Positions 1-64,000 of a stretch of DNA of 64,000 bases are shown here, one piece after another. Both the position numbers and the translations under genes were made by a program. The DNA comes from Asparagopsis taxiformis. Taxonomy: Eukaryota > Rhodophyta > Florideophyceae > Bonnemaisoniales > Bonnemaisoniaceae. The DNA lies in the NCBI GenBank assembly GCA_030407315.1, contig JALQPE010002520.1, positions 19,259 through 83,258 of the forward strand, given 5' to 3'. The notes under the pieces were generated by a model, which saw nothing but the letters and a program-made list of their open reading frames with translations, was not told the origin of the DNA and searched no databases. How positions within the stretch are numbered: position 1 is the first letter of the stretch; every line of letters starts with the position of its first letter.

Positions 1-140
1 GGCATGGAGCGGCGCCATCCAGCCACTGCTGATAACGGTTTTGGCGTAATGGAGGATGGTTGAAATTAGTGCAGTACATGTGACGTTGGCTAGAAGGCTT
101 ATCATGTAGTAAATTATCAATAGAGTGCTGCGATTTAGAT

Positions 141-3100
141 TTATTCTTCTTCATTATCATCTGTGAACTGGTAATCAGTGTTGGTGTAGAAGCGGTTGAG
201 ATAGAAACGGTGGTCCGACCAGTGCATTTGTTTCGTAAATGGCTTGACTGGAAAGTTACTTCGTACGATGTGCACGGTGCCAGATATAGTAGATGCAGGA
301 ATGAGGTCAAACCAAAGACCACCTGCACTGTGGGATGCAGTGTCATTGCTGTCAACGGATCCGTTGTCCGGGTCCCATGTGGACCACTTTAAACAAATGC
401 ACCCAAGTGATTTTTCCACAGCGGTTTTTGGGGCAAAGCAGGTCATATACTGCACGAAAGCGAGTTCTACAGGTTGAAACAGGTTTGGAGACTGCAGGCG
501 TACCAGTGCCAGGACGCGCCCTACCCATATGGTTCTGTAGTCATCGGCAGTTCCGGAGATGACGACAAAGGAGTACTGCGATCTCTTTGCGGGGCCGAAT
601 GATGAAGTTGCAAAGACGCGCTGCTGCTTGTGCCTCGACACGTTTGTGGGGCGAAGCATGCCACTGTGCGGGTCAAAGTCGTCGGCATCTGGGACGTACC
701 CTCCCATGACGTAGGCGGACTTTACTACGGTGACGGAAATGTCCATTTCATGTATTGGAGGGCCTTCTGCCGTGGCGCGCAGTCTAGCGAGGGTGAGGAA
801 CTCTTGTGCAGCTGTGTCACCGAGTTGCTGGAATAGCGTTATGGTGCCAGACGGGAACGAGGAGTTGTGCAGAGGCAAAAGAGTGGCAGGATCGGGCTGT
901 CCGTCGATATCTGCAACGAGGAGGATTGCATCGGGCAGCAGGGAGGCAAAGTCGTGCAGTGCAACGGTGAATCCGTCGCGAACGAGTACTGCACCGTCTG
1001 TGGGCGATATCATGCGTGGGTTTCCCAATGTGTTCGATGGGGTGTGACCAGTTGGAGTGGCCAAGGAGAATTCCATGTGGCGAATAGTCTCTTCCATGGC
1101 TGTGGAGCGCCTTCGAGAGGTTTTCCTATAACTCTGTTTGAACAGAAGATGCGAGTGTTCGTAGGGGCCTGCATCGATGTGTTCCAGGGCGCCATATCTC
1201 TGCAAGTCACCGGGAAGATGGTCAAGAAGATGGAACTTGAAAGTTTTGAGACCTGTGGTGTGCAATGGGCCGAGGGTGGAGAGTATTGATTGTTTGAAAT
1301 AGGAAATGGAGTTCTGGAGGCTTTCTAGTTCGGCGGCAGTCCAGTGCTTGATGCGACCGCGTTTCATGACCCATGCGACGAGGTCAGAGTATTGCGTGCA
1401 GATGGAAGTGAGGGGGGCTGTCTCTACTTCGTCACAGCATGTGTCAATGAATGCTGCGATGAAAGGGAACACCATGTCGACATGGTGATAGTCTTTGGCT
1501 GCGAGCATGCCGCGTATGCCGTCCTCCGTGAAGAGGCCGTTCAAATTGGTGCCCTTCTCACCCTTGGAGAAGTCGACATGAAGACCGGTGATGTAGTAGT
1601 CGCGTTCGATAGCGGACAGAATGCTGTTTGAGCCGGCGAGGATGGAATTTTTGACCTTCTTGAAGGTGCGAGGTGTCCCGGAACGGGAGGCAGTGGTGGT
1701 GGTGAGGTCTGGGGAGCTGAGGCGGTGGACAATGCACTGTTTGATGAGCTTTGAGATGCCGAGGTGGAGATTGTGCAGAGGCTCGAAGGAGAAAATGTTG
1801 TAGGGGTCTAGGGGACTGTTGGTGGGTAAAAGAGCGGTCGATTCGAGGACAGAGTGTTGTTCGAGGAGGGAGAGAGCTTCGAGCGGAGCAGTTGTATGCT
1901 CCTGAGCGCTCTCTTGGCGTGCAGAGCGTGTATCATCGAGGGAGCGGGGCTGGTGTGGAGCGCTGGATTCAAGTTGAGTGGCGGGGATGTAACAGCGGTG
2001 GCAGGGATGTGTGGTGGTAGTGCTGTTACGAGTGCATGACAGCTCTTTGGCCTCTGGAAAGTCGCAGCAATAATTGGCTAGGATGGGAAAGCATTGGCGG
2101 GCAGTTGCAGTGGAGTCTGTGCAGGGGAACCCGGAAGAGAACGCGGTGGATAGGGACGAAAACACTTTTTCGAGTGCTTTATGAAGAATATCAATTTTGC
2201 GAGCGCGACTAGCAGAACTAGAGGTTGTCGGCATTTCATCACCGAACAAGGCGTTGGACGAAGGGTTAACAATGTACGTAAGATAACCGACGATGGTGAG
2301 GCCGGTACGGATACAGTGGCGACGGAGGGGGGCGGAGAAGTTGAGCAGTGTGACGTGTATGGGGTATGCGACGATTGCGGAGCTCTTGAGGCTTGTGCTG
2401 CTCTTGTCGGAGTACACTTGGAGGAGGCCGGCAAAGGAGGAAGGTGTGGGATCATTTTCCTCTGCCCATACGACCTGTGGATCTTCCGAGAGCTGCACGC
2501 GCTGTCTAGTAACCTGGTGCAGCGTTTTCGCGAATTCTGTGCGTAGGGGATGAGAAAATATTGCGGTGCCGTCTGGGGCGGTCTGTGGGGAGGGGTGGAA
2601 GAGAGTATTTTGGTCGTTAGCCAGTGCTAACTGCCTGCGGAGCATGTCCACTGGGTCGCGGAGGTACAGCTGTGCCGAGTACTTACCAGTTTTGTCTGGA
2701 ATGATGTGGCTCTTGTAACCTTCGGTGCGGAAATGTGTTTCGACCATGGAAACGGTAACGTGGCGACATTCTTCTACGGTGCGAACGGCGCTGTTGAACT
2801 TTTCTAGGGAGAATGCGGGGTCTTGTAGGATGGTGATGACTTCGCTCACGCGGCCAGCCCCGGCCTTGTACTCGAGGGTTGTGAGACTGGCGGCGAGGGA
2901 TTGCACGAGGAGGTCTGCGCGGGAGAGGGTTGAGGTTGGTGGCAATGGAGCGTCACAGGGTGAGTCGCTGGAGGAAGCACGACCAGATTCTGGGTCTGGG
3001 GAGCTGGGTTGCGGGGAATCATGGTCGCCGTTTCGAGCAGCCTCATGGGTGACGGCAGGGACACGAGCGTTGTTGAAATGTTGGGGAGAGGGGTTGAAAC

Positions 3101-3182
3101 GGTAGCGACACGTTCGCTCATGCAGCGCGAGCGCATAAGCATCTACGCAGTAGTAGAAGCACCCTTCATACTTGCATTCCAT
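141..3182 (-). CDS. CACTA/Plavaka-type DNA transposase-like protein
   Basis: An intact 1,013-residue frame starting at an ATG. The first 25 residues carry a zinc-finger-like Cys..Cys..His..Cys pattern (CKYEGCFYYC, then HERTC). The middle has the order seen in CACTA/Plavaka/KDZ-type transposases: a YSDKSS segment followed by a hydrophobic YPIHVTLLN strand (likely first catalytic Asp), a CCDFPEA segment (second Asp) followed by CHRC, then FEPLHNLHLG. A later block, HLLDHLPGDLQRYG, resembles the region after the catalytic core in Tnp2-like proteins. I infer that it cuts and joins transposon DNA in the nucleus. It is only a distant relative of the transposases at 7.5-11.3 and 49.1-53.1 kb. I could not find terminal inverted repeats for it in the window, so its element may extend beyond the left edge. 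Family-level call fairly sure; subfamily uncertain. Confidence 0.72.
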   Translation of the reverse strand: MECKYEGCFYYCVDAYALALHERTCRYRFNPSPQHFNNARVPAVTHEAARNGDHDSPQPSSPDPESGRASSSDSPCDAPLPPTSTLSRADLLVQSLAASLTTLEYKAGAGRVSEVITILQDPAFSLEKFNSAVRTVEECRHVTVSMVETHFRTEGYKSHIIPDKTGKYSAQLYLRDPVDMLRRQLALANDQNTLFHPSPQTAPDGTAIFSHPLRTEFAKTLHQVTRQRVQLSEDPQVVWAEENDPTPSSFAGLLQVYSDKSSTSLKSSAIVAYPIHVTLLNFSAPLRRHCIRTGLTIVGYLTYIVNPSSNALFGDEMPTTSSSASRARKIDILHKALEKVFSSLSTAFSSGFPCTDSTATARQCFPILANYCCDFPEAKELSCTRNSTTTTHPCHRCYIPATQLESSAPHQPRSLDDTRSARQESAQEHTTAPLEALSLLEQHSVLESTALLPTNSPLDPYNIFSFEPLHNLHLGISKLIKQCIVHRLSSPDLTTTTASRSGTPRTFKKVKNSILAGSNSILSAIERDYYITGLHVDFSKGEKGTNLNGLFTEDGIRGMLAAKDYHHVDMVFPFIAAFIDTCCDEVETAPLTSICTQYSDLVAWVMKRGRIKHWTAAELESLQNSISYFKQSILSTLGPLHTTGLKTFKFHLLDHLPGDLQRYGALEHIDAGPYEHSHLLFKQSYRKTSRRRSTAMEETIRHMEFSLATPTGHTPSNTLGNPRMISPTDGAVLVRDGFTVALHDFASLLPDAILLVADIDGQPDPATLLPLHNSSFPSGTITLFQQLGDTAAQEFLTLARLRATAEGPPIHEMDISVTVVKSAYVMGGYVPDADDFDPHSGMLRPTNVSRHKQQRVFATSSFGPAKRSQYSFVVISGTADDYRTIWVGRVLALVRLQSPNLFQPVELAFVQYMTCFAPKTAVEKSLGCICLKWSTWDPDNGSVDSNDTASHSAGGLWFDLIPASTISGTVHIVRSNFPVKPFTKQMHWSDHRFYLNRFYTNTDYQFTDDNEEE

Positions 3183-3787
3183 GTCGAGTTTTGACGCAAA
3201 AGGGAGGATTGCGAGCTGAACAGGGGAGACTGTGCCGTCCAGATGCGACCAATTTTATTTTTGTGGTGCTTTCGAGACTTGGAATGTAACGTGTTCGTTC
3301 GTAGTTTTGTGGGTAGTAGTTTTGTGCTCACTCCAGCTGACATCCCAACGGTGGAATTTAACCGAGAGTTCAATCATTTCCAACTGTTACATCACATTGC
3401 GTGCTGGCAACGTGTGCATGGAAGGACGAACGACTGCCCTGGGACATGAATTTTCAATTAATTCATTTGTAATAATAAACTTTTTTATTTCCGAACTTCG
3501 TGGAATCTGAATGTGCTTTACAGCGGATATGCCACGGATCATGTAAGGAAAGCAAATGGATTCTCATATATATGATTATATGTTTATATTCGTTGTTCTC
3601 GATCAGGATCTCATTGTTCGGGGATTCAGAGACCATGGCTTGGGCCATACTCAATCTCACTGCCGGCGATGATTTCGAGTATGCACAGCAAGACTTAAGC
3701 GGACGCTGAAAGCTGTCCGGTCGACGCCGCAGGCTCCACTCCGCCCTCATCACCGACTGAGATTCTTTGACCGCCTTTGCTTTGTTC
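3183..3787. other. Intergenic, no supported gene
   Basis: This stretch upstream of the transposase holds only short frames without recognisable domains. Part of 3,440-3,620 is AT-rich. It probably contains the transposase promoter, but I see no clear TATA element. Confidence 0.5.
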
Positions 3788-4884
3788 AGTGTAGAGGATG
3801 GACGAAGGTACGTGCGCGAATCTTGAGGGTATGCATTGAGGGAAGCGTGGGTTTTGAGTTTGACTATTTCCATTGATGCGATATTTTTCATTAGAAGCCT
3901 GTTGACTCATGGTGTGTATTGAGCGGAGGATGGAAGAGAGGTACGTGAAGTTTTGAAAGTATGCTGCGAGGGAAGGTTGGTTTTGAGTCTGACTGTTGTG
4001 GTTGATTCCGATGTTGTGTAGATGATGCAGGAATGTTGATGACGGAAGGTAAGTTCCATTGAGCGCTAGGATGTGTTTTGCGAAGATATGGACTGCTGAC
4101 TTTGATTATTCATTGCAAGGTTTTTGGATCATGGTTTGTATTGTGTGTAGGATGGATGAGAGGTACATTTGCGAGTTCTCAGGGTATGTAGCGAGGGAAA
4201 CGTTGATTTTCAATCTGACTGTTGCGATTGATTCCGATGTTGCGTAGGTGATGGACGAATAGTGATGACGGAAGGTAAGTCACATTGGGCGCCCAGTCCG
4301 GTTGTGCGAAGATGCGGAATGCTGACTACTTTTCTTGGCTACACGATTACATGACTTATGGTTTTTATTGTGTGCAGGATGGAACGGGTAAGGTAAGTGT
4401 GCGAGTTCTGAAAGTATGGTGCGAGAGAAGTGTTTGTTTCGAATCTGACTATTGCAGTTGATGCGATATTTATTCTTTGGAAGCTTATCCAGTCATGGTG
4501 TGTATTGTGTCGAGCGAAGGAAAGTGCGGAAGTTTTGAGAGTATGCTGAGAGGGACATGTGGGTTTTGAGTCCGACTGTTGCTGTTGATCCAATATTCAT
4601 TCATTAGAAGCCTATTGAGTCATGGTGTGTATTGTGTGGAGCGAAGGTAAGTGTGCGAGTTCTGAAAGTATGCTGCCAGGGAAGGTCGGTTTTGAGTCTG
4701 ACTGTTGTGGTTGATTCCGATGTTGTGTAGGTGATGCAGGAATGGTGATAACGGAAGGTAAGTTTCATTGAGCGCCAGGGTGTGTTTTGCGAAGATATGG
4801 AGTGCTGACTTTGATTATTCATTGCAAGGTTTTTGGATCATGGTTTGTATTGTGTGTAGGATGGATGAGAGGTAAGTAAGGGAG
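3788..4884 (+). other. Tandem array of micro-exon-like cassettes
   Basis: A degenerate tandem repeat whose units look like spliced gene structure. Short segments preceded by GTGTAG-like acceptors and followed by GTAAGT/GTACGT donors occur at 3929-3940 (12 nt), 4022-4048 (27), 4151-4162 (12), 4248-4274 (27), 4731-4757 (27) and 4860-4871 (12), with imperfect ones at 3795-3807 and 4378-4392. Introns would be 81-85 nt before the 27-mers and 102-103 nt before the 12-mers, each with a CTGAC branch-like motif. Joined in order, the 12- and 27-mers stay in one open frame encoding a repeat of the type GWMRGDGRIVMTE. Units at 4.39-4.73 kb are decayed. The array ends 20 bp into a putative intron, where the CACTA end at 4,892 begins. 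Could be the remains of a micro-exon gene; unproven. Confidence 0.5.
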
Positions 4885-5249
4885 TTTCTAGCACTACGGT
4901 GTTGAAAAGGGGGCCTCAGACAGTACGGTGAGACAGTGATTTTTACTGTCTGAGACAGTAAAAATCACTATGCGGCAAATGAAAATTAATGCCACACTTG
5001 GAGACAGTGATTTGCAGTGTCTGGCAGACAGTACGGAACACTGTCTGCAGACAGTAAAAAACACTGTCTCACCGTACTGTCTGAGGCAGTGAATGGAGAC
5101 AGTAAAAATTAATGATTTATTCAATAGTTGGATACGATGTAATTTACTGTACTGGGCAGTGTTGGCGGATAGTGTTTTGTATTGGCCAAGGCAACATGGC
5201 CGGATAGTGAAATACGCTGCCTGGGACAACAGATGGAACCAACACGGTG

Positions 5250-5700
5250 CACTGTCCTGGGCAGTACCTGGAGACAGTGATTTTCACTGTCCTGGGCAGC
5301 ACCTGGAGACAGTGATTTTCACTGTCCTGGGCAGCACCTGGAGACAGTGATTTTCACTGTCCTGGGCAGCACCTGGAGACAGTGATTTTCACTGTCCTGG
5401 GCAGCACCTGGAGACAGTGATTTTCACTGTCCTGGGCAGCACCTGTAGACAGTACTTTGTACTGCCCTGGGCAGCACCTGTAGACAGTATTTTGTGCTGC
5501 CCTGGGCAGCACCTGTAGACAGTATTTTGTGCTGCCCTGGGCAGCACCTGGATACAGTGATTTCCACTGTCCTGGGCAGCACCTGGAGACAGTGTTTCGT
5601 GCTGCCCGGGGCAGCACCTGGAGACAGTGTTTCGTGCTGCCCTGGGCAGCACCTGGAGACAGTATTTTGTGCTGCCCTGGGCAGCACCTGGAGACAGTAA
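5250..5700. repeat. 35-bp subterminal tandem repeat (about 13 units)
   Basis: Units combine CTGGGCAGCACCTGGA with GACAGTGATTTTCACTGT, itself palindromic. Some units have GTACTGCC or TTTGTGCTGCC variants. Because 35 is not a multiple of three, all frames run open, so the long frames here are not evidence of coding. Repeats of this kind near CACTA ends are the usual transposase binding regions; that role is inferred. Confidence 0.85.
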
Positions 5701-6083
5701 AAGTAGTGTCCTGATATAGTAAAATTCGGTGTCTGGGAGTGGTGGATGAGATGGAGCGTCACGCTGTCGTGGGCATCTTTTTGGGGTAGAGGGAGGCAGT
5801 TCTAGCGCTATGAGGATGGGGTATGGACGGCATCTACGTGGAAATGGACAGAATAGTACGGCTAGGAATTTTTATTTCGTAGTGACTATGAGCTAGCGAG
5901 AGGTATACGCGGTAGGATAGGTAGCAGTCTAAGAGGGTGCGATATGGGAAGCTTCACTCTGGTTTTGTTTATTTGCGCAGGCTACATTGAGGGTAAACTA
6001 TCCCTATGGTAAAACTGCTTGTAATACAACTGAAACTATTCTGAAGATTAAAACTAAGACTACTAGAAAAGTCTACAAGTCTA

Positions 6084-6424
6084 TCAACTGATTGAACTTC
6101 CTGAATGTGCTAGGAAAGAAAGAGAAGAAGAGAAAAATGATGCAGGGAAAGGAAACAAGTTAGTGACGTTGAATTGGAATGGGAAATTGATAGTGATTAG
6201 GAGACTAACGTACCTTAACAAATACCATTGCATCCCAAATTGAGATACGTACTCACAGGCAGAAAAGAAAAGTAGTGGAGAAGTGGTAAGAGAGAAAGAT
6301 AAATGAAAGTAGAAGTGGAACACTCACCGACTGGAAACCTGAGAAAGAGAAAACAAATAGAACACTGGGTTAGTGGCGTGAGTTGTGGAAACGTACCATC
6401 ATGGTTCATATCCGTCGGAGACAA
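6084..6424 (-). other. Spliced-leader-like exon/intron block in left arm
   Basis: On the minus strand, an exon ending ATGATG is followed by donor GTACGT, a CACTAACCC branch-like site, a pyrimidine tract ending CAG, an 11-nt exon GTTTCCAGTCG, donor GTGAGT, another pyrimidine-rich intron, a roughly 38-nt exon and donor GTACGTT. The same order is conserved in the right arm. It would be transcribed outward toward the CACTA tip. Confidence 0.5.
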
Positions 6425-6510
6425 AGCAACAACTTTGGCGGTGGAAGCAGTATAGATGATCTATACAGCTTCCACCGCCAAAGTTGTTGCTTTGTCTCCG
6501 ACGGATATGA
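6406..6510. repeat. 105-bp near-perfect hairpin in left arm
   Basis: Two arms of about 48 bases, beginning TCATATCCGTCGGAGACAAA and its complement, around a small TATAGATGATCTATA centre. The right-arm counterpart (39,330-39,472) is a longer, imperfect, double hairpin. Confidence 0.85.
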
Positions 6511-6727
6511 AGATGGAAACAGGGATTTCCAGAACCTGTCGTTTAAGTAGCACTCTGCGGGCGGAAATGACGTGTAGGAGAACAATAGAGGGATGAATTT
6601 GAAACGGAGCGGTGCGATGGGAGGCCCAGAAAAACGATACCTAGGGTGCGAATTACGCTTTGAAGCACATGACCTGGCAGAACAGGCGCACATTATTGTA
6701 TCTTCTACCGCCTTCTCTAGTCTATAA

Positions 6728-6735
6728 TGACGTCA
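6728..6735. promoter_or_regulatory. CRE-like TGACGTCA site in left arm
   Basis: A perfect 8-bp TGACGTCA, the bZIP/ATF-type core, kept at the equivalent place in the right arm (39,108-39,115). It lies upstream of the spliced-leader-like block, so a promoter in each arm firing outward is plausible. Confidence 0.4.
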
Positions 6736-7471
6736 TCACTACAGAAATATAGGAAAACCACTAGCATATGGGGCCTACAGAAAAGGGTGAGGCGAAGAGT
6801 AGGAAAAATGGCGCACTTTCCTGGACGAGGAGTCCGCGCTTCCAGTGATGATGTGGACGGTATATATCGATGACATCATTGCATGCTCTGAGCACACTTG
6901 GCAGGCAGTCAAAGCGGGCCACGTGGATGTGGGCGGCTAGGAAACAGCAGTGTGGGAGAAATTTTATAATTTTCATGTTGCAAGCGAGCAGTGAATCTGC
7001 ATTGCAATATATAAATTTATGCTAATTTAAGATATCACACCGAGTACGATTCAACGAGAGATTGTGCTTTCAACTTGTAAATAGGGCCGAAAATGTGGTA
7101 GAGTATACGAGTAGGAAGTACGTGTATGAGAAAATCAGATTCAGTATTAGTGCCTAGAGCATCACTGCGAAATAAACGGCCGTTTTCCGGAAATGGATAC
7201 ATCTTGGTTGGGTTTGTGGTTAGGGAATGCGATACAAGATAGCAAAACGATGTTGGGTCCGGATGAAATAGCAATCAATGTGTATAAAGAAATGAGCATA
7301 GGACAAAGAATTGTGGTGAACCAGTTCATTGGATCGAATGAAACCCTGGAAAGGTTTCGTAACGGTTAAAAGTAGTAGTACTGTATTGAGATAGTAGTCA
7401 TGTCGTAGAAGTTTAGAGTTGTATTCTATGCAACAAAACTGAGCGAAGAAGAAAAGAACAAAAACATCAAG

Positions 7472-8722
7472 ATGGCTCCGAGACGGACTCCTATTCGAAA
7501 GAAAACCACAAGTCGTAGGACAAAGGCGAGATTCGATTCACTCAATGTGGCCAGTCCCAGTGAACAGCTTCCTGGGAAACTGCAGGGAGAAATCCGCAGC
7601 AGTGATGCAGCCTGCATGAACAAAGAAATCCCGAGAGGTAATGAGTTACGACGTGAGTGTACCACAGATGACCTATTGGAGTCCCCAATCCCTATGGGTG
7701 ACACAATAGAAGGTTGTATTGATGTGTACAGCAACAACGATGAAGCTGGAAGTGACATCTACGTAGCATCGAGCACGCTAATGGAATCGGAAGAAGCAAC
7801 CGGACGAGGTTCTGATTCTATTTCAACTGGAGGCCCGATAGACCGAAATGCTGGGGATGAAGCATGTGGTGATTTCAAGGCACTACTACGATGGCCTGCA
7901 ATGTATGGGGCTCTTCAGCTGAGTGGAACTCAAAGAATGACAAGAGCCCACTATGAAGTTACCCTGTTCGGAATGAATTTCCGCAGAGATCCAAGTGAGC
8001 ACGTCCCGTCGGACTCTGTGATGCGACAGAAGATACTACCATTCTTGAGGAAACACTGCTATGCAAAGAGCTGTGACATAGAGTTTCCGATAGACCTTCG
8101 AAAGAGCGGAGCAAGAGCTGCACAGCATCGAGGTGCAGTAGGAACCCGTGGAACAACAGATGACAGAGACAATTGTGGAGGAATGGCGAAAGTTCGTATT
8201 GTACTCCCAAGCACATGGGCTCTGAAAGATGTCCAGACTCGACCAATCTTTAAAGCATTCCGCAGTGACGCGAACAATCGAAGCTCGGAAGGAGAAAAAT
8301 CAACCGCAGAGTGCAGCATTGAAGATTCGTTCATCGCAAAGTGCAGGAGGGGTGTTTTGAGCGACCCATTCGTTCGCACAGCAGTTGTTCCCATTGACAG
8401 CGATGGGAAAAAGGGTTTGAAGCACATTTATGTACCTGATGGAACAGCAATTCGAATCCGATGTCATCCAGGAGCTCGTCAGGTTGCCGTCATCGAAAGA
8501 GCAAAAGGGTTTAGGAAGAATGACAGAGATGGTGGGAAACCGAAGAGGAGAAGAGTGGCGGTTACGTCGTTGTGGGAACTTCATGCTAGGACCATAGTTA
8601 CCTATGAGGCTCGACACGACGGTGAGCATGATGTGCATGTCGAAAAATATCTGCAGCCGCGAATGTCACATCTATTGGAATGGGAGAGCAGCATGCTCTG
8701 CGAGCGATATCGCAATGTGTAA
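7472..8722 (+). CDS. Plavaka-type transposase, N-terminal part (frame-broken)
   Basis: A 416-residue frame that begins MAPRRTPIRKKTTSRR, a basic, probably nuclear-targeting start. It corresponds to roughly the first third of the intact protein at 49,126-53,112, sharing the segment around FRRDPSEHVP and the following helices. It ends in a stop at 8,722, and the rest of the protein continues in another frame from 8,680, so the two halves overlap by 43 bases. In the intact relative both are one frame, so the break here is a frameshift (or a sequencing indel), not a normal gene boundary. The gene begins about 100 bases inside the inner edge of the left inverted repeat, so the repeat probably contains its promoter. 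Confidence 0.65.
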   Translation: MAPRRTPIRKKTTSRRTKARFDSLNVASPSEQLPGKLQGEIRSSDAACMNKEIPRGNELRRECTTDDLLESPIPMGDTIEGCIDVYSNNDEAGSDIYVASSTLMESEEATGRGSDSISTGGPIDRNAGDEACGDFKALLRWPAMYGALQLSGTQRMTRAHYEVTLFGMNFRRDPSEHVPSDSVMRQKILPFLRKHCYAKSCDIEFPIDLRKSGARAAQHRGAVGTRGTTDDRDNCGGMAKVRIVLPSTWALKDVQTRPIFKAFRSDANNRSSEGEKSTAECSIEDSFIAKCRRGVLSDPFVRTAVVPIDSDGKKGLKHIYVPDGTAIRIRCHPGARQVAVIERAKGFRKNDRDGGKPKRRRVAVTSLWELHARTIVTYEARHDGEHDVHVEKYLQPRMSHLLEWESSMLCERYRNV

Positions 8723-11280
8723 TCGGAGCAGGAGCCAAGGGAAAAGGAACACGAGCTGGGGACGTGATAACCGTTCTATTACCAATTGGAATGGAAGAGG
8801 GTGATATTGTTCCACACGTCGTATTGGTGAACAGGTATTTGAAAGAGCAGGTCGGAGAAGCATCCACCATGTTACTTTGCTTTTCACCGGGCGCGAGCTT
8901 TGCTGAAGCCAGAAACCCGCCCGATAGACTAGGAAGCCCCAACTATGAAGAAATTCGTGTTTCAGGGGTGTTCTCGGATGGTTTCGGAGACCACAGGTCG
9001 CAATGGCACCCAGCGTCTCCGCGAGAAGATGCACCATGTTGGGGAAAGCTGGAGGATGGTCGAAACTACTTTGTTTACCGATTTCTCCTTTACACGGATG
9101 ACTTTGAACCATTCACAAGCAGGAAGGGAAGTTTTGGTGGATGCTATATGTTACCTCTCAATCTACCGCCTCGGAAAAGGGGAAGCTACCAAGCGGTTCG
9201 AGTGATTGGTTTGCCACCTCCGGGAGTGTCCACAAATTGTGTATTGCGATATATCGTTCAAGATATAGTGCGAGGAAGCACAGAGGGTTTCCCAACGAAA
9301 AATGCAGAGGGAGAAGATGTTGTGGTATTTCTAGACCCAGTGGGGAGCATTGGAGACTATCCTGCAGTTTCACATACCCTGGATGTTCTTGGACACACAT
9401 CAAACTCTCCGTGCCACATCTGCAGTTTCCGCAAATATGACCTGAGTAGTACTGGTGGCACGAAGAATGCATACACTTCGGTAGTGAACGGGCAAACATC
9501 GACGCATGCCAGGAGCAAGTATCGGAATGCATCGACACGTAAGGATGCCACAGAAACCCAGCTTCGCACTCTCGGACTGGCTGCAGAAGAAGGGGAAGAT
9601 TTACCATTTCATGTCCTGAGCACTTCCTTGGAAGCAGTGCAGGAAGAAGTACCAAAGACGGAAAACGGAGTTTCAGTTGTCCCAGCAATTTTTGACCCGT
9701 ACCGTTCCGCAGTGATAGCACCTGACCATCTATTGTCTGGACTGGCACAAGATGTACTGAACGCTTGTATTTCAGCTGCCAGCCCACGAATTAGAGAGGT
9801 AGCTGAATTGCAAATTCTGGGCGCTCTGAAGAAGTTCAGGATGGGAAGGCAGAACCGTTTATTTGGAACCAACAATCTGCTTTCCATGAACATGAGTGAC
9901 ATATTCAGTGTGCTGCTGATAGCACCTATGGCATTCGAAAACGCAGCTCGAATGATGGATGGGAAAGGGGAAGGTCATCGTGAAAAATTTGATGGGGCCG
10001 TCAAACTAGTAGTGATGTTTCAGAAGCTGGTTTCGTGTATTAGTTTCATGCCCGTATGGTGGAAAGACGGTCCACATGAAGTAGAGACGGCTGACGGAGA
10101 AGGTGGCAGGAATGAATACATTCTGGGAAGAACCGTAGACTACGTGGAGACGTTGAATGAGTATTGTCGGAAAGTGAAGGGAGCAGGAGCACATTTGGAC
10201 AAGCCTAATGTTCATCGTCTTGTCGAGTTTTGTGTTCATACGCTTCCTGCCTACGGCTCTGTGAAGCACGTGCAGGAGCTTATATTCGAACGGATGCATC
10301 AGCCGCTGAAGAAAGGTGTGAGAATGTCCAATCACCAAAGCGAACAGCTTTCAGCGCTGGAATTAGTTCTTGCGGATGACTGGCAGACGAGAGTGGCCAT
10401 TGTTTTGCGCGAAATCGGCATGGAGCCACAACATTGGTCCTCGTCCGAATGCTCTCAAATGGTCAACGTTCTTTCACAGGAGCTAGGGAGAGAAATAGAT
10501 GTGGAAGACGAGGTAGTGAAAAACTGCTTCCAGGAACCGGTTCTCCAGCTTCTCTCCCAGCGTCGAGGAAAGATATTGTCGGCGGATGGTGAAATTGTGA
10601 CGTGGAGAGGGCATGGAGGTATATCTATTGACGAGGTCAAGGAGTACATGAATGGAAAATGTGATATGGCAGAGGGTGCTGTAGGTGTTTTCAAACGGTT
10701 CTTTACCGAAAGGTACGGAAGCGGAACAAGCGGGTGTGGAAAGTATGCCGAATGGGTGAGAAGAGTTTCTAGAAGCACTACGACAGAGTGGGGAAGGAAA
10801 ACAGTGCAGAGGTCTGGCTCTCTAGAATCAGGAGCTATCATCCATGCTGTTTGCCCTGAACAGAGGACATGTGAGGATGGTGCAACTTCACAAGCGATTC
10901 TGTACCCGGCGTCTCGTCTCACATCAGAGATAATGCGGGGAAGAATTAATTATGAACCGCGGTTTTTTATTGTTCTAGCGTTCTTTATCCTGAGGAACGA
11001 GAGTGCGAGAGATGAGCAAGGTACAGCTTATGGAGTTTGCCTGGGTTTGCAAAAAACTGATGAAGGAGTGTTCAAGGTCGAAGAGAGGCGACGAACAGTA
11101 ATTGTGGAGATGAGTGAGGGAGTCACTGAGGTGTTTGGTATGCACTATTGCAATGGGAGTGTATGCGAATATGATGAGAACATGAGGGAGGTAAGGCACG
11201 GACCCGGACTGCTGGAGGTGGAGAGATATATGCACTATGTAGGCGAGACGGATTTCCACCGAGGGCTGCATGATTTTTAG
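8680..11280 (+). CDS. Plavaka-type transposase, catalytic part (frame-broken)
   Basis: An 866-residue frame, clearly homologous to the second two-thirds of the protein at 49,126-53,112. Shared landmarks in order are: FLLYTDDFEPF followed by GGCYMLPLNLP; RVIGLPPPGVSTN; FLDPVGSIGDYPA with CHIC after it; DPYRSAVIAPDHLLSGLAQD; and a late block LDKPNVHRLVEF with the following ELIFERMHQPLKKG. The first Asp of YTDDF and the Asp of GDYPA sit where Plavaka/CACTA transposases carry catalytic acids; the third is probably in the DHLLSGL region (inferred). Expected activity is cut-and-paste transposition of the surrounding element in the nucleus. The intact relative shows that residues before GEQHALRAI are supplied by the upstream frame, so the listed ATG is not the true start. 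Confidence 0.7.
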   Translation: MGEQHALRAISQCVIGAGAKGKGTRAGDVITVLLPIGMEEGDIVPHVVLVNRYLKEQVGEASTMLLCFSPGASFAEARNPPDRLGSPNYEEIRVSGVFSDGFGDHRSQWHPASPREDAPCWGKLEDGRNYFVYRFLLYTDDFEPFTSRKGSFGGCYMLPLNLPPRKRGSYQAVRVIGLPPPGVSTNCVLRYIVQDIVRGSTEGFPTKNAEGEDVVVFLDPVGSIGDYPAVSHTLDVLGHTSNSPCHICSFRKYDLSSTGGTKNAYTSVVNGQTSTHARSKYRNASTRKDATETQLRTLGLAAEEGEDLPFHVLSTSLEAVQEEVPKTENGVSVVPAIFDPYRSAVIAPDHLLSGLAQDVLNACISAASPRIREVAELQILGALKKFRMGRQNRLFGTNNLLSMNMSDIFSVLLIAPMAFENAARMMDGKGEGHREKFDGAVKLVVMFQKLVSCISFMPVWWKDGPHEVETADGEGGRNEYILGRTVDYVETLNEYCRKVKGAGAHLDKPNVHRLVEFCVHTLPAYGSVKHVQELIFERMHQPLKKGVRMSNHQSEQLSALELVLADDWQTRVAIVLREIGMEPQHWSSSECSQMVNVLSQELGREIDVEDEVVKNCFQEPVLQLLSQRRGKILSADGEIVTWRGHGGISIDEVKEYMNGKCDMAEGAVGVFKRFFTERYGSGTSGCGKYAEWVRRVSRSTTTEWGRKTVQRSGSLESGAIIHAVCPEQRTCEDGATSQAILYPASRLTSEIMRGRINYEPRFFIVLAFFILRNESARDEQGTAYGVCLGLQKTDEGVFKVEERRRTVIVEMSEGVTEVFGMHYCNGSVCEYDENMREVRHGPGLLEVERYMHYVGETDFHRGLHDF

Positions 11281-11394
11281 GGAAGAATAAAATGAATAAC
11301 CAGATGCATCACATATGAATAGTACACTCTAGGACGTTGGTGGATTGGTGCGAAGTAGTGGGGAGAGGATCTGAGAGGATGGAGGGAGGTATGC

Positions 11395-11731
11395 TTACAG
11401 CAAAGTCATCGTTACGATGACTTTGCTGTAAGAAAACGTTTCCATTACAGTGGCCAAGAATTTTTTACCGGGTAAAAAAATCGTGGCAGCTGTAATGATT
11501 TGCTATAAGGAACCGTTTCCTTGCAGTGGCCGAAGAATTTTTTACCGGGTAAAAATCAGCAAGAATTTTTACCGGGTAAATTGTGGCCGCTGTAATGTTT
11601 TCTTTTCTTACAGCAAAGTCATCGTAACGATGACTTTGCTGTAAGAAAACGTTTCATTACAGCGGCCACAATTTTTTACCCGGTAAAGAAATCGTGGCTG
11701 CTGTAAGAAAACGTTTCATTACAGCAAATTC
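11395..11731. repeat. Palindrome cluster, family 1 (2 copies plus GGTAAAAA hairpins)
   Basis: Two 37-bp perfect palindromes (11,395-11,431 and 11,608-11,644) made of TTACAGCAAAGTCATCG, a 3-bp centre and its complement. Between and beside them are shorter palindromes of the form TTTTTACCGGGTAAAAA and single CATTACAG/CTGTAATG flanks. It sits between the transposase and the ParB-like gene. Confidence 0.9.
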
Positions 11732-12534
11732 ATCGATAGTTAAGGTTAAGTAACCAACTTTAGGATGTCCAGAGGACCTGCTCGTTGTAAGGAATATTGA
11801 TCAACTGACGAGGAGGAAGCATTTTGAATCGACTAGGGTAGGAAGGCAATGAGATTTGGTATGGAAGAAAACTGAATCGCAGTAGTGAATAGGTAGTTGA
11901 ACAATTCATATTGATGTTCATTGGTGTATGGTCCATTGGAGCACATTGAAAACCATTTATATGATCACCGTTTAAATAGTCTATGAATCCTTTGCAGCCG
12001 AGTACGCCAATAGGAAGAAATTCAAGCAGTGGCCTGCACGGGAACCGTTTATTTGTGAGTAGCAAAAGTTAGTGTAGAAATGAATTTTTCAGACTTGTAG
12101 GAGAGGTGGATCGTAGTAAATGTATAAACTCACGTAGAATCGATTGATAGGAATCAATGGTATGGAAGAAGAAGCGAGGTGGAGAGTGTGGATGAAATAG
12201 GTTGTTGGAATATGAATGATAATTGACGTGGTGAGGTAAACGGGTTCGATTTCATTATATGCGCTAGAGGTACATACTATTAGGTGTAGATTGATGGAAA
12301 GGGCTAAACGCTTTGTGGAGGTATCAGGATCAGGTAGAGTCAGAGGTGCTGAGCGGGTGCAGCGTAAGGTTCATCAGGACTGAAGGTAGGTAGGGAATGT
12401 CTTGTCCGGACAGTATATGAGAGGAAGCTGAGAGACGGGAAGCGCACTCGGAGGTACCACAATTGTGGATTTCATCGTCTACACAACATTTGAACAGAGA
12501 ACCGATTGAACGAACTGAGATTGCAGGGATTACA
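11732..12534. other. Intergenic, no supported gene
   Basis: AT-rich spacer between palindrome cluster and the ParB-like gene. No frame in it shows a recognisable domain. The ParB-like gene promoter should lie here. Confidence 0.5.
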
Positions 12535-13932
12535 ATGGGAGACAATAGTATCATGAATACTACAGCGGAGAAGAGCAATTCTCCTTCTGCTGAAGAGAAA
12601 AGCATCACTATTGCTCAGTACAGCTCTTCTAAAGTGCAAGTTGATCCTCGCAAAGTGAAATTTCCGACAGTGACCTCCCGTTTGGTGCGACCGGGTCGTG
12701 TAAACGAACTGGCCAGCATTTTCATGGATAGAGGTTTCTCTACCACTGGAACTATGATTACAGTCTGCAAAATGGAAGATAACGAAGGAGACGAGTTTTA
12801 CTGCATCGATGGATCTCATCGCATAGCTGCTCTGCAACTATGCCTGGAGAAGTACTCAGGAAAGAACAGGGATTCCTTGGAATTGGTTTGGGTACAACAG
12901 TTGATTGCGCCGAACGGGCGTCTAATTTTCGATGCGCTGGAGGTTCTGAAACTGTCTCTCGAAGCCAATATACAAACTCACGATGTCGCTTCTGTGAGCA
13001 TTGCCGACAATGTCTGTGCGGTCATAGAGTTTCTCAGGTTTTCCAACCAGATGGATCTTCCTGTTGTCCGGCTTATTCCTATTCTGAAAGAAGTGAGCTA
13101 TATTCTGCCGTCCGACAGGAACCGTTCGGAGAACTCGTATAGGCAGTACATCAACATTGCGAAGGGGTTCAATCGCACAGACAGCGTTGCTTTCGTGTAC
13201 TGGAGCTCTATCCCTAGCGTTTACAATGCTTTGGATAGGAACAGAGAAATCGAGGATGCAAGAACCGAGGGAAGAGATCCGGACTTTTCTCGAATTGACT
13301 CTGCCGATATGTACGGGTGCGTGCTCGATCTTGTCAATAACGCAATATTCCGCAATGGCACGGACGGACGCGGGACGCGCGATAAGGAGTGGTTCCAGTG
13401 GTTTGTGCTCGAGATGACAGCGTCGTGGACAAGGATGAGGAGGAAGAGAGGACTTGTCAGAAATATCGGAAGCGGAAGTCCGTTCACGATGCGCACTTGG
13501 CTACTGGCTCTGTTGGCCATCTATGATATGGCAGAGGTCGTCCGCAAGTGGTTGAACTCTGCAACGATGGAGGAATTCGTGCGAACGGATTTGGCAGCAG
13601 AAAACGCGAAGGAGGTCGGGGATAATGATCATCGCATTGGAGAACGCATTGTATTCGTCCTTGTCGACTTTCATGACGACGTGGTAGACAGAAGCAGTCT
13701 GAGAACCAAGAACGGGATGTTTACAAACAGTTTTTACGACAAACTGGAATATGCTACCGGGACAAAGGCAATGCAGGAGACGAAAGCGGAGGAGGAGAGG
13801 GAACGGAATCGCATGACCCCCGGAGAAATAGAAAAAGCACTTGTTGCTGGCGCCAAAAGAGAGAGGAAGAAGCACCTACTGCCGCAGAACAGGGAAATAC
13901 TTCAATGGAAACTCTTGGTCCTCTTCAAGTAG
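12535..13932 (+). CDS. ParB/DGQHR-like domain protein, N-terminal part of a ParB-dioxygenase gene
   Basis: Start chosen at the ATG giving MGDNSIMNTTAEK; an upstream in-frame ATG at 12,463 is less likely because the decayed copy near 38.4 kb matches from this point on. Residues about 40-110 hold a ParB/sulfiredoxin-like fold: KVQVDPRKV, a RPGRVNELASIF helix and the key motif CIDGSHRIAAL, equivalent to the GxxR/DGQHR core of ParB and DndB-type proteins. A helical region of about 300 residues follows (EMTASWTRMRRKRG.., VVRKWLNSA). This frame closes at 13,932. The intact relative at 44.3 kb continues directly into a linker and dioxygenase, so this is half a gene. From about 13,870 an acidic linker (EEAPTAAEQGNTSMETLG) reads in a third frame, implying two small indels. 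Expected role: DNA binding or cleavage (inferred). Confidence 0.68.
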   Translation: MGDNSIMNTTAEKSNSPSAEEKSITIAQYSSSKVQVDPRKVKFPTVTSRLVRPGRVNELASIFMDRGFSTTGTMITVCKMEDNEGDEFYCIDGSHRIAALQLCLEKYSGKNRDSLELVWVQQLIAPNGRLIFDALEVLKLSLEANIQTHDVASVSIADNVCAVIEFLRFSNQMDLPVVRLIPILKEVSYILPSDRNRSENSYRQYINIAKGFNRTDSVAFVYWSSIPSVYNALDRNREIEDARTEGRDPDFSRIDSADMYGCVLDLVNNAIFRNGTDGRGTRDKEWFQWFVLEMTASWTRMRRKRGLVRNIGSGSPFTMRTWLLALLAIYDMAEVVRKWLNSATMEEFVRTDLAAENAKEVGDNDHRIGERIVFVLVDFHDDVVDRSSLRTKNGMFTNSFYDKLEYATGTKAMQETKAEEERERNRMTPGEIEKALVAGAKRERKKHLLPQNREILQWKLLVLFK

Positions 13933-15640
13933 AAGAAGGAATATCTGCCGAAGCCCAAGTAGAGCAGGAAGATTCTGCTGTTGTGGAGAAGAACAGGAAA
14001 TTACTCCAAATGTGGTGGCTGAAGAAGTGATTCCTCCTGTCGCGACGAAAGCAATAGAAGAGGCACCTCTGAGCACCCCGAAAGAAGCAGAAGACCGTCC
14101 TGCCGCAGCAAAAGAGGATGTACAGGAACGTCCTGCCACGCGTCTTGCAGCAGCTGAGAAGAGGGAAGCAGAACGTCTTGCTGTTGTCCAAAAAGAACAG
14201 GAACGTCTTTCAGCTTCAAGGGCAGAGCGGGAAAGTCGTGCCAGGGATAATTCGCCGGGAAGGATTGTCAGAGAAGATGTTCCTCAGGGAAGGAAAGAAA
14301 GCGGCGATACGCAAAGTCTGGATATCAACTTGGACAATAGTGGTCGCATGGACATAGACACGACTGGACAACAAGCTGGAGATGCGCAGAACCGCTCTGT
14401 GATATTGAAACTTCGAATCAGGACACCAGAAACTAACAGCACTAGCCCGGCCGAAGTGGACAAGGAGAATACGGGAAGAAGCAGGAGCTCTGGTGGAAGC
14501 GGCGATGAAAACGAGTCCAGGCTGGATAAGAAGCGAAGAAGGGAAGAAACTAGCGCGAATTTTTCTGAGCCCAATACGCCGGATGACAACATTGAGAGTG
14601 GGCCTCCCCGGGAAAAGAAGAGTAGAGTCAATGCAAGGAAACAAACGACTGGAGAAGAAGCACCACTCTTCACTGACGAGCAAGAAAACTCCCTTCCAGA
14701 CCGCACATTCGCAGAGGAGATACCTGAGAAGCTGCCTTTATGCGTTCCTTCCAACTCGAGAATGAAGTATTATATCACAGAAGAAGACATTGATACAATC
14801 CGGACGGAGATAATGGAAGCAGCTGCAGGCTACTCTACTTTGGTATGTCCCCTCGGTTCTTGTGAAAGCCAACAATACTTCAGCTACCAGAGAAGAATGA
14901 TCGACGAGCTTGGTTACGTGGTGTTGCAAGACATTTTCTCTTCTACTACAGTGGGAGCAGCTACGCACGAGTTATTCACACAGATGGCCAGCACATTCCA
15001 AGGTACTACAAGTGGCTCAAGTGCAAGTCAGAAGAACCCGTGGAAACCACTTCGACCGAAAGACAGCACTGGTGTATTCAAGACGGACCGGAAAAGCATC
15101 TGCGATGACCTTGAGCAAGAAAGCGCGCGGCAGTACAGGAACAAGCTGATTCTGGAGCTAGGTAAGGCGATTTGTGCGGAGAACCTGAAGCTCGGGTTTG
15201 GAAGAGAAGAAGCGGTGGTGTTTCCAGAAACGGGTCTTCGTCTGATTTTGACCGCAGAAGGTAGTCAGGAGCAACTTATGCATACCGATGTTCCCGTCCG
15301 TGAGGGAACTGGAACTGGTCCTCTCAACTCGCCATCATATTTCATGATGGCTGCTGGTGCGGATGGGTTCATCATTCGTATCGCCAAGTTCAGCCATGTG
15401 TGCCTAAGTCATCCAGCGAAAGACAAGTACCGCGTGCCAGTGACGAACGTGCGCATCCCACCGTATTCCCTGCTTGTATGCCGAAGGGACGTGTATCACG
15501 GAGGAATGGGATTCGCGGAGGGTCGTTCTTCGGTGAGGTACCAGCATCCTATCCGGTCCCATCTATCACTGCGAACTTCCAGGGAGAAGTTGCTACAGCC
15601 TCCCTTCAATGTCAACTACTGGGAGCGTTTAGATATCTGA
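13841..15640 (+). CDS. 2OG-Fe(II) dioxygenase-like part of the ParB-dioxygenase gene
   Basis: A 599-residue frame; only the part after about 13,985 (EEQEITPNVVAEEV onward) is likely real, since before that the acidic linker reads in another frame. Residues to about 290 are charged linker with a KKRRREE and a REKKSR stretch that could be nuclear signals. The C-terminal domain begins near ELGYVVLQDIF and has the double-stranded beta-helix signature: HTD (from 15,291) as the HxD iron pair, VRIPPYSLLVCRRDVYHGG with the distal His near 15,497, and a following HPIRSH whose Arg could bind 2-oxoglutarate. The layout recalls PhyH-like and TET/JBP-like enzymes; I cannot tell which from sequence alone. 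Substrate unknown; a DNA base is attractive because of the ParB-like partner domain. It is followed by family 1 palindromes at 15.9 kb. Confidence 0.65.
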   Translation: MLLAPKERGRSTYCRRTGKYFNGNSWSSSSRRRNICRSPSRAGRFCCCGEEQEITPNVVAEEVIPPVATKAIEEAPLSTPKEAEDRPAAAKEDVQERPATRLAAAEKREAERLAVVQKEQERLSASRAERESRARDNSPGRIVREDVPQGRKESGDTQSLDINLDNSGRMDIDTTGQQAGDAQNRSVILKLRIRTPETNSTSPAEVDKENTGRSRSSGGSGDENESRLDKKRRREETSANFSEPNTPDDNIESGPPREKKSRVNARKQTTGEEAPLFTDEQENSLPDRTFAEEIPEKLPLCVPSNSRMKYYITEEDIDTIRTEIMEAAAGYSTLVCPLGSCESQQYFSYQRRMIDELGYVVLQDIFSSTTVGAATHELFTQMASTFQGTTSGSSASQKNPWKPLRPKDSTGVFKTDRKSICDDLEQESARQYRNKLILELGKAICAENLKLGFGREEAVVFPETGLRLILTAEGSQEQLMHTDVPVREGTGTGPLNSPSYFMMAAGADGFIIRIAKFSHVCLSHPAKDKYRVPVTNVRIPPYSLLVCRRDVYHGGMGFAEGRSSVRYQHPIRSHLSLRTSREKLLQPPFNVNYWERLDI

Positions 15641-15891
15641 TGAAATTAGTTCTTAATAGCATTCTATGGCAGGCATCAAGGCCGCCTTCAAGTAAACGAT
15701 GAAACTTAGGCTAGTACATGACGTCTGCGTATGTAGACGGGTCAGGAGATATACAATACTCAATTTGATATGAGAAGGGGAGGAAACTATGGCGGGCACT
15801 ACTAGAATAGAACAAGTTAATATCGCAGTCGTCTTTGGTTGCAACATTGAGGTGAGGAAGGCTTACAGATGATGCAGTTCCGCTGGGGTGC

Positions 15892-16145
15892 TGACAGCAA
15901 AGTCATCGTTGCGATGACTTTGCTGTAATGATTTGATTTCTTACAGCAAAGTCATCGTAACGATGACTTTACTGTAAGAAATCAAATCATTACAGCGGCC
16001 ACAATTTTTTACCGGGTAAAAAATTCTTGCTGATTTTTTACCCGGTAAAATTTTCTCACCACTGTAATCAAACCTTTCCTTACAGCAAAGTCATCGTAAC
16101 GATGACTTTGCTGTAAGCATCCCGGGTAAACGGCTTCGGCTGTAA
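15892..16145. repeat. Palindrome cluster, family 1 (3 copies)
   Basis: Palindromes at 15,892-15,928, 15,941-15,977 and 16,080-16,116, with TTTTTTACCGGGTAAAAAA-type hairpins between. On the right it passes into CTGTAAGCGG plus a GGGAAGGGTGAG segment, one of two recurrent flanks seen around all the clusters. Confidence 0.88.
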
Positions 16146-16689
16146 GCGGTTGGGAGTTTCGTCCGTCTCCCACCCTGGGAAGGGTGAGAAGGGAAGTGTG
16201 GAGCCGGGAACATCGTACAACGATGGATTGGACGGCTGTTGACGGCTCTGGGGAGCACTCTGCGTCGTGCAAGCCTGGTTTGCGCTGGCTGCACTACCTG
16301 GTATTGAACGGTTCTGTGCGCAAAGTTTACTCATGAAGGAGGTAGGGTGTTGTGTACCACACCAACCATAGTTACTAACATTTGCAGTGTACTCTAGTGA
16401 TGTAATTATTATTCTAGTTTCTAAGTATACAATGATATTAAGTAAGTCAGATGTGCACAGAGCATGGTCTAAGCCTAGCACGGTAGAGAAAGATGGAAGA
16501 AAGATTGAAGGGTAGGCATGCAGAAGTATGAAGGCAGCAGTATGTGTAGACTATGAGAGTGGTAATAAAATATTTCATGCACCAAAGGGGCGGGCAGAGT
16601 GACAGTAGAGAGGTGGTGTGTAGGTGGAAGGTAGGTGGAGATAATGAAGGAGGACAACAGAAATAAGAGCGAGGGTTGAGACCAACGGC

Positions 16690-16896
16690 TTACAGATGGA
16701 GCAGTTTACCAGGGATGCTTACAGCAAAGTCATCGTTACGATGACTTTGCTGTAAGGAAACGTTTCATTACAGTGGCCATGATTTCTTTACCCGGTAAAA
16801 GAATTCCTGGCCTCTGTAATGAAACCTTTCCTTACAGCAAAGTCATCGTAACGATGGGTTTGCTGTAAGGATCCTTGGGAAACTGCCTGAGCTGTA
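16690..16896. repeat. Nested foldback unit with family 1 palindromes (2 copies)
   Basis: Outer arms TTACAGATGGAGCAGTTTAC and the inexact complement ending AGCTGTAA enclose palindromes at 16,719-16,755 and 16,832-16,868, with a TTTACCCGGTAAA hairpin at the centre. The flank on the left is the mirror image of the one seen at 34.1 kb. Confidence 0.85.
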
Positions 16897-17102
16897 ATTG
16901 TCGTACAACGAAAAGTGATGTGGAAGGTTCGGATTGGTCAACCGCTGAATATCATTACCAGGGTGTATACTAATAGGAATATGTCAGTTCTCTGAGTTTC
17001 TCCTATCTTACTCAGCTTACGCAGCAAAACAGCTTGTCGTTCAGATCTTCTTCTCTCTTTCTCAATCTTTCACTCTTCTTTCCTCATTTCTTCACCAAAG
17101 CA

Positions 17103-17974
17103 ATGGCTCAACAATCCCCCAACGCTTTCGACCGCCAGGTGCGCTCTGCCAGCCGCCGTGACAACGATTCTCCCTCTCCTTCTCTCCTTCTCTGGCCCCC
17201 CCTGTCCCCATGGACGTTTGCGAAGCTGCTGCAGCGCTGACCCAGCTCAGCCCAGCACCTAAGCCCGTCCCCTCGCCCCCTACGGCTTCCGATCCCGCGG
17301 TTGTCCCGACAATCGACGCTGGCGTTCCCGCAACTCCGCTTCCGGCTCAATCTGCCGAAGCGGCGCCAGCCGTCGAGGGATCTGGTGCTCCTCTGCCTAG
17401 CTCGCCTGCTCCGGACATGATCATCGCGTCCGGCAGCGACTTGGCAGAGGATGCGGAGAAGGTCGATGATCACAACGCTCGTGACATCGTACCGAACAAG
17501 CCTCTCCGCAGCACCAGGCTGGCCTACCCTGGCACAGTGCCCATCCCGGTGGATGTGGACTACGACATAAGTCCGGAGAGCTGCCGAAACATTCCAGTCT
17601 TCATTTCCCCCCTGGATGTTTCTCCTCCGGCAGTCGTGTCCAGGGTGGTCAGGCCGCATCGCGTTGATGAGTTGAAGAAAACGTTTCTCACTAAGGGATT
17701 TTCCGTGATTGCTTCACGCGTGTCCGTCTGCGAGGTGATTGATTCCAATGCCAAAGTACGACTGCAATACGTCGATGGATCTCACCGAGTGACCGCGTTG
17801 AAGGCCATTCTCGAGTCGGCTGGACCTGCTCCTGCGAAGGACAGTCCAGAGTGGGAGGAGTTTGTCAAGTCTGACATCTACCGTCGCTTTGGAACCATTC
17901 CAGTCGACTTTCTCCTCCCACCGACTCGGCTTGGCCGGGATCACAGCATAAGCAATTTTTTGAAAAACCAGTAA
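17103..17974 (+). pseudogene. Truncated ParB/DGQHR-like gene (second copy)
   Basis: A pyrimidine-rich leader precedes an ATG at 17,103 (MAQQSPNAFDRQ). This start is out of frame with the main 17,210-17,974 frame by one indel in a CTCCTTCT run near 17,180, after which the frames would join as SLAPPVPMDVC. A Pro/Ala-rich linker leads to the ParB-like domain: SRVVRPHRVDELKKTF, then VDGSHRVTALKA, closely matching the copy at 12.5 kb. The frame is cut after LPPTRLGRDHS by unrelated sequence ending FLKNQ, so the helical part and dioxygenase are missing. It is a 5' fragment left by a rearrangement or insertion at about 17,950. Confidence 0.7.
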
Positions 17975-18800
17975 ATTTTATGGTCTGGACCATTAGAAAT
18001 TAGTGGAATGGCAAACCATCAAAAAAATCCCAGAAATTACCGGCGCCGTGCCATAGATAAGTAGTGGAAATACCGTAAAGAATGTAATGGAATGGAACTG
18101 CGCCGTGGGAGTGGGTGTAAGCACCGTGACAGGTGGAATTTTCCAGTACTGTACGGAAAAATAACATTGGAAAGGACAAAGACACGTCGCGTTGGTCATG
18201 ACAGTGACCAGAGGTGGCATATTCCATTATTTTTGGAAATTCTATGCTGGAATGATGGAACGGCGGAACCATATGTATGACAGTACCATGATGGACTGGA
18301 ACCATGATCTTTGATGGTCACTCCAGTCTGTGCAATGGATGGCAGCCGTAGCAGTGCAAGGACGGTAGAGAGATGGACTGGTACTGACTGTTCCCATGTG
18401 ATATCCACTTAGATGAAGTCACATTTTGGATGTCCATGAGGAATATGATATCATATGGAAGAGGAGAAATGCAAAGTGTATGGCTTTAACTATCCTATCT
18501 CGATATGGTCATTGTTTTATCATAGATAGGGTATGGTCGAAAGAATGGAACCATCTACATTGATTTTTAGCACAGATAATACGGCTTGGTTACTATTTTA
18601 GTCGCTAAAGTCTGTAATCAAGCCACTCCCCTATACACGGGATTGACCCGAATAGTGATTTTCGCCCTGGCTTTAAGCGTTAGTAGTAACATAAACGCAG
18701 TAGTAGTGTAGTTGACAACTTTTGTGGCAGTGGGGAACATTGTAGTGATTTCGTATCATACGGTAAAAATGCAAAATTGGACGTTACGGATATGGGTGAG
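17975..18800. other. Intergenic, repeat-like, no gene
   Basis: Begins at the breakpoint that truncates the ParB-like copy. The first 450 bases are dense in short mirrored words (TGGAATGG, CCATGATGG, GGTCATGACAGTGACC) like a decayed foldback element; the rest is AT-rich spacer upstream of the next gene. Confidence 0.4.
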
Positions 18801-18883
18801 TAGTATTGAAGAAGTCAACGAAGACTTTTCCTAAACAGAATTGCAAATTGTGGGCTCTAGTATCTTTATTTGGTGGAGGAACT

Positions 18884-20578
18884 ATGACCAGGCGGGAATC
18901 ATTGCGAATTAGGCGCCAAAGCGAAAAAGCAATAGCGTGTCGGGAGCGTGAACGAGCTGCAGCTGTTGATGCACTTCCGTCTGTCGGCACCCAAATAGAG
19001 GTATGGTTCCAGGTGGGGGACGACTCAATGTGGTGGAAGGCTGTGGTAGTGGAAATGAAACTTCCCGAGCAGTATCCTATTTGCTCGGGTAAACCATCAG
19101 TGAGTGACCGCATCGATGTGGACAGAGGAGATGGCGTGTACACGCCCGGAGTGGTGGAGCAGCAGGGTCAGGATTTGGATACTGCAATTGTGAAGTTGAC
19201 GACGGAGGAAAAGGATATTGCAGTAACGGAAGTGTCAAAGTGGCGGTATTCGGATTCTGTGAAGCCAAGGCATGATGAAATAGTGGTTGCAGAAGGCAGA
19301 TTGTTATACGATGCAATTCCTGAAAGGAATTACCCTTGCGTCTCCTATGAATACGTAAAATTTGTGCTGGGAAGTAAGTTGATGTCCGGGGGTCAGCCAC
19401 CAACACCGTGGCGAAGGAGCAACGGAGAGGTTGTGGACTATGAAGAGGCCGGAGTGGAACATCATGTCGAATCGGATGGTGAATCTGAAGCGATGTCCCC
19501 GCAAAAGAAGAAGCGAAAAGTGGAATCGGTACTTGATTCCAACACATACAGTGGCATGGAGAAGAGGCTGAGAACACTAGAAAGTATTATTCTTTCTGGA
19601 AGTGGTGGCGATCATCGGATGGTTTACGATGGGAAAGTTCCAATAGAACCTGCACTCACGTCCACTGGACCGGTTCTATTGATGCTTTTGCGCCGCTCAG
19701 TCGAGAAAGCTGTAGAACAGGCAAACAGAGTTACGTTGTCAAACTCCGGGACGGATTTTCCGCATAGTGAGGTGGATGGTGCATGTACCAGTGGGACAGT
19801 TGTGAGTGGTCCAGTGCATATTCCTGCTTCATTGAGCACAACCGTATTCCGGGAAATGTTGAAGGGAACAACAGAGTTGTATGCAGGATGTTATTACAAA
19901 GTTTACCCTGGGCTTCATGAGGCAGTGAGCGGAACTGGTGCTGAAGCTGTGAACATTACATGTTCCAGTTTTGCAGCAGTATCGGACTTGTTAGGATTAC
20001 CTCACCCGTGGCGAATGGAGTCATTGCTGCACAGACGAAAGCCTGGAGCGGCAGCGGAAGAGGAAGAAGGGGGAGTGATTAGCGGAAATCGGCCTAGGAG
20101 GCCATTGTTCTTGCGCTTGCTTGGTGCATTGTTGTGCACAGAAACGACGAACGGAGATCCATCATCTGTTGCAATTGGCAGTAGCTCGTTCTGCGTATCC
20201 GGAGCAAAATCGAACACGTGGTGCCTAGTGCGCAAGAATAGTTCTGCAGTCCAAGGTCAATATGTGCATGGCATGGAGCTGAAAAAATGCCCATCGATTT
20301 GTGCCGTACATAGGAGGCCTGACGGGGATGCGAGTCGGGAAGGGTGGAAAGGTGACGGGAAGAAGAGTTTTCGTATAGAATGGCAACCGATAACGGATAA
20401 GAAAAGGGGACAGACAGGGGATGTGTTGTGGGGAACATTTCGAATTCATATACCATACGTCGTATTCCGAGATTTTGGCGAACCATGGCGAATAGACAAG
20501 TTGATATCGGAAGATCTAGTCAAAGATGTGGTGGGGTATAACTTTTCAGACAAAAGGGCAGAGGAGTACATAAAATGA
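18884..20578 (+). CDS. Unknown nuclear protein with WWKA-type N-terminal domain
   Basis: An intact frame; the ATG giving MTRRESLRIRRQSEK is preferred over one 26 codons upstream because it follows a purine-rich leader and starts the conserved part. Residues about 35-75 (VGTQIEVWFQVGDD then WWKAVVVEM) resemble the N-terminus of the Sel1-repeat protein at 28.8 kb (GMTVEVLW then WWKACVLEI), so the two share a domain that may be Tudor- or Agenet-like (inferred). Near residue 205 is SPQKKKRKV, almost identical to the SV40 nuclear signal, followed by a short coiled-coil stretch (MEKRLRTLESII). The C-terminal 250 residues are not recognised. It lies convergent with the minus-strand gene at 20.7 kb, only 127 bases apart. 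It probably acts on chromatin; function unproven. Confidence 0.6.
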   Translation: MTRRESLRIRRQSEKAIACRERERAAAVDALPSVGTQIEVWFQVGDDSMWWKAVVVEMKLPEQYPICSGKPSVSDRIDVDRGDGVYTPGVVEQQGQDLDTAIVKLTTEEKDIAVTEVSKWRYSDSVKPRHDEIVVAEGRLLYDAIPERNYPCVSYEYVKFVLGSKLMSGGQPPTPWRRSNGEVVDYEEAGVEHHVESDGESEAMSPQKKKRKVESVLDSNTYSGMEKRLRTLESIILSGSGGDHRMVYDGKVPIEPALTSTGPVLLMLLRRSVEKAVEQANRVTLSNSGTDFPHSEVDGACTSGTVVSGPVHIPASLSTTVFREMLKGTTELYAGCYYKVYPGLHEAVSGTGAEAVNITCSSFAAVSDLLGLPHPWRMESLLHRRKPGAAAEEEEGGVISGNRPRRPLFLRLLGALLCTETTNGDPSSVAIGSSSFCVSGAKSNTWCLVRKNSSAVQGQYVHGMELKKCPSICAVHRRPDGDASREGWKGDGKKSFRIEWQPITDKKRGQTGDVLWGTFRIHIPYVVFRDFGEPWRIDKLISEDLVKDVVGYNFSDKRAEEYIK

Positions 20579-20705
20579 TACCAGTAGTGCAATGAATAAA
20601 GCAAAAACGGTTCTGCCAGGCTAATAGAGACACATGTATACTGAGAACTAGGGGCAAACAATGCCAGGTTACGTAGGCGAAGATAGCAGAACAGTAAACA
20701 GAAAT

Positions 20706-22451
20706 CTACACATCAATTAAAGAAATACCAAGTGCATCATCTTCCTCTAGAGGTACACAATGAACATTAGATGCTACCCTGGCTGTTGGGTTTTCGTAGG
20801 ATTGTTCCATCTGTGTGGCATTAGAATCGAACCGCACCGACATGTATTCCTCTGCAGTGATGTTTCTCTTCTTCCTAATAATACCTAGAAGGCAATCACC
20901 CCCCATGAGGTAGTCACGGAGTTCGATGTGACCCCATGTAACACGCAGAGGGAAACCATCATTCCCGAAATTACCGGTAGGCGCCATTGTAAGGGCTGTG
21001 GTGAATAACCCGTGCAGGCAAATTGCAATGCGATAACATGCCTGAATTGAATGGGGTTCGTGACAGAGCATCTCGAGTTGTGTGCATTGGCAGAAACTAC
21101 ACAACAATATCATAGCTAATGTAAGAAAAGAAAAAGAACAGACGGCCAATCTCTCAACCGGGGCCTTTGTACCTGCATTGCAGGAGCCGTCTACGGCGCC
21201 GCTAACCTGAACTTTGTAAGTAACCTGAATGTGAAGCTCAGGTCGACTCAAAATAAAATCCGAGAAGATATCATCATTTTTGGAGTAGACAGCTTGAGAC
21301 TCATCCCCTGTGCCGTAAGCTTTCGAAGTTATCGGAATTTTTTCAGATGGACACATATCCAATGCAGAAATGTCATTGTCAGGCGAAAGAGAAACTTTAG
21401 CCTGCATATCTCGATGGATGAGGAAGAATGCATGTTTGACTAATTCCATTTTCATCTGCTTCCGGGAAGTATTGAAAAACTGTGTGAGCTGCCGCAGTGC
21501 CGAAGTAACGATCGGAATGGACTGTAAGTCCGAAGGAGAAAGATTAGATACACAAGAAGACGAAGATGAGGAAGAACCAGTACGGCGCTGTTCTCCTTTA
21601 GAACCCGAGAGTCGGCGACGTTTCGAATAATTGATTGGTAGAGTTGTGGACTGTGGCGCAGGTCGATCTGTTTCCGTTGGCATCGAAATATCCATGGCAT
21701 GGAAAAGAGCCCGCTGCGAAATCTGCAACCAAGCAGGCTTATTGATTGGCACGATGGTTGCATTGCGAAGTGCGTAGTCACGAGAAATGGTATTGCTGTT
21801 CAGGTCATCCTCCTCCCCAGGGTCAAGGGTACCAGAATTCCTCGTCGCCGAATCCTTCCATCGCACAATTCTGTCATTTGCCATAGAAATAAACGCAGTT
21901 CCGACAATAGCACGTTTCAGGAACACATGCTTTTTCCCTACAGCTGTTCCAATTAGGGATTTCTTGGACTGCCTGACCTCAGAATTAGAACTGGATGTCT
22001 GAGAGAAGGAAAGGGAAGCCAGAAGTAAAGTAGTGCAGGAATCTTCATTTGAACACGGTACAGATGTTGCACAGAACGAGTTTGGGGTAACAGAGGTTTT
22101 GATGAACTCTGCAATGGTTCGAAACGCGACGAACCTGGATGTCACAAGTCTGTTGTTGAAAAGAGAGGACACCAGAGTGGTAACTTGTGCTGATTTTCTT
22201 GAACGCTCTTCCAGAACCACAGGTGGAACAACGTTTGTACCAGCTGCAGCAGAGGCCATATACCGAATGCAGGCTAGTTCCATTTGAACAGATGAAAGAG
22301 AATCGCGGAGGTACTGTTCAAGGTAGGCAAACCGTTCCTCAAACTGCGCAAACCTGGTTAAGGATAGTTCGTCTCTCATGTCAGCCTGGAATAAGGAGAT
22401 CTTCACAGATATGTTTCGTAACGTCAGAGCTACTGGGATCAGGTATTCCAA
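20706..22451 (-). CDS. Unknown 581-residue protein, cargo of the giant element
   Basis: An uninterrupted frame starting MEYLIPVALTLRN. Residues about 25-65 are predicted coiled coil (FEERFAYLEQYLRDSLSSVQ). The middle has a basic YSKRRRLSGSKGEQRR cluster, likely nuclear, followed by a serine run. Near residue 435 a hydrophobic stretch (FSFLTLAMILLCSF) could be a membrane segment or a buried strand. The last 100 residues (PLRVTWGHIELRDYLMGGD) show weak resemblance in layout to the end of the neighbour at 18.9 kb (FRIEWQPITDKKR..TGD), not enough to claim homology. No known domain recognised. It sits just downstream of the methyltransferase-SET gene on the same strand, with a 470-base gap. Confidence 0.5.
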   Translation of the reverse strand: MEYLIPVALTLRNISVKISLFQADMRDELSLTRFAQFEERFAYLEQYLRDSLSSVQMELACIRYMASAAAGTNVVPPVVLEERSRKSAQVTTLVSSLFNNRLVTSRFVAFRTIAEFIKTSVTPNSFCATSVPCSNEDSCTTLLLASLSFSQTSSSNSEVRQSKKSLIGTAVGKKHVFLKRAIVGTAFISMANDRIVRWKDSATRNSGTLDPGEEDDLNSNTISRDYALRNATIVPINKPAWLQISQRALFHAMDISMPTETDRPAPQSTTLPINYSKRRRLSGSKGEQRRTGSSSSSSSCVSNLSPSDLQSIPIVTSALRQLTQFFNTSRKQMKMELVKHAFFLIHRDMQAKVSLSPDNDISALDMCPSEKIPITSKAYGTGDESQAVYSKNDDIFSDFILSRPELHIQVTYKVQVSGAVDGSCNAGTKAPVERLAVCSFSFLTLAMILLCSFCQCTQLEMLCHEPHSIQACYRIAICLHGLFTTALTMAPTGNFGNDGFPLRVTWGHIELRDYLMGGDCLLGIIRKKRNITAEEYMSVRFDSNATQMEQSYENPTARVASNVHCVPLEEDDALGISLIDV

Positions 22452-22922
22452 GATGAAGAGTTATCCAGTAGAATGGTGGTAAAGGTAATTTGTTTAAGTT
22501 CGGAACTTGTCCGTTTATTGAAGAAGGGAAGGAAAGGGGAGAGATCGAAACGTTACAAATGCTACGTGTTGTAACCGACCTATTCAATTTGTAGAAGTAG
22601 GAAGAGATAAAGGAGGCTGTGGAACCGTTACGAATGCACCGTGCCGTAACGGTCGTAGATCTAAATAAATGGTGTGGTACAATAACTGTTTAAATTAAGC
22701 ATAATTTCGGACGGGAAAATTACTCGAGTAAAAAGAGATCTAGACCTGAACATTAGGTAGATCAGGTCCTCGTCCTGTTCACGGGAAAGAAATGCACCTA
22801 ATCATCGCGGATGTTAGAGGGAATGAGGAGATAGAACATACTTTGCCTATTTTACTATTTGCGGGGTAATGGGAAGCAGGGAGAACATGATGTAGGTGTG
22901 AAAAACGCCAATGCGTTCCTGT
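22452..22922. other. Intergenic with hairpins and a half-palindrome
   Basis: Two related hairpins about 70 bases apart (near 22,549 and 22,626) have GTTAC..GTAAC arms. At 22,717-22,750 lies AAAATTACTCGAGTAAAAA followed by GATCTAG, one half of the long palindrome found around 43 and 48 kb. No gene seen. Confidence 0.6.
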
Positions 22923-24783
22923 TTAAACTGAGAAGTAGTCATTACCATATTCTATGAACAGCTCGGAGCCAGCAGAGATCGGCACGTTGGCAGTAACACA
23001 GACAACTTGATAGTTTGAGACAGTATTCTCGTCGAGGAGCTCTTGAACGGGAGACGAGAAACTAACGTTAGCTGCGCGTGAAGGACGTTCAGTTCCCTCA
23101 GCTGGATCCACAAAGTTGGGGTCATTGATTTTCGAAGCGACACAGTACTCGAAAGGGACGACAAATATGGGGCTTCCGGCAGTAGAAGGAAGCAAACAAG
23201 ATATATTCGAATCCTTGATTTGAAGAGCGTAGCTTCTGAAGCGCTCCACGGTAAATGCGGTGGGACCTGTTCCAAACGTCTTGCCTTTTGATTTATAGAG
23301 ATCTCTGTAAACCAATGAACCGAAATAAAATAAAATCCAACAATGTCACCAGGGTCGATCTGGCCTCTGGCAAAAAGACCGTCACCAGCCCCCGGAATAG
23401 TTGAGGGCGCGACGTACACGTTGTGTGCCATGGCATCAATGGAAAGCAGAAGATTGTTGTCAATGGTGGACAGCATGCCGAGAAGTGATTGAGGCCATTT
23501 GTGAACTGGAAGGTCGCCCAGTTGTTTGTATTGGTCTGGGATACCCCACATGCTAGTGAGGAAACTGACGAGGTGGGGCGGAAGTCGCGTAGCAACTGGC
23601 AAACCTGAGGTAGGCTTTGAAACCGTACCCTCCTCGGAAACCGGTAGATGTGATGAGGCGAGTTGTTGTAGCGAAGGATTGGAGAGCTGAGCAAAATTAC
23701 CAATTGCTACTTGACGCAGAAATGCAGTATGAACTCTCGGAAGAGATAATTCAAAGCAATCTTTGTACTTTTCACAACCGACAAACCGCCTATACTGACC
23801 GTGGCGCATGTTAAGGCAAGCGACTGCAGTGGAGAATGTTCCGGCGAACAAGTCGACAACCAAATCTCCCTGGTGTGAAAATCGCCCAATTAGTTCCTGC
23901 AACAAACCAACGAGCTTCTGCTCCGGGCGCAGTACCTTGTTCTTCTGTTCCGTTTGGTCGAAATATTTGACAGTCTCTGAAGGCGATATCCTTGGAATGT
24001 TGTCGATAATATTTGTCCATGCTCGGAATCTGGTTGGGATGTAACCGGCATTTTTATAGTTCACCATCGCCCATCCTTTTCTTCCCTTTCCGAGCTTTGT
24101 AGCATGTACAACCAGCTCAGACATATTCATTAAACTGGTCGTAAATCTATATGGCGGAGAAGTGAAATGCGTTGGGCTCCGAATACAGAAGATAGGCTGT
24201 GAATCAACTGAAAACATGGGAGTGTTCGTAGAAGTCTTGACCTTTCGGAGTTCGTAAACCCAGTTGTAGAAAAGGGCAGCAGATGTGAAGATGAGAACAT
24301 GACCACCCTGTCGTGTTACCTTTGCGATAGTTGCCACTGTGTCCACGATTTCTTGTTGGCGGAGAATGTCATACGCTGAATTCTCTCTCCCAGCTGTTCG
24401 TCTCGAATTATACGGTGGATCTGTGAGAACCAATTGGGCACCCTCTACAAGCTCCGGTTTTGCAGGAATATCAATGCGTTCATAGGTCTCAAGAAGATCT
24501 CTGAAACTGCAATTGAGTGTGTGTAGGCAAGAAGCCTTCATGTTTTGTAGGTTTGCTGGAATTGTAACAGGGTCTCCGAGACGCATAGATTCGATGTCTA
24601 AGGACTCGGCAGTACTTGTGTCTGATGGCCTTCTATGAGCGCTCACCGGCTCAGAAGTGCGAGCTGACTTTGCAGGAACATCAGTTTCATTACTGTTGTC
24701 CAGTCGCTTCCGTTTGACACCTGTATCCGTGTTTTGTTCAATGGATGGTGACGCAGGAACGGGAGCGAAAGATGTATCAGCTT
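22923..24783 (-). CDS. DNA amino-methyltransferase fused to a SET domain (frame-broken)
   Basis: The first domain carries VLTDPPYNSRR (24,421-24,410), the DPPY catalytic motif IV of N6-adenine/N4-cytosine DNA methyltransferases, and later VVDLFAGTFSTAVACL, the AdoMet-binding motif I. Motif IV before motif I marks the beta class. A SET domain follows: VYVAPSTIPGAGDGLFARG and PGDIVGFYF, then, after a shift near 23,330, GSLVYRDLYKSKGK, a PSRAANVSF segment where other SET proteins have NHS/C, and LFIEYGNDYF. The shift coincides with a duplicated TTTTA; removing one copy would restore GFYFGS. First in-frame ATG is at 24,586, but the frame stays open without Met through VKRKRLD up to the CACTA tip at 24,784, suggesting a lost 5' end. 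Expected: nuclear DNA methylation plus protein-lysine methylation. Activity unproven. Confidence 0.75.
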
Positions 24784-25170
24784 CACTACGGTGTTGGGAA
24801 TGGAAAAAGACAGTAAATTTACTGTCTGAGACAGTAAAAATTACTGTCTGGCCAAGACAGTGCGCGGAGACAGTAAAATTTACTGTCTGGAAATTTCAGA
24901 ATACTGCTGCAGCAATAAACTGGCACGAAATCTGGACAGTACCAAAAACAGTAAAATTTACTGTCCAGAACAGTAAATTTTACTGTCCGGAAGTGTTGCC
25001 GCCAGACAGTATGTGCAGACAGTACATTTTACTGTCTGAGGCAGTGCATTGTATTGTATTACTGCACTGTCTGGGGAAATCTGTAGACAGAAGTGTAGAT
25101 AGCAAATTGTATTGTCTGCGGGTAGTACCGTGCATTGGTTCACAACACTGTCTGGTGGAGTGGACTTGAG
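24784..25170 (+). mobile_element. Second CACTA element end, divergent family
   Basis: Starts CACTACGGTGTTGGGAATGG and continues with inverted ACAGTAAATTTACTGTC and ACAGTAAAAATTACTGTC motifs to about 25,170. These differ from the 4,892/40,911 family in the bases after GGTGTTG and in the motif centre. No certain matching right end was found; the TAGTG at 34,413 belongs to the other family. Confidence 0.7.
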
Positions 25171-26161
25171 AGGAAATAAGGGGCATAGTGTTAATGTGAA
25201 GATAAATATTGGAATGGTGTGTAGTATACGACTATAGTAATTGTGCGGGAGCTTTACTGATAGTTGGATGCAGGGAAGTTAGTACGAGGGAGTATAAGTT
25301 CTAGAGGAGAGCAGATAGACCGCACTCAGATGGGAACGATGATTTGTGTCACACATTCACACGATAGGATCAACTTTCCAACATTTTGAATGAATCACTG
25401 CCGCTGCACGTTGTCAGTTCCAGCCACAGTTTGAGGCTTAGATTAATTTAGGGGAGTTTATGTATTAGTTCTATCGATTGTAAAGACTTCAATGAGAATA
25501 AAGACAATAAATACCTTGCATAAGTACTACACTGTGCTGCTTTCGTAGATGCCCAGAGAAACGGTTCATTGACCGTTGATATGTTTACAAATGACACAAT
25601 TCCACTTTCGAACGTCAGCAGCTCGTCTTGAGGACACTTCTCTCCCCGCGCTGCGTGTTATACATATACACGGCTGCCAAAGAATGTGAAGGAATTGTAC
25701 TCAATATCACAATGCGTAACAGACTATGGAATGGTGTTCTGAACAGCGAGGCTTACCTGCTGTATTACGAGCGAGTCCAACACTAAAGTTTAAACAGTCT
25801 CTATCAATTCACTTTTGTTATAACAAGTTAGCTATAGCTAACTTGGTTGACAGTTTCCATAGGCTTTATTATATTTTGGTTTGGCTTGGAACAAAATAGT
25901 TAGAATTGCAGGTCATTTAGCTTGTTATCAGGCTCTACCCGGCTTTCGTTGTAATTGCGATGGTACGCGTCCCTTCTACTGCGCTAAGAACCATTGGAGA
26001 GGCCAGGGGACGGCTCCGACCGCGACTGCAGAATTTCAAACGACTCAGCTGTAACTACAATATTGGTCCTTGTTTCACCATCGGCACTAGTCCATGAATT
26101 GATACCAATTCCGCCTGAAATACCAACTCGGAGCCCCTTCTTCGCTGTCGACGCAGCTCTG
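25171..26161. other. Intergenic, AT-rich, no gene
   Basis: No supported frame. Contains a 22-bp perfect palindrome at 25,824-25,845 (CAAGTTAGCTA and its complement). Confidence 0.5.
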
Positions 26162-26390
26162 TCACCCGGAGACCCAGAGGAATAGTTGGTATGACGTGGA
26201 GCTCTGGGCCCAGAGCTTCACATCATACCAACTATTCCTCTCCTGATCAGGCCCCCAATCAGGATCCCACGTATTCTCCACCGCCATCGAGAACTTGCAT
26301 ACATTGAAATCTGGCCTCATTTGCTTCAATTCCGGGTCGCGTTCCAGCCGACCCGTCAAAACCACTTTGTTCAGCCAGGGGATCTCGGGG
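26162..26390 (-). pseudogene. Single-stranded DNA-binding protein (SSB) fragment
   Basis: The minus strand reads WLNKVVLTGRLERDPELK, then VCKFSMAVENTW and RNSWYDVKLW, the first half of the OB fold of bacterial/organellar-type SSB proteins, which coat single-stranded DNA in mitochondria or plastids. A full protein should be well over 100 residues; here the frame collapses after KLWA, exactly at the centre of a 64-bp inverted duplication of this same coding segment. The start is not visible: no ATG precedes EIPWLNK nearby. It is therefore a non-functional fragment, probably of a host gene carried in or between transposons. Confidence 0.72.
26177..26240. repeat. 64-bp inverted duplication inside the SSB fragment
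   Basis: Two 32-base arms (GAGGAATAGTTGGTATGA..) meet without a spacer at CTGGGCCCAG and match at 30 of 32 positions. The left arm alone would encode the same NSWYDVxLW peptide on the plus strand. Confidence 0.9.
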
Positions 26391-27180
26391 GAAATTCACC
26401 AGCAATTGCAAGCTCCTCGTTCAGAACGTACGGATCACGTTCTTCCTGCTTGTTGTCACCAGCGTCTGATGTTGCGCATGCTGTCGGCTGAGCGCATAGT
26501 CGCGTGCAGACGCGACTTCTAAATTGCACACGATCTGCGTTGACTGGGCTGGTTTGAACCTCTTCACAAATGCGCTGTTTCTATTCGATCAAAAGATGCA
26601 AGCTGTAGCTGGCAGAAATGCTGTATTGAGCGGCATTGTGATGAGGGCGAGATCGACTTCCGACGGGTTGATCAGGATGATGTGGTGGGCGAGGTTGGTT
26701 TCTAGTTTTCTTAGATCTCAATGTTATTTTGTTCAAAAAATGCCGGAATCGGACGAGACATGTCTCCGCTTGGATGCCGTCTTGGTAAAGGTCCAAACTC
26801 AGTTCCCATCGTTGAATTGGTGTTTCCTACCATACATTCCAAGCACAGATGGTCAATAGCAGTACCTACGCCCAATTGGGCGTAGGTGCTGTTAACAGCA
26901 CGTGGTACTGTTAACAGCAGTGAGTAACCCATGACACAAGCAGCGCGTCGTAAAGAGCTGAAATCTATGGCGTTCATCGGGACATTTGTGCTCTTCAGCG
27001 CCATGCCCAACCGATGTCGTACTGCGACGTGGAATACTCGTCAAAGGCACACATGAATTCGTGTATTTCCACATTTCGGATGAAAGCAAAACTTTGGCGA
27101 CTACACGAAATAATTCGGAGAATTGAACTCAATTTTCAGTGTTGATCATGGATGGTACGTTGCTAACTACGTCCACTGCG
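26391..27180. other. No confident gene
   Basis: A minus-strand frame at 26,711-27,010 has gene-like composition but no recognised domain. It contains a 24-bp perfect palindrome (26,864-26,887, ACCTACGCCCAA and its complement) next to two GCTGTTAACAGC words. Confidence 0.4.
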
Positions 27181-27189
27181 TTTCCGCTT

Positions 27190-28822
27190 ACTTACTACTA
27201 CAGCGGCGTCCATCTTGCGCTCCTCTTTCACCTCAACGCCATCCTTGATCTGATCCAACCGCTCCATCCCACACGTTCCCTCAATAGCACCATGCAAGTG
27301 CGCATCAACGTACAATCGCCAAGCCCTCTTCAAGTCCACCGCGACACCCAGCCCAGTTTCTTAAATCTTTTCCAGACTACACATCGCGTCCACGTCAAAC
27401 TTCTGGACCGCCTCCTCATAAAGCGCTCTCGCTTATACGAAATCCACATCAATACCCTTTCCGCCTCGATATATCGATGTATACATCTCTGCTAAACTCG
27501 TCTTACTTGCGACATTCCCCTTGCGTGCCGCCGATTCATACAGCGTTACCGCACGTCGCAAATCCCGTCGAATGCCCTCGCCGTTCTCCAGCATGCATGC
27601 TAAATTGTACATTGCAAACGCATTCCCACTCTGCGCTGACCGCTCATACAGCTCAAAAGCGCGCTTCTTATCAGTCCCTTCACCATTTCCATTGTCGTAC
27701 AGCGTCGCGAGATTGTTCATACAATCTGCGTCTCCGTAATCAGATCCCGACTTGTACAGTCGAAAATCTTCTGCAATGTCCTTCTGCACGCCGCATCCCT
27801 CCTCAAACATGACGCCAAGATCATTCTTTGCCGAGATATCGCCGCCCATAATTCCCTCTTCGTACAACTGTGCTGCACGCGCCTCGTCCATCTCCACGCC
27901 GTGTCCCGTCTCGTACATGATTGCAATATTCGTTCTGCCGACTGCTAGTCCTCCATCCGCTGCCTCCCGATACAATTGCAACGTTGCAGCAGGACTTGAA
28001 AAGGGCGTACGCCCTTTTCAAGTCCTGTTGCACTTCATGTCCATTCTCATACATGTTTACAAGATGAACCTTGGCCTCCAGCGATCCCGAGGCTGCTGCG
28101 CGACGAAACAGCGCCACTGCTTGTTCATAGTCTCTTTCGCTGCCATCCGCATCGCGATACTTTTTTCCCAGCTGAAGTCCGGACGTGATATCTTCCGCCA
28201 ATGCGCAGCGTTTGTACCTTACGCTTGCCTCTTCGCTGTTCGGCTGGCAGCCCTTTTCATAAAGTTGTGCCAAATTCCGCATGAGCGGTACCTGCGCGAC
28301 GTCTGTCGAAACGCGAGATGATTCACAATCGACAATCACTGCCCATTGATCCGTGTGTTCGCGCAGCAAGCTCTGGACGTCGTCGAGCTGGCGACTCATA
28401 GCTGCAATTTTTTGTGCGAGCAGCGAGCTTTCAGCGGCTGCAGTGTGACGTGCACCGCGTGTCGTTTTGCCTGACGCAGAAGATAGTTGAACATCTTCCG
28501 TCGGATTTGATGCGTTTGCAATGCGCCATTTCAGGTTCATAGACGGCATTTGTACCGAGTCGTCGCGTGACGGAGAGCCATAATCCACGAGTTTTCCTTC
28601 CAGAAAGCGAACTACGCAAATCGTGCGTGGATGACCAAAGCTCTCATGGTACTCGATGCGCCCGCAATTTTCAATGCCATTGCACCAAATCTCGAGCACG
28701 CACGCTTTCCACCAAGAATTTGTTGGGTTTTCCTTCTTGCGCGTGCCCCAGATCACGACCGGCCACAGTACCTCCACGGTCATGCCCACTTCGACCATCT
28801 CCGGCAGACTTAGCCCTGCCAT
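27190..28822 (-). pseudogene. Sel1-repeat protein with WWKA-type N-terminal domain, inactivated
   Basis: Start at MAGLSLPEMVEVG. The N-terminal GMTVEVLW..WWKACVLEI region is shared with the gene at 18.9 kb. A linker and a coiled coil (MSRQLDDVQSLL) lead into Sel1-type repeats, 36-residue helical pairs that scaffold protein complexes: AQLYEKGCQPNSEEAS, LGKKYRDADGSERDYEQA, NMYENGHEVQQDLKRA, IAIMYETGHGVEMDEARA, LGVMFEEGCGVQKDIAED, LATLYDNGNGEGTDKKRA, LACMLENGEGIRRDLRRA. The frame shifts near 27,985-28,010, at a 38-bp perfect palindrome, and later has two in-frame stops (after GIDVDFV and after SLEKI) with Sel1 sequence continuing beyond each (ARALYEEA; ETGLGVAVDLKRA). It is a pseudogene of a host-type protein. 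GC content is higher than in the surrounding cargo. Confidence 0.75.
27990..28027. repeat. 38-bp perfect palindrome at the Sel1 frame break
   Basis: CAGGACTTGAAAAGGGCGT followed directly by its complement. Reading through it gives DLKRAYALFKS, after which the Sel1 repeat resumes only in another frame. Confidence 0.9.
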
Positions 28823-29496
28823 GCTGCTGCGCAGATGGGTCGTCGTGGAATGGTGCACGTGATGGCCGGCTGGTGCGGTTATTTCACCGGTCGAATGCGT
28901 GGCATGGAGGGTGAAGGTCGACAGGCATGGCGGAAACAACGGGAAATCACCAGTGATGCTGCCGAGTGGAGGATTCGGGCATTATGAACTTGGTATCGGT
29001 GGTTTATCGATCACGGCCATGCGCAGTGTCTCGGCTAACACTGTTGTGTTATGGTTCGACCCAATGTGCTGGAATGCCGATCGTGTTGATTTGCGACAAG
29101 CGGGGTTGATGCCGACCATTGCGTTGTTGTTTAGTTTATGCGGTGGAAGGATTAGTCAGGAGATTCTGGCCGTTGGGCAGTGCACGATGCCGTTTGAGAT
29201 ATAGAGCGTTTTCAACCTTTTCATTAGATGCCGAGCAACAGAAATGCGCTGAATTGGTGCTTGCTGTTTAGGCCAACTACCAAACTTGGCTGGTGGAAGC
29301 AGTCAGAAAACTTTTACAAGGATGTTGATCTGGGTCTCTGGCACTGTCGCCGTTCAGAGTGCTGCCATCGCATCCCTGATCGACAAACTATTACAGTTTC
29401 AGCCACTGTATCTATCGCTAGAGAAGTGCACTATCGAATTTCTCAAACTGCCTCAAGGCAGTGTTTGAATCAACTTGTCCCAATTCTAATTCGTAA
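28823..29496. other. Intergenic between two host-type pseudogenes
   Basis: Short frames only, no domains. It should hold the promoter of the Sel1 gene and the 3' flank of the LPMO-like gene. Confidence 0.45.
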
Positions 29497-30389
29497 TCAA
29501 TCTCTCTGCAGACGCTTCCTTTCAACAATTCTCACATCAGAGCACTGATGAAACTCCTGCGGAAACACCTCTCCACCACATGGTTTTCTTGAGATACCAG
29601 TATCTGTAGGGGCCCCTACATTTGCCCCAAGCACCTTCCATCCTCTCAAAATACTCCGACAGCCCCGGTGCACTACACTGATGAGCACTAGCCCAGTACC
29701 AGTGTAACACGCAATGTCGGCTTGTAACACCTTTCTGTAGACGAAATCTCATCGTGGCTTCCCCAAATCTCTCCAGCCCGTTCCCAATCTTACACGGTAA
29801 ATACATCTCCCAGGATGCTTTTCATCAATCGGACCACACCGCTCCGCACCATAATTATGCGATTAATCGCAGGCAGATTTAGCACGCTTCAGTTCATGAC
29901 ATGTACCACGTTTGAAACACTGTTTTGAGATCTCGCCGTTGCACTTGGACACATCACATAAGTGTAACTGCATGAATCCACCATGATTGGCGATGACAAC
30001 AGTCGAGACTTCAATAACTTGGCCCTTGGTGTACTTGCGCGAAATCCTGCCACGATAATAAAACCTACCACCACGAAGATGCTGCTGCGGGCCCCCTTCT
30101 CGTCACCACACACACCGGAGCGCCATGTATCGCTCTGCGCCATGGGATCGAATAGCGTCCAATTATGTGCGCCCGCAACTTCCTGAGAGCGCGATCCGGC
30201 ACCTCGAACGGTGCTTTTCAGTCCAGTAGGAAAATGCGCATAGCGATCACGCGGCGCCGAATGAAAGTATATTGAGGGCGATAGTTCGCTGCCGGAGAGG
30301 AGCCCGCGTTGTGGCGGATCGGACAGCAGACCGTGTGAGAATGCTGTCGCAAGTAGGATGGCTACAGATGCGATGCGTAGATGCGACAT
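29497..30389 (-). pseudogene. Lytic polysaccharide monooxygenase-like protein, inactivated
   Basis: MSHLRIASVAILLATAFS is a signal peptide ending just before HGLLSDPPQRG, so the mature protein would begin with the copper-binding His of LPMOs. Further landmarks lie in different frames: VCGDEKGA, then HLRGGRFYYRGRISRKY, VSTVVIANHGGFMQLHLC (second brace His), CGPIDEKHPGR, MRFRLQKGVTSRHCVLHWYW and FHQCSDVRIVE. This order fits the chitin-binding-type-4 / AA15-like families that oxidatively cut chitin or cellulose outside the cell. Breaks: a slip in a GCA run near 30,090, a stop at about 29,865 inside a 14-bp palindrome, a slip near 29,810, and a shift at a 16-bp palindrome (29,605-29,620). Four breaks mean it is not functional as written, unless the sequence carries many indel errors. 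Confidence 0.75.
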
Positions 30390-30659
30390 TTCTCAGACGA
30401 TAGAGACGCAGCTTGCGAAGACGGCATCGAGTGAAACCGTCGCCTATGTAGAATCGTCATATGGGAGATCAATGGAGAGAATGGAACTTTTGCGACTGTG
30501 CTTGTGGCCCTTGTTTCGCTCTTCGCTCGGCGCTGGTCGCCATGAGGGACAGGTGACAATTCTAGCTGTGTGATAGTGTTCAAGTGGTACGATACTTGCG
30601 ACTGGGAACGTCAGTAGAGCTCTAGGGTAGGAAGAATAAACTTGGGCGGGAGGACGGGT

Positions 30660-30870
30660 TTTCAGGACAAGCTGTCAGACCTGTAATTACTCTGTTTTCT
30701 TACAGCAAAGTCATCGTTAAGGCGGATTTTTTTCTTCAGGACAAGCTGTCAAAACTGTAAGTTCTCTGTTTTCTTACAGCAAAGTCATCGTTAAGGCGGA
30801 TTTGCCTCCTCAGGACAAGCTGTCGGAACTGCTATTCAGTTTTCTTACAGCAAAGGCAGTTTACCCAGGT
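30660..30870. repeat. Tandem 76-bp units with half-palindromes
   Basis: About three units of TCAGGACAAGCTGTC plus TTACAGCAAAGTCATCGTTA followed by AGGCGGATTT, i.e. only the left half of the family 1 palindrome. They lead directly into the full-palindrome array. Confidence 0.8.
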
Positions 30871-30873
30871 TGC

Positions 30874-31155
30874 TTACAGAAAAGTCATCGTTACGATGAC
30901 TTTGCTGTAAGTAAACAAAACATTACAGCAAAGTCATCGTTACGATGACTTTGCTGTAAGTAAACAAAACATTACAGCAAAGTCATCGTTACGATGACTT
31001 TGCTGTAAGAAAACAAAACATTACAGCAAAGTCATCGTTACGATGACTTTGCTGTAAGAAAACAAAACATTACAGCAAAGTCATCGTTACGATGACTTTG
31101 CTGTAAGAAAACAAAACATTACAGCAAAGTCATCTTAACGATGACTTTGCTGTAA
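30874..31155. repeat. Six family 1 palindromes at exact 49-bp spacing
   Basis: Palindromes of 37 bp start at 30,874, 30,923, 30,972, 31,021, 31,070 and 31,119, separated by 12-bp spacers such as GTAAACAAAACA-like sequence. The first and last copies carry single changes. Confidence 0.95.
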
Positions 31156-31189
31156 GAAACCATAGTAAACCAACCTCTCTGTAAGCATT

Positions 31190-32040
31190 CGAGAGGGACT
31201 GATGTTTCTCACTCGGGAAGAAGAAGGAGACGATTTCGGACCCCGCGAAAAAGGCTGTAAAGTGGTCTGGAAGGGTTGGGGTGGTTCTAGGAAGCACTAA
31301 AACGTGTTCTAATTGCACTCAAAGCTTCTGGCTTGCGTGGTAGGGCTGGTAGAATTCATCGATTTTCGGTCACCAGATTCTCACAACTGGAGATGTGATG
31401 GTCAAAATGGAACTTTGTCCGAATTATGTGCAAGTGGTCTGTAAGGGTTGGAGTGGGTCTAGGGAGTACGGAAAAGTGTTCTATGAGTTCGTAAAGCTGC
31501 TGGCTTGCGCATTAGGGCTGACAGAATGCATCGAGTTTTGGTCACCAGATTCCCACAACTGGACATGTGATGGCCAAAATTGAACTTTGTCGGAACGAAG
31601 TGCAAGTGGTCTGGGAAGGTTGGGGTGGGTCTGGGGAGTACTGTAACGGGTTTTATTTGCCCTGAAAGCTGGTAGCTTGCGAGGTAGAGCTTCCGGAGTT
31701 CACTAATTTTTGGTCACCAGATTCTCACAACTGGAGATGTGATGGCCAAAATTGAACTTTGTCGGAACGAAGTGTAAGTGATCCGTAAGGGCTGGAGTGG
31801 CTCTAGGGAGTACGGAAAAGTGTTTTATGTGTCCGTAAAGCTGTTGAATTGCGTGGTAGGGATTCCAGAATGCATCGACTTTTGGTCACCAGACTCCCAC
31901 AACTGGAGATGTGATAGCCAAAATTGAACTTTGCAAGAACGAAGTGCAAGTGTTCTGGATGCCTTCAAGTGGCCTGGAAGCGTACTCTGGACAAGTTTTC
32001 GGACCTTGAAGAGGCTCAACTGCACAATGCTGATATTGAA
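31190..32040. repeat. About 172-bp degenerate tandem repeat (4-5 units)
   Basis: The landmark CCAGATTCTCACAACTGGA recurs at 31,372, 31,544, 31,717 and 31,889, and a further copy of the unit lies near 34,430-34,600. No coding potential seen. Confidence 0.85.
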
Positions 32041-32830
32041 ATGAAACATTCATATAGTCCATTTTTAACTAGAACTTCTGGAATGGATTGCGTAGCCTAT
32101 AGAGGAGCAATGTAGTTATATAATAGAGCTAGAAGCATGCCTCAACAACCTATCTCTCATGCCTCTAGTTCTCCTTCATTATTCCAGTCTCCCTTCCTGT
32201 GACGCACCGCGCCTCTGGTGTCACTTCACACGCCCCTCCTGTGCATTAAATACCTGTCTACTACTTCCGTATTCTACTCATACCACCACCTTCATTTTAC
32301 CCCATGCCTACCATCCTATCCTTTACCTTCTGTCCTTCAGTCCTAGGCTAACCTACTTCATAACCATCGATGTAAGGTGAATATCTAGATTCCTACCTAC
32401 TTGAGAGTATAGTTTATTATAACGGGAAACGGACGGTTTTGTATAGTCAATGTGCTACACAGCACCAGGAGTAGATTTTGCGCACCGATAATCTATGCTT
32501 GATATTGGAGAGACCGGCTTCTTGTAGCCTCGGAAAATGTGCAGGTAGTACCTTTCCAGAGGTCCTGGAGGTGTTCACACCAACTCTAGTCCATTTTAAC
32601 GAGTTTGAATTTCGACCGCCAGAATCTCTGTCGTGAGAAAATGGTGGTCGGAATTTACCGTGCTGCTCTCCCAATACTGAACTTTTTAGGTAGTTCAGCC
32701 CGGGTGAACAAGACACAGATTGCTCTTCAAAGCCGCCCGAAGCCGTCGAAACCATCCTTCCACAATGTTCCCGACTTCAAAATTCCTATCTCACCCTTCC
32801 CAAAGTGAGAGAGGGACCAAGGTACCAGAC

Positions 32831-33210
32831 GCTTACAGCTGAGGCAGTTTACCAGGGATGCTTACAGCAAAGTCATCGTTACGATGACTTTGCTGTAAGA
32901 AAAGAAAACATTACAGTGGGCGAAGGATTTTACCGGGTGAAAAAATCACCAAGAATTTTTTTACCGGGTAAAAAATCGTGGCTACTGTAATGAAACGTTT
33001 TCTTACAGCAAAGTCATCGTAACGATGACTTTGCTGTAAGAAAAGGAAACATTACAGTAGGCGAAGAATTTTTACCGGGTAAAAAATCACCAAGAATTTT
33101 TTTACCGGGTAAAAAAACGTGCCTGCTGTAATGTTTTCTTTCCTTACAGCAAAGTCATCGTAACGATGACTTTGCTGTCAGCACCCGCGGTAAACTGCCT
33201 CAGCTGTAAG
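32831..33210. repeat. Nested foldback block 1 (3 family 1 palindromes)
   Basis: Outer arms TTACAGCTGAGGCAGTTTAC and the inexact complement GTAAACTGCCTCAGCTGTAA enclose palindromes at 32,862-32,898, 33,003-33,039 and 33,144-33,180, alternating with TTTTTTACCGGGTAAAAAA-type hairpins. Confidence 0.9.
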
Positions 33211-33898
33211 CGGTCTGGCTTCACCCTCTCTCTCATGTCTCTTGTCTTCCTTCATCCCAGCCTATCCCAACCTCCCTTCTATGTCGACTCCGGTGTCACT
33301 CCAGCCGACCCTTCAGTGAGTGCAATCCTTCTCTACCACCGCCATAATCTACTCATACTATCCCCTTCATGTTGCTGCATACCTACCCTCCCATCCTTCC
33401 TGATTTTCCTACAATCCTAGGCTAGCCTACTTACCAACTATGTTGGTATTGAAGGCAGCTAGATTCCTAGTAACTCAGATCTATAGTCTGCTGAAAAGGG
33501 CGATTTGGTGTGGTCACTGTGCCACACGGCACCAGGAATAGAATCTGGCCACGGATACTCTATGCTTGATCTCAGAGAGAACAGCTGCGCCAATGCTCCG
33601 AAAACGTGCTGTCAGTACCTTTCCAGACGTCCTGGAGGTGCTCATGCCAGCTCTAGTTCATTTTAGGGAGGCTGAGTTTCGACAATCAGAATTTCACTCT
33701 TGAGGAAATTGTGTTTGAAATTTTGTGCACTCCTCCCGCCGTACCAGGCAGGGCACCCAGCCCAGACTGGGTTAGCACGACGCAGAGTGCTCCCCAACAC
33801 CGCTAACAGCCGTCCAAACCATCCCTCTGCCATGTTTTACGGCTTCACAATTCCTTGCTCACCCTTCCCAAGGTGAGGGAGGGACCAAGCTCCCAGCC

Positions 33899-34111
33899 GC
33901 TTACAGCTGAGGCAGTTTACCAGGGATGCTTACAGCAAAGTCATCGTTACGATGACTTTGCTGTAAGAAAACGTTTTCATTACAGTGGCCAGGAATTTTT
34001 TACCCGGTAAAAAAATCATGGCTACTGTAATGAATTGTTTTCTTACAGCAAAGTCATCGTAACGATGACTTTGCTGTAAACATCCCTGGTAAACTGCTCC
34101 GTCTGTAAGCC
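33899..34111. repeat. Nested foldback block 2 (2 family 1 palindromes)
   Basis: The simplest complete unit: outer arms TTACAGCTGAGGCAGTTTAC / GTAAACTGCTCCGTCTGTAA, palindromes at 33,930-33,966 and 34,043-34,079, and a central TTTTTTACCCGGTAAAAAA. The whole 210 bp can fold on itself. Confidence 0.9.
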
Positions 34112-34346
34112 GTTGGTCTCAACCCTCGATCTCATGTCTGTTGTCCTCCTTCATCATCTCCACATCCCTTCCTGCTAAGCATCACTTCTCTAGTGTCACT
34201 CTACCAGTCCTTTTCGTGCATGAAATACTTTTCTACCACTGCCATAGTCTACACATACTATTGCCTCTATACTTCTGCATGCCTACGCTTCCATCTTTCT
34301 CTCCCGTGCTAGGCTTAGAGAATATCCTACTTCCTGAAGATCATTG

Positions 34347-34413
34347 TACAGTGAGGCAGTAAAAATCACTGTCTCACCGTACTGTCTGAGGCCCCCTTTT
34401 CAACACCGTAGTG
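34347..34413. mobile_element. Solo CACTA right end
   Basis: ACAGT-type motifs followed by GAGGCCCCCTTTTCAACACC and GTAGTG, identical in its last 30 bases to the giant element's tip at 40,911. Only about 67 bp are present before unrelated sequence; it interrupts the 172-bp repeat unit to its right. Confidence 0.75.
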
Positions 34414-35245
34414 TATAAGGGCTGGAGTGGCTCTGGGGATTACAGAAAGGTGTTTTATCTGTCCGTAAAGCTTCTGGCTTGCGCATTAGGGCTGGCAGAA
34501 TGCATCGATTTTTGGTCATCAGATTCTCACAACTGCAGATATGATGAATTTCGGCCATGGCCAAAATTCAACTTTGTCGGAACGACGTAGATTTGGACTG
34601 GATGCCTCCAAGTGCATGCACTTGAAAGTGCACTTAGTCCAAAAAATTGTCCAGAGTACGCTCCCAGGCGATGGCCTGGAAGTGTACTCTGGACAAGTTT
34701 TTGGACCTGGAAGAGGTTGAATTGCACAATGCTTGTGTTGAAATGAAACATTTATATGGCCCATTCTTTACTCGGACAGCTGAAATCCTATCTACTCGAG
34801 AGTAAAGTATATAAAAACTGGAAACAGACGGTTTTGTATAGTCAATGTGCCACACGGCACCAAGAGTAGATTTTGCCCTCCGATAATCTATGGTTGATTT
34901 CAGAGAGGATAACCGCGTGCAGTCACAGGACATGTGTTACCAGATCCTTCCCAGAGGTCCTGGAGGTGTTCACACCAACTCCAGCCCACTTTAACGAGTT
35001 TGAATTTCGAAAGTCAGAATCTCTGTCGTGAGAAAATTGAACCATTTCCGACCACGTGGTAGAAATTTCGTACACTCCTCCAACCATACTAGACACAACA
35101 CCCAGCTCAAACCGGGTGTAAACAACACAATGTGTTACCTATTGCCGCCTACAGCCGTCCATACCATTCCTATACCCTGTTTCCTGACTTCATAATTCCC
35201 TCCTCACCCTTCCCTAGGTCGGAAAAGGACGGAAGTACCTGCCGC

Positions 35246-35706
35246 TTACAGCGGAAGCAATTTACCAGGGATGCTTACAGCAAAGTCATCGTTACGATGA
35301 CTTTGCTGTAAGAAAATAAATCATTACAGCAGCCATGATTTTTTACCCGGTAAAAAATTCTTGGCCACTGTAATTGAAACGCTTTCTTACAGCAAAGTCA
35401 TCGTAACGATGACTTTGCTGTAAGAAAATAAATCATTACAGCAGCCACGATTTTTCACCCGGTAAAAATTCTTGCTGATTTTTTACCCGGTAAAATTTCT
35501 TTGGCCACTGCAATGGAAACGTTTCCTTACAGCAAAGTCATCGTTACGATGACTTTGCTGTAAGAAAATAAATCATTACAGCTGCCATGATTTTTTTACC
35601 CGGTGAAAAAATTCTTGGCCACTGTAATGGAAACGCTTTCTTACAGCAAAGTCATCGTAACGATGACTTTGCTGTAAGAATCCCCGGTAAACGGCTTCCG
35701 CTGTAA
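35246..35706. repeat. Nested foldback block 3 (4 family 1 palindromes)
   Basis: Palindromes at 35,275-35,311, 35,387-35,423, 35,527-35,563 and 35,641-35,677 with three GGTAAAAA hairpin spacers. Outer arms TTACAGCGGAAGCAATTTAC and GTAAACGGCTTCCGCTGTAA. Confidence 0.9.
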
Positions 35707-36127
35707 GGGGCTGAGAGTTCCGTCCCCCTCCCACCTAGGGAAGGGTGAGCAAGGAATTGGGAAGTCAGGAACATGGCTCAGCAGAACGTTTGTACGGCTG
35801 TGAGTGGCTTCCAGGAGCATTCTGTGTCATGTGTTATCTCAGCAACGTCTCTTATAGTCGAACCTCACGGGTTGTCAAGGTCTAAAACTAGTTCCCCCCT
35901 ACGGTCTAGCTAGTGAAATCATGTAAAGTTGTAGACTAATACAAAAATGTAGCAATCAATAGGCTTAGTAGCACTAAACTATGACATGAAGGTCAGATGT
36001 ATAGATGAAAATAGAAAGGTGGGCTAAGCGAATAATGTTGAGATGAGAAAGACAGAACTTCATAGCAGGGAACAATAGCATAGGTTTTAATACTTCTCGT
36101 ATGCTATCTATTGCTCCTGTCATACTT
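35707..36127. other. Intergenic, no gene
   Basis: Starts with the recurrent L flank in inverse orientation, then AT-rich spacer downstream of the decayed ParB-dioxygenase copy. Confidence 0.5.
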
Positions 36128-38450
36128 TTAATATTCGACGGTGTGGATGTGGTCCGTGAGGACGTCCTTCTCCGTCTTCAAGTAGATGTGGCCGCGCGTG
36201 GGCAGACCATAGACTAAATTCTGCTCCCACAGGAAGATCTCCTCACCTGAAGCCGACCCCGTAATGGTAAAGGTCACCGCGATCAACTAAGACGGAATAG
36301 GGTGGCACATAAAAGTGGTTAACGGGAACCTTCCACATGTCGGCGTCCGTATGGACCAGGCATACATGACTATAAGGTGCAGCTACTATAAAGAACCCAT
36401 CGGATCCGCTCGACATCATGAAATAGGATGGGGATTGGGTAGGTCCGACTCCTCAAAATTGGGATTCTCAGAAGTCCGTGTGCCCATCCTGGTCCGCAGC
36501 CCCATCTGTTTTAAGAAGCAGCCGTAATCCTGTCTTCGGGAAAAAGACAGGATCCTCACCCTCCATTCCCAACTTCAAGAAATCCGCACAAACACCAAGA
36601 GCAAGCTCTGCCACCAACTTGTTCCTGTACATATCCAAATTCCCCTCCTCCAGCTTGTCGCACAATTCACACCGCGGCAGGGGGAGTCGCCCACGACCAC
36701 CATCTATGCGGTCCTTCGCAGCACCCACGTTGTGGATGAAATGCCACGGCGAAGGATCAAAACCGGGCTTGGCGAAATCTGGGGGCTCGTCCTGTGGTTT
36801 CCTGTCTTCATAATCAGAATCAGACTGCTGGGAGGGTTTCTGTGGCTTTTCAACCTCCTCAACCAGCTGGAACTGCCGAGAAAAGTGACTGAAGAGGTCA
36901 TGCGTCGCACTACCAGCCGTGGACGACTGCAAGAGGCCTTCCACAACAACCACCCCCATGTTGTCCAGCAACGCCGCTTCACCGCAAAGTACTATTCCAC
37001 CACCGAGTCCTCAGCACCTGGCGATGCAGCTGCCAGGAATGCTGCCGCCTTTATTTCCGCCCGCACCGTCTCTACCGTCGTAATTTCCATGTAGTACTTC
37101 ATCGGGCTACCAGACGCAATTGCGTTAGGGAGAACGGCGGCCACATTCTCATCGACGATACTGTCGGGAATAGGATTTTCATGGGCGTCGTCGAACTGGA
37201 GAATCGGCTCCCGAGAACGTCCTCTGGAAGCCGACTTGGATTTCTTTGACGACGACTTTGATGAAGTCTCACTGAGCTTCCTCTTTTTGGTAGAGGGCTC
37301 GGGCGTCGCAGAAGCGGTTTCCCAGTTGCGCTTCCCGAGGATGGAGCTTTTACCCGCATCCTTGGGTGCGCTCTCCAGCTCGACGACCTGAATAGGGCTC
37401 GCACCACCCGCCGTCGCTGTTCCACCACGACCGGAACGACTCTCTTTCAGGCAGGTACTCCTTTTGGGCATCACTTTCCCAGAAGTTTCCACTCCGGACG
37501 ATGCAGACACGACAGGGGCAGTGGCAGAAACAGAGGCAGCCTCGGAATAGCTGGAAGAATCTAATTGAGGTGGTACTACCTCAATTGGATTCTTCAAAGG
37601 CAAAGGAATGGAGGATGAAGGGATGGTCAGGGAAATGGAAATGGAAGGGGAAGGGTTGGCGGAATCATGACCACATGTGACTGGGAGCGCAGCATGTGGG
37701 ATGTGTGGGTCCACCACGTAAAATTGTTTCCGCATTTACATGTCGCGGTAGCCAGTTACGCGCAGGAGCATTTTCCTGGCGTCCTTTCAAAACACAGACT
37801 TCCGATTGGGAAAGATCTTCTCAAACTTGGAGCCATTGGGAGGGCCTTCCTTGGGATGTAAGTCCGCTCAGAACCCCTTCTTGGGCACCATCAGCGCAAA
37901 AACTTCGACAACGCGTGAGTGAATGTCGAAGCTCTTGCTCGGGTCACCCACGCTGGGAATGGAGCCATCCAGCATCCTCAACACATCCGAAACGTTCCAA
38001 TACTCGGCCACCTCCTTCACGTACCCGAAGATTTCCAACAAACCAGCAATCCATTCCTGCCCAATGGTACCAACCGAGTTCGGTTTCAGCCCGGCCCACC
38101 AACGGCTACAAGTGTAGTACGCCGTCATCTCGAGGTTGACACAATTTTGGACGTCCGGAGCACCCCTAAACGATCCGTTGAACAACAATTTCACCGTACA
38201 CCCAGCCAGATTCTCCGTCGAAGAGAACTGCACGAACTCTGGCCTGTTCGGAATAGTTTTCTGCAGCCAAATCCGTTTTCAAGAATTGCTCCATCGTTGC
38301 AGACTTCTTCAACCACTAGCCAACGACCTCTGATATTCACTTTGCGAGGTTCAACTTGCACTTCAGACGAACTATACTGGGCAATATTGATGCATGTCTC
38401 GCTTGCTGAAGGAGATTTACTCTTTTCCGCTACTTCTCCGCTATAGTGCA
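36128..38450 (-). pseudogene. Decayed composite ParB-dioxygenase copy
   Basis: Read on the minus strand from 38,450. It begins with sequence nearly matching the 5' end of the gene at 12.5 kb (NIAQYSSSEVQVEPRKVN), then jumps about 870 bases ahead, to the region matching copy 1 near 13,530, so the DGSHR core is deleted. From 38,233 a second family member takes over: VNLEMTAYYTCSRWWAG and VKEVAEYWNVS match the helical domain of copy 1 (EMTASWTRM; VVRKWLNSA). A Ser/Lys-rich linker (37,735-36,992) contains a 42-bp palindrome. The dioxygenase follows as VVVVEGLLQSSTAGSATHD, GHTDF, SPSYFMMSSGSDGFF, YVPPYSVLVDRGDLYHYG and a tail ending HTVEY. Several frame changes and a stop directly after HTDF make it non-functional. 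Confidence 0.75.
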
Positions 38451-39107
38451 GAATTATATTTCTCCGCCACTAAATTCAACCATTAAGAAACCTTTCCTGG
38501 CTTTCATTCGATCCAATGAACTGTTTCACCACAATGATTTGTCCTATGCTCATTACTTTATGCACAATGATTGCTATTTCATCCGGGCTCGACCTACTCA
38601 ATATCGTTTTGCTATCTTGTATCGCATTCCCTAAACACCAGCCTGGCCAAGACGTATCCACTTCCGTTTGTTACGCAGTGATGCTCTAAGCACTAATACT
38701 GAATCTGATTTTCTCATGCACGTAGTTCCTACTCGTATACTCTACCATATTCTCGGCCCTATTCACAAGGTGAAAACACGATGTCTCGTTGAATCGTACT
38801 CGGTGTGATATCTTAAATTAGGATACATTTATATATTGCAATGCAGACTCACTGCTCGCTTGAAACATGAAAATTATAAAAATTCTTCGACACTGCTGTT
38901 TCCTAACCGCCACCATCCACGTGGCCCGCTTTGACTGCCTGCCAAGTGTACTCGGAGCATACAATGACGTTATCGATATATACCATCCACATCATCACTG
39001 GAAGGGCGGACTCCTCGTCCAGGAAAGTGCGCCATTTTTCTTACTCTTCACCTCCGCCTGTCCTGTAGGCCCCATATGCTAGTGTTTTTCCTATATTTCT
39101 GTAGTGA

Positions 39108-39134
39108 TGACGTCATTCTAGACAATAAAAGGCG
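39108..39134 (+). promoter_or_regulatory. Putative promoter: CRE site plus AATAAAAGG
   Basis: TGACGTCA at 39,108-39,115 is followed about ten bases on by GACAATAAAAGGCGG. The spliced-leader-like exons lie 350 bases downstream on the plus strand, transcribed outward. Confidence 0.35.
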
Positions 39135-40178
39135 GTAGAAGATACGATAATGTGCGCCTCCTCTGCCAGATCATGTGCTTCCAAGCGTAATTCGCAGCCT
39201 AGGTATCGTTTTTCTGGGCCTCCCATCGCACCGCTCTGTTTCAAATTCATCCCTCTATTGTTCTCCTACACGTCATTTCCGCCCGCAGAGTGCTACTTAA
39301 ACAACAGATTCTGAAAATCCCTGTTTCCATCTTCATATCCGTCGGAAACAAAGCAACAACCCTGGCCGTGGAAGCCGTATAGATCATCTAAACTGCTTCC
39401 AAAGCGTAAGTTTTAGATCATCAATACGGCTTCCAAGGCCAAAGTTGTTGCTTTGTCTCCGACGGATATGAACCATGATGGTACGTTTCCACAACTCACG
39501 CCACTAACCCAGTTTTCTATTCGTTTTCTCTTTCTCAGGTTTCCAGTCGGTGAGTGTTCCACTTCTACTTTCATTTATCTTTCTCTCTTACCACTTCTCC
39601 ACTACTTTTCTTTTCTGCCTGTGAGTACATATCTCAATTTGGGATGCAATGGTATTTGTTAAGGTACGTTAGTCTCCTAATCACCATCAATTTCCCTCTC
39701 CAATTCAACGTCACTAACTTGTTTCCTTTCTCTACATCATTTTTTCTTCTTCTCTTCATTTCCTAGCTTATTCATGCAGCTCAATCAGTTGATAGATTTC
39801 TAGACTTTTCTAGTAGTTTTAGTTTTACTCGTCGGAATAGTGTTAGTTGTAGTAGCATTTTTAACATAGGGATTGTTTATTCTCAATGTAGCCTGCGCAA
39901 ATAAACAAATCCAGAGTGAAGCTTCCCATATCGCACCCTCTTAGATTGCTACCTATCCTACCGCGTATACCTCTCGCTAGCTCATAGTCACTACGAAATA
40001 AAAATTCCTAGCCGTACTATTCTGTCCATTCCCATATGAATACCGTCCATGCCCCATCCTCATAGCGCTAGAACTGCCTTCCTCTACCCCGGAAAGATGC
40101 CCACGACAGCGTGACGCTCCATCTCATCCACCACTCCCAGACACCGAATTTTACTATATCAGGACACTACTTTTACTG

Positions 40179-40560
40179 TCTCCAGGTGCTGCCCAGGGCA
40201 GCACGAAATACTGTCTCCAGGTGCTGCCCAGGGCAGCACAAAGTACTGTCTCCAGGTGCTGCCCAGGGCAGCACGAAATACTGTCTACAGGTGCTGCCCA
40301 GGGCAGCACAAAGTACTGTCTACAGGTACTGCCCAGGGCAGCACAAAGTACTGTCTACAGGTACTGCCCAGGGCAGCACAAAGTACTGTCTACAGGTACT
40401 GCCCAGGGCAGCACAAAGTACTGTCTACAGGTACTGCCCAGGGCAGCACAAAGTACTGTCTACAGGTACTGCCCAGGACAGTGAAAATCACTGTCTCCAG
40501 GTACTGCCCAGGACAGTGAAAATCACTGTCTCCAGGTACTGCCCAGGACAGTGCACCGTG
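40179..40560. repeat. 35-bp subterminal tandem repeat, right arm (about 11 units)
   Basis: Same unit family as at 5.25-5.70 kb in inverse orientation, but most units are of the TACTGTCTACAGGTACTGCC type, so the two arrays have expanded independently. Confidence 0.85.
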
Positions 40561-40911
40561 TTGGTTCCATCTATTGTCCCAGGCAGCGTATTTCACTATC
40601 CGGCCATGTTGCCTTGGCCAATACAAAACACTATCCGCCAACACTGCCCAGTACAGTAAATTACATCATATCCAACTATTGAATAAATCATTAATTTTTA
40701 CTGTCTCCATTCACTGCCTCAGACAGTACTGTGAGACAGTGTTTTTTACTGTCTGCAGACAGTGTTCCGTACTGTCTGCCAGACAGTGCAAATCACTGTC
40801 TCCAAGTGTGGCATTAATTTTCATTTGCCGCATAGTGATTTTTACTGTCTCAGACAGTAAAAATCACTGTCTCGCAGTACTGTCTGAGGCCCCCTTTTCA
40901 ACACCGTAGTG

Positions 40912-42552
40912 TTCTCCAAAAAGCTCCTCGTTTGGTTCAGGAGTCGATTGTGGTAGTTCAGAGTTTCTGAAGGCCGTGAGCTGCCTCTCGACGTTTTGAA
41001 GGCCAGGAATAGAAGTGAACCTCCCAGAATCAGTTTCTATAGAATCTTCCTGTGCTTCGAATGCGTAAAGAAACGCGTTTTGTTTCGGAGAAGAAACGGT
41101 CTGGTCAAATAGTTTTCGATCCTTAGTAATATCTGTAATGTGTGCCCAGAAGGAGGAGGCGCAGAGGCGCATCTGAGCGTCTTGGAGGACGGAGCGATGA
41201 ACTGCTCGATGGGATATACTTTTGGCATGCTGCAACTTTCGCACGGCCCCTCTGCCATGCAAAACGTCTTTAGCTCTCGAAGAGGAGAGAACCCCCTTTC
41301 CTCTGAGTCTAGCACATGGTACTTGAACATGCGCTGATCATAAAGAAGATAAGGTTGGAGAAGTTCCTCGGCCGTTGAAACATTCAGTGCACGAGCCAGT
41401 GTATCCCATGCCTTCACGACCACATGAATAGCGTAGCCGAGGCGCTGAGCGGAAGCAGGAGATTCCTTTCTGATCAATACAGTTCGATTAGACGAGGACC
41501 TTGTTCTCGGCCTCACCGGGGTGGCTTTTAAATCTCTTTCCATTTGTAGCATAGCCATGAGAAATATAATCTTCTCGAAAGCGGAAGAAACTCTTGGAGT
41601 AGCCCAGTTTCCATGGTCCGTAGTTCGTAGCTGGGTATGCGCAACAAAGAATTGGCAAGCCAGAGTCTGCCGCACGAATGATTCACGACCAATTGAAGAC
41701 CGAGACGCCGTGTGCACTGAGTGGAAATACTGTGCAACGGGAAGAGGTTCCGAACCTTGGCTGTGGAGGCTTTGGCTGGATGGTAACTTTGTGGTTGTTC
41801 TGTGCTCTTCTACAACGAACACTGGCGTGAAGAGAGACATTGATAAGTCTTGTAAGGAACAACTGGTCAGGAACATATCCCAAACCCTCGTGTCTACGTC
41901 GTTAGACCCCTCATCGCATTCCGAAGACGAGAAAGTGCGGAGGGACTGGACGATATTGAAGGTATGACGATGGTAGGCCTTCCCAAACCAATCTTCCATG
42001 ACAGCGACTGCCGCAGGCGGAAGCTTTGATTGGAACATGGCCTTGACAGCAGCTCGAAATCCTGGGAGGGTGCGATGTGCAAGGGGAACGTTATCCTCAT
42101 TCCTCTCCCGATCATGCCAGTAGTCACGAAGGTATGCAAGTATGGCAACTGATTCAGTGAAGGGAACCCGTCTTTCTCTCCTGAGGATGTGATAAACAAT
42201 AGAGATCAGTGTGTGTGGCTCTGAAGAGATAGACTCGTAGCTCATGCGTACTAAAAACCGTGAAGTTTTCGTGCGGGGGCGCGACCAGATCTCCTCACAG
42301 ACGTCCATGCCTCCGACAAGGGACATCACCATTTTCAGTGATAGATCCGTAAAGATGGAGTGCATCAAAGTCCAGAGACACTCGGGAAGAAATGTCTGAA
42401 GCTGCAGTACCAAAACCTTCTATTGCTGGTATAGAAACAACACGAGCTGGATCTACCCATATGATAGTTCCGTCTCCATACAAGTCCCCTGGATTGGTGG
42501 GGCCACGCTCACTTGCAGAGATAACAGCCCCATGTTTCATTGTATCAACCAT
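40912..42552 (-). pseudogene. Unrecognised gene cut by the giant element's right end
   Basis: Three consecutive minus-strand frames with gene-like composition: MVDTMKHGAVISASERG.. (from 42,552), the long 458-residue frame below 42,413 (MSYESISSEPHTLISIV, MEDWFGKAYHRHTF, FVVEEHRTTTKL, CMAEGPCESCSMPK), and a last one after a slip in CCTCCTCC near 41,150 (WAHITDITKDRKLFDQTV to PEPNEELFGE). The last frame runs straight into the CACTA tip, which would add HYGVEKGA, so the natural C-terminus is missing. No known domain recognised; the CESC pattern might be part of a zinc site. It may belong to an older transposon. Confidence 0.45.
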
Positions 42553-42985
42553 CGCGCCTTGAATATAGCAATAGAAGAGGAAAAGAAGAAGGCAGAATCC
42601 GAAATGAGGTCGATGCGTCAGTGGCAGCGGAGGTGCTGGTAAGAAAAGGACCGCAAATTTGAAATCGTAATTTGTGCATTCCTCGGAACAATCTGTAAAG
42701 TGCTATGGAGAGGTCGCGAGGACATGCATGTCAGCACCTGACATTACAAGGGTTGTCCATGAAACTATGAGAATCCGAACTGAACGGTTGGAAGTATCGT
42801 ATTAGTGAAATCGGGGTCTACTGCGGAGGACTCTAAGCTGGCTAATACACTGCTTCCACCCGTTCACACCTCATTCACAGTCTATGCAAAATACAATTTT
42901 CGTGGAAGACATCCCACACCCCTTCTAGAACGGTTCTCATGATATTAATACCGGAGCGGATCGATGGAATTGAGCGTGAAGGGGC

Positions 42986-43063
42986 GCACGTCTCGAATTA
43001 TAGCGCTATAATTCGAGACGTGCCACTTGTGGTAAATTGCGCGCGCAGTTTCCCACAAGTGGC
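42986..43063. repeat. Two adjacent perfect hairpins (38 bp and 42 bp)
   Basis: 42,986-43,023 is a 38-bp perfect palindrome with arms GCACGTCTCGAATTATAGC. It is followed by arms GCCACTTGTGG / CCACAAGTGGC around GTAAATTGCGCGCGCAGTTT. Confidence 0.9.
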
Positions 43064-43096
43064 AATGGGTCGGGCAGCAGCGAACGAACGCGAACA

Positions 43097-43720
43097 GGCG
43101 ATTTGGGAGATGATAAAATTTGGTAATTTTTCGGGCTCCAAAAATTACTCGAGTAAAAACTGATCTAGTCTTTGTCGGGAGCTAGATCAGTTTTTACTCG
43201 AGTAATTTTTGGAGCCCAAAAAATTACCAAATTTTATCATCCACGGAAAGGCGCTGTGGAGGTGTTCTGGTCGTTGGTAGCAGTGCCAAGGCACACCTGA
43301 GGAGTGGTATGGAAGGTCCCCAACCTTTGTTCTAGCTCACTTCGGCCCAGCTTTCAAAAAATGGTAGAACAGTAAATGATAGCCGGACGGGCACACAAAG
43401 ACGCGGAGTGAGGTGTATTGTGGTCGGTTCAGATAGGTAGATGAAGACGTAGAGAGTGGTGGAGTAGGTTTGGTGGCGAGCAGAAAGGCTGCCATGGTGG
43501 TCAGAACGGACGATTTGGGAGATGATAAAATTTGGTAATTTTTGGGCTCCAGAAATTACTCGAGTAAAAACTGATCTAGTCTTTGTCGGGAGCTAGATCA
43601 GTTTTTACTCGAGTAATTTTTGGAGCCCAAAAAATTACCAAATTTTATCATCTACGGAAAAGGCGCTGTGGAGGTGTTCTGGTCGTAGGGAGCAGTGCCA
43701 AGGCACACCTGAGAACCGTT
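43097..43720. repeat. Left inverted array of 412-bp units with family 2 palindrome
   Basis: Two tandem units 412 bp apart, each carrying a 132-133-bp palindrome (43,109-43,241; 43,521-43,652) with arms containing ATTACTCGAGTAAAAACTGA around TCTTTGTCGGGAG. Mirror image of 48,170-48,800, so the ParB gene between them is boxed by inverted repeats. Confidence 0.9.
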
Positions 43721-44266
43721 ATATCTAACGAGAACAAAAAGATACTGACACTTCAGCACTGCGCGGAAAAGGTAGGTAGGAGAAATAAAAGGGTGTGAGG
43801 CTCAATAAACGGTTCGTGTAGCTGCATCCGGCACATGTCTGAAGAACATTGACTAACTGGAACAAGTCATGAATGGTTCAGGACTACTTCCGTTGTATTA
43901 ATACTTGCTGAGATAGAGTCAGTTTCCATTTCTTCTTTTCTTATTGATAATATACGAGTCATGAAAGGTGTATGTAGTTCGGTAACTTTTCGAGATTGCA
44001 AAATTACCGAAATTAACATTTTTATTCGAACTGGCGCTATGACCGTTTATTCGATTCAGGTTGGACCATGCGCCAATAGAAACCGCTCGCGCGGTCTGAA
44101 TTTTTACGCACAGTTTTGGTGTCCTTCCAGTTGAACAAATTTGTTGTTAATACATTGTCCCTCGCTGGCTAGCTGATTAGTACTCCCCTGCTACTTGAAA
44201 GGCATACCGCGTTACTCTGGTACCGTTTCAATCGTCAGCTATTCGACCCTCCTTGCGATCCCAACC
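43721..44266. other. Upstream region of the ParB/zinc-finger/dioxygenase gene
   Basis: No gene. It presumably holds the promoter; I see no certain core element. Confidence 0.4.
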
Positions 44267-47200
44267 ATGAGCCTACGTCCCCGCCGAGGGGAAGCTTCTT
44301 CCAGCGCACGTCAACTAGTCATTCCTGCGATGTCACGCTCCGTTGCTTCTTCGTTGTCGAATTACGTTTTCAAGATGATCAAGTTGCCTATTCTGGACAT
44401 ATACGTCCCCGATGAAACATCCCGGGAAGTTGACGACTCTCATGTTGACTTGTTGTTCCGCAAGATGGTTATGGAAGGCTTCCAGACCTCTGCGGTGGGA
44501 TGTATCACTGTTGTTTCCTTACCCTACCAATCCAGTGGAAGCCGCTATTACATCGTGGACGGACTCCATCGTCGCCGTGCTCTTTTACGATGCAAAGAAA
44601 AAGGGGTGGAACGTTTGGCGTCTGTGGTTGACAATGTCCCAGTACAAGAAGCTCAAAGACCTGACGGAGAAAAGATGACAATGGAGGACATGCTGTACCT
44701 CAGTCAGCGTTTGAATGAACTCGTCCACACGGTGTTACCGACCACAGTTCGAGATCGTATCCACGCGATCATTAGCATTTATAACTGCAATGTTAAATAT
44801 GCCCGACCCGGTGAAAGAACTGTCGCTGATATGCCTGCATCACAGGTTGCGAACTGGTTCTTCCAGCGCCACTTCAGCGGTATTCTGAAGAAGAGCACGG
44901 TATCTTCTATAGTGAATGTGGCGTTGAACATGAGGCGTTCACCCCGCACATACGCTGCGTACAAGGCTTCCTCAGGAAGAAAGGAAAACGAAGTTGGAAT
45001 CAGTCTTTTAATTCTCAAGGACACTGCTTTTACAAGGGCGGAGGATCGTGCCAGTGAGCTAATGGTCAAGTGCATTCACTACCGCAATGTCCAACTGCTT
45101 CCCACCTTCGGTCGTGTCCCGTCTTTCGACCTTCGGACGTACTTGACCTACATTCAACAATATTACGAAGTCATTCGTGAGATGGCACGTGCCAGTAACC
45201 TGTCGACCGAAGACATCGCTGACCTCGAAGACTTGGAATCAGACGGAACGGATATGATACCAACGTGGAAATCCGTCTACAAACGTATGATTCAATACGA
45301 GGAAGAGCCCGTGCCGAGGAAACCCGAAAACCAGGAGGCACGGCTGGAGAGTTTTCGATCCGTTCTTCGAGACCGCTTTGGAATTCAGTCCACTCGCCAG
45401 GTTTCATCCGAATCACACGGCCCGGATGAAGAAGAAGACGGCAATGGAGAAAACAAGGGGGTTCAAGACAAGCGCCAAGGTGGCGAACCAGTCACTCAAG
45501 CTATTATGCAAGCTTCGCAGTCGACTGGTGCTGCTCAACCAGCGACGAAGACTACGGGTGCTTCGAGACATGAACGTCGTTTAACCCAATTCGAAGACGT
45601 TATCATGGAACCTCTCCCAATCCCCATCTCTTCTGATGACGTCGTTATCGACGAGACCGTCGAGGAACTACCGTCCACTCCCGCATCAAAACAGGTGATA
45701 CCCGAAACCAGCGCTGGGTCGGATGACGACATGGAGATTTCCAAGGATGCACCTGAGGAGGATGCACCTGAAAAGGATGCACCTGAAAAGGATGCAGATT
45801 CTCCACATCCCGAGCAACTGGGCTCCGAGGACGAGAACCGTTCTGAACCACCCGACGCGCATTCCACTCCCTCTTCACGGAATGAAATTGGTGCGGATGG
45901 TGCGGAAGATGGCACAGAAGTTCAGAAAGCTCCGGATTCAGCGTCGAAGGGAGCAAGTAAGACTGTATCTAACATCACAGTCAGCCGCATACCGCGTGAC
46001 AGTACTACTCCACGCCCGTTTCCATGCTCTTTGGGAGATTACTGCGCTTTTCCTGGAAGTGCCGCTGTTCATAAATGCACCGCTTGCGGAATTAATCCGG
46101 TTCACAATCTATGTGACTATGCGCGAGTGCATCATCTCATCCCAAGGAAGTACCTCGCTGCAGGGGAGCGTGATATGGTCTTCGTTTGTTCCAGGAAATG
46201 TTACGATGGTGGGAAAGATGGTGACCCACCATCTTGGAAGCCGCCAGCGGGAGTAACGGAACAGGAAGCCTGGGAAGGGGATGACTTCAACCCATATGCG
46301 AAGGCCAGTTCCAGTACTGATTCGGTGGAAAAACCTCAGCAGCCCTCTGAACCCGCTCCTCAACAGACGGGGGCGAAGAGGAAATTTCCTTCTTCTCCAG
46401 GAGCTCCACCCGCGAAGCGGCGAGCTATATCATCCCCCCAATCTCTCTCTTTCCCTTCCCGTCTTACTCGTTCAAAGGCTAGATCTGCTGCTATTGCTGA
46501 GCACATCGCGTCACTTGATTCCCCATCTACTCCTTCGGTTACTCCTCGGTCTGCCTCTGGAACAAAGAAGACGAAGAAAGCAGCAATTGCTTTAAAGCAA
46601 GTCAAGCAAGGTAATGATGAGGGAGGAAGCATGGACGGCAATGAAGACTCCGGAGAAGAAAAAGAAGACGAGGATCAAATCACTCCTACGAGGTTGCAAT
46701 CCAAAGGTTTCAAAGTACATCGGTACGAGGATCAGCAACCTGAGCCCCCATCATTTTTCACCAGTCATACTTCTGTAGAGGAGGCTGCTTCAATGGTGCG
46801 TTCCATTTCCAGTTTGCTGCATCCGGAACACCGCTCGGGATTTCATGTAACGGAGGGTGAGGTGGAAGAGTTTCAGCAGGATATAGAGTCCGTGGCAGGG
46901 GATACAAGTTCTTCAAGATTGGTTTACTTCGAGCGTGCCAGGGCCCGATTGGACTCTCTTGGTTATGTCGTCCTTGACGGCATCCTACAACCATCCGAGC
47001 TCAGCTCTACTATCCACAAACTCCTCGACTCGTTTTGTAACATGTTCGTAGATGGGCAGGATGGTGCTTGGGGGCCCATTCTGAATTCGGGTTCTTCCGA
47101 CCAGGATGCGCGTGGTGGCCCGGATGAACAAAGGTTCATGACCCCATGCAAGGCTGTAGTGGAAGATCTGGAAAAGGATTCTACTTCCACTCTCGCGAGA

Positions 47201-47878
47201 GACAAGGCGGCCTTGGATGTTTTCTTTGCTATCATAGCAGAAAAGTTGCATCTAGAGGATTCAACTCCGTCTCTGGACGGATTTGAAAAAGGCCCGAAGC
47301 TCCAGTTCGGGAAGACAGGGCTCAGGTTGCTTCTAACTGGATCTCGTTGCGAGCGCCAAGTCCCACATCTCGACTTCGTCTACCCTGGTCCTCCGTTAGA
47401 AGACGAAAACCGCTTCAACGGGACTCCTATTCCATTTCCGGATTATTCATTCATCGCTACTGGTGCAATGGGCACTCCGCTTATTGTACGGCCGCGAAGC
47501 CATGCATTCCTTAACGCTCCCCATCGATCTGCAGCGGCCATATTTCCCCTTCTCAAGCCAGAATTGGTATGGATCCCACCGTATTCTGTTATAGTATGTC
47601 GTGGGGACCTCGAGCACAGCGGCCCGGGATGGAAAGATCACGAGCTGATGAAAACCAAGCTTGGGAAGAAATACAAGATGGTTTATCCTCATCATATTAG
47701 GGCCCACACCATGGCAATTCGGGAAACATCGGTCTTAGTCAACGATCTAGTCTATGCACCGTTGAAGGACTCGCGTCCGGTCGCAAGACCAGATATGTAC
47801 GAGTTACCCCACGACGTCGAGAGTGATACCAGCTCTTCTTCAGCTGGCAGTTCTGGGGAGGATTACATGGAAGTCTAG
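44267..47878 (+). CDS. Intact ParB-like / zinc-finger / 2OG-Fe(II) dioxygenase-like fusion protein
   Basis: A single frame of 1,203 codons from CCAACCATGAG (an alternative ATG lies 72 bases upstream). Residues about 35-120: ParB/DGQHR-like domain with YYIVDGLHRRRALL. Helical region to about 330. Acidic linker with a short DAPEKDAPEKDAP repeat. Residues about 585-650: CSLGDYCAFPGSAAVHKC, CGINPVHNLC and VFVCSRKCY, a cysteine/histidine cluster resembling a PHD- or TRASH-like zinc finger. Linker with PPAKRRA. C-terminal dioxygenase domain from LGYVVLDGILQ: HLDF (His near residue 1,034) as HxD, IPPYSVIVCRGDLEHSG with the distal His near 1,117, then YPHHIRAH whose Arg may contact 2-oxoglutarate. 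The domain order matches the broken copy at 12.5-15.6 kb, which lacks the zinc cluster. Probably nuclear; substrate unknown. Confidence 0.75.
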   Translation: MSLRPRRGEASSSARQLVIPAMSRSVASSLSNYVFKMIKLPILDIYVPDETSREVDDSHVDLLFRKMVMEGFQTSAVGCITVVSLPYQSSGSRYYIVDGLHRRRALLRCKEKGVERLASVVDNVPVQEAQRPDGEKMTMEDMLYLSQRLNELVHTVLPTTVRDRIHAIISIYNCNVKYARPGERTVADMPASQVANWFFQRHFSGILKKSTVSSIVNVALNMRRSPRTYAAYKASSGRKENEVGISLLILKDTAFTRAEDRASELMVKCIHYRNVQLLPTFGRVPSFDLRTYLTYIQQYYEVIREMARASNLSTEDIADLEDLESDGTDMIPTWKSVYKRMIQYEEEPVPRKPENQEARLESFRSVLRDRFGIQSTRQVSSESHGPDEEEDGNGENKGVQDKRQGGEPVTQAIMQASQSTGAAQPATKTTGASRHERRLTQFEDVIMEPLPIPISSDDVVIDETVEELPSTPASKQVIPETSAGSDDDMEISKDAPEEDAPEKDAPEKDADSPHPEQLGSEDENRSEPPDAHSTPSSRNEIGADGAEDGTEVQKAPDSASKGASKTVSNITVSRIPRDSTTPRPFPCSLGDYCAFPGSAAVHKCTACGINPVHNLCDYARVHHLIPRKYLAAGERDMVFVCSRKCYDGGKDGDPPSWKPPAGVTEQEAWEGDDFNPYAKASSSTDSVEKPQQPSEPAPQQTGAKRKFPSSPGAPPAKRRAISSPQSLSFPSRLTRSKARSAAIAEHIASLDSPSTPSVTPRSASGTKKTKKAAIALKQVKQGNDEGGSMDGNEDSGEEKEDEDQITPTRLQSKGFKVHRYEDQQPEPPSFFTSHTSVEEAASMVRSISSLLHPEHRSGFHVTEGEVEEFQQDIESVAGDTSSSRLVYFERARARLDSLGYVVLDGILQPSELSSTIHKLLDSFCNMFVDGQDGAWGPILNSGSSDQDARGGPDEQRFMTPCKAVVEDLEKDSTSTLARDKAALDVFFAIIAEKLHLEDSTPSLDGFEKGPKLQFGKTGLRLLLTGSRCERQVPHLDFVYPGPPLEDENRFNGTPIPFPDYSFIATGAMGTPLIVRPRSHAFLNAPHRSAAAIFPLLKPELVWIPPYSVIVCRGDLEHSGPGWKDHELMKTKLGKKYKMVYPHHIRAHTMAIRETSVLVNDLVYAPLKDSRPVARPDMYELPHDVESDTSSSSAGSSGEDYMEV

Positions 47879-48169
47879 AATCTGTTAGTTACCGTAGACA
47901 TTAGTTGATCTCTCGTATTTCAACGATTCTGTTGCTTGCTGCAACCAGTTGACTATTCCATAACTCTACGATATGTCTTCATAAACCGTCTCTTTTTTCA
48001 TTCTATACATCAACTCTCCCAGCCAACCTGAGCTGAACAAACAGAGCGTGATATTGAAATATACCTGTCCTGTCCCTTCCTCCATGTACACCTCCCTTCT
48101 CGTAGATACTTGTCTAGCTTTTAGTTACAGTTACAGTTCTATCATCTTTTAAAGCAGAGTAGAAGTAGG
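47879..48169. other. 3' flank of the fusion gene
   Basis: AT-rich spacer without frames of note between the stop codon and the right inverted array. Confidence 0.4.
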
Positions 48170-48800
48170 CTAGAACAAAGGTTTGGGACCTCTCATACTA
48201 CTCCTCAGGTGTGCCTTGGCACTGCTACCAACGACCAGAACACCTCCACAGCGCCTTTTCCGTGGATGATAAAATTTGGTAATTTTTTGGGCTCCATGAA
48301 TTACTCGAGTAAAAACTGATCTAGCTCCCGACAAAGACTAGATCAGTTTTTACTCGAGTAATTTTTAGAGCCCAAAAATTACCAAATTTTATCATCTCCC
48401 AAATCGTCCGTTCTGACCACCACGGCAGCCTTTCTGCTCGCCACCAAACCTACTCCACCACTCTCTACGTCTTCATCTACCTATCTGAACCGACCTCAAT
48501 ACACCTCACTCCGCGTCTTTGTGTGCCCGTCAGGCTATCATTTACTGTTGTACCATTTCTGGAAAGCTGGGCCGAAGTGAGCTAGAACAAAGATTTGGGA
48601 CCTCCCATACTACTCCTCAGGTGTGCCTTGGCACTGCTACCAACGACCAGAACACCTCCACAGCGCCTTTCCGTGGATGATAAAATTTGGTAATTTTTTG
48701 GGCTCCAAAAATTACTCGAGTAAAAACTGATCTAGCTCCCGACAAAGACTAGATCAGTTTTTACTCGAGTAATTTTTGGAGCCCGAAAAATTACGTTCAA
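48170..48800. repeat. Right inverted array of 411-bp units with family 2 palindrome
   Basis: Two units (palindromes 48,265-48,396 and 48,676-48,795) in inverse orientation to 43.1-43.7 kb. The last palindrome is incomplete at its outer side, where it meets CCCGAAAAATTACGTTC. Confidence 0.9.
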
Positions 48801-49125
48801 TTTTTTTCCAGTAATTTTCGCACCTCAAAAGTTACGAAATTTCAGCATCTCGCAACATGTCTTTCTCACTGTTCAGCGAATGTCGAATAGAGTACTATTA
48901 AAGGAATCCTATTCGACATTGAAATTTTACTGTTCGCTTCAGGTATTACGGAATCGTATTACGTAATATGAAAAACTCTTGTAACGGTATTATGTGAGTG
49001 ACTACTCAGTACCAGACTGCCCTCAACTTATGGTTGACCAAACGATTTCGTCCTAATCGAAACCATCCACTGTCTCTGAATCCATTTCCATCTTAGAACA
49101 CCTTCAGATTCCCAGTTGTCACTTC

Positions 49126-52100
49126 ATGGGAAGACCAAGGAAGCCCCGTTCCGGTCTGCGCCTTCGTTACAACACTGTTCCGCATCCCCATAACCGATCT
49201 AGACGTTCGACGTCCAGAACCGTATCTGATCCTTTTGCACTTCGGCAAGATGACTCGAGACCCTTTCAAGTCGATCGAGTTGCCTCATCCCTTGACTCAC
49301 TCGCTACTGCACCAGGATCCGAGCCTAGTCTGCGATTACCCCTGGAAAGCCCCTCCGAAGTAGTTCCTACTTCGATGTCTCCCGAAGGCCTACTTCCGCA
49401 GGAAGGTAGCATTGCCTTCGCAGACAGCAATGGTATCCAATATATCGTTCCCCCTGCTTTGGAAGGTCATCAAGTTTTAAGTACTGTTGAAGATGAAGTC
49501 GTTTCCGTGCCATGCAGCGAGAACGCGACCAGGGGGCCTACTCATGACATCGAAACTGATAGAACAGGAGGTTCCGAACATTATCCTGGCCATATTGATG
49601 AAGATGATACACATCCAGAATTTAATGATGTGTGTGCTGAAGATGAAGACCTTCTTCTACAAGAAATGACACAATCGAAGCTTCTCCTCTCGTCCCCTTT
49701 CATCGAGGATACCTCGAATCCGCTCAAGGCACGCCAATATATGACGCAATGGACAACTCTGTATGCAGTAGCGAAGTTGACCGGATCCACGAAATGCACT
49801 GCCGCAGATCTGAATGAAGATCGCGTTTTGTTCGATTTCGCAAGGAAGGGTTCAACTGAAAAGCACGTTCAGAAAGGGCTACCTCATTATTCTACGATCA
49901 CCCGAAAAGTTAGACCATGGCTATTCTTCAACGCCTGGTTGCGTTCGGAAACGGTGTATTTCCCCGTGAATGTAGACCGCAGTGCAGCACGTATGGCATC
50001 TCAGGCCATTTTGCGAAGAAGCAAGATTGAACAGAACACCGCTGGCCAAACTGCACCAGTACTAATCGTTCCACCAAGTGAATACGCCCGAGAAGACATA
50101 TCTACTCCAGAACTGTTCGATCTTGCCTGGCGCCATAACGTAGCCTCCAAGTCATTCGAATCTGATGGGGTACCAACTATACATGGAAACATATATACGT
50201 CGAATCTGGGGAAATTCAGAGAGCGCTTCGTGAAAGGACAAAACCACTCTCTCAGTGCTGAGGAGATGGATGGTACACCCATCACTGCTTTCGGGGGTGG
50301 TACTGTCCAGGTCCGAGTTACCACTGGTCAACAAGCCAACCATCTGGACCCTAGAGCCGCCTCCTGCTTTCAGAAGAAATCAATTTCCTCCAACTCAGAT
50401 TCTTTCGTGGCTTTCACGTCCTCTTCATGGGTGAACAACAGTAAGGCCTCTGATCAGCAGCAGTCCGTTTCTCCCCACTCCTTCGGGCCTGGTTTGGTAC
50501 TCCGCAAAAAGTCCTTTGAGCAATTCGCTCGACCTGGAGATCATCTCACACTTTTATCTCCTGCTTCAGGATGTAACTTTACGTATACTACTGGGCAGCC
50601 TTTCATCGTCGGTCTTATAGTCAGCTCTCCGGGTCCCCCGTCTCCATTTCGCAAACTCATGTTCTTCATCAATTCTGAAGGACTTTACACTAATATCGGT
50701 GGCAGTCGTGCGATTAACATTGTCATTTTATTGAGTCAGGGCACGAATACCCTTCCCTGCCATCCGACAAGTATCCGTGGTGTTCTCGACTGTGGCACCA
50801 CATACTATGTCTACCCTTTTCTTTTGTACTGCGATGACTTCAATGAGGCCTCTGGTAAGAGTGGTAGTGCTGGAGGATGTTATATGATCCCCATGGGGCT
50901 GCCCCTGGACTGTCGCCGGAATAGTTCTGCAGTGCGTATTATCGGTGTCACTGGTCCCGGTGTAAGTACAAACCATATTCTTCGACATATCTCTCGCGAC
51001 ATAATCCAGGGATGTACGACTGGTTTCCATGACGTAGATCCAGAGGGTAACGATTGCATCATTTTCCTGGACTTTGTCGGTTTTGTATCAGACTATCCCG
51101 CATGTTCCCATGTTCTCGATGTCATGGGACACAATGCAGATTGTCCATGCCACTTGTGTTTCTTCGTCAGAGGAGGTAAACACGGGAAACATTCACAGTT
51201 CGGGTACGACACCAGTCTTCATTCTAGTTCGGATTCTCTATTCCGTACTTCAGAGAGAACTCAGGCAGTTCAGTCATCACAAAGTACGGTGAGCATCATG
51301 AAATACCTGGAAATGAGTAAAGTGCAAAGCGCTACTGAAACTCCGATGCTTCTTATAGAGCAACTGCTTGATGAAACTAGGTCTAAAGGCCTCGTTCCAT
51401 CTGGCACACCCCTTGGTATGGATTCTGTGAGCATCCCTGTTGTTCCCGCTATTATTGATTCATACCGTTCCACATTTATTGGGATCGACCACCTCCTCCA
51501 AGGGCTTGCTAAGGATGCCCTGGACAATGCTTTTTCGTGCCTGCCTAGTGATGGTAGTAGAAGGATGGCAGAAAGTTTTATGGTAGATGCCCTTCACGTC
51601 CTAGGTCTCACTAACCAGAAGAGGATATATAACTTCACCTCGGGTGAAACAAATACAATGGGAATCTCGGACAGATTTGCTTTACTTCTAGTCGCAGATC
51701 ACTGTTTTGGGTTGGCTCTGAGCTTCCAGTCCGGGGAGTCTTCAGAAGGCTCTGGAGCAAGGTCTATCCGAGCTTCCGAGAAGCAAAGAGAACTTTCCCT
51801 AGAACTTGTTCGATTGCTATCCTCAATTGACGGCATAGAGTCAGTACAGAGCGCGACCGGACTATCGGCAGCTAAGCGTTTTCGAAAACTGCAACAGCTT
51901 TCGAAAGATTATGCAAAACGTGTAGATGACCTGCTCGTAACCGTTCCTCCGAGAAAAAGGAGTACGGTACCATCAAAGAAAAGAAAACTGAAAGGAGACG
52001 GCTCTGTGGTAATTGACGCCGACCAAAATGAAGTTGAACAGAAGACTACGGGATTCAGGGCAAGGAAGCTTTCGGACAATAAGCCAAACTTGCATAGACT

Positions 52101-53112
52101 CATTGAAGCTTTCGAACACACGGTTCCTCTACTCAACCATGCTCGTCAGGTGGCTGAACTTTCCTTCGAAGCAACCCACCAACAGATGAAAAGAGGACTT
52201 GAACGTTGGGGAGGTGCTGACAGGCAGTTGGATGCAATGATGGCTGCACTTGGAAACCACTGGAAGGGAAGGCTCAACCTGGCTCTCAACAATTTTTCAA
52301 ATGCGCCACCAACTTCTGTTCAGCGAGATATCTCGAAACGATTCCTTCTCCGGGTCTTGTTCGGACGCGACCATTGTAAATCGATGGAGGATATCCCAGC
52401 AAGCACTCTACATGATCTTCGGCAGGACCCACTTCTCGAACATCTCAGGAAGTCTTCTCTCCCATGCTTCTCATCTCCTTTTTCATATTACTTTTGGTCT
52501 CCTGTGCGTTCCATATCAACCCAGCAGGACTTCACCTGTGGGCACAATTCAGATACTTTACACATTTCTGGAATACTTTGCAAAGGTGCTCGACTTATTT
52601 CTATGCACCCTGCTTGCTCCACACCATTCTCTGGTACATCTAGAGAGTTTTTCAAGTGTCATGAAATAGCTTCCGGGTGTGTTGTACAAGCTTGCTACTC
52701 GAATTTGCTAAATTCTAAGATCTTACAGAAGACTTCTTCACCCTCCTTCTGGGCTGTAGATACTGTCTTCGAACCGGCTTCGGGACAAGAACACGTCCTA
52801 CCTCATCTCTCTACGAAGGACAGATCTTCCGGCGGAATTAATCCTCTATCTTATGCAATTGTGCATTGTGTTTCCAAGAATAACTCCGATAATTCTAGTT
52901 TTACTGTGAATAGGGATTCAGGTTCCTGGTTCCTCCCTCTTACATCCGGGGTTCGAAAGGTTGGCTTGCTGCACAACTGCACTCCGTCACTTTGCAAAGT
53001 GGACAACAGGAGTGGAAGAGGAGGGATAACGCACGGTGGTCCTTCTTTCACAGAAGGAGGTTCTTTCTCTTTCATTACCAGAGCGGATGGTTATCCGCCA
53101 AGGACAGCGTAG
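49126..53112 (+). CDS. Intact Plavaka/CACTA-type transposase
   Basis: An uninterrupted 1,328-residue frame. Basic N-terminus (MGRPRKPRSGLRLRY, RSRRSTSR). In order: KARQYMTQWTTLYAVAKLTG; a LLSPASGCNFTY region; YPFLLYCDDFNEASG then GGCYMIPMGLP (first catalytic Asp likely in CDDF); VTGPGVSTNHILRHI; FLDFVGFVSDYPA with CHLC (second Asp); DSYRSTFIGIDHLLQGLAKD; a basic RKRSTVPSKKRKLKGD patch, probably nuclear; and DNKPNLHRLIEAFEHTVP with ELSFEATHQQMKRG. All these blocks are shared with the broken gene at 7.5-11.3 kb, so this copy shows what that one looked like whole. It sits 1.2 kb downstream of the ParB fusion gene on the same strand. Possible source of transposase for both elements (inferred). 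Confidence 0.75.
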   Translation: MGRPRKPRSGLRLRYNTVPHPHNRSRRSTSRTVSDPFALRQDDSRPFQVDRVASSLDSLATAPGSEPSLRLPLESPSEVVPTSMSPEGLLPQEGSIAFADSNGIQYIVPPALEGHQVLSTVEDEVVSVPCSENATRGPTHDIETDRTGGSEHYPGHIDEDDTHPEFNDVCAEDEDLLLQEMTQSKLLLSSPFIEDTSNPLKARQYMTQWTTLYAVAKLTGSTKCTAADLNEDRVLFDFARKGSTEKHVQKGLPHYSTITRKVRPWLFFNAWLRSETVYFPVNVDRSAARMASQAILRRSKIEQNTAGQTAPVLIVPPSEYAREDISTPELFDLAWRHNVASKSFESDGVPTIHGNIYTSNLGKFRERFVKGQNHSLSAEEMDGTPITAFGGGTVQVRVTTGQQANHLDPRAASCFQKKSISSNSDSFVAFTSSSWVNNSKASDQQQSVSPHSFGPGLVLRKKSFEQFARPGDHLTLLSPASGCNFTYTTGQPFIVGLIVSSPGPPSPFRKLMFFINSEGLYTNIGGSRAINIVILLSQGTNTLPCHPTSIRGVLDCGTTYYVYPFLLYCDDFNEASGKSGSAGGCYMIPMGLPLDCRRNSSAVRIIGVTGPGVSTNHILRHISRDIIQGCTTGFHDVDPEGNDCIIFLDFVGFVSDYPACSHVLDVMGHNADCPCHLCFFVRGGKHGKHSQFGYDTSLHSSSDSLFRTSERTQAVQSSQSTVSIMKYLEMSKVQSATETPMLLIEQLLDETRSKGLVPSGTPLGMDSVSIPVVPAIIDSYRSTFIGIDHLLQGLAKDALDNAFSCLPSDGSRRMAESFMVDALHVLGLTNQKRIYNFTSGETNTMGISDRFALLLVADHCFGLALSFQSGESSEGSGARSIRASEKQRELSLELVRLLSSIDGIESVQSATGLSAAKRFRKLQQLSKDYAKRVDDLLVTVPPRKRSTVPSKKRKLKGDGSVVIDADQNEVEQKTTGFRARKLSDNKPNLHRLIEAFEHTVPLLNHARQVAELSFEATHQQMKRGLERWGGADRQLDAMMAALGNHWKGRLNLALNNFSNAPPTSVQRDISKRFLLRVLFGRDHCKSMEDIPASTLHDLRQDPLLEHLRKSSLPCFSSPFSYYFWSPVRSISTQQDFTCGHNSDTLHISGILCKGARLISMHPACSTPFSGTSREFFKCHEIASGCVVQACYSNLLNSKILQKTSSPSFWAVDTVFEPASGQEHVLPHLSTKDRSSGGINPLSYAIVHCVSKNNSDNSSFTVNRDSGSWFLPLTSGVRKVGLLHNCTPSLCKVDNRSGRGGITHGGPSFTEGGSFSFITRADGYPPRTA

Positions 53113-53370
53113 AAATCTATGAAATTGTGTATTCGGTTTGGTTCGTCCTGTCAGAATGCTTTTTCTTGGATTCACTCATTCCTGTTCTACAGATACTACT
53201 TTTTGTACTTCTCCAGCCGAATATATGACTTTATTCCTTTCCGCACTCGTAAACTTGCACCTGTTTGTCGCTAGACTACTTCCCTATCCTTTTCCGACGT
53301 ATTTATTCCCCAGTCTACCTTCAGCTTCCTTATCCATTCGTTGAACTACCGTCAACCTGAACCAGCTGTG

Positions 53371-53475
53371 CTGCAGTAAAAAGTGATCTACCAAGTGCAT
53401 CTTCCTAGATCACTTCTTACTGCAGTAAAAAATGATCTACCAAATGCATCTTCCTAGATCACTTTTTACTGCAGT
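53371..53475. repeat. Family 3 palindrome pair
   Basis: Two tandem hairpins sharing a central CTGCAG: arms CTGCAGTAAAAAGTGATCTA and complement around CCAAGTGCATCTTCC. It lies 260 bp after the intact transposase. Confidence 0.9.
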
Positions 53476-53479
53476 AACT

Positions 53480-54560
53480 AGTCATTTTTTTCTAATTTTT
53501 CATCATTGGCTCCTTAGCCTGCAATACACGTTTCCGCTCAAAAGCGTGCAGCTATACGCCAGTGTTCTAGTTCATGACGTGTCCATGACGTGTCCATCTC
53601 GAGTCCATGCCGTGTCCATGAATCATCGATGATTTGTCTCTGATTTGTCAGTACGAAAAGCGCGCGCTTTCTCACTACGCAAGTGAAATACGCGACCTCT
53701 GGGCTCACTCTGCAACAGTATTTAAGGCTTGCGTCACGCTAAGCGCTATCGTCATCGCCTGTCGCATGGAGCACACCACCTACGCAGGATGGGGTCGCGG
53801 TGTGCAATCGCATCCCTACGGATGTGGTTCCGCCCCGCGGCCTCATCCTTCGATAAGGTTTTCCAGCTCATTTAGTCTTTTATCCATTCCTCCTACTGTC
53901 TTTTTCTGCGGTTCTTCGTTGTTCTTCTGCTAACGTACTTTGCTGCCTTTCCTACTTTCTGTTTCGTCTTTCTCCAGGGCTACTGTCATTACTACGTTTT
54001 CTAACTTCTAATCGAGCTTTTGGCATACCGTTTCTAGCACTAACCACTGTGTCATCCACTTCTTTCCATCTCTGTGGCAGCAGAAGTTTCTGGGTTCTCT
54101 ACAATACGTTTACTAAAGCTCTGGCTGCACTATCAACGGTATGTTCTCTCGCTTCTAATCATGCTTCTAGCGTTGATGAAGTTACATTCCTAGCACTAAC
54201 CATTGATTCATCTATTCTTTTCCTTCCAGGTGCCAACAGAAATTTCTGGCTTCCCCTCATCTCTCTTTTCATGCCTATATGTATTTGTAGTTACTTTATG
54301 TAGAGCTAGCGTTTTGCTGTTTAGTGTCTACCATGGTAGCGTAGTTCATAGTTCCTTAGTGCAGTGTACAGATGATCTTCATGTCGTGAAAATTTTGGCG
54401 TTAGCTGCCCATTTACCTATTCCATATCCACTACACCATATCGTAAATCTTGCGTGCCCGCTACTGGCTGCACCCTAGTCTAATTCTTTATCCCTATCCA
54501 GATTTCCATTCTTCCTAGATATCGTTTCAGTCAGACCTATCCGTCCTGCAGTTTCTCCGC
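53480..54560. other. No confident gene; duplicated acceptor-like segments
   Basis: Two related pieces near 54,008-54,092 and 54,145-54,245 each contain TCTAGCACTAACCA, a pyrimidine tract and CAG before an AGAAATTTCTGG-type segment. They look like duplicated 3' splice regions, but no long frame connects them. Confidence 0.35.
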
Positions 54561-54611
54561 AAAAGTGCGATGTGCCGCCCATTCTACCTTTCAGTTTCTA
54601 CCCAGAGCGCC

Positions 54612-54790
54612 CACCGGTATAACCACTCTACCCAGTGGACATGGACCACGCCCACCCGACGGTACAACTACTCTACCCAGTGGACATGGACCACGCCCAC
54701 CCGACGGTACAACTACTCTACCCAGTAAACATGGTCCACGCCAACCCGACAGTACAACCACTACATCCAGTGGAAGTGAACCGTACCCAT
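54612..54790. repeat. 45-bp tandem repeat (4 units)
   Basis: CCCAGTGGACATGGACCACG recurs at 54,631, 54,676, 54,721 and (as TCCAG) 54,766. Because 45 is 15 codons, frames stay open across it; one gives a GTTTLPSGHGPRPPD repeat. No flanking domain supports a gene. Confidence 0.85.
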
Positions 54791-57700
54791 TACAGTGCTC
54801 CACGGTGGAATAATTCCAGTGTCACGAGCAGGTGTGATAATAGAATATATCCGGGCTTTACACAGTACTGTAGTTTGGAAACTAACCGCGCTTTGCCTTG
54901 CGCCGCACATGCCCAGTCAATGCTCCCTTTCCAAATTTTCGTTTGGCCAGTTCCACAAGTCAGCTTGGTCACGTCCCATGAGCAAAAAGTCACCTACTCT
55001 GGAATTATTCCAATGAATACAATAATCATACTTTGGTCACCGTCCATTCAGCGAGTGCTGCTTACGCCTGGTTTCAGACACCGGACCGTCACGGTGTGCC
55101 CATTATATTTTATAGTTTATTTCTACGAATCGCTCTGCACCTTCCACCACATATCGCAGTCACGGTGCACCCCATATCTAACTATACCCATATACAGTAC
55201 TGGTTCCATTCCAACAGTCCGTGCCTGCGTGACTTGGCCCGTTCTAGTCAACCCGCCGTCCTGCTCATATATGGACGTGGTTCATTTCCATCCCTACGTG
55301 TCCTTCCGTACATGGTTCAGCCATCACCTCACGGCCACACCATAGTTCTGCTTGGTTCCTGCCTACTGTAAAACAAAATCGCCGTGCTGGTCTCAGCCCA
55401 TGATTTTTTACATTTTTTTCGATGGGCCTTATCCAAACGTTGGGGATGGGCGTTCCGCTAAAATATGGTGACTAGTTCTACTGTACAATACGGCATTTTC
55501 CATGGAATATTCTCTATTTTTGCTTATGCTGTGTTCAGTGTGGACAAGTATCGCGGGCGGAGAAAGGTGTAAGTGAGAACACCTCCGATCTACTTTCCAG
55601 ATATGCCCATTCTCCAACTCCCCCCGAGCATCAATGAATGTGGCCCGGATGCTTGTGAGCAGTCTGCTACCTTTCAGTCTCCCTTTCGTACTTGGTTTCG
55701 TCGTGTCTTCTGCTACGCATGATCTAGATTCAAGTCGATGTAGTGTGCAATGTGCTCTTTTATGGCTTGTTTCCTATCATCTCGCTGGAAGTGTAGACTT
55801 GCCCCAGTACTTGACGCTACTATCTTGCTTCCGTATAGTCGTTTTCTTGTTCCGTATTGATTCCTTCTTCGAACAGCTCCTATAATTCGCTTCAGTTAGC
55901 AGAAGTGATTGTCAATCCCTGCAAAATGCAGAAACCTGTTGCCAATCTCACCGTTTGAAAGTGTCTCAGCAGTTGAACCACATATTCAGATTACCTCGAG
56001 TATTAAATCTTCTCACATCTGGCCAGTGCATTCACGTAGATGTAATACGCGCGTCACGAAAGGGATCAATGGTGCCCGCAAACTGAAACTAATTGTTCCG
56101 CCTTTCACGTAGAACCAGAGGACAGTGCATCTCGGCTGAGACCCAACTGGAGGATACTTCAGGCTCCTAACAACTCTCTCTTATCACACTGCAATACTCA
56201 ATCAAACCCCGTTCCCAATTGCACCGGAATCACAAGGGAGCTCGCCCATCTCACAAAGTCACTTCCATCCAAAAGCCAAGCTGTCGGCGCATCGGAGTCG
56301 CTAGTTCGTTGCATGCTTCGCAGAAGATATCTCCGAATTTTCGTCGTCATGGGAACCTCAACACTAGGTTTGTACGCAATGTACGAAAAGTTCAGACGTT
56401 GACCCGTTCGAAAGCCTGTTCGCGAGCAAATACGTACATATCAGCGGTTCTGCCGTTCCAGCCAGCATGTCACCGCTGATCTGTTCCGCATAATAAATAG
56501 CACTATTTCCCACAAACTTGACGTCCACTCGCAGAAGCACCGTGAGAAAATTATATAGCAGATATTGCAACAACAAACGGAGGTGTAAGTCGATGATCAA
56601 GGCAGTGCTGAGAGCGAAGATTGCAGATGTGACACTATCGCCGAAGTACGCGGAACGGAAATGAACGCTGAATGAGCTGATGCAGTTATTTCTTGGCGCG
56701 GTTCCGTGCCTGCTGCCAGGGGGAGATGCTCATTGTCCCGGCGTTCTACTGGTTGACACTGGATTACTGCAGAGATGAGGATTCGCTATCATCTGGGAAC
56801 GACTCGGAAATCACACGCATCTAACAACACAAAGGCTACAGAAGACATCTCCACAAACAGCAGGTACACAAGTCTCGACAGTCTGCCAGGTCGTCATGCT
56901 CCAACGAAATACGCATCCCCGCACTGAGCACAATGACATGCTGGACAGGTGACAAAATCAACTGTTAGATATGAGGTGGTACAAATGAGGTTGAGGAGAC
57001 ATGTCACGCGAGACGTATGGGCTGCCTGCCAAAGACAATGCGCGATGACGGGTCATTCGGGTGTCGACGTAGGCTGGACTTGACATTGAATTTGTCGGAA
57101 CATGGCCGGCGCACGACAGTGAATGAAGACTGAAGTGGAGAGCGGTCTGCGCGATGATCGAGGTCGCGAGATAAGCATGTCGGCAGTGAGTGCGATTGGG
57201 AGTTGAAGTGTCTGTGAAAGCGTTTAAAAATATGGAAAAAGAGTGTCAAAAATTTAGGGAGATCGACATTTGAGACACTGAGATCAACATATACACTACT
57301 GAATCGCGGGAGTGTCGGATCGTTGAATGTCACACACGACTCTTCACTCGGCCGTATGTACTTCAAGCTGACGAGTTTTGAGCCATTGTTGAGCGTATTC
57401 ACCGTGTGCGCAGCGGAGTTCAGGCGATGGTCGGAGTCCTGGGCAGCGCTTGTTTGGGATAGTTGAGCACGTTGATAGCGGATGTTTGACGCTGGCCAGC
57501 ATGCAAAAAGTGTGCGCATCCATCCACCCGTCGCGCAGCGTCCACAGCAACATGTGGTCTGCAGCGGTAGTAGGTGAGCAATGCGCTCGACGCATTTATT
57601 GCAACTGCATCTGACGGCAGATGCCGATTGCGTCACGTGACTAGAATTGTTATGTGTGTTCTTGTGTGGATACATGCGTTTGGCAGTTTTTCCAGATGCA

Positions 57701-58958
57701 TCGTGTATTCCACGCTGCGCAATACGTTCCATCAGCGTATCGTTGGACACATCCATCTGTGGGCTAAATCTAGTTCCACATGCGCTTCGCTCGCTCTTTT
57801 GTACTCTCAGCGCTGGTTGATATGCATTGCGCAGCATGATCTCAACACGTGCATCGTTGTTCCTCGAGAACGAATAGTTTATCCAGACTGCGTCAGCACC
57901 GTTGGTCTTCTTAGCACCTCACTCAAGTACTACGAAGCATGATACTGAAACGTTATCCATGACCGTGTTTATTGATAAATGCTATAGTGGGACAAGTAGT
58001 CTATAATTGGTCATCGGTTTCACTGCGTCCCAAACTTCCACACTACTCCAGTTCCGTGCTCGTATGGTCACCGGTACGTGCACACTACATGACCGTTTCA
58101 TCTTCGACATCATCGCTCATCCAGTCTGTAGACCGACATTCCCATCGCTCCTACCCTCGCTGCTTCACTTCCTCCCATCCAACTCGGTTGATCCAATGTT
58201 CCATTGCGGTAGAGCACATCAGCGTACCCAACTGTTCAGGTGCATTAGCGTGCTCCATCATGGCCCAATACTCAATTCAATATCTGTTCCGGACAACCCG
58301 TCCCCGAACCGTGGACACGCTCAATGCATTCTTCTTCTTCCTCCCATCCCTAGCAATGTTTGCGAGATGGAGTGTGCGCTGCCCCCTCCCTCACTGCGCT
58401 CGTTCATGTGCAACGTGCGCGAGGGATGGTTGTCAACATAAACTGTATCTACGTCGTGCCTGGATGTACCAACTCATGCGATTCACCCTGTACGAACGCC
58501 GCCTCTGTTGCCTCATTGTGCAAGTAGCAACCTGCACAGAACACCATGAACGAACGGAAACGATCTCTCACTACGTACATCGTCATCTGTTGAAATACCC
58601 CTTCGAGTCCTACTGCGAAACAACCAAGCTGTCGCGACGCTCTCTTGGATATGCGCGATATGCAGCGATGAACTGTGTTTCTGAACAGATCGGATGGTTG
58701 GCGGCATTGCGACCGTCTGCAGACTGTGCAACGCGCACGCAGGTATCGAACGCGAATTGTCGGGATGAATCAGTTGTGACTTGACCGCGACTGCGCGCGA
58801 CGCGCGCTACGATGCAATATAATGATTTGGAAGAACACGCGCGGGTTTCGTGGGTGTTTTTTCACGGCACATTACTGATTTGCAAAATATGGGCACCGCC
58901 ACCCAGAAATAGACTACACAGGGGACCGTACGTAAGAATGTCCGAATTTGCGAAAAGT
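54791..58958. other. Four kilobases without a confident gene
   Basis: Frames such as 57,004-57,837 (minus) and 57,972-58,784 (plus) exceed 270 codons but have no recognisable domain, are rich in Ser/His/Cys/Arg, and overlap other open frames, so I do not call them. No rRNA, tRNA or transposon end was recognised here. Confidence 0.4.
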
Positions 58959-59069
58959 TGACGAATAACTCACCTCTTACACTAGTCTTACAGTATGATC
59001 ACACCACTTAAGCGTCTCATCGCCGACGGTCTCCAGGGAATAAAGACAAGGACTCTGACTTCTTCAACA
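58959..59069 (+). repeat. 5' LTR of the copia element (internally deleted)
   Basis: 111 bp. Relative to the 3' LTR it lacks 43 bp lying between two ATAACT words, so the deletion probably arose by recombination between those short direct repeats. Confidence 0.9.
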
Positions 59070-59083
59070 GGTTATCGGCCCAG
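59070..59083 (+). promoter_or_regulatory. Primer-binding site, initiator tRNA-Met half-molecule
   Basis: GGTTATCGGCCCAG follows the 5' LTR directly and complements, with one mismatch, the anticodon stem-loop of eukaryotic initiator tRNA-Met (CTGGGCCCATAACC). Copia-group elements are known to prime from this half-tRNA. Confidence 0.75.
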
Positions 59084-59133
59084 ATGTTCCACTGCGCAGC
59101 CCACCCGCCACCCATCTCTCCAGTGAAACAATT

Positions 59134-59271
59134 CCCGCTCAGGCGACGCAACACTTCCCGATCCAGCGACGTACCACCTCCCGCTCCGGCGACGTACTAT
59201 CTCCCGCTCCGGCGACGCAACAATTCCCGCTCCGGTGACATACCACCTTCCGCTCCGGCGACGCAACAATC
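59134..59271. repeat. 23-bp tandem repeat in the copia leader (6 units)
   Basis: CCCGCTCCGGCGACGTACTA-type units start at 59,134, 59,157, 59,180, 59,203, 59,226 and 59,249. Confidence 0.9.
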
Positions 59272-59291
59272 ACCACCCCGTCTCACTGACA

Positions 59292-59700
59292 ATGTCACAG
59301 AATCCTTCATCCCCCTCTCCCATCCAAGCCGCACGCCCGTCTCCAATCCAACATCAACTGGAGATACCCTCTCTGACTCACACGAATTACATCCCCTGGA
59401 AAATTAGCGTGGAGCACTTCGCACACGCGCAACAAGTCCATGACTACCTCCTTCATCCCATTCCACCCTCCCCAGACCTTGCGATCAACAGCTCGCACCG
59501 AGAAAAACACACTCAGGCACAACTACTCGTTGTGTCTACTCTCTCTCTCCTGAAATAATGGAGCAATTCACCGACGATACACTGTCCGGACCCATACACA
59601 TCCTCTGGGCAGCGATCAAAGATCTCCTCACAGCAAAAATCCCGCCCACACTCCTGAACACCTCCGAAGACAAGCCCGCGCCATCAAGTGGCAATCCTCC
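59292..59700 (+). pseudogene. Copia gag, N-terminal part, frame-broken
   Basis: From the ATG at 59,292 the frame reads MSQNPSSPSPIQAARPSP, LTHTNYIPWKISVEHF and SSHREKHTQAQLL, typical of copia Gag (UBN2-like). It stops at 59,558. Gag sequence continues in a second frame (PEIMEQFTDDTLSGP.., ILWAAIKDLL), then in the pol frame (QARAIKWQSSMTVMDYI), so at least two indels separate Gag from the long frame. This would prevent normal capsid production. Confidence 0.7.
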
Positions 59701-62700
59701 ATGACGGTTATGGACTACATCACACAACATCAAAGTGTACGCAAGCTGATGATCCGTGCGAATTACCCCGAGATTGCTAACGAGAACACAACTATCAATT
59801 TCATACTCGAAGGCCTTGAAGACCATTCGGACTGGACATCTCTGCTACTCACTATCTCCGCGCACAATGATCTTCATCCCACTGCTCCGATCTCTCAGGC
59901 TCACCTCATCACATTAATGTTTAAGCATGACGAGATCAACAAGCGCTCAACGTCATCAGCAGGACCAAGATTTCGCAAACCAAACCCTCGCCAATTTCAC
60001 CGTGGCAAAACCTCCCCTCGTCCCACTCGCAATGCACCCTCATTTCATTTTAACCCCAAGAACAATATCCAGCCACCCTCTGGCTATTTTGGCCAATGGT
60101 GCAAATACCATGGTTCTACTGGACACGACACGGACGCCTGCCGCTCATATGCAAGATCAACGCGCCTTGCTAACCCCTTTCCCAGGCAATCCCGCAAATA
60201 CAACACCAAACCACAGCCTACCGCACACTACACTGAGCAGTACTCCCGTGATGACACCCAAGACAGTGACGATGAGGACGTACGTGACCAGTCATCCTCC
60301 TTCCTCCTCGACTCTGCCGCTAATCCCTCGCACCTAACCTCTCCACCCCCCGGTTTCGAAGCAGTATCCTCTTGCACAATAACTGCGGATGGCCACCCTG
60401 CCACTTCCACACATCGTGGTAACCTAACAATAGAGATGGACGATGATAATGCTCTCCCAACACACCCAGCGATAGTAGGCCCTGGCCTGAGGGCAAATCT
60501 TCTCTCTGTAGGGCATCTTACTAAAACAAATGACGTCGTCTTCCAGCGAAACCATGCGTTTATCACAGAACCAGCTCCTCCTCCACCTATTGACACAATT
60601 GTTGCCACTGCTCACCGTCGCAAAGACAACATGTTTGAACTTGTTGCCAGGTCTCCACCGAACACTAAAATGACTAGCACGTCCACTGCTAATACTGCAC
60701 GCGCCTTCCCTGTCCGCACTTCAACATCATCTCAAAAGATGCCAGTCTCGAAGAAACCCCTCCACAAACCACTAATCGCTCGAAACAAACGAGTTACTCC
60801 AGTAACTCGCAAATCCACTCGCGCACCCAAGTCCCACCCCCGTATCAACACGCGAGCACGCTCCCGCATTCATGTCGAATTACCCTCGACAATCCGTGAT
60901 TACCATTTCTGGCACTTGAAACTTAACCACATCCACCCCCACAAACTCCACCAAATGGCAAAACATCGCCTAGTTCCCAACCTGCCTCGCAGTCTCCTAC
61001 GCACGCCCCCTCACTTGACATGTTCCGGCTGTGCTGTCGGAAAAACGGCTGCAGCCCCCTTTCGCAAGCACCCGCGTCGTGATCCCATAGGCTCACATCT
61101 CCACTCTGACATTTATGGGCCCCTTCCTGTAGACTCTATTCATGGTAACAAATACGTTGCCACCTTCCTCGACCAAGGCAGTCGATACCTGCACATATTC
61201 TGTGCCCCCTCGAAGTCCCTCGCCGCTGCTCATACAAGCACCCACGTTGATCATGTCCATGCTACTACCCCTCATCGCATCCGACACTTCACCTCGGACA
61301 ACGCCAAAGAATATTACACTCACGACCTCACCAATTTCTTTGCAGATTTACACATATGCACTCATCCAAGCGTTCCACATACACCACAAGAAAACGGTCT
61401 TGCAGAACGCATAAACCGCACTCTGTCAAATGACGCCCGATCCTGTCTACTCACTTCCAATCTCCCAGCATCACTTTGGGAATATGCTTTCCACTCATGC
61501 GTGGACACTTACAATCATACTATTCACACAGCAACAGGACGAATTCCACACTCCTTGTGGACAGGCACTACACCTGAAATACACACCCTGCTCCCATTCG
61601 GAACCGCTGGACATGTGCACACTCGGGCACCGCGAAACAAACTAGAGCCCCGCGCCATTTTCGCGCATTATGTCGGTCGTCAAGACTACTATCACTACTA
61701 TGTATACGACCCTATCAATGACAAAGTTTTTCGATGTAGGATTGCCGACTTCCAGGTGTACTATCCCGTCGATGATCCCGTCTGCACCTCTAGCCCACCA
61801 TCAGTTCATCACACATCTACTCCGTACACCGAACTGAACTCCATCAACCAAGCCCGCCGAGCACCTGATGCTCCACAATGGGCACTTGCCTGTAATTCTG
61901 AATTAGACAGCCTTGAGGAACGTGGCATTCTCACCTACGTACCGAAATCAGACCTCCCTTCCGACACCAAATTACTACCAACCACTATGGTTTTGAAGCT
62001 CAAAAAGGACAAGGACGGTACCCCTCTCCTGCGCAAGGCACGTTGCACCATACGTGGCGACAGACAAGTACCAGGAGTGCACTACGACCCTACACAGCTC
62101 TCCAGCCCTGTTGCCCACCGCGATGCTATTCGCACATCCATCGCTCTAGCAGCCGCTCACGGCTACCACATACACCACTGGGACCTTGAGTCCGCTTTCC
62201 TTCATGAGCTGTTCACTGACGACATCAACATATTTATTCGCCAACCCAAACGTTTTGATGGCAGTGAAAAACACCCTGGCAAAATCGCAAAGCTTACTGG
62301 TAACATGTATGGCAGTAAACAAGCCTGTACCATATTCACCTCCGGTTTAGCGAAATTTCTCACGCTCTCCAACTTTGAGCGTCTATCATCAGACGCCTGC
62401 TCATTTGTCCTCCGCAGCCACTCCGACCGTTCGCATTTCGTCCTCCTGGTTATCACAGTGGACGACTTCCTCGTCACGTCCAACAGTCTGCAACTGCTCT
62501 CCAAGGTTAAAGATCAACTTCGCCAAAAGTACAAACTTAAAGACCTTGGCCGTGTTGAACATATTCTTGGGTGGAAGGTGACGCACACTAACGCCGGCAT
62601 CAAAATATCCCAACCTGATTATATCAAAACACTTCTCGAAAAGTTCCGCCTCGCCGACGCCAAACCCACGTCATCCCCAATTGCGTCTGAGCTCCTTGCT

Positions 62701-63423
62701 CCGCATCAAACCTCTTCCAAACCCCTCAACACCTCAGAATACGACTACAAGGCACTCATTGGCTCTTTGCGGTATCTAGCCGACTCCACTCGCCCAGAAA
62801 TTTCGTTCATCGTAGGGCTCCTTGGACGCCACACAAAGGCTCCAACAACACACCACTGGCAGGATGGACTTCGTGTTCTCCGCTATTTGAAGTCCACTCC
62901 CGATAATGGCATACTATACAAGAACAGCTTCACCACTCCATTGAAAGCATACTCTGATGCTGATTTTGCAGCCTTCCCGCTCACACGAAGGTCCACAACC
63001 GGCACACTCATCATGTATAATGATGCTCCAATAGCATGGCAATCTAAACGACAGTCTCATGTCTGTCCGTCCACCCATACTGCAGAATACGTAGCTGCCT
63101 TCCATAGTGCGATGCATCTCACCACCATACGCAACTTCCTTGCTGAACTATCTCACGCTCCTACCGACCCAACGCCTCTATACATTGATAATACCGCATC
63201 TATAGCCACGGCAACCGCGCAATTCCCCACTCCCAATGCACGCCATATCGATGTGAAGTATCACTGGCTACGGGAGCAGATTGTCCAAGGTATCATCAAG
63301 CCTATACACATATCTTCCAATCTTAACCCAGCTGATGTCTTTACCAAATCCCTCAAACCAGCGCAATTCACATCCAAACTACCTCTTCTTCGCCTCACAG
63401 TGCCCACGACGCGCGGCGACTGA
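59701..63423 (+). CDS. Copia Gag-Pol polyprotein (protease, integrase, reverse transcriptase, RNase H)
   Basis: A 1,240-residue open frame; its first ATG is internal to Gag rather than a true start. In order: Gag C-terminus (INFILEGLEDHSDW), zinc knuckle WCKYHGSTGHDTDAC, protease core LLDSAANPSHL (Ser replaces Thr of the usual DTGA), GAG-pre-integrase HLKLNHIHPHKL.. CSGCAVGK, integrase with HSDIYGPLP, FTSDNAKEYY and QENGLAERINRTL as the three catalytic acids, reverse transcriptase with WDLESAFLHEL and TVDDFLV, and RNase H with AYSDADFAAF and a HIDVKYHW end. Makes and inserts cDNA in virus-like particles. All catalytic acids look present, but gag is broken, so movement would need help in trans. 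Confidence 0.92.
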   Translation: MTVMDYITQHQSVRKLMIRANYPEIANENTTINFILEGLEDHSDWTSLLLTISAHNDLHPTAPISQAHLITLMFKHDEINKRSTSSAGPRFRKPNPRQFHRGKTSPRPTRNAPSFHFNPKNNIQPPSGYFGQWCKYHGSTGHDTDACRSYARSTRLANPFPRQSRKYNTKPQPTAHYTEQYSRDDTQDSDDEDVRDQSSSFLLDSAANPSHLTSPPPGFEAVSSCTITADGHPATSTHRGNLTIEMDDDNALPTHPAIVGPGLRANLLSVGHLTKTNDVVFQRNHAFITEPAPPPPIDTIVATAHRRKDNMFELVARSPPNTKMTSTSTANTARAFPVRTSTSSQKMPVSKKPLHKPLIARNKRVTPVTRKSTRAPKSHPRINTRARSRIHVELPSTIRDYHFWHLKLNHIHPHKLHQMAKHRLVPNLPRSLLRTPPHLTCSGCAVGKTAAAPFRKHPRRDPIGSHLHSDIYGPLPVDSIHGNKYVATFLDQGSRYLHIFCAPSKSLAAAHTSTHVDHVHATTPHRIRHFTSDNAKEYYTHDLTNFFADLHICTHPSVPHTPQENGLAERINRTLSNDARSCLLTSNLPASLWEYAFHSCVDTYNHTIHTATGRIPHSLWTGTTPEIHTLLPFGTAGHVHTRAPRNKLEPRAIFAHYVGRQDYYHYYVYDPINDKVFRCRIADFQVYYPVDDPVCTSSPPSVHHTSTPYTELNSINQARRAPDAPQWALACNSELDSLEERGILTYVPKSDLPSDTKLLPTTMVLKLKKDKDGTPLLRKARCTIRGDRQVPGVHYDPTQLSSPVAHRDAIRTSIALAAAHGYHIHHWDLESAFLHELFTDDINIFIRQPKRFDGSEKHPGKIAKLTGNMYGSKQACTIFTSGLAKFLTLSNFERLSSDACSFVLRSHSDRSHFVLLVITVDDFLVTSNSLQLLSKVKDQLRQKYKLKDLGRVEHILGWKVTHTNAGIKISQPDYIKTLLEKFRLADAKPTSSPIASELLAPHQTSSKPLNTSEYDYKALIGSLRYLADSTRPEISFIVGLLGRHTKAPTTHHWQDGLRVLRYLKSTPDNGILYKNSFTTPLKAYSDADFAAFPLTRRSTTGTLIMYNDAPIAWQSKRQSHVCPSTHTAEYVAAFHSAMHLTTIRNFLAELSHAPTDPTPLYIDNTASIATATAQFPTPNARHIDVKYHWLREQIVQGIIKPIHISSNLNPADVFTKSLKPAQFTSKLPLLRLTVPTTRGD

Positions 63424-63574
63424 CGAATAACTTCCTTTCCGCGCCGCGTCCACTCCTCAGCTCTTCCTCATAACTGACCTCTTACACTAGTCTTACAGTA
63501 TGATCACACTACTTAAGCGTCTCATCGCCGACGATCTCCAAGGAATAAAGACAAGGACTCTGACTTCTTCAACA
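63421..63574 (+). repeat. 3' LTR of the copia element
   Basis: 154 bp; the pol stop codon TGA is the first three bases of the LTR. Contains AATAAAG about 30 bases before its end, a possible polyadenylation signal. Confidence 0.92.
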
Positions 63575-63720
63575 AAAGTAAAGGCGTTCCCATGAACAAG
63601 TTTCGGCACAGCGTTGCCATGATATGACAAGTTGATTAGGTCAACCAAAATCGCCGTGGAAAAATGTGCATGAAACCCGCGCGGGTTGCCATCCAAATCC
63701 TTCTAATCAAGTGTATGTAC

Positions 63721-63977
63721 TGTTGGATAAATACCTTTATCCTCGTATAACCACTAAGTCACACCGGACATGTGGTTCATTGGTTTTACAGGTTATGGGC
63801 CCAGGCACTCCACTGGCACACTTCACACCATCCCGGGTTCAACTCCCGACGATTACACACAACTTCCCTCCTGTCCGGGCCAAAATAGGCAGGTCTAAAT
63901 ACCGTGAGTGTTGGATAAATACCTTTATCCTCGTATAACCACTAAGTCACACCGGACATGTGGTTCATTGGTTTACA
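63721..63977 (+). mobile_element. 257-bp TRIM (miniature LTR retrotransposon)
   Basis: Two near-identical LTRs, 63,721-63,790 and 63,909-63,977, start TGTTGGATAAATACC and end TTTACA. They enclose 118 bp beginning with a perfect initiator tRNA-Met primer site GGTTATGGGCCCAG (63,791-63,804). The 5-bp target duplication TGTAC flanks both ends (63,716-63,720; 63,978-63,982). No coding capacity. Confidence 0.92.
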
Positions 63978-64000
63978 TGTACACAGTCGAAATGAGTATG

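Follow-up and report, generated by a model that had tools for sequence, protein, structure and literature searches.

What lies between the two matching CACTA-type tips of this locus, and to which element do the genes between them belong? The window, that is, the whole stretch of 64,000 nucleotides from the red alga Asparagopsis taxiformis that was analysed, had been described in a first-pass annotation as holding a single 36-kb element, compared there with transposons of fungi. The host is a red alga and not a fungus, since the PsbO of the genome is closest to a red-algal structure and 13 phycobilisome-linker matches occur, and the structure is that of several large transposons nested within one another. 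The tips, the inverted arms and the cargo genes of that description stand, while the single element does not. In our reading, which we consider probable, cut-and-paste DNA transposons of two families, A and B, are stacked here. Each family encodes a DNA methyltransferase-SET (MTase-SET) protein and a ParB-like dioxygenase protein besides its CACTA-like transposase, and has a putative role in marking its own DNA. The stack, the ends, the duplications, the gene set and the uninterrupted frames in many copies are direct observations.

Nested insertions in the window

The features on which the nesting turns are the following.

17942..55533, no strand: family B element, terminal inverted repeat CACAGCATAAGCAA ... 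TTGCTTATGCTGTG; 21,462 bp minus the nested A2
24784..40911, no strand: A2, a 16,128-bp family A element with tip 2 at 24784 and tip 1 at 40911, inside the MTase-SET gene of B (from the C2057 comparison and both tips)
24782..24783, plus: 2-bp target duplication TT, left of A2
40912..40913, plus: 2-bp target duplication TT, right of A2
22926..24783, minus: MTase-SET of B, N6_N4_Mtase and SET part, with a short frame break in the SET part
40912..42560, minus: MTase-SET of B, N-terminal part (start approximate), split off by A2
17210..17941, plus: DOX-D, 5' part of the second ParB-dioxygenase gene of A1, cut by B

In a comparison of contigs, positions 17942-24784 of the window run directly into 40912-52982 on contig C2057, without 24784-40911, at an identity of 99.6% over the first segment and 97.6% over 40912-43559. 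Because C2057 joins both sides directly, the missing part is a separate insertion, A2, and the junctions of A2 in B agree on both sides. A2 splits the MTase-SET gene of B, which in C2057 is one uninterrupted ORF of 1214 aa. The fusion had been rightly recognized, with an N6_N4_Mtase gene running into SET, but it had been taken for cargo of the arms; being split by A2, it is a gene of B, and only the nesting places it between them.

The left tip, at 4892, is part of A1, an A copy other than A2. The DOX-D gene of A1 is in turn interrupted at 17941|17942 by family B, a point across which the sequence is continuous in C2103. The predicted reciprocal junction (right tip of B, AT and the next bases of DOX-D) occurs at 2 places, on C362 and C573, with 0 for the control. 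What follows B on its right side in the window, from 55534 on, is not the remainder of DOX-D. Since the flanks of B thus mismatch, the contig joins two B insertions, via recombination or misassembly.

Are A1 and the right flank of B neighbours on the chromosome at all? The chances are about even that the assembly joins inside repeat B and that they are not. Besides the mismatching flanks and the junction for the right side that turned up on C362 and C573, the pattern among other B copies points this way: C1630 and C2132 have a common right flank and different left ones, C2057 and C2058 a common left and different right ones. However, the same pattern would arise if B copies had recombined with one another, and the A2-in-B junctions are unaffected. 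In the preferred reading, that of nested insertions, A1 (from 4892) was entered by B at 17941|17942, and the MTase-SET gene of B by A2. For another A insertion, in C1937, the predicted partner junction gave 0 matches.

Genes of the two families

7471..11280, plus: Tnp-A, transposase gene of A1, with a broken frame in the window; L011 and L014 have it as one ORF without introns
12535..15640, plus: DOX-A, ParB-like + dioxygenase gene of A1, with a broken frame in the window; C2103 has it as one ORF
18800..20578, plus: ORF of B, 592 aa
20706..22460, minus: ORF of B, 584 aa
27433..28981, minus: pieces of the Sel1-repeat gene of A2
36180..38466, minus: DOX-C, dioxygenase gene of A2 without ParB core, frame broken
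44267..47878, plus: DOX-B, ParB-like + dioxygenase gene of B, intact ORF
49126..53112, plus: Tnp-B, transposase gene of B, related to Tnp-A

The same three kinds of gene recur in both families: for a CACTA-like transposase, for a protein with ParB-like and dioxygenase parts, and for the MTase-SET protein. A and B are distantly related families, whose proteins share only about 28-37% identity with catalytic residues kept, and their genes are predicted to add and to remove DNA or chromatin marks. A Tudor-like likeness between the 592-aa ORF and the Sel1 gene had been suspected by eye; comparison gave no support.

The methyltransferase is the best defined member. PF01555 (N6_N4_Mtase) lies above its cut-off in the two MTase-SET versions (E 1.5e-16 in A and 5e-13 in B), which are 35% identical, and the motifs TDPPFN/TDPPYN are followed by DFFSGT/DLFAGT. 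From this order, (D)PP(Y/F) then FxGT, we take it to be a beta-class N6/N4 DNA methyltransferase. The SET match (PF00856) is full length in A, at E 1.1e-5 and 26.2 bits above a cut-off of 22.4, and reaches 17.5 bits, below it, in the C-terminal half of B alone. NHxCxPN is the AdoMet motif of SET methyltransferases; a clear version is lacking in the SET part, where A has FASNIKNPH and B RAANVSFSS at that region. In C221, of which 4,001 bp of interior were read, MTase-SET-A lies between A tips; for the MTase-bearing A copy in C2103, tip 2 is absent from the 40 kb read. No relative of MTase-SET was confirmed among prokaryote or viral contigs. The methyltransferase part is matched by 171 phage records, none covering more than 80%, with 23-27% identity among the 15 matches listed.

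ParB-like and dioxygenase-like genes are present between the tips, as had been claimed. ParB binds CTP and slides from parS. The ParB-like signal is modest, against the partition protein phrog_1033 (E 5e-5 for DOX-B, 0.0023 for MTase-A, 0.016 for DOX-A); it has no Pfam match and is degenerate at best in the MTase-SET of B. The dioxygenase assignment is a prediction from the HxD..H..R pattern, in which HxD, H and R are invariant in 3/3 paralogues at 28-31% identity. Of the proposed TET/JBP type, the dioxygenase part shows this pattern only, with no match in Pfam (TET/JBP included), PHROGs or PDB. Searched as profiles against PDB, the alignments of the dioxygenase and of ParB gave 0 matches, and no dioxygenase relative was confirmed in viral contigs. 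Structure models were poor, with AlphaFold mean pLDDT of 31 for the dioxygenase and 50 for the ParB domain.

Could the MTase-SET and dioxygenase genes be passengers or decaying leftovers, useless to elements that are otherwise real? Frames are broken in several copies, A2 has no transposase match and lacks the ParB core, and constraint on ParB-DOX among young copies is weak (pN/pS of 0.64 with all pairs taken together, and of 0.54-1.27 in comparisons with the copy in the window). Tnp-A copies give a pN/pS of 0.44 over all pairs, with variable columns spread almost evenly over codon positions (31, 43, 39); this even spread, together with the weak constraint on ParB-DOX, makes selection among young copies poorly supported. 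Against the passenger reading, which we regard as rather unlikely, the set is kept in two families at the low identity given above with catalytic residues retained, and full frames occur at dozens of MTase-SET places: the B type has an open frame of at least 1200 aa without stop in 39/68 scored places.

Ends, arms and copies

4892..5720, plus: A1 tip 1 (CACTACGGTGTTGAAAAGGGG) and GACAGT/35-bp subterminal array (tip match, repeat count)
24784..25150, plus: A2 tip 2 (CACTACGGTGTTGGGAATGG) and GACAGT array
34390..34413, minus: internal tip 1 copy within A2; flank identical in L015, L016, L017, L026 and C2103
40150..40911, minus: A2 tip 1 and array

Family A ends in CACTACGGTGTTG (CACTA..TAGTG) and family B in CACAGCATAAGCAA at both ends (CACAG..CTGTG), in each case with terminal inverted repeats of 13-14 bp starting CAC. 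The matching CACTA..TAGTG tips that had been noted are confirmed: tip 1 stands at the outer end of both arms (4892 and 40911), its 21-base form is matched exactly at 929 places of the genome, against 0 for the reversed control, and tip 2 at 409 (control 0). The right tip of B has 42 exact matches (control 0).

The ten A copies with paired tips comprise one of 24.5 kb and nine of 13.3-16.5 kb. A 2-bp target duplication flanks 7/10 of them and a 3-bp one 0/10; the three without duplication include the long copy, C221. Seven B copies with both tips span 20.8-21.5 kb and one 35.5 kb, with a 2-bp duplication in 5/8, a 3-bp one in 0/8 and none in 3/8. One B copy, in C824, begins AACAGC.

The inverted arms (4892-~7376 and ~38469-40911) are 90-96% complementary in their longest pieces, 88.6% overall and 89.7% alike excluding the 35-bp array, which is present in both (12.8 and 10.8 copies). 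Arm 1 is 93-95% like left-module loci aligning over its full length and arm 2 90-94% like the same loci; in its inner 0.9 kb, arm 2 reaches a likeness of 97-98.6% to L015, L016, L017, L021 and L026. Subterminal repeat arrays mark the ends of family A: three terminal stretches totalling 1,958 bp hold 71/101 GACAGT/ACTGTC sites of the window, with 30 in the 829 bp of the A1 end compared with 0.48 per kb beyond these three stretches. The paired site GACAGTN6ACTGTC (at most 1 mismatch) has 4 matches against 0.16 expected; only three lie in A ends, so this paired form accounts for little of the arrays.

What do these data say of one 36-kb CACTA element with 2.4-kb inverted repeats that would hold all genes between 4892 and 40911? 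Identical 24-base tips, inverted and outside long arms, first suggested it. Yet both ends are tip 1, whereas the ten A copies examined, chosen for pairing the two kinds of tip, have tip 1 at one end and tip 2 at the other; no duplication is shared by the bases next to 4892 (TAG) and 40911 (TTC); the arms differ from each other as stated and each is 90% or more like other loci; A2 has its own tip 2 at 24784 and its own TT; and C2057 is a site without A2, which refutes the single element unless C2057 is misassembled. We thus hold it to be most improbable: the two arms are the same end of two different A copies and independent insertions, an outcome that the first-pass annotation had itself named as counting against its reading. 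Equally improbable is a host island of chromatin genes invaded by transposons by chance, for although cargo-like genes unrelated to transposition might suggest it, MTase-SET recurs at many places with a constant spacing to the left tip of B, and lies where predicted in 13/16 copies (9/10 + 4/6).

Superfamily placement

To which superfamily do these elements belong? Tnp-A and Tnp-B are related (phmmer E 6.5e-88), and the 5'-CAC..GTG-3' terminal inverted repeats of A and B are of CACTA/EnSpm (CMCT) type, as are the subterminal arrays of family A. An EnSpm-type 3-bp duplication occurs in 0/18 pairs of both families and a 2-bp one in 12/18; target duplications of 2-5 bp are allowed in the CMCT group as outlined in PMC12730594.

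The Plavaka-type transposase that had been placed inside lies outside the elements, at 144-3254 on the minus strand, where the sole Plavaka Pfam match was seen (E 3.2e-23). The Tnp-A pieces and Tnp-B have no Pfam match up to E 10, PF18759 included, and pairwise comparison of the inner transposase with the Plavaka protein of the window found no significant similarity. The pattern sought was that of a DDE transposase whose last E is preceded by C(2)C and H(3-4)H; by eye, Tnp-A has PCHxC and H..LP..YG..E..H. Three blocks were taken from the Plavaka gene of the window. Two of them suit Tnp-A better than shuffled sequences do (1 and 0 of 300 shuffles reached the score), unlike the CxxC block (226 of 300); Tnp-B is fitted by none (99, 184 and 38 of 300). 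Plavaka as the inner transposase is thus negative by profile and pairwise comparison and mixed by blocks. Plavaka-type ends, given in PMC12730594 as TGT..ACA or CATCA..TGATG, are absent from A and B.

Relation to known systems

Enlarged EnSpm/CACTA families of Chondrus crispus have 16-20 kb and 4-5 ORFs instead of 1-2 (Kojima et al. 2013, as described in PMC6431247). Judged by description only, they share with A and B a red algal host, the CACTA group and enlarged multi-ORF elements; here, in contrast, duplications are of 2 bp and gene-rich copies of about 21 to 24.5 kb.

Fungal DNA transposons carrying TET/JBP are likewise CACTA-related (CMCT), with a DNA dioxygenase for which an escape from silencing has been proposed (Kojima 2025, PMC12730594). 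The dioxygenase predicted here is a different part, fused to a ParB-like domain and accompanied by MTase-SET, whereas ParB has 0 occurrences in the text of PMC12730594. The same source describes oomycete HarbingerS and MuDR elements with a SET gene, which resemble ours in having a SET domain on a transposon; they are of other superfamilies, and no fusion to a DNA methyltransferase is mentioned in that account.

N4CMT of bdelloid rotifers, as presented in PMC8885841, joins a bacterial-type N6_N4_Mtase with SPPY motif to a chromodomain; it is a host gene that acts on transposons. Here, too, a eukaryotic N6_N4_Mtase is joined to a chromatin domain, but the gene is a transposon's, the domain SET and the motif DPPF/DPPY. 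The fungal 6mA writers MetB, transferred from bacteria, and MTA1c belong, by the description in PMC13297926, to other families (PF02384, MT-A70). A published description of the present gene set was not found in the literature searched, mostly at title and abstract level.

A proposed mechanism and its meaning

How might such a set work? The transposase would move the element. The ParB-like domain would bring the dioxygenase, and in family A the MTase-SET too, to the element's own repeated DNA. There the methyltransferase would add methyl to adenine (or to N4 of cytosine) and the dioxygenase would remove methyl marks, so that the element would swap the silencing marks of the host for its own. 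We infer the DNA binding, the substrate and the direction of effect, and with them a self-targeted rewriting of silencing marks. The earlier idea of a mobile package for DNA and chromatin modification accordingly holds up, not for a single element but for two families with separate versions of the gene set.

A bolder picture, doubtful at present, is that of transposons in which a ParB-like clamp would load at the terminal arrays, spread, and carry interchangeable enzyme heads, a dioxygenase as eraser and MTase-SET as writer of an adenine and a histone mark, giving the element a heritable chromatin identity.

Transposons with one silencing-related enzyme are known already. Here a predicted writer, as a histone-methyltransferase-like fusion, and a predicted remover come together with a ParB-like link in two multi-copy families. 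If this is true, a red alga has a bacterial-type DNA methyltransferase in many copies, and it would become directly testable whether transposons set their own chromatin state and do not merely evade that of the host.

Two Families in Place of One Element

The first-pass annotation had described a single 36-kb CACTA-ended element at 4892–40911, and its inverted arms with matching tips are indeed present: in a self-comparison of the window, 4892–7376 is complementary to 40911–38469 at 88.6%, CACTACGGTGTTGAAAAGGGG terminates both arms, and either arm contains a 35-bp array. The single element itself is ruled out by another contig of the assembly, C2057, and by the ends of the insert at 24784–40911. 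In C2057, which lacks this insert, window 17942–24784 is joined straight to 40912–43559 and continues to 52982 (identities of 99.6, 97.6, and 98.6–99.3%). The methyltransferase-SET gene is there a single frame of 1214 aa; that of the window is broken by the insert exactly at the C2057 join. The insert has its own tip pair and a TT duplication, and each of the window tips at 4892 and 40911 is a tip 1, the two belonging to separate copies (A1 and A2) of a transposon family that we call A. These copies and a second family, B, are placed as follows.

4892 onward: A1, family A copy
17942 and 55533: family B ends, CACAGCATAAGCAA and TTGCTTATGCTGTG, respectively
24784–40911: A2 insert, 16,128 bp, CACTACGGTGTTGGGAATGG (tip 2) at the start, reversed tip 1 at the end, TT on either side

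The 21-base tip 1 has 929 exact matches in the 141.5-Mb assembly and tip 2 has 409 in the genome (controls, reversed for tip 1: 0). The former number exceeds that of the elements because it includes internal tips and apparent duplicate contigs, the latter recognized by flanks common to the loci L010/L011, L012/L023, and L019/L020. One internal tip 1, at 34413, has an identical flank in L015, L016, L017, L026, and contig C2103; it may represent an alternative terminus or a fossilized nested insertion. Among the matches listed (the first 100 for each pattern), 10 facing tip 1–tip 2 pairs on 9 contigs were tested, nine with a spacing of 13.3–16.5 kb and one with 24.5 kb; this set excludes further candidates on C59, C116, C174, C191, and C215. 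A 2-bp target duplication flanks 7/10 pairs and a 3-bp one none; given the paired tips and these duplications, a family A element is bounded by tip 1 on one side and by tip 2 on the opposite side. Without the array, the two arms are 89.7% identical. Arm 1 is 93–95% identical to the left-module loci aligning along its full length and arm 2 90–94%. Within arm 2, the inner 0.9 kb is 97–98.6% identical to L015, L016, L017, L021, and L026.

Without A2, family B measures 21,462 bp. Its left end lies where methyltransferase matches predicted it in 13/16 copies (9/10, then 4/6); its right end was absent from the first predicted place in all 7 copies, was found afterwards by pattern search, and has 42 exact matches in the genome (control 0). 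Both ends and both flanks were read in eight copies, seven of which span 20.8–21.5 kb (C348, C2079, C2057, C824, C1630, C2058, C2132) and one 35.5 kb (C2217). This count leaves out C226, whose two ends are about 32 kb apart, copies with only a left (C321, C438, C1596, C443, C1897) or right end (C363, C716, C1771, C2427), and C2455, where no end was found. A 2-bp duplication occurs in five of the eight (not in C2057, C2079, or C824) and a 3-bp one in none, the copies being partly non-independent: C1630/C2132 have a common right flank and C2057/C2058 a common left flank. Such one-flank sharing could come either from recombination among copies of B or from joins introduced during assembly.

Insertions of One Family into the Other

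In A1, family B breaks DOX-D, a ParB-like plus dioxygenase gene, between GGGAT and CACAGC, a point that is unbroken in C2103. Right of B, DOX-D does not resume in the window. The predicted junction (B right end, AT, and the next DOX-D bases) occurs in two places, C362 and C573 (control 0); thus, the insertion is real, with AT duplicated, and, given the mismatched right flank, the window contig switches between two B copies, through either recombination or misassembly. In the opposite direction, a family A tip lies within a copy of family B's DOX-B (L025, on C1937, position 301), and each family thus inserts into genes of the other. The predicted far junction of the C1937 copy, with the expected duplication, had no match in the genome.

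Genes of the Two Families

The ParB-like and dioxygenase-like genes of the earlier annotation hold up, in these versions.

DOX-A: 1041 codons with stop, single frame in C2103
DOX-D: two overlapping frames in C2103
DOX-B: 1203 aa in the window
DOX-C: in A2, without the ParB core

The ParB-like part matches phrog_1033, a phage ParB-like partition profile, in DOX-B (E 5e-5), MTase-SET-A (0.0023), and DOX-A (0.016). HxD, H, and R of the dioxygenase part are invariant in three paralogues; profile searches with this part gave no match. DOX-B is bracketed, as if a unit by itself, by a 0.6-kb inverted repeat of palindromic units (43112–43713 and 48204–48808, 96%).

The methyltransferase-SET fusion is likewise confirmed, MTase-SET-A passing the curated cut-offs for N6_N4_Mtase (1.5e-16) and SET (1.1e-5). 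In C2103, it has an N-terminal ParB-like part, which also matches phrog_4272 (function not assigned in the profile; 1.8e-6), and then one in-frame stop before the remainder. This copy starts with tip 1, and no tip 2 was seen in the 40 kb read. On C221, a gapped MTase-SET-A copy lies between A tips in a 24.5-kb element with mismatched flanks (4,001 bp of interior read). MTase-SET-B is 35% identical to MTase-SET-A across the enzyme part, and its N-terminal ParB-like part is degenerate at best. The nearest named bacterial enzymes include the adenine-specific DpnA, PRK11524, and CcrM, hence our guess of 6mA. SET activity is doubtful because neither SET part has a clear NHxCxPN.

The Plavaka-type transposase had been placed inside the element; its match is instead a separate gene.

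144–3254 (−): Plavaka transposase, Pfam E 3.2e-23

The Plavaka group has been described mainly from fungi; this red-algal gene has a 98% copy in L025. The transposases of the two families, Tnp-A (in L011, 1268 codons including the stop) and Tnp-B, have no Pfam match and are related to each other (phmmer E 6.5e-88). A long open frame at 59554–63423 (+) encodes a retrotransposon polyprotein, probably Copia-type (RVT_2, E 5e-47).

Copy State and Selection

The window copies of Tnp-A, DOX-A, and the SET part have broken frames. For the window MTase-SET, a stop-free open frame of 1200 aa or more is listed at 39 of 68 scored places, drawn from 4206 first-look candidates; 28 of the 39 are at 98–99% identity, 10 at 69%, and 1 at 60%. 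The ten at 69%, with unbroken frames of 1203–1204 aa, point to a further related family. Selection on Tnp-A is weakly indicated by pN/pS (0.44 for all pairs, 0.03–0.36 against the window copy; 13 copies), with variable columns near-even across codon positions (31, 43, 39). For ParB-DOX (0.64 and 0.54–1.27, respectively; 9 copies), the young-copy comparison does not show selection, and the case for it rests on between-family conservation.

Red-Algal Setting and Working Model

The host is a red alga: its genome encodes PsbO (C211, E 5e-96), the closest structure being 7y5e from the red alga Porphyridium purpureum (PMC12661325), and has 13 phycobilisome-linker matches. Red algae mark repeats: in Gracilariopsis, transposons carry DNA methylation, and in Cyanidioschyzon, repeats carry H3K27me3 (PMC8566409). 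EnSpm elements of 16–20 kb with multiple ORFs are reported from Chondrus crispus (PMC6431247), and transposon-borne TET/JBP or SET genes from other organisms (PMC12730594). Among the titles and abstract openings covered by a literature search outside Repbase and most subscription papers, none describes the present gene set.

Both families have defined ends, target duplications, a gene set, and uninterrupted frames, and Tnp-A and Tnp-B likely move them by cut-and-paste. The ParB-like domain would guide the enzymes onto the element, perhaps at its terminal arrays; three family A terminal stretches hold 71 of the 101 GACAGT/ACTGTC sites in the window. The methyltransferase would write 6mA or 4mC and the dioxygenase would strip methyl groups, and the net outcome would be an element freed from host silencing.
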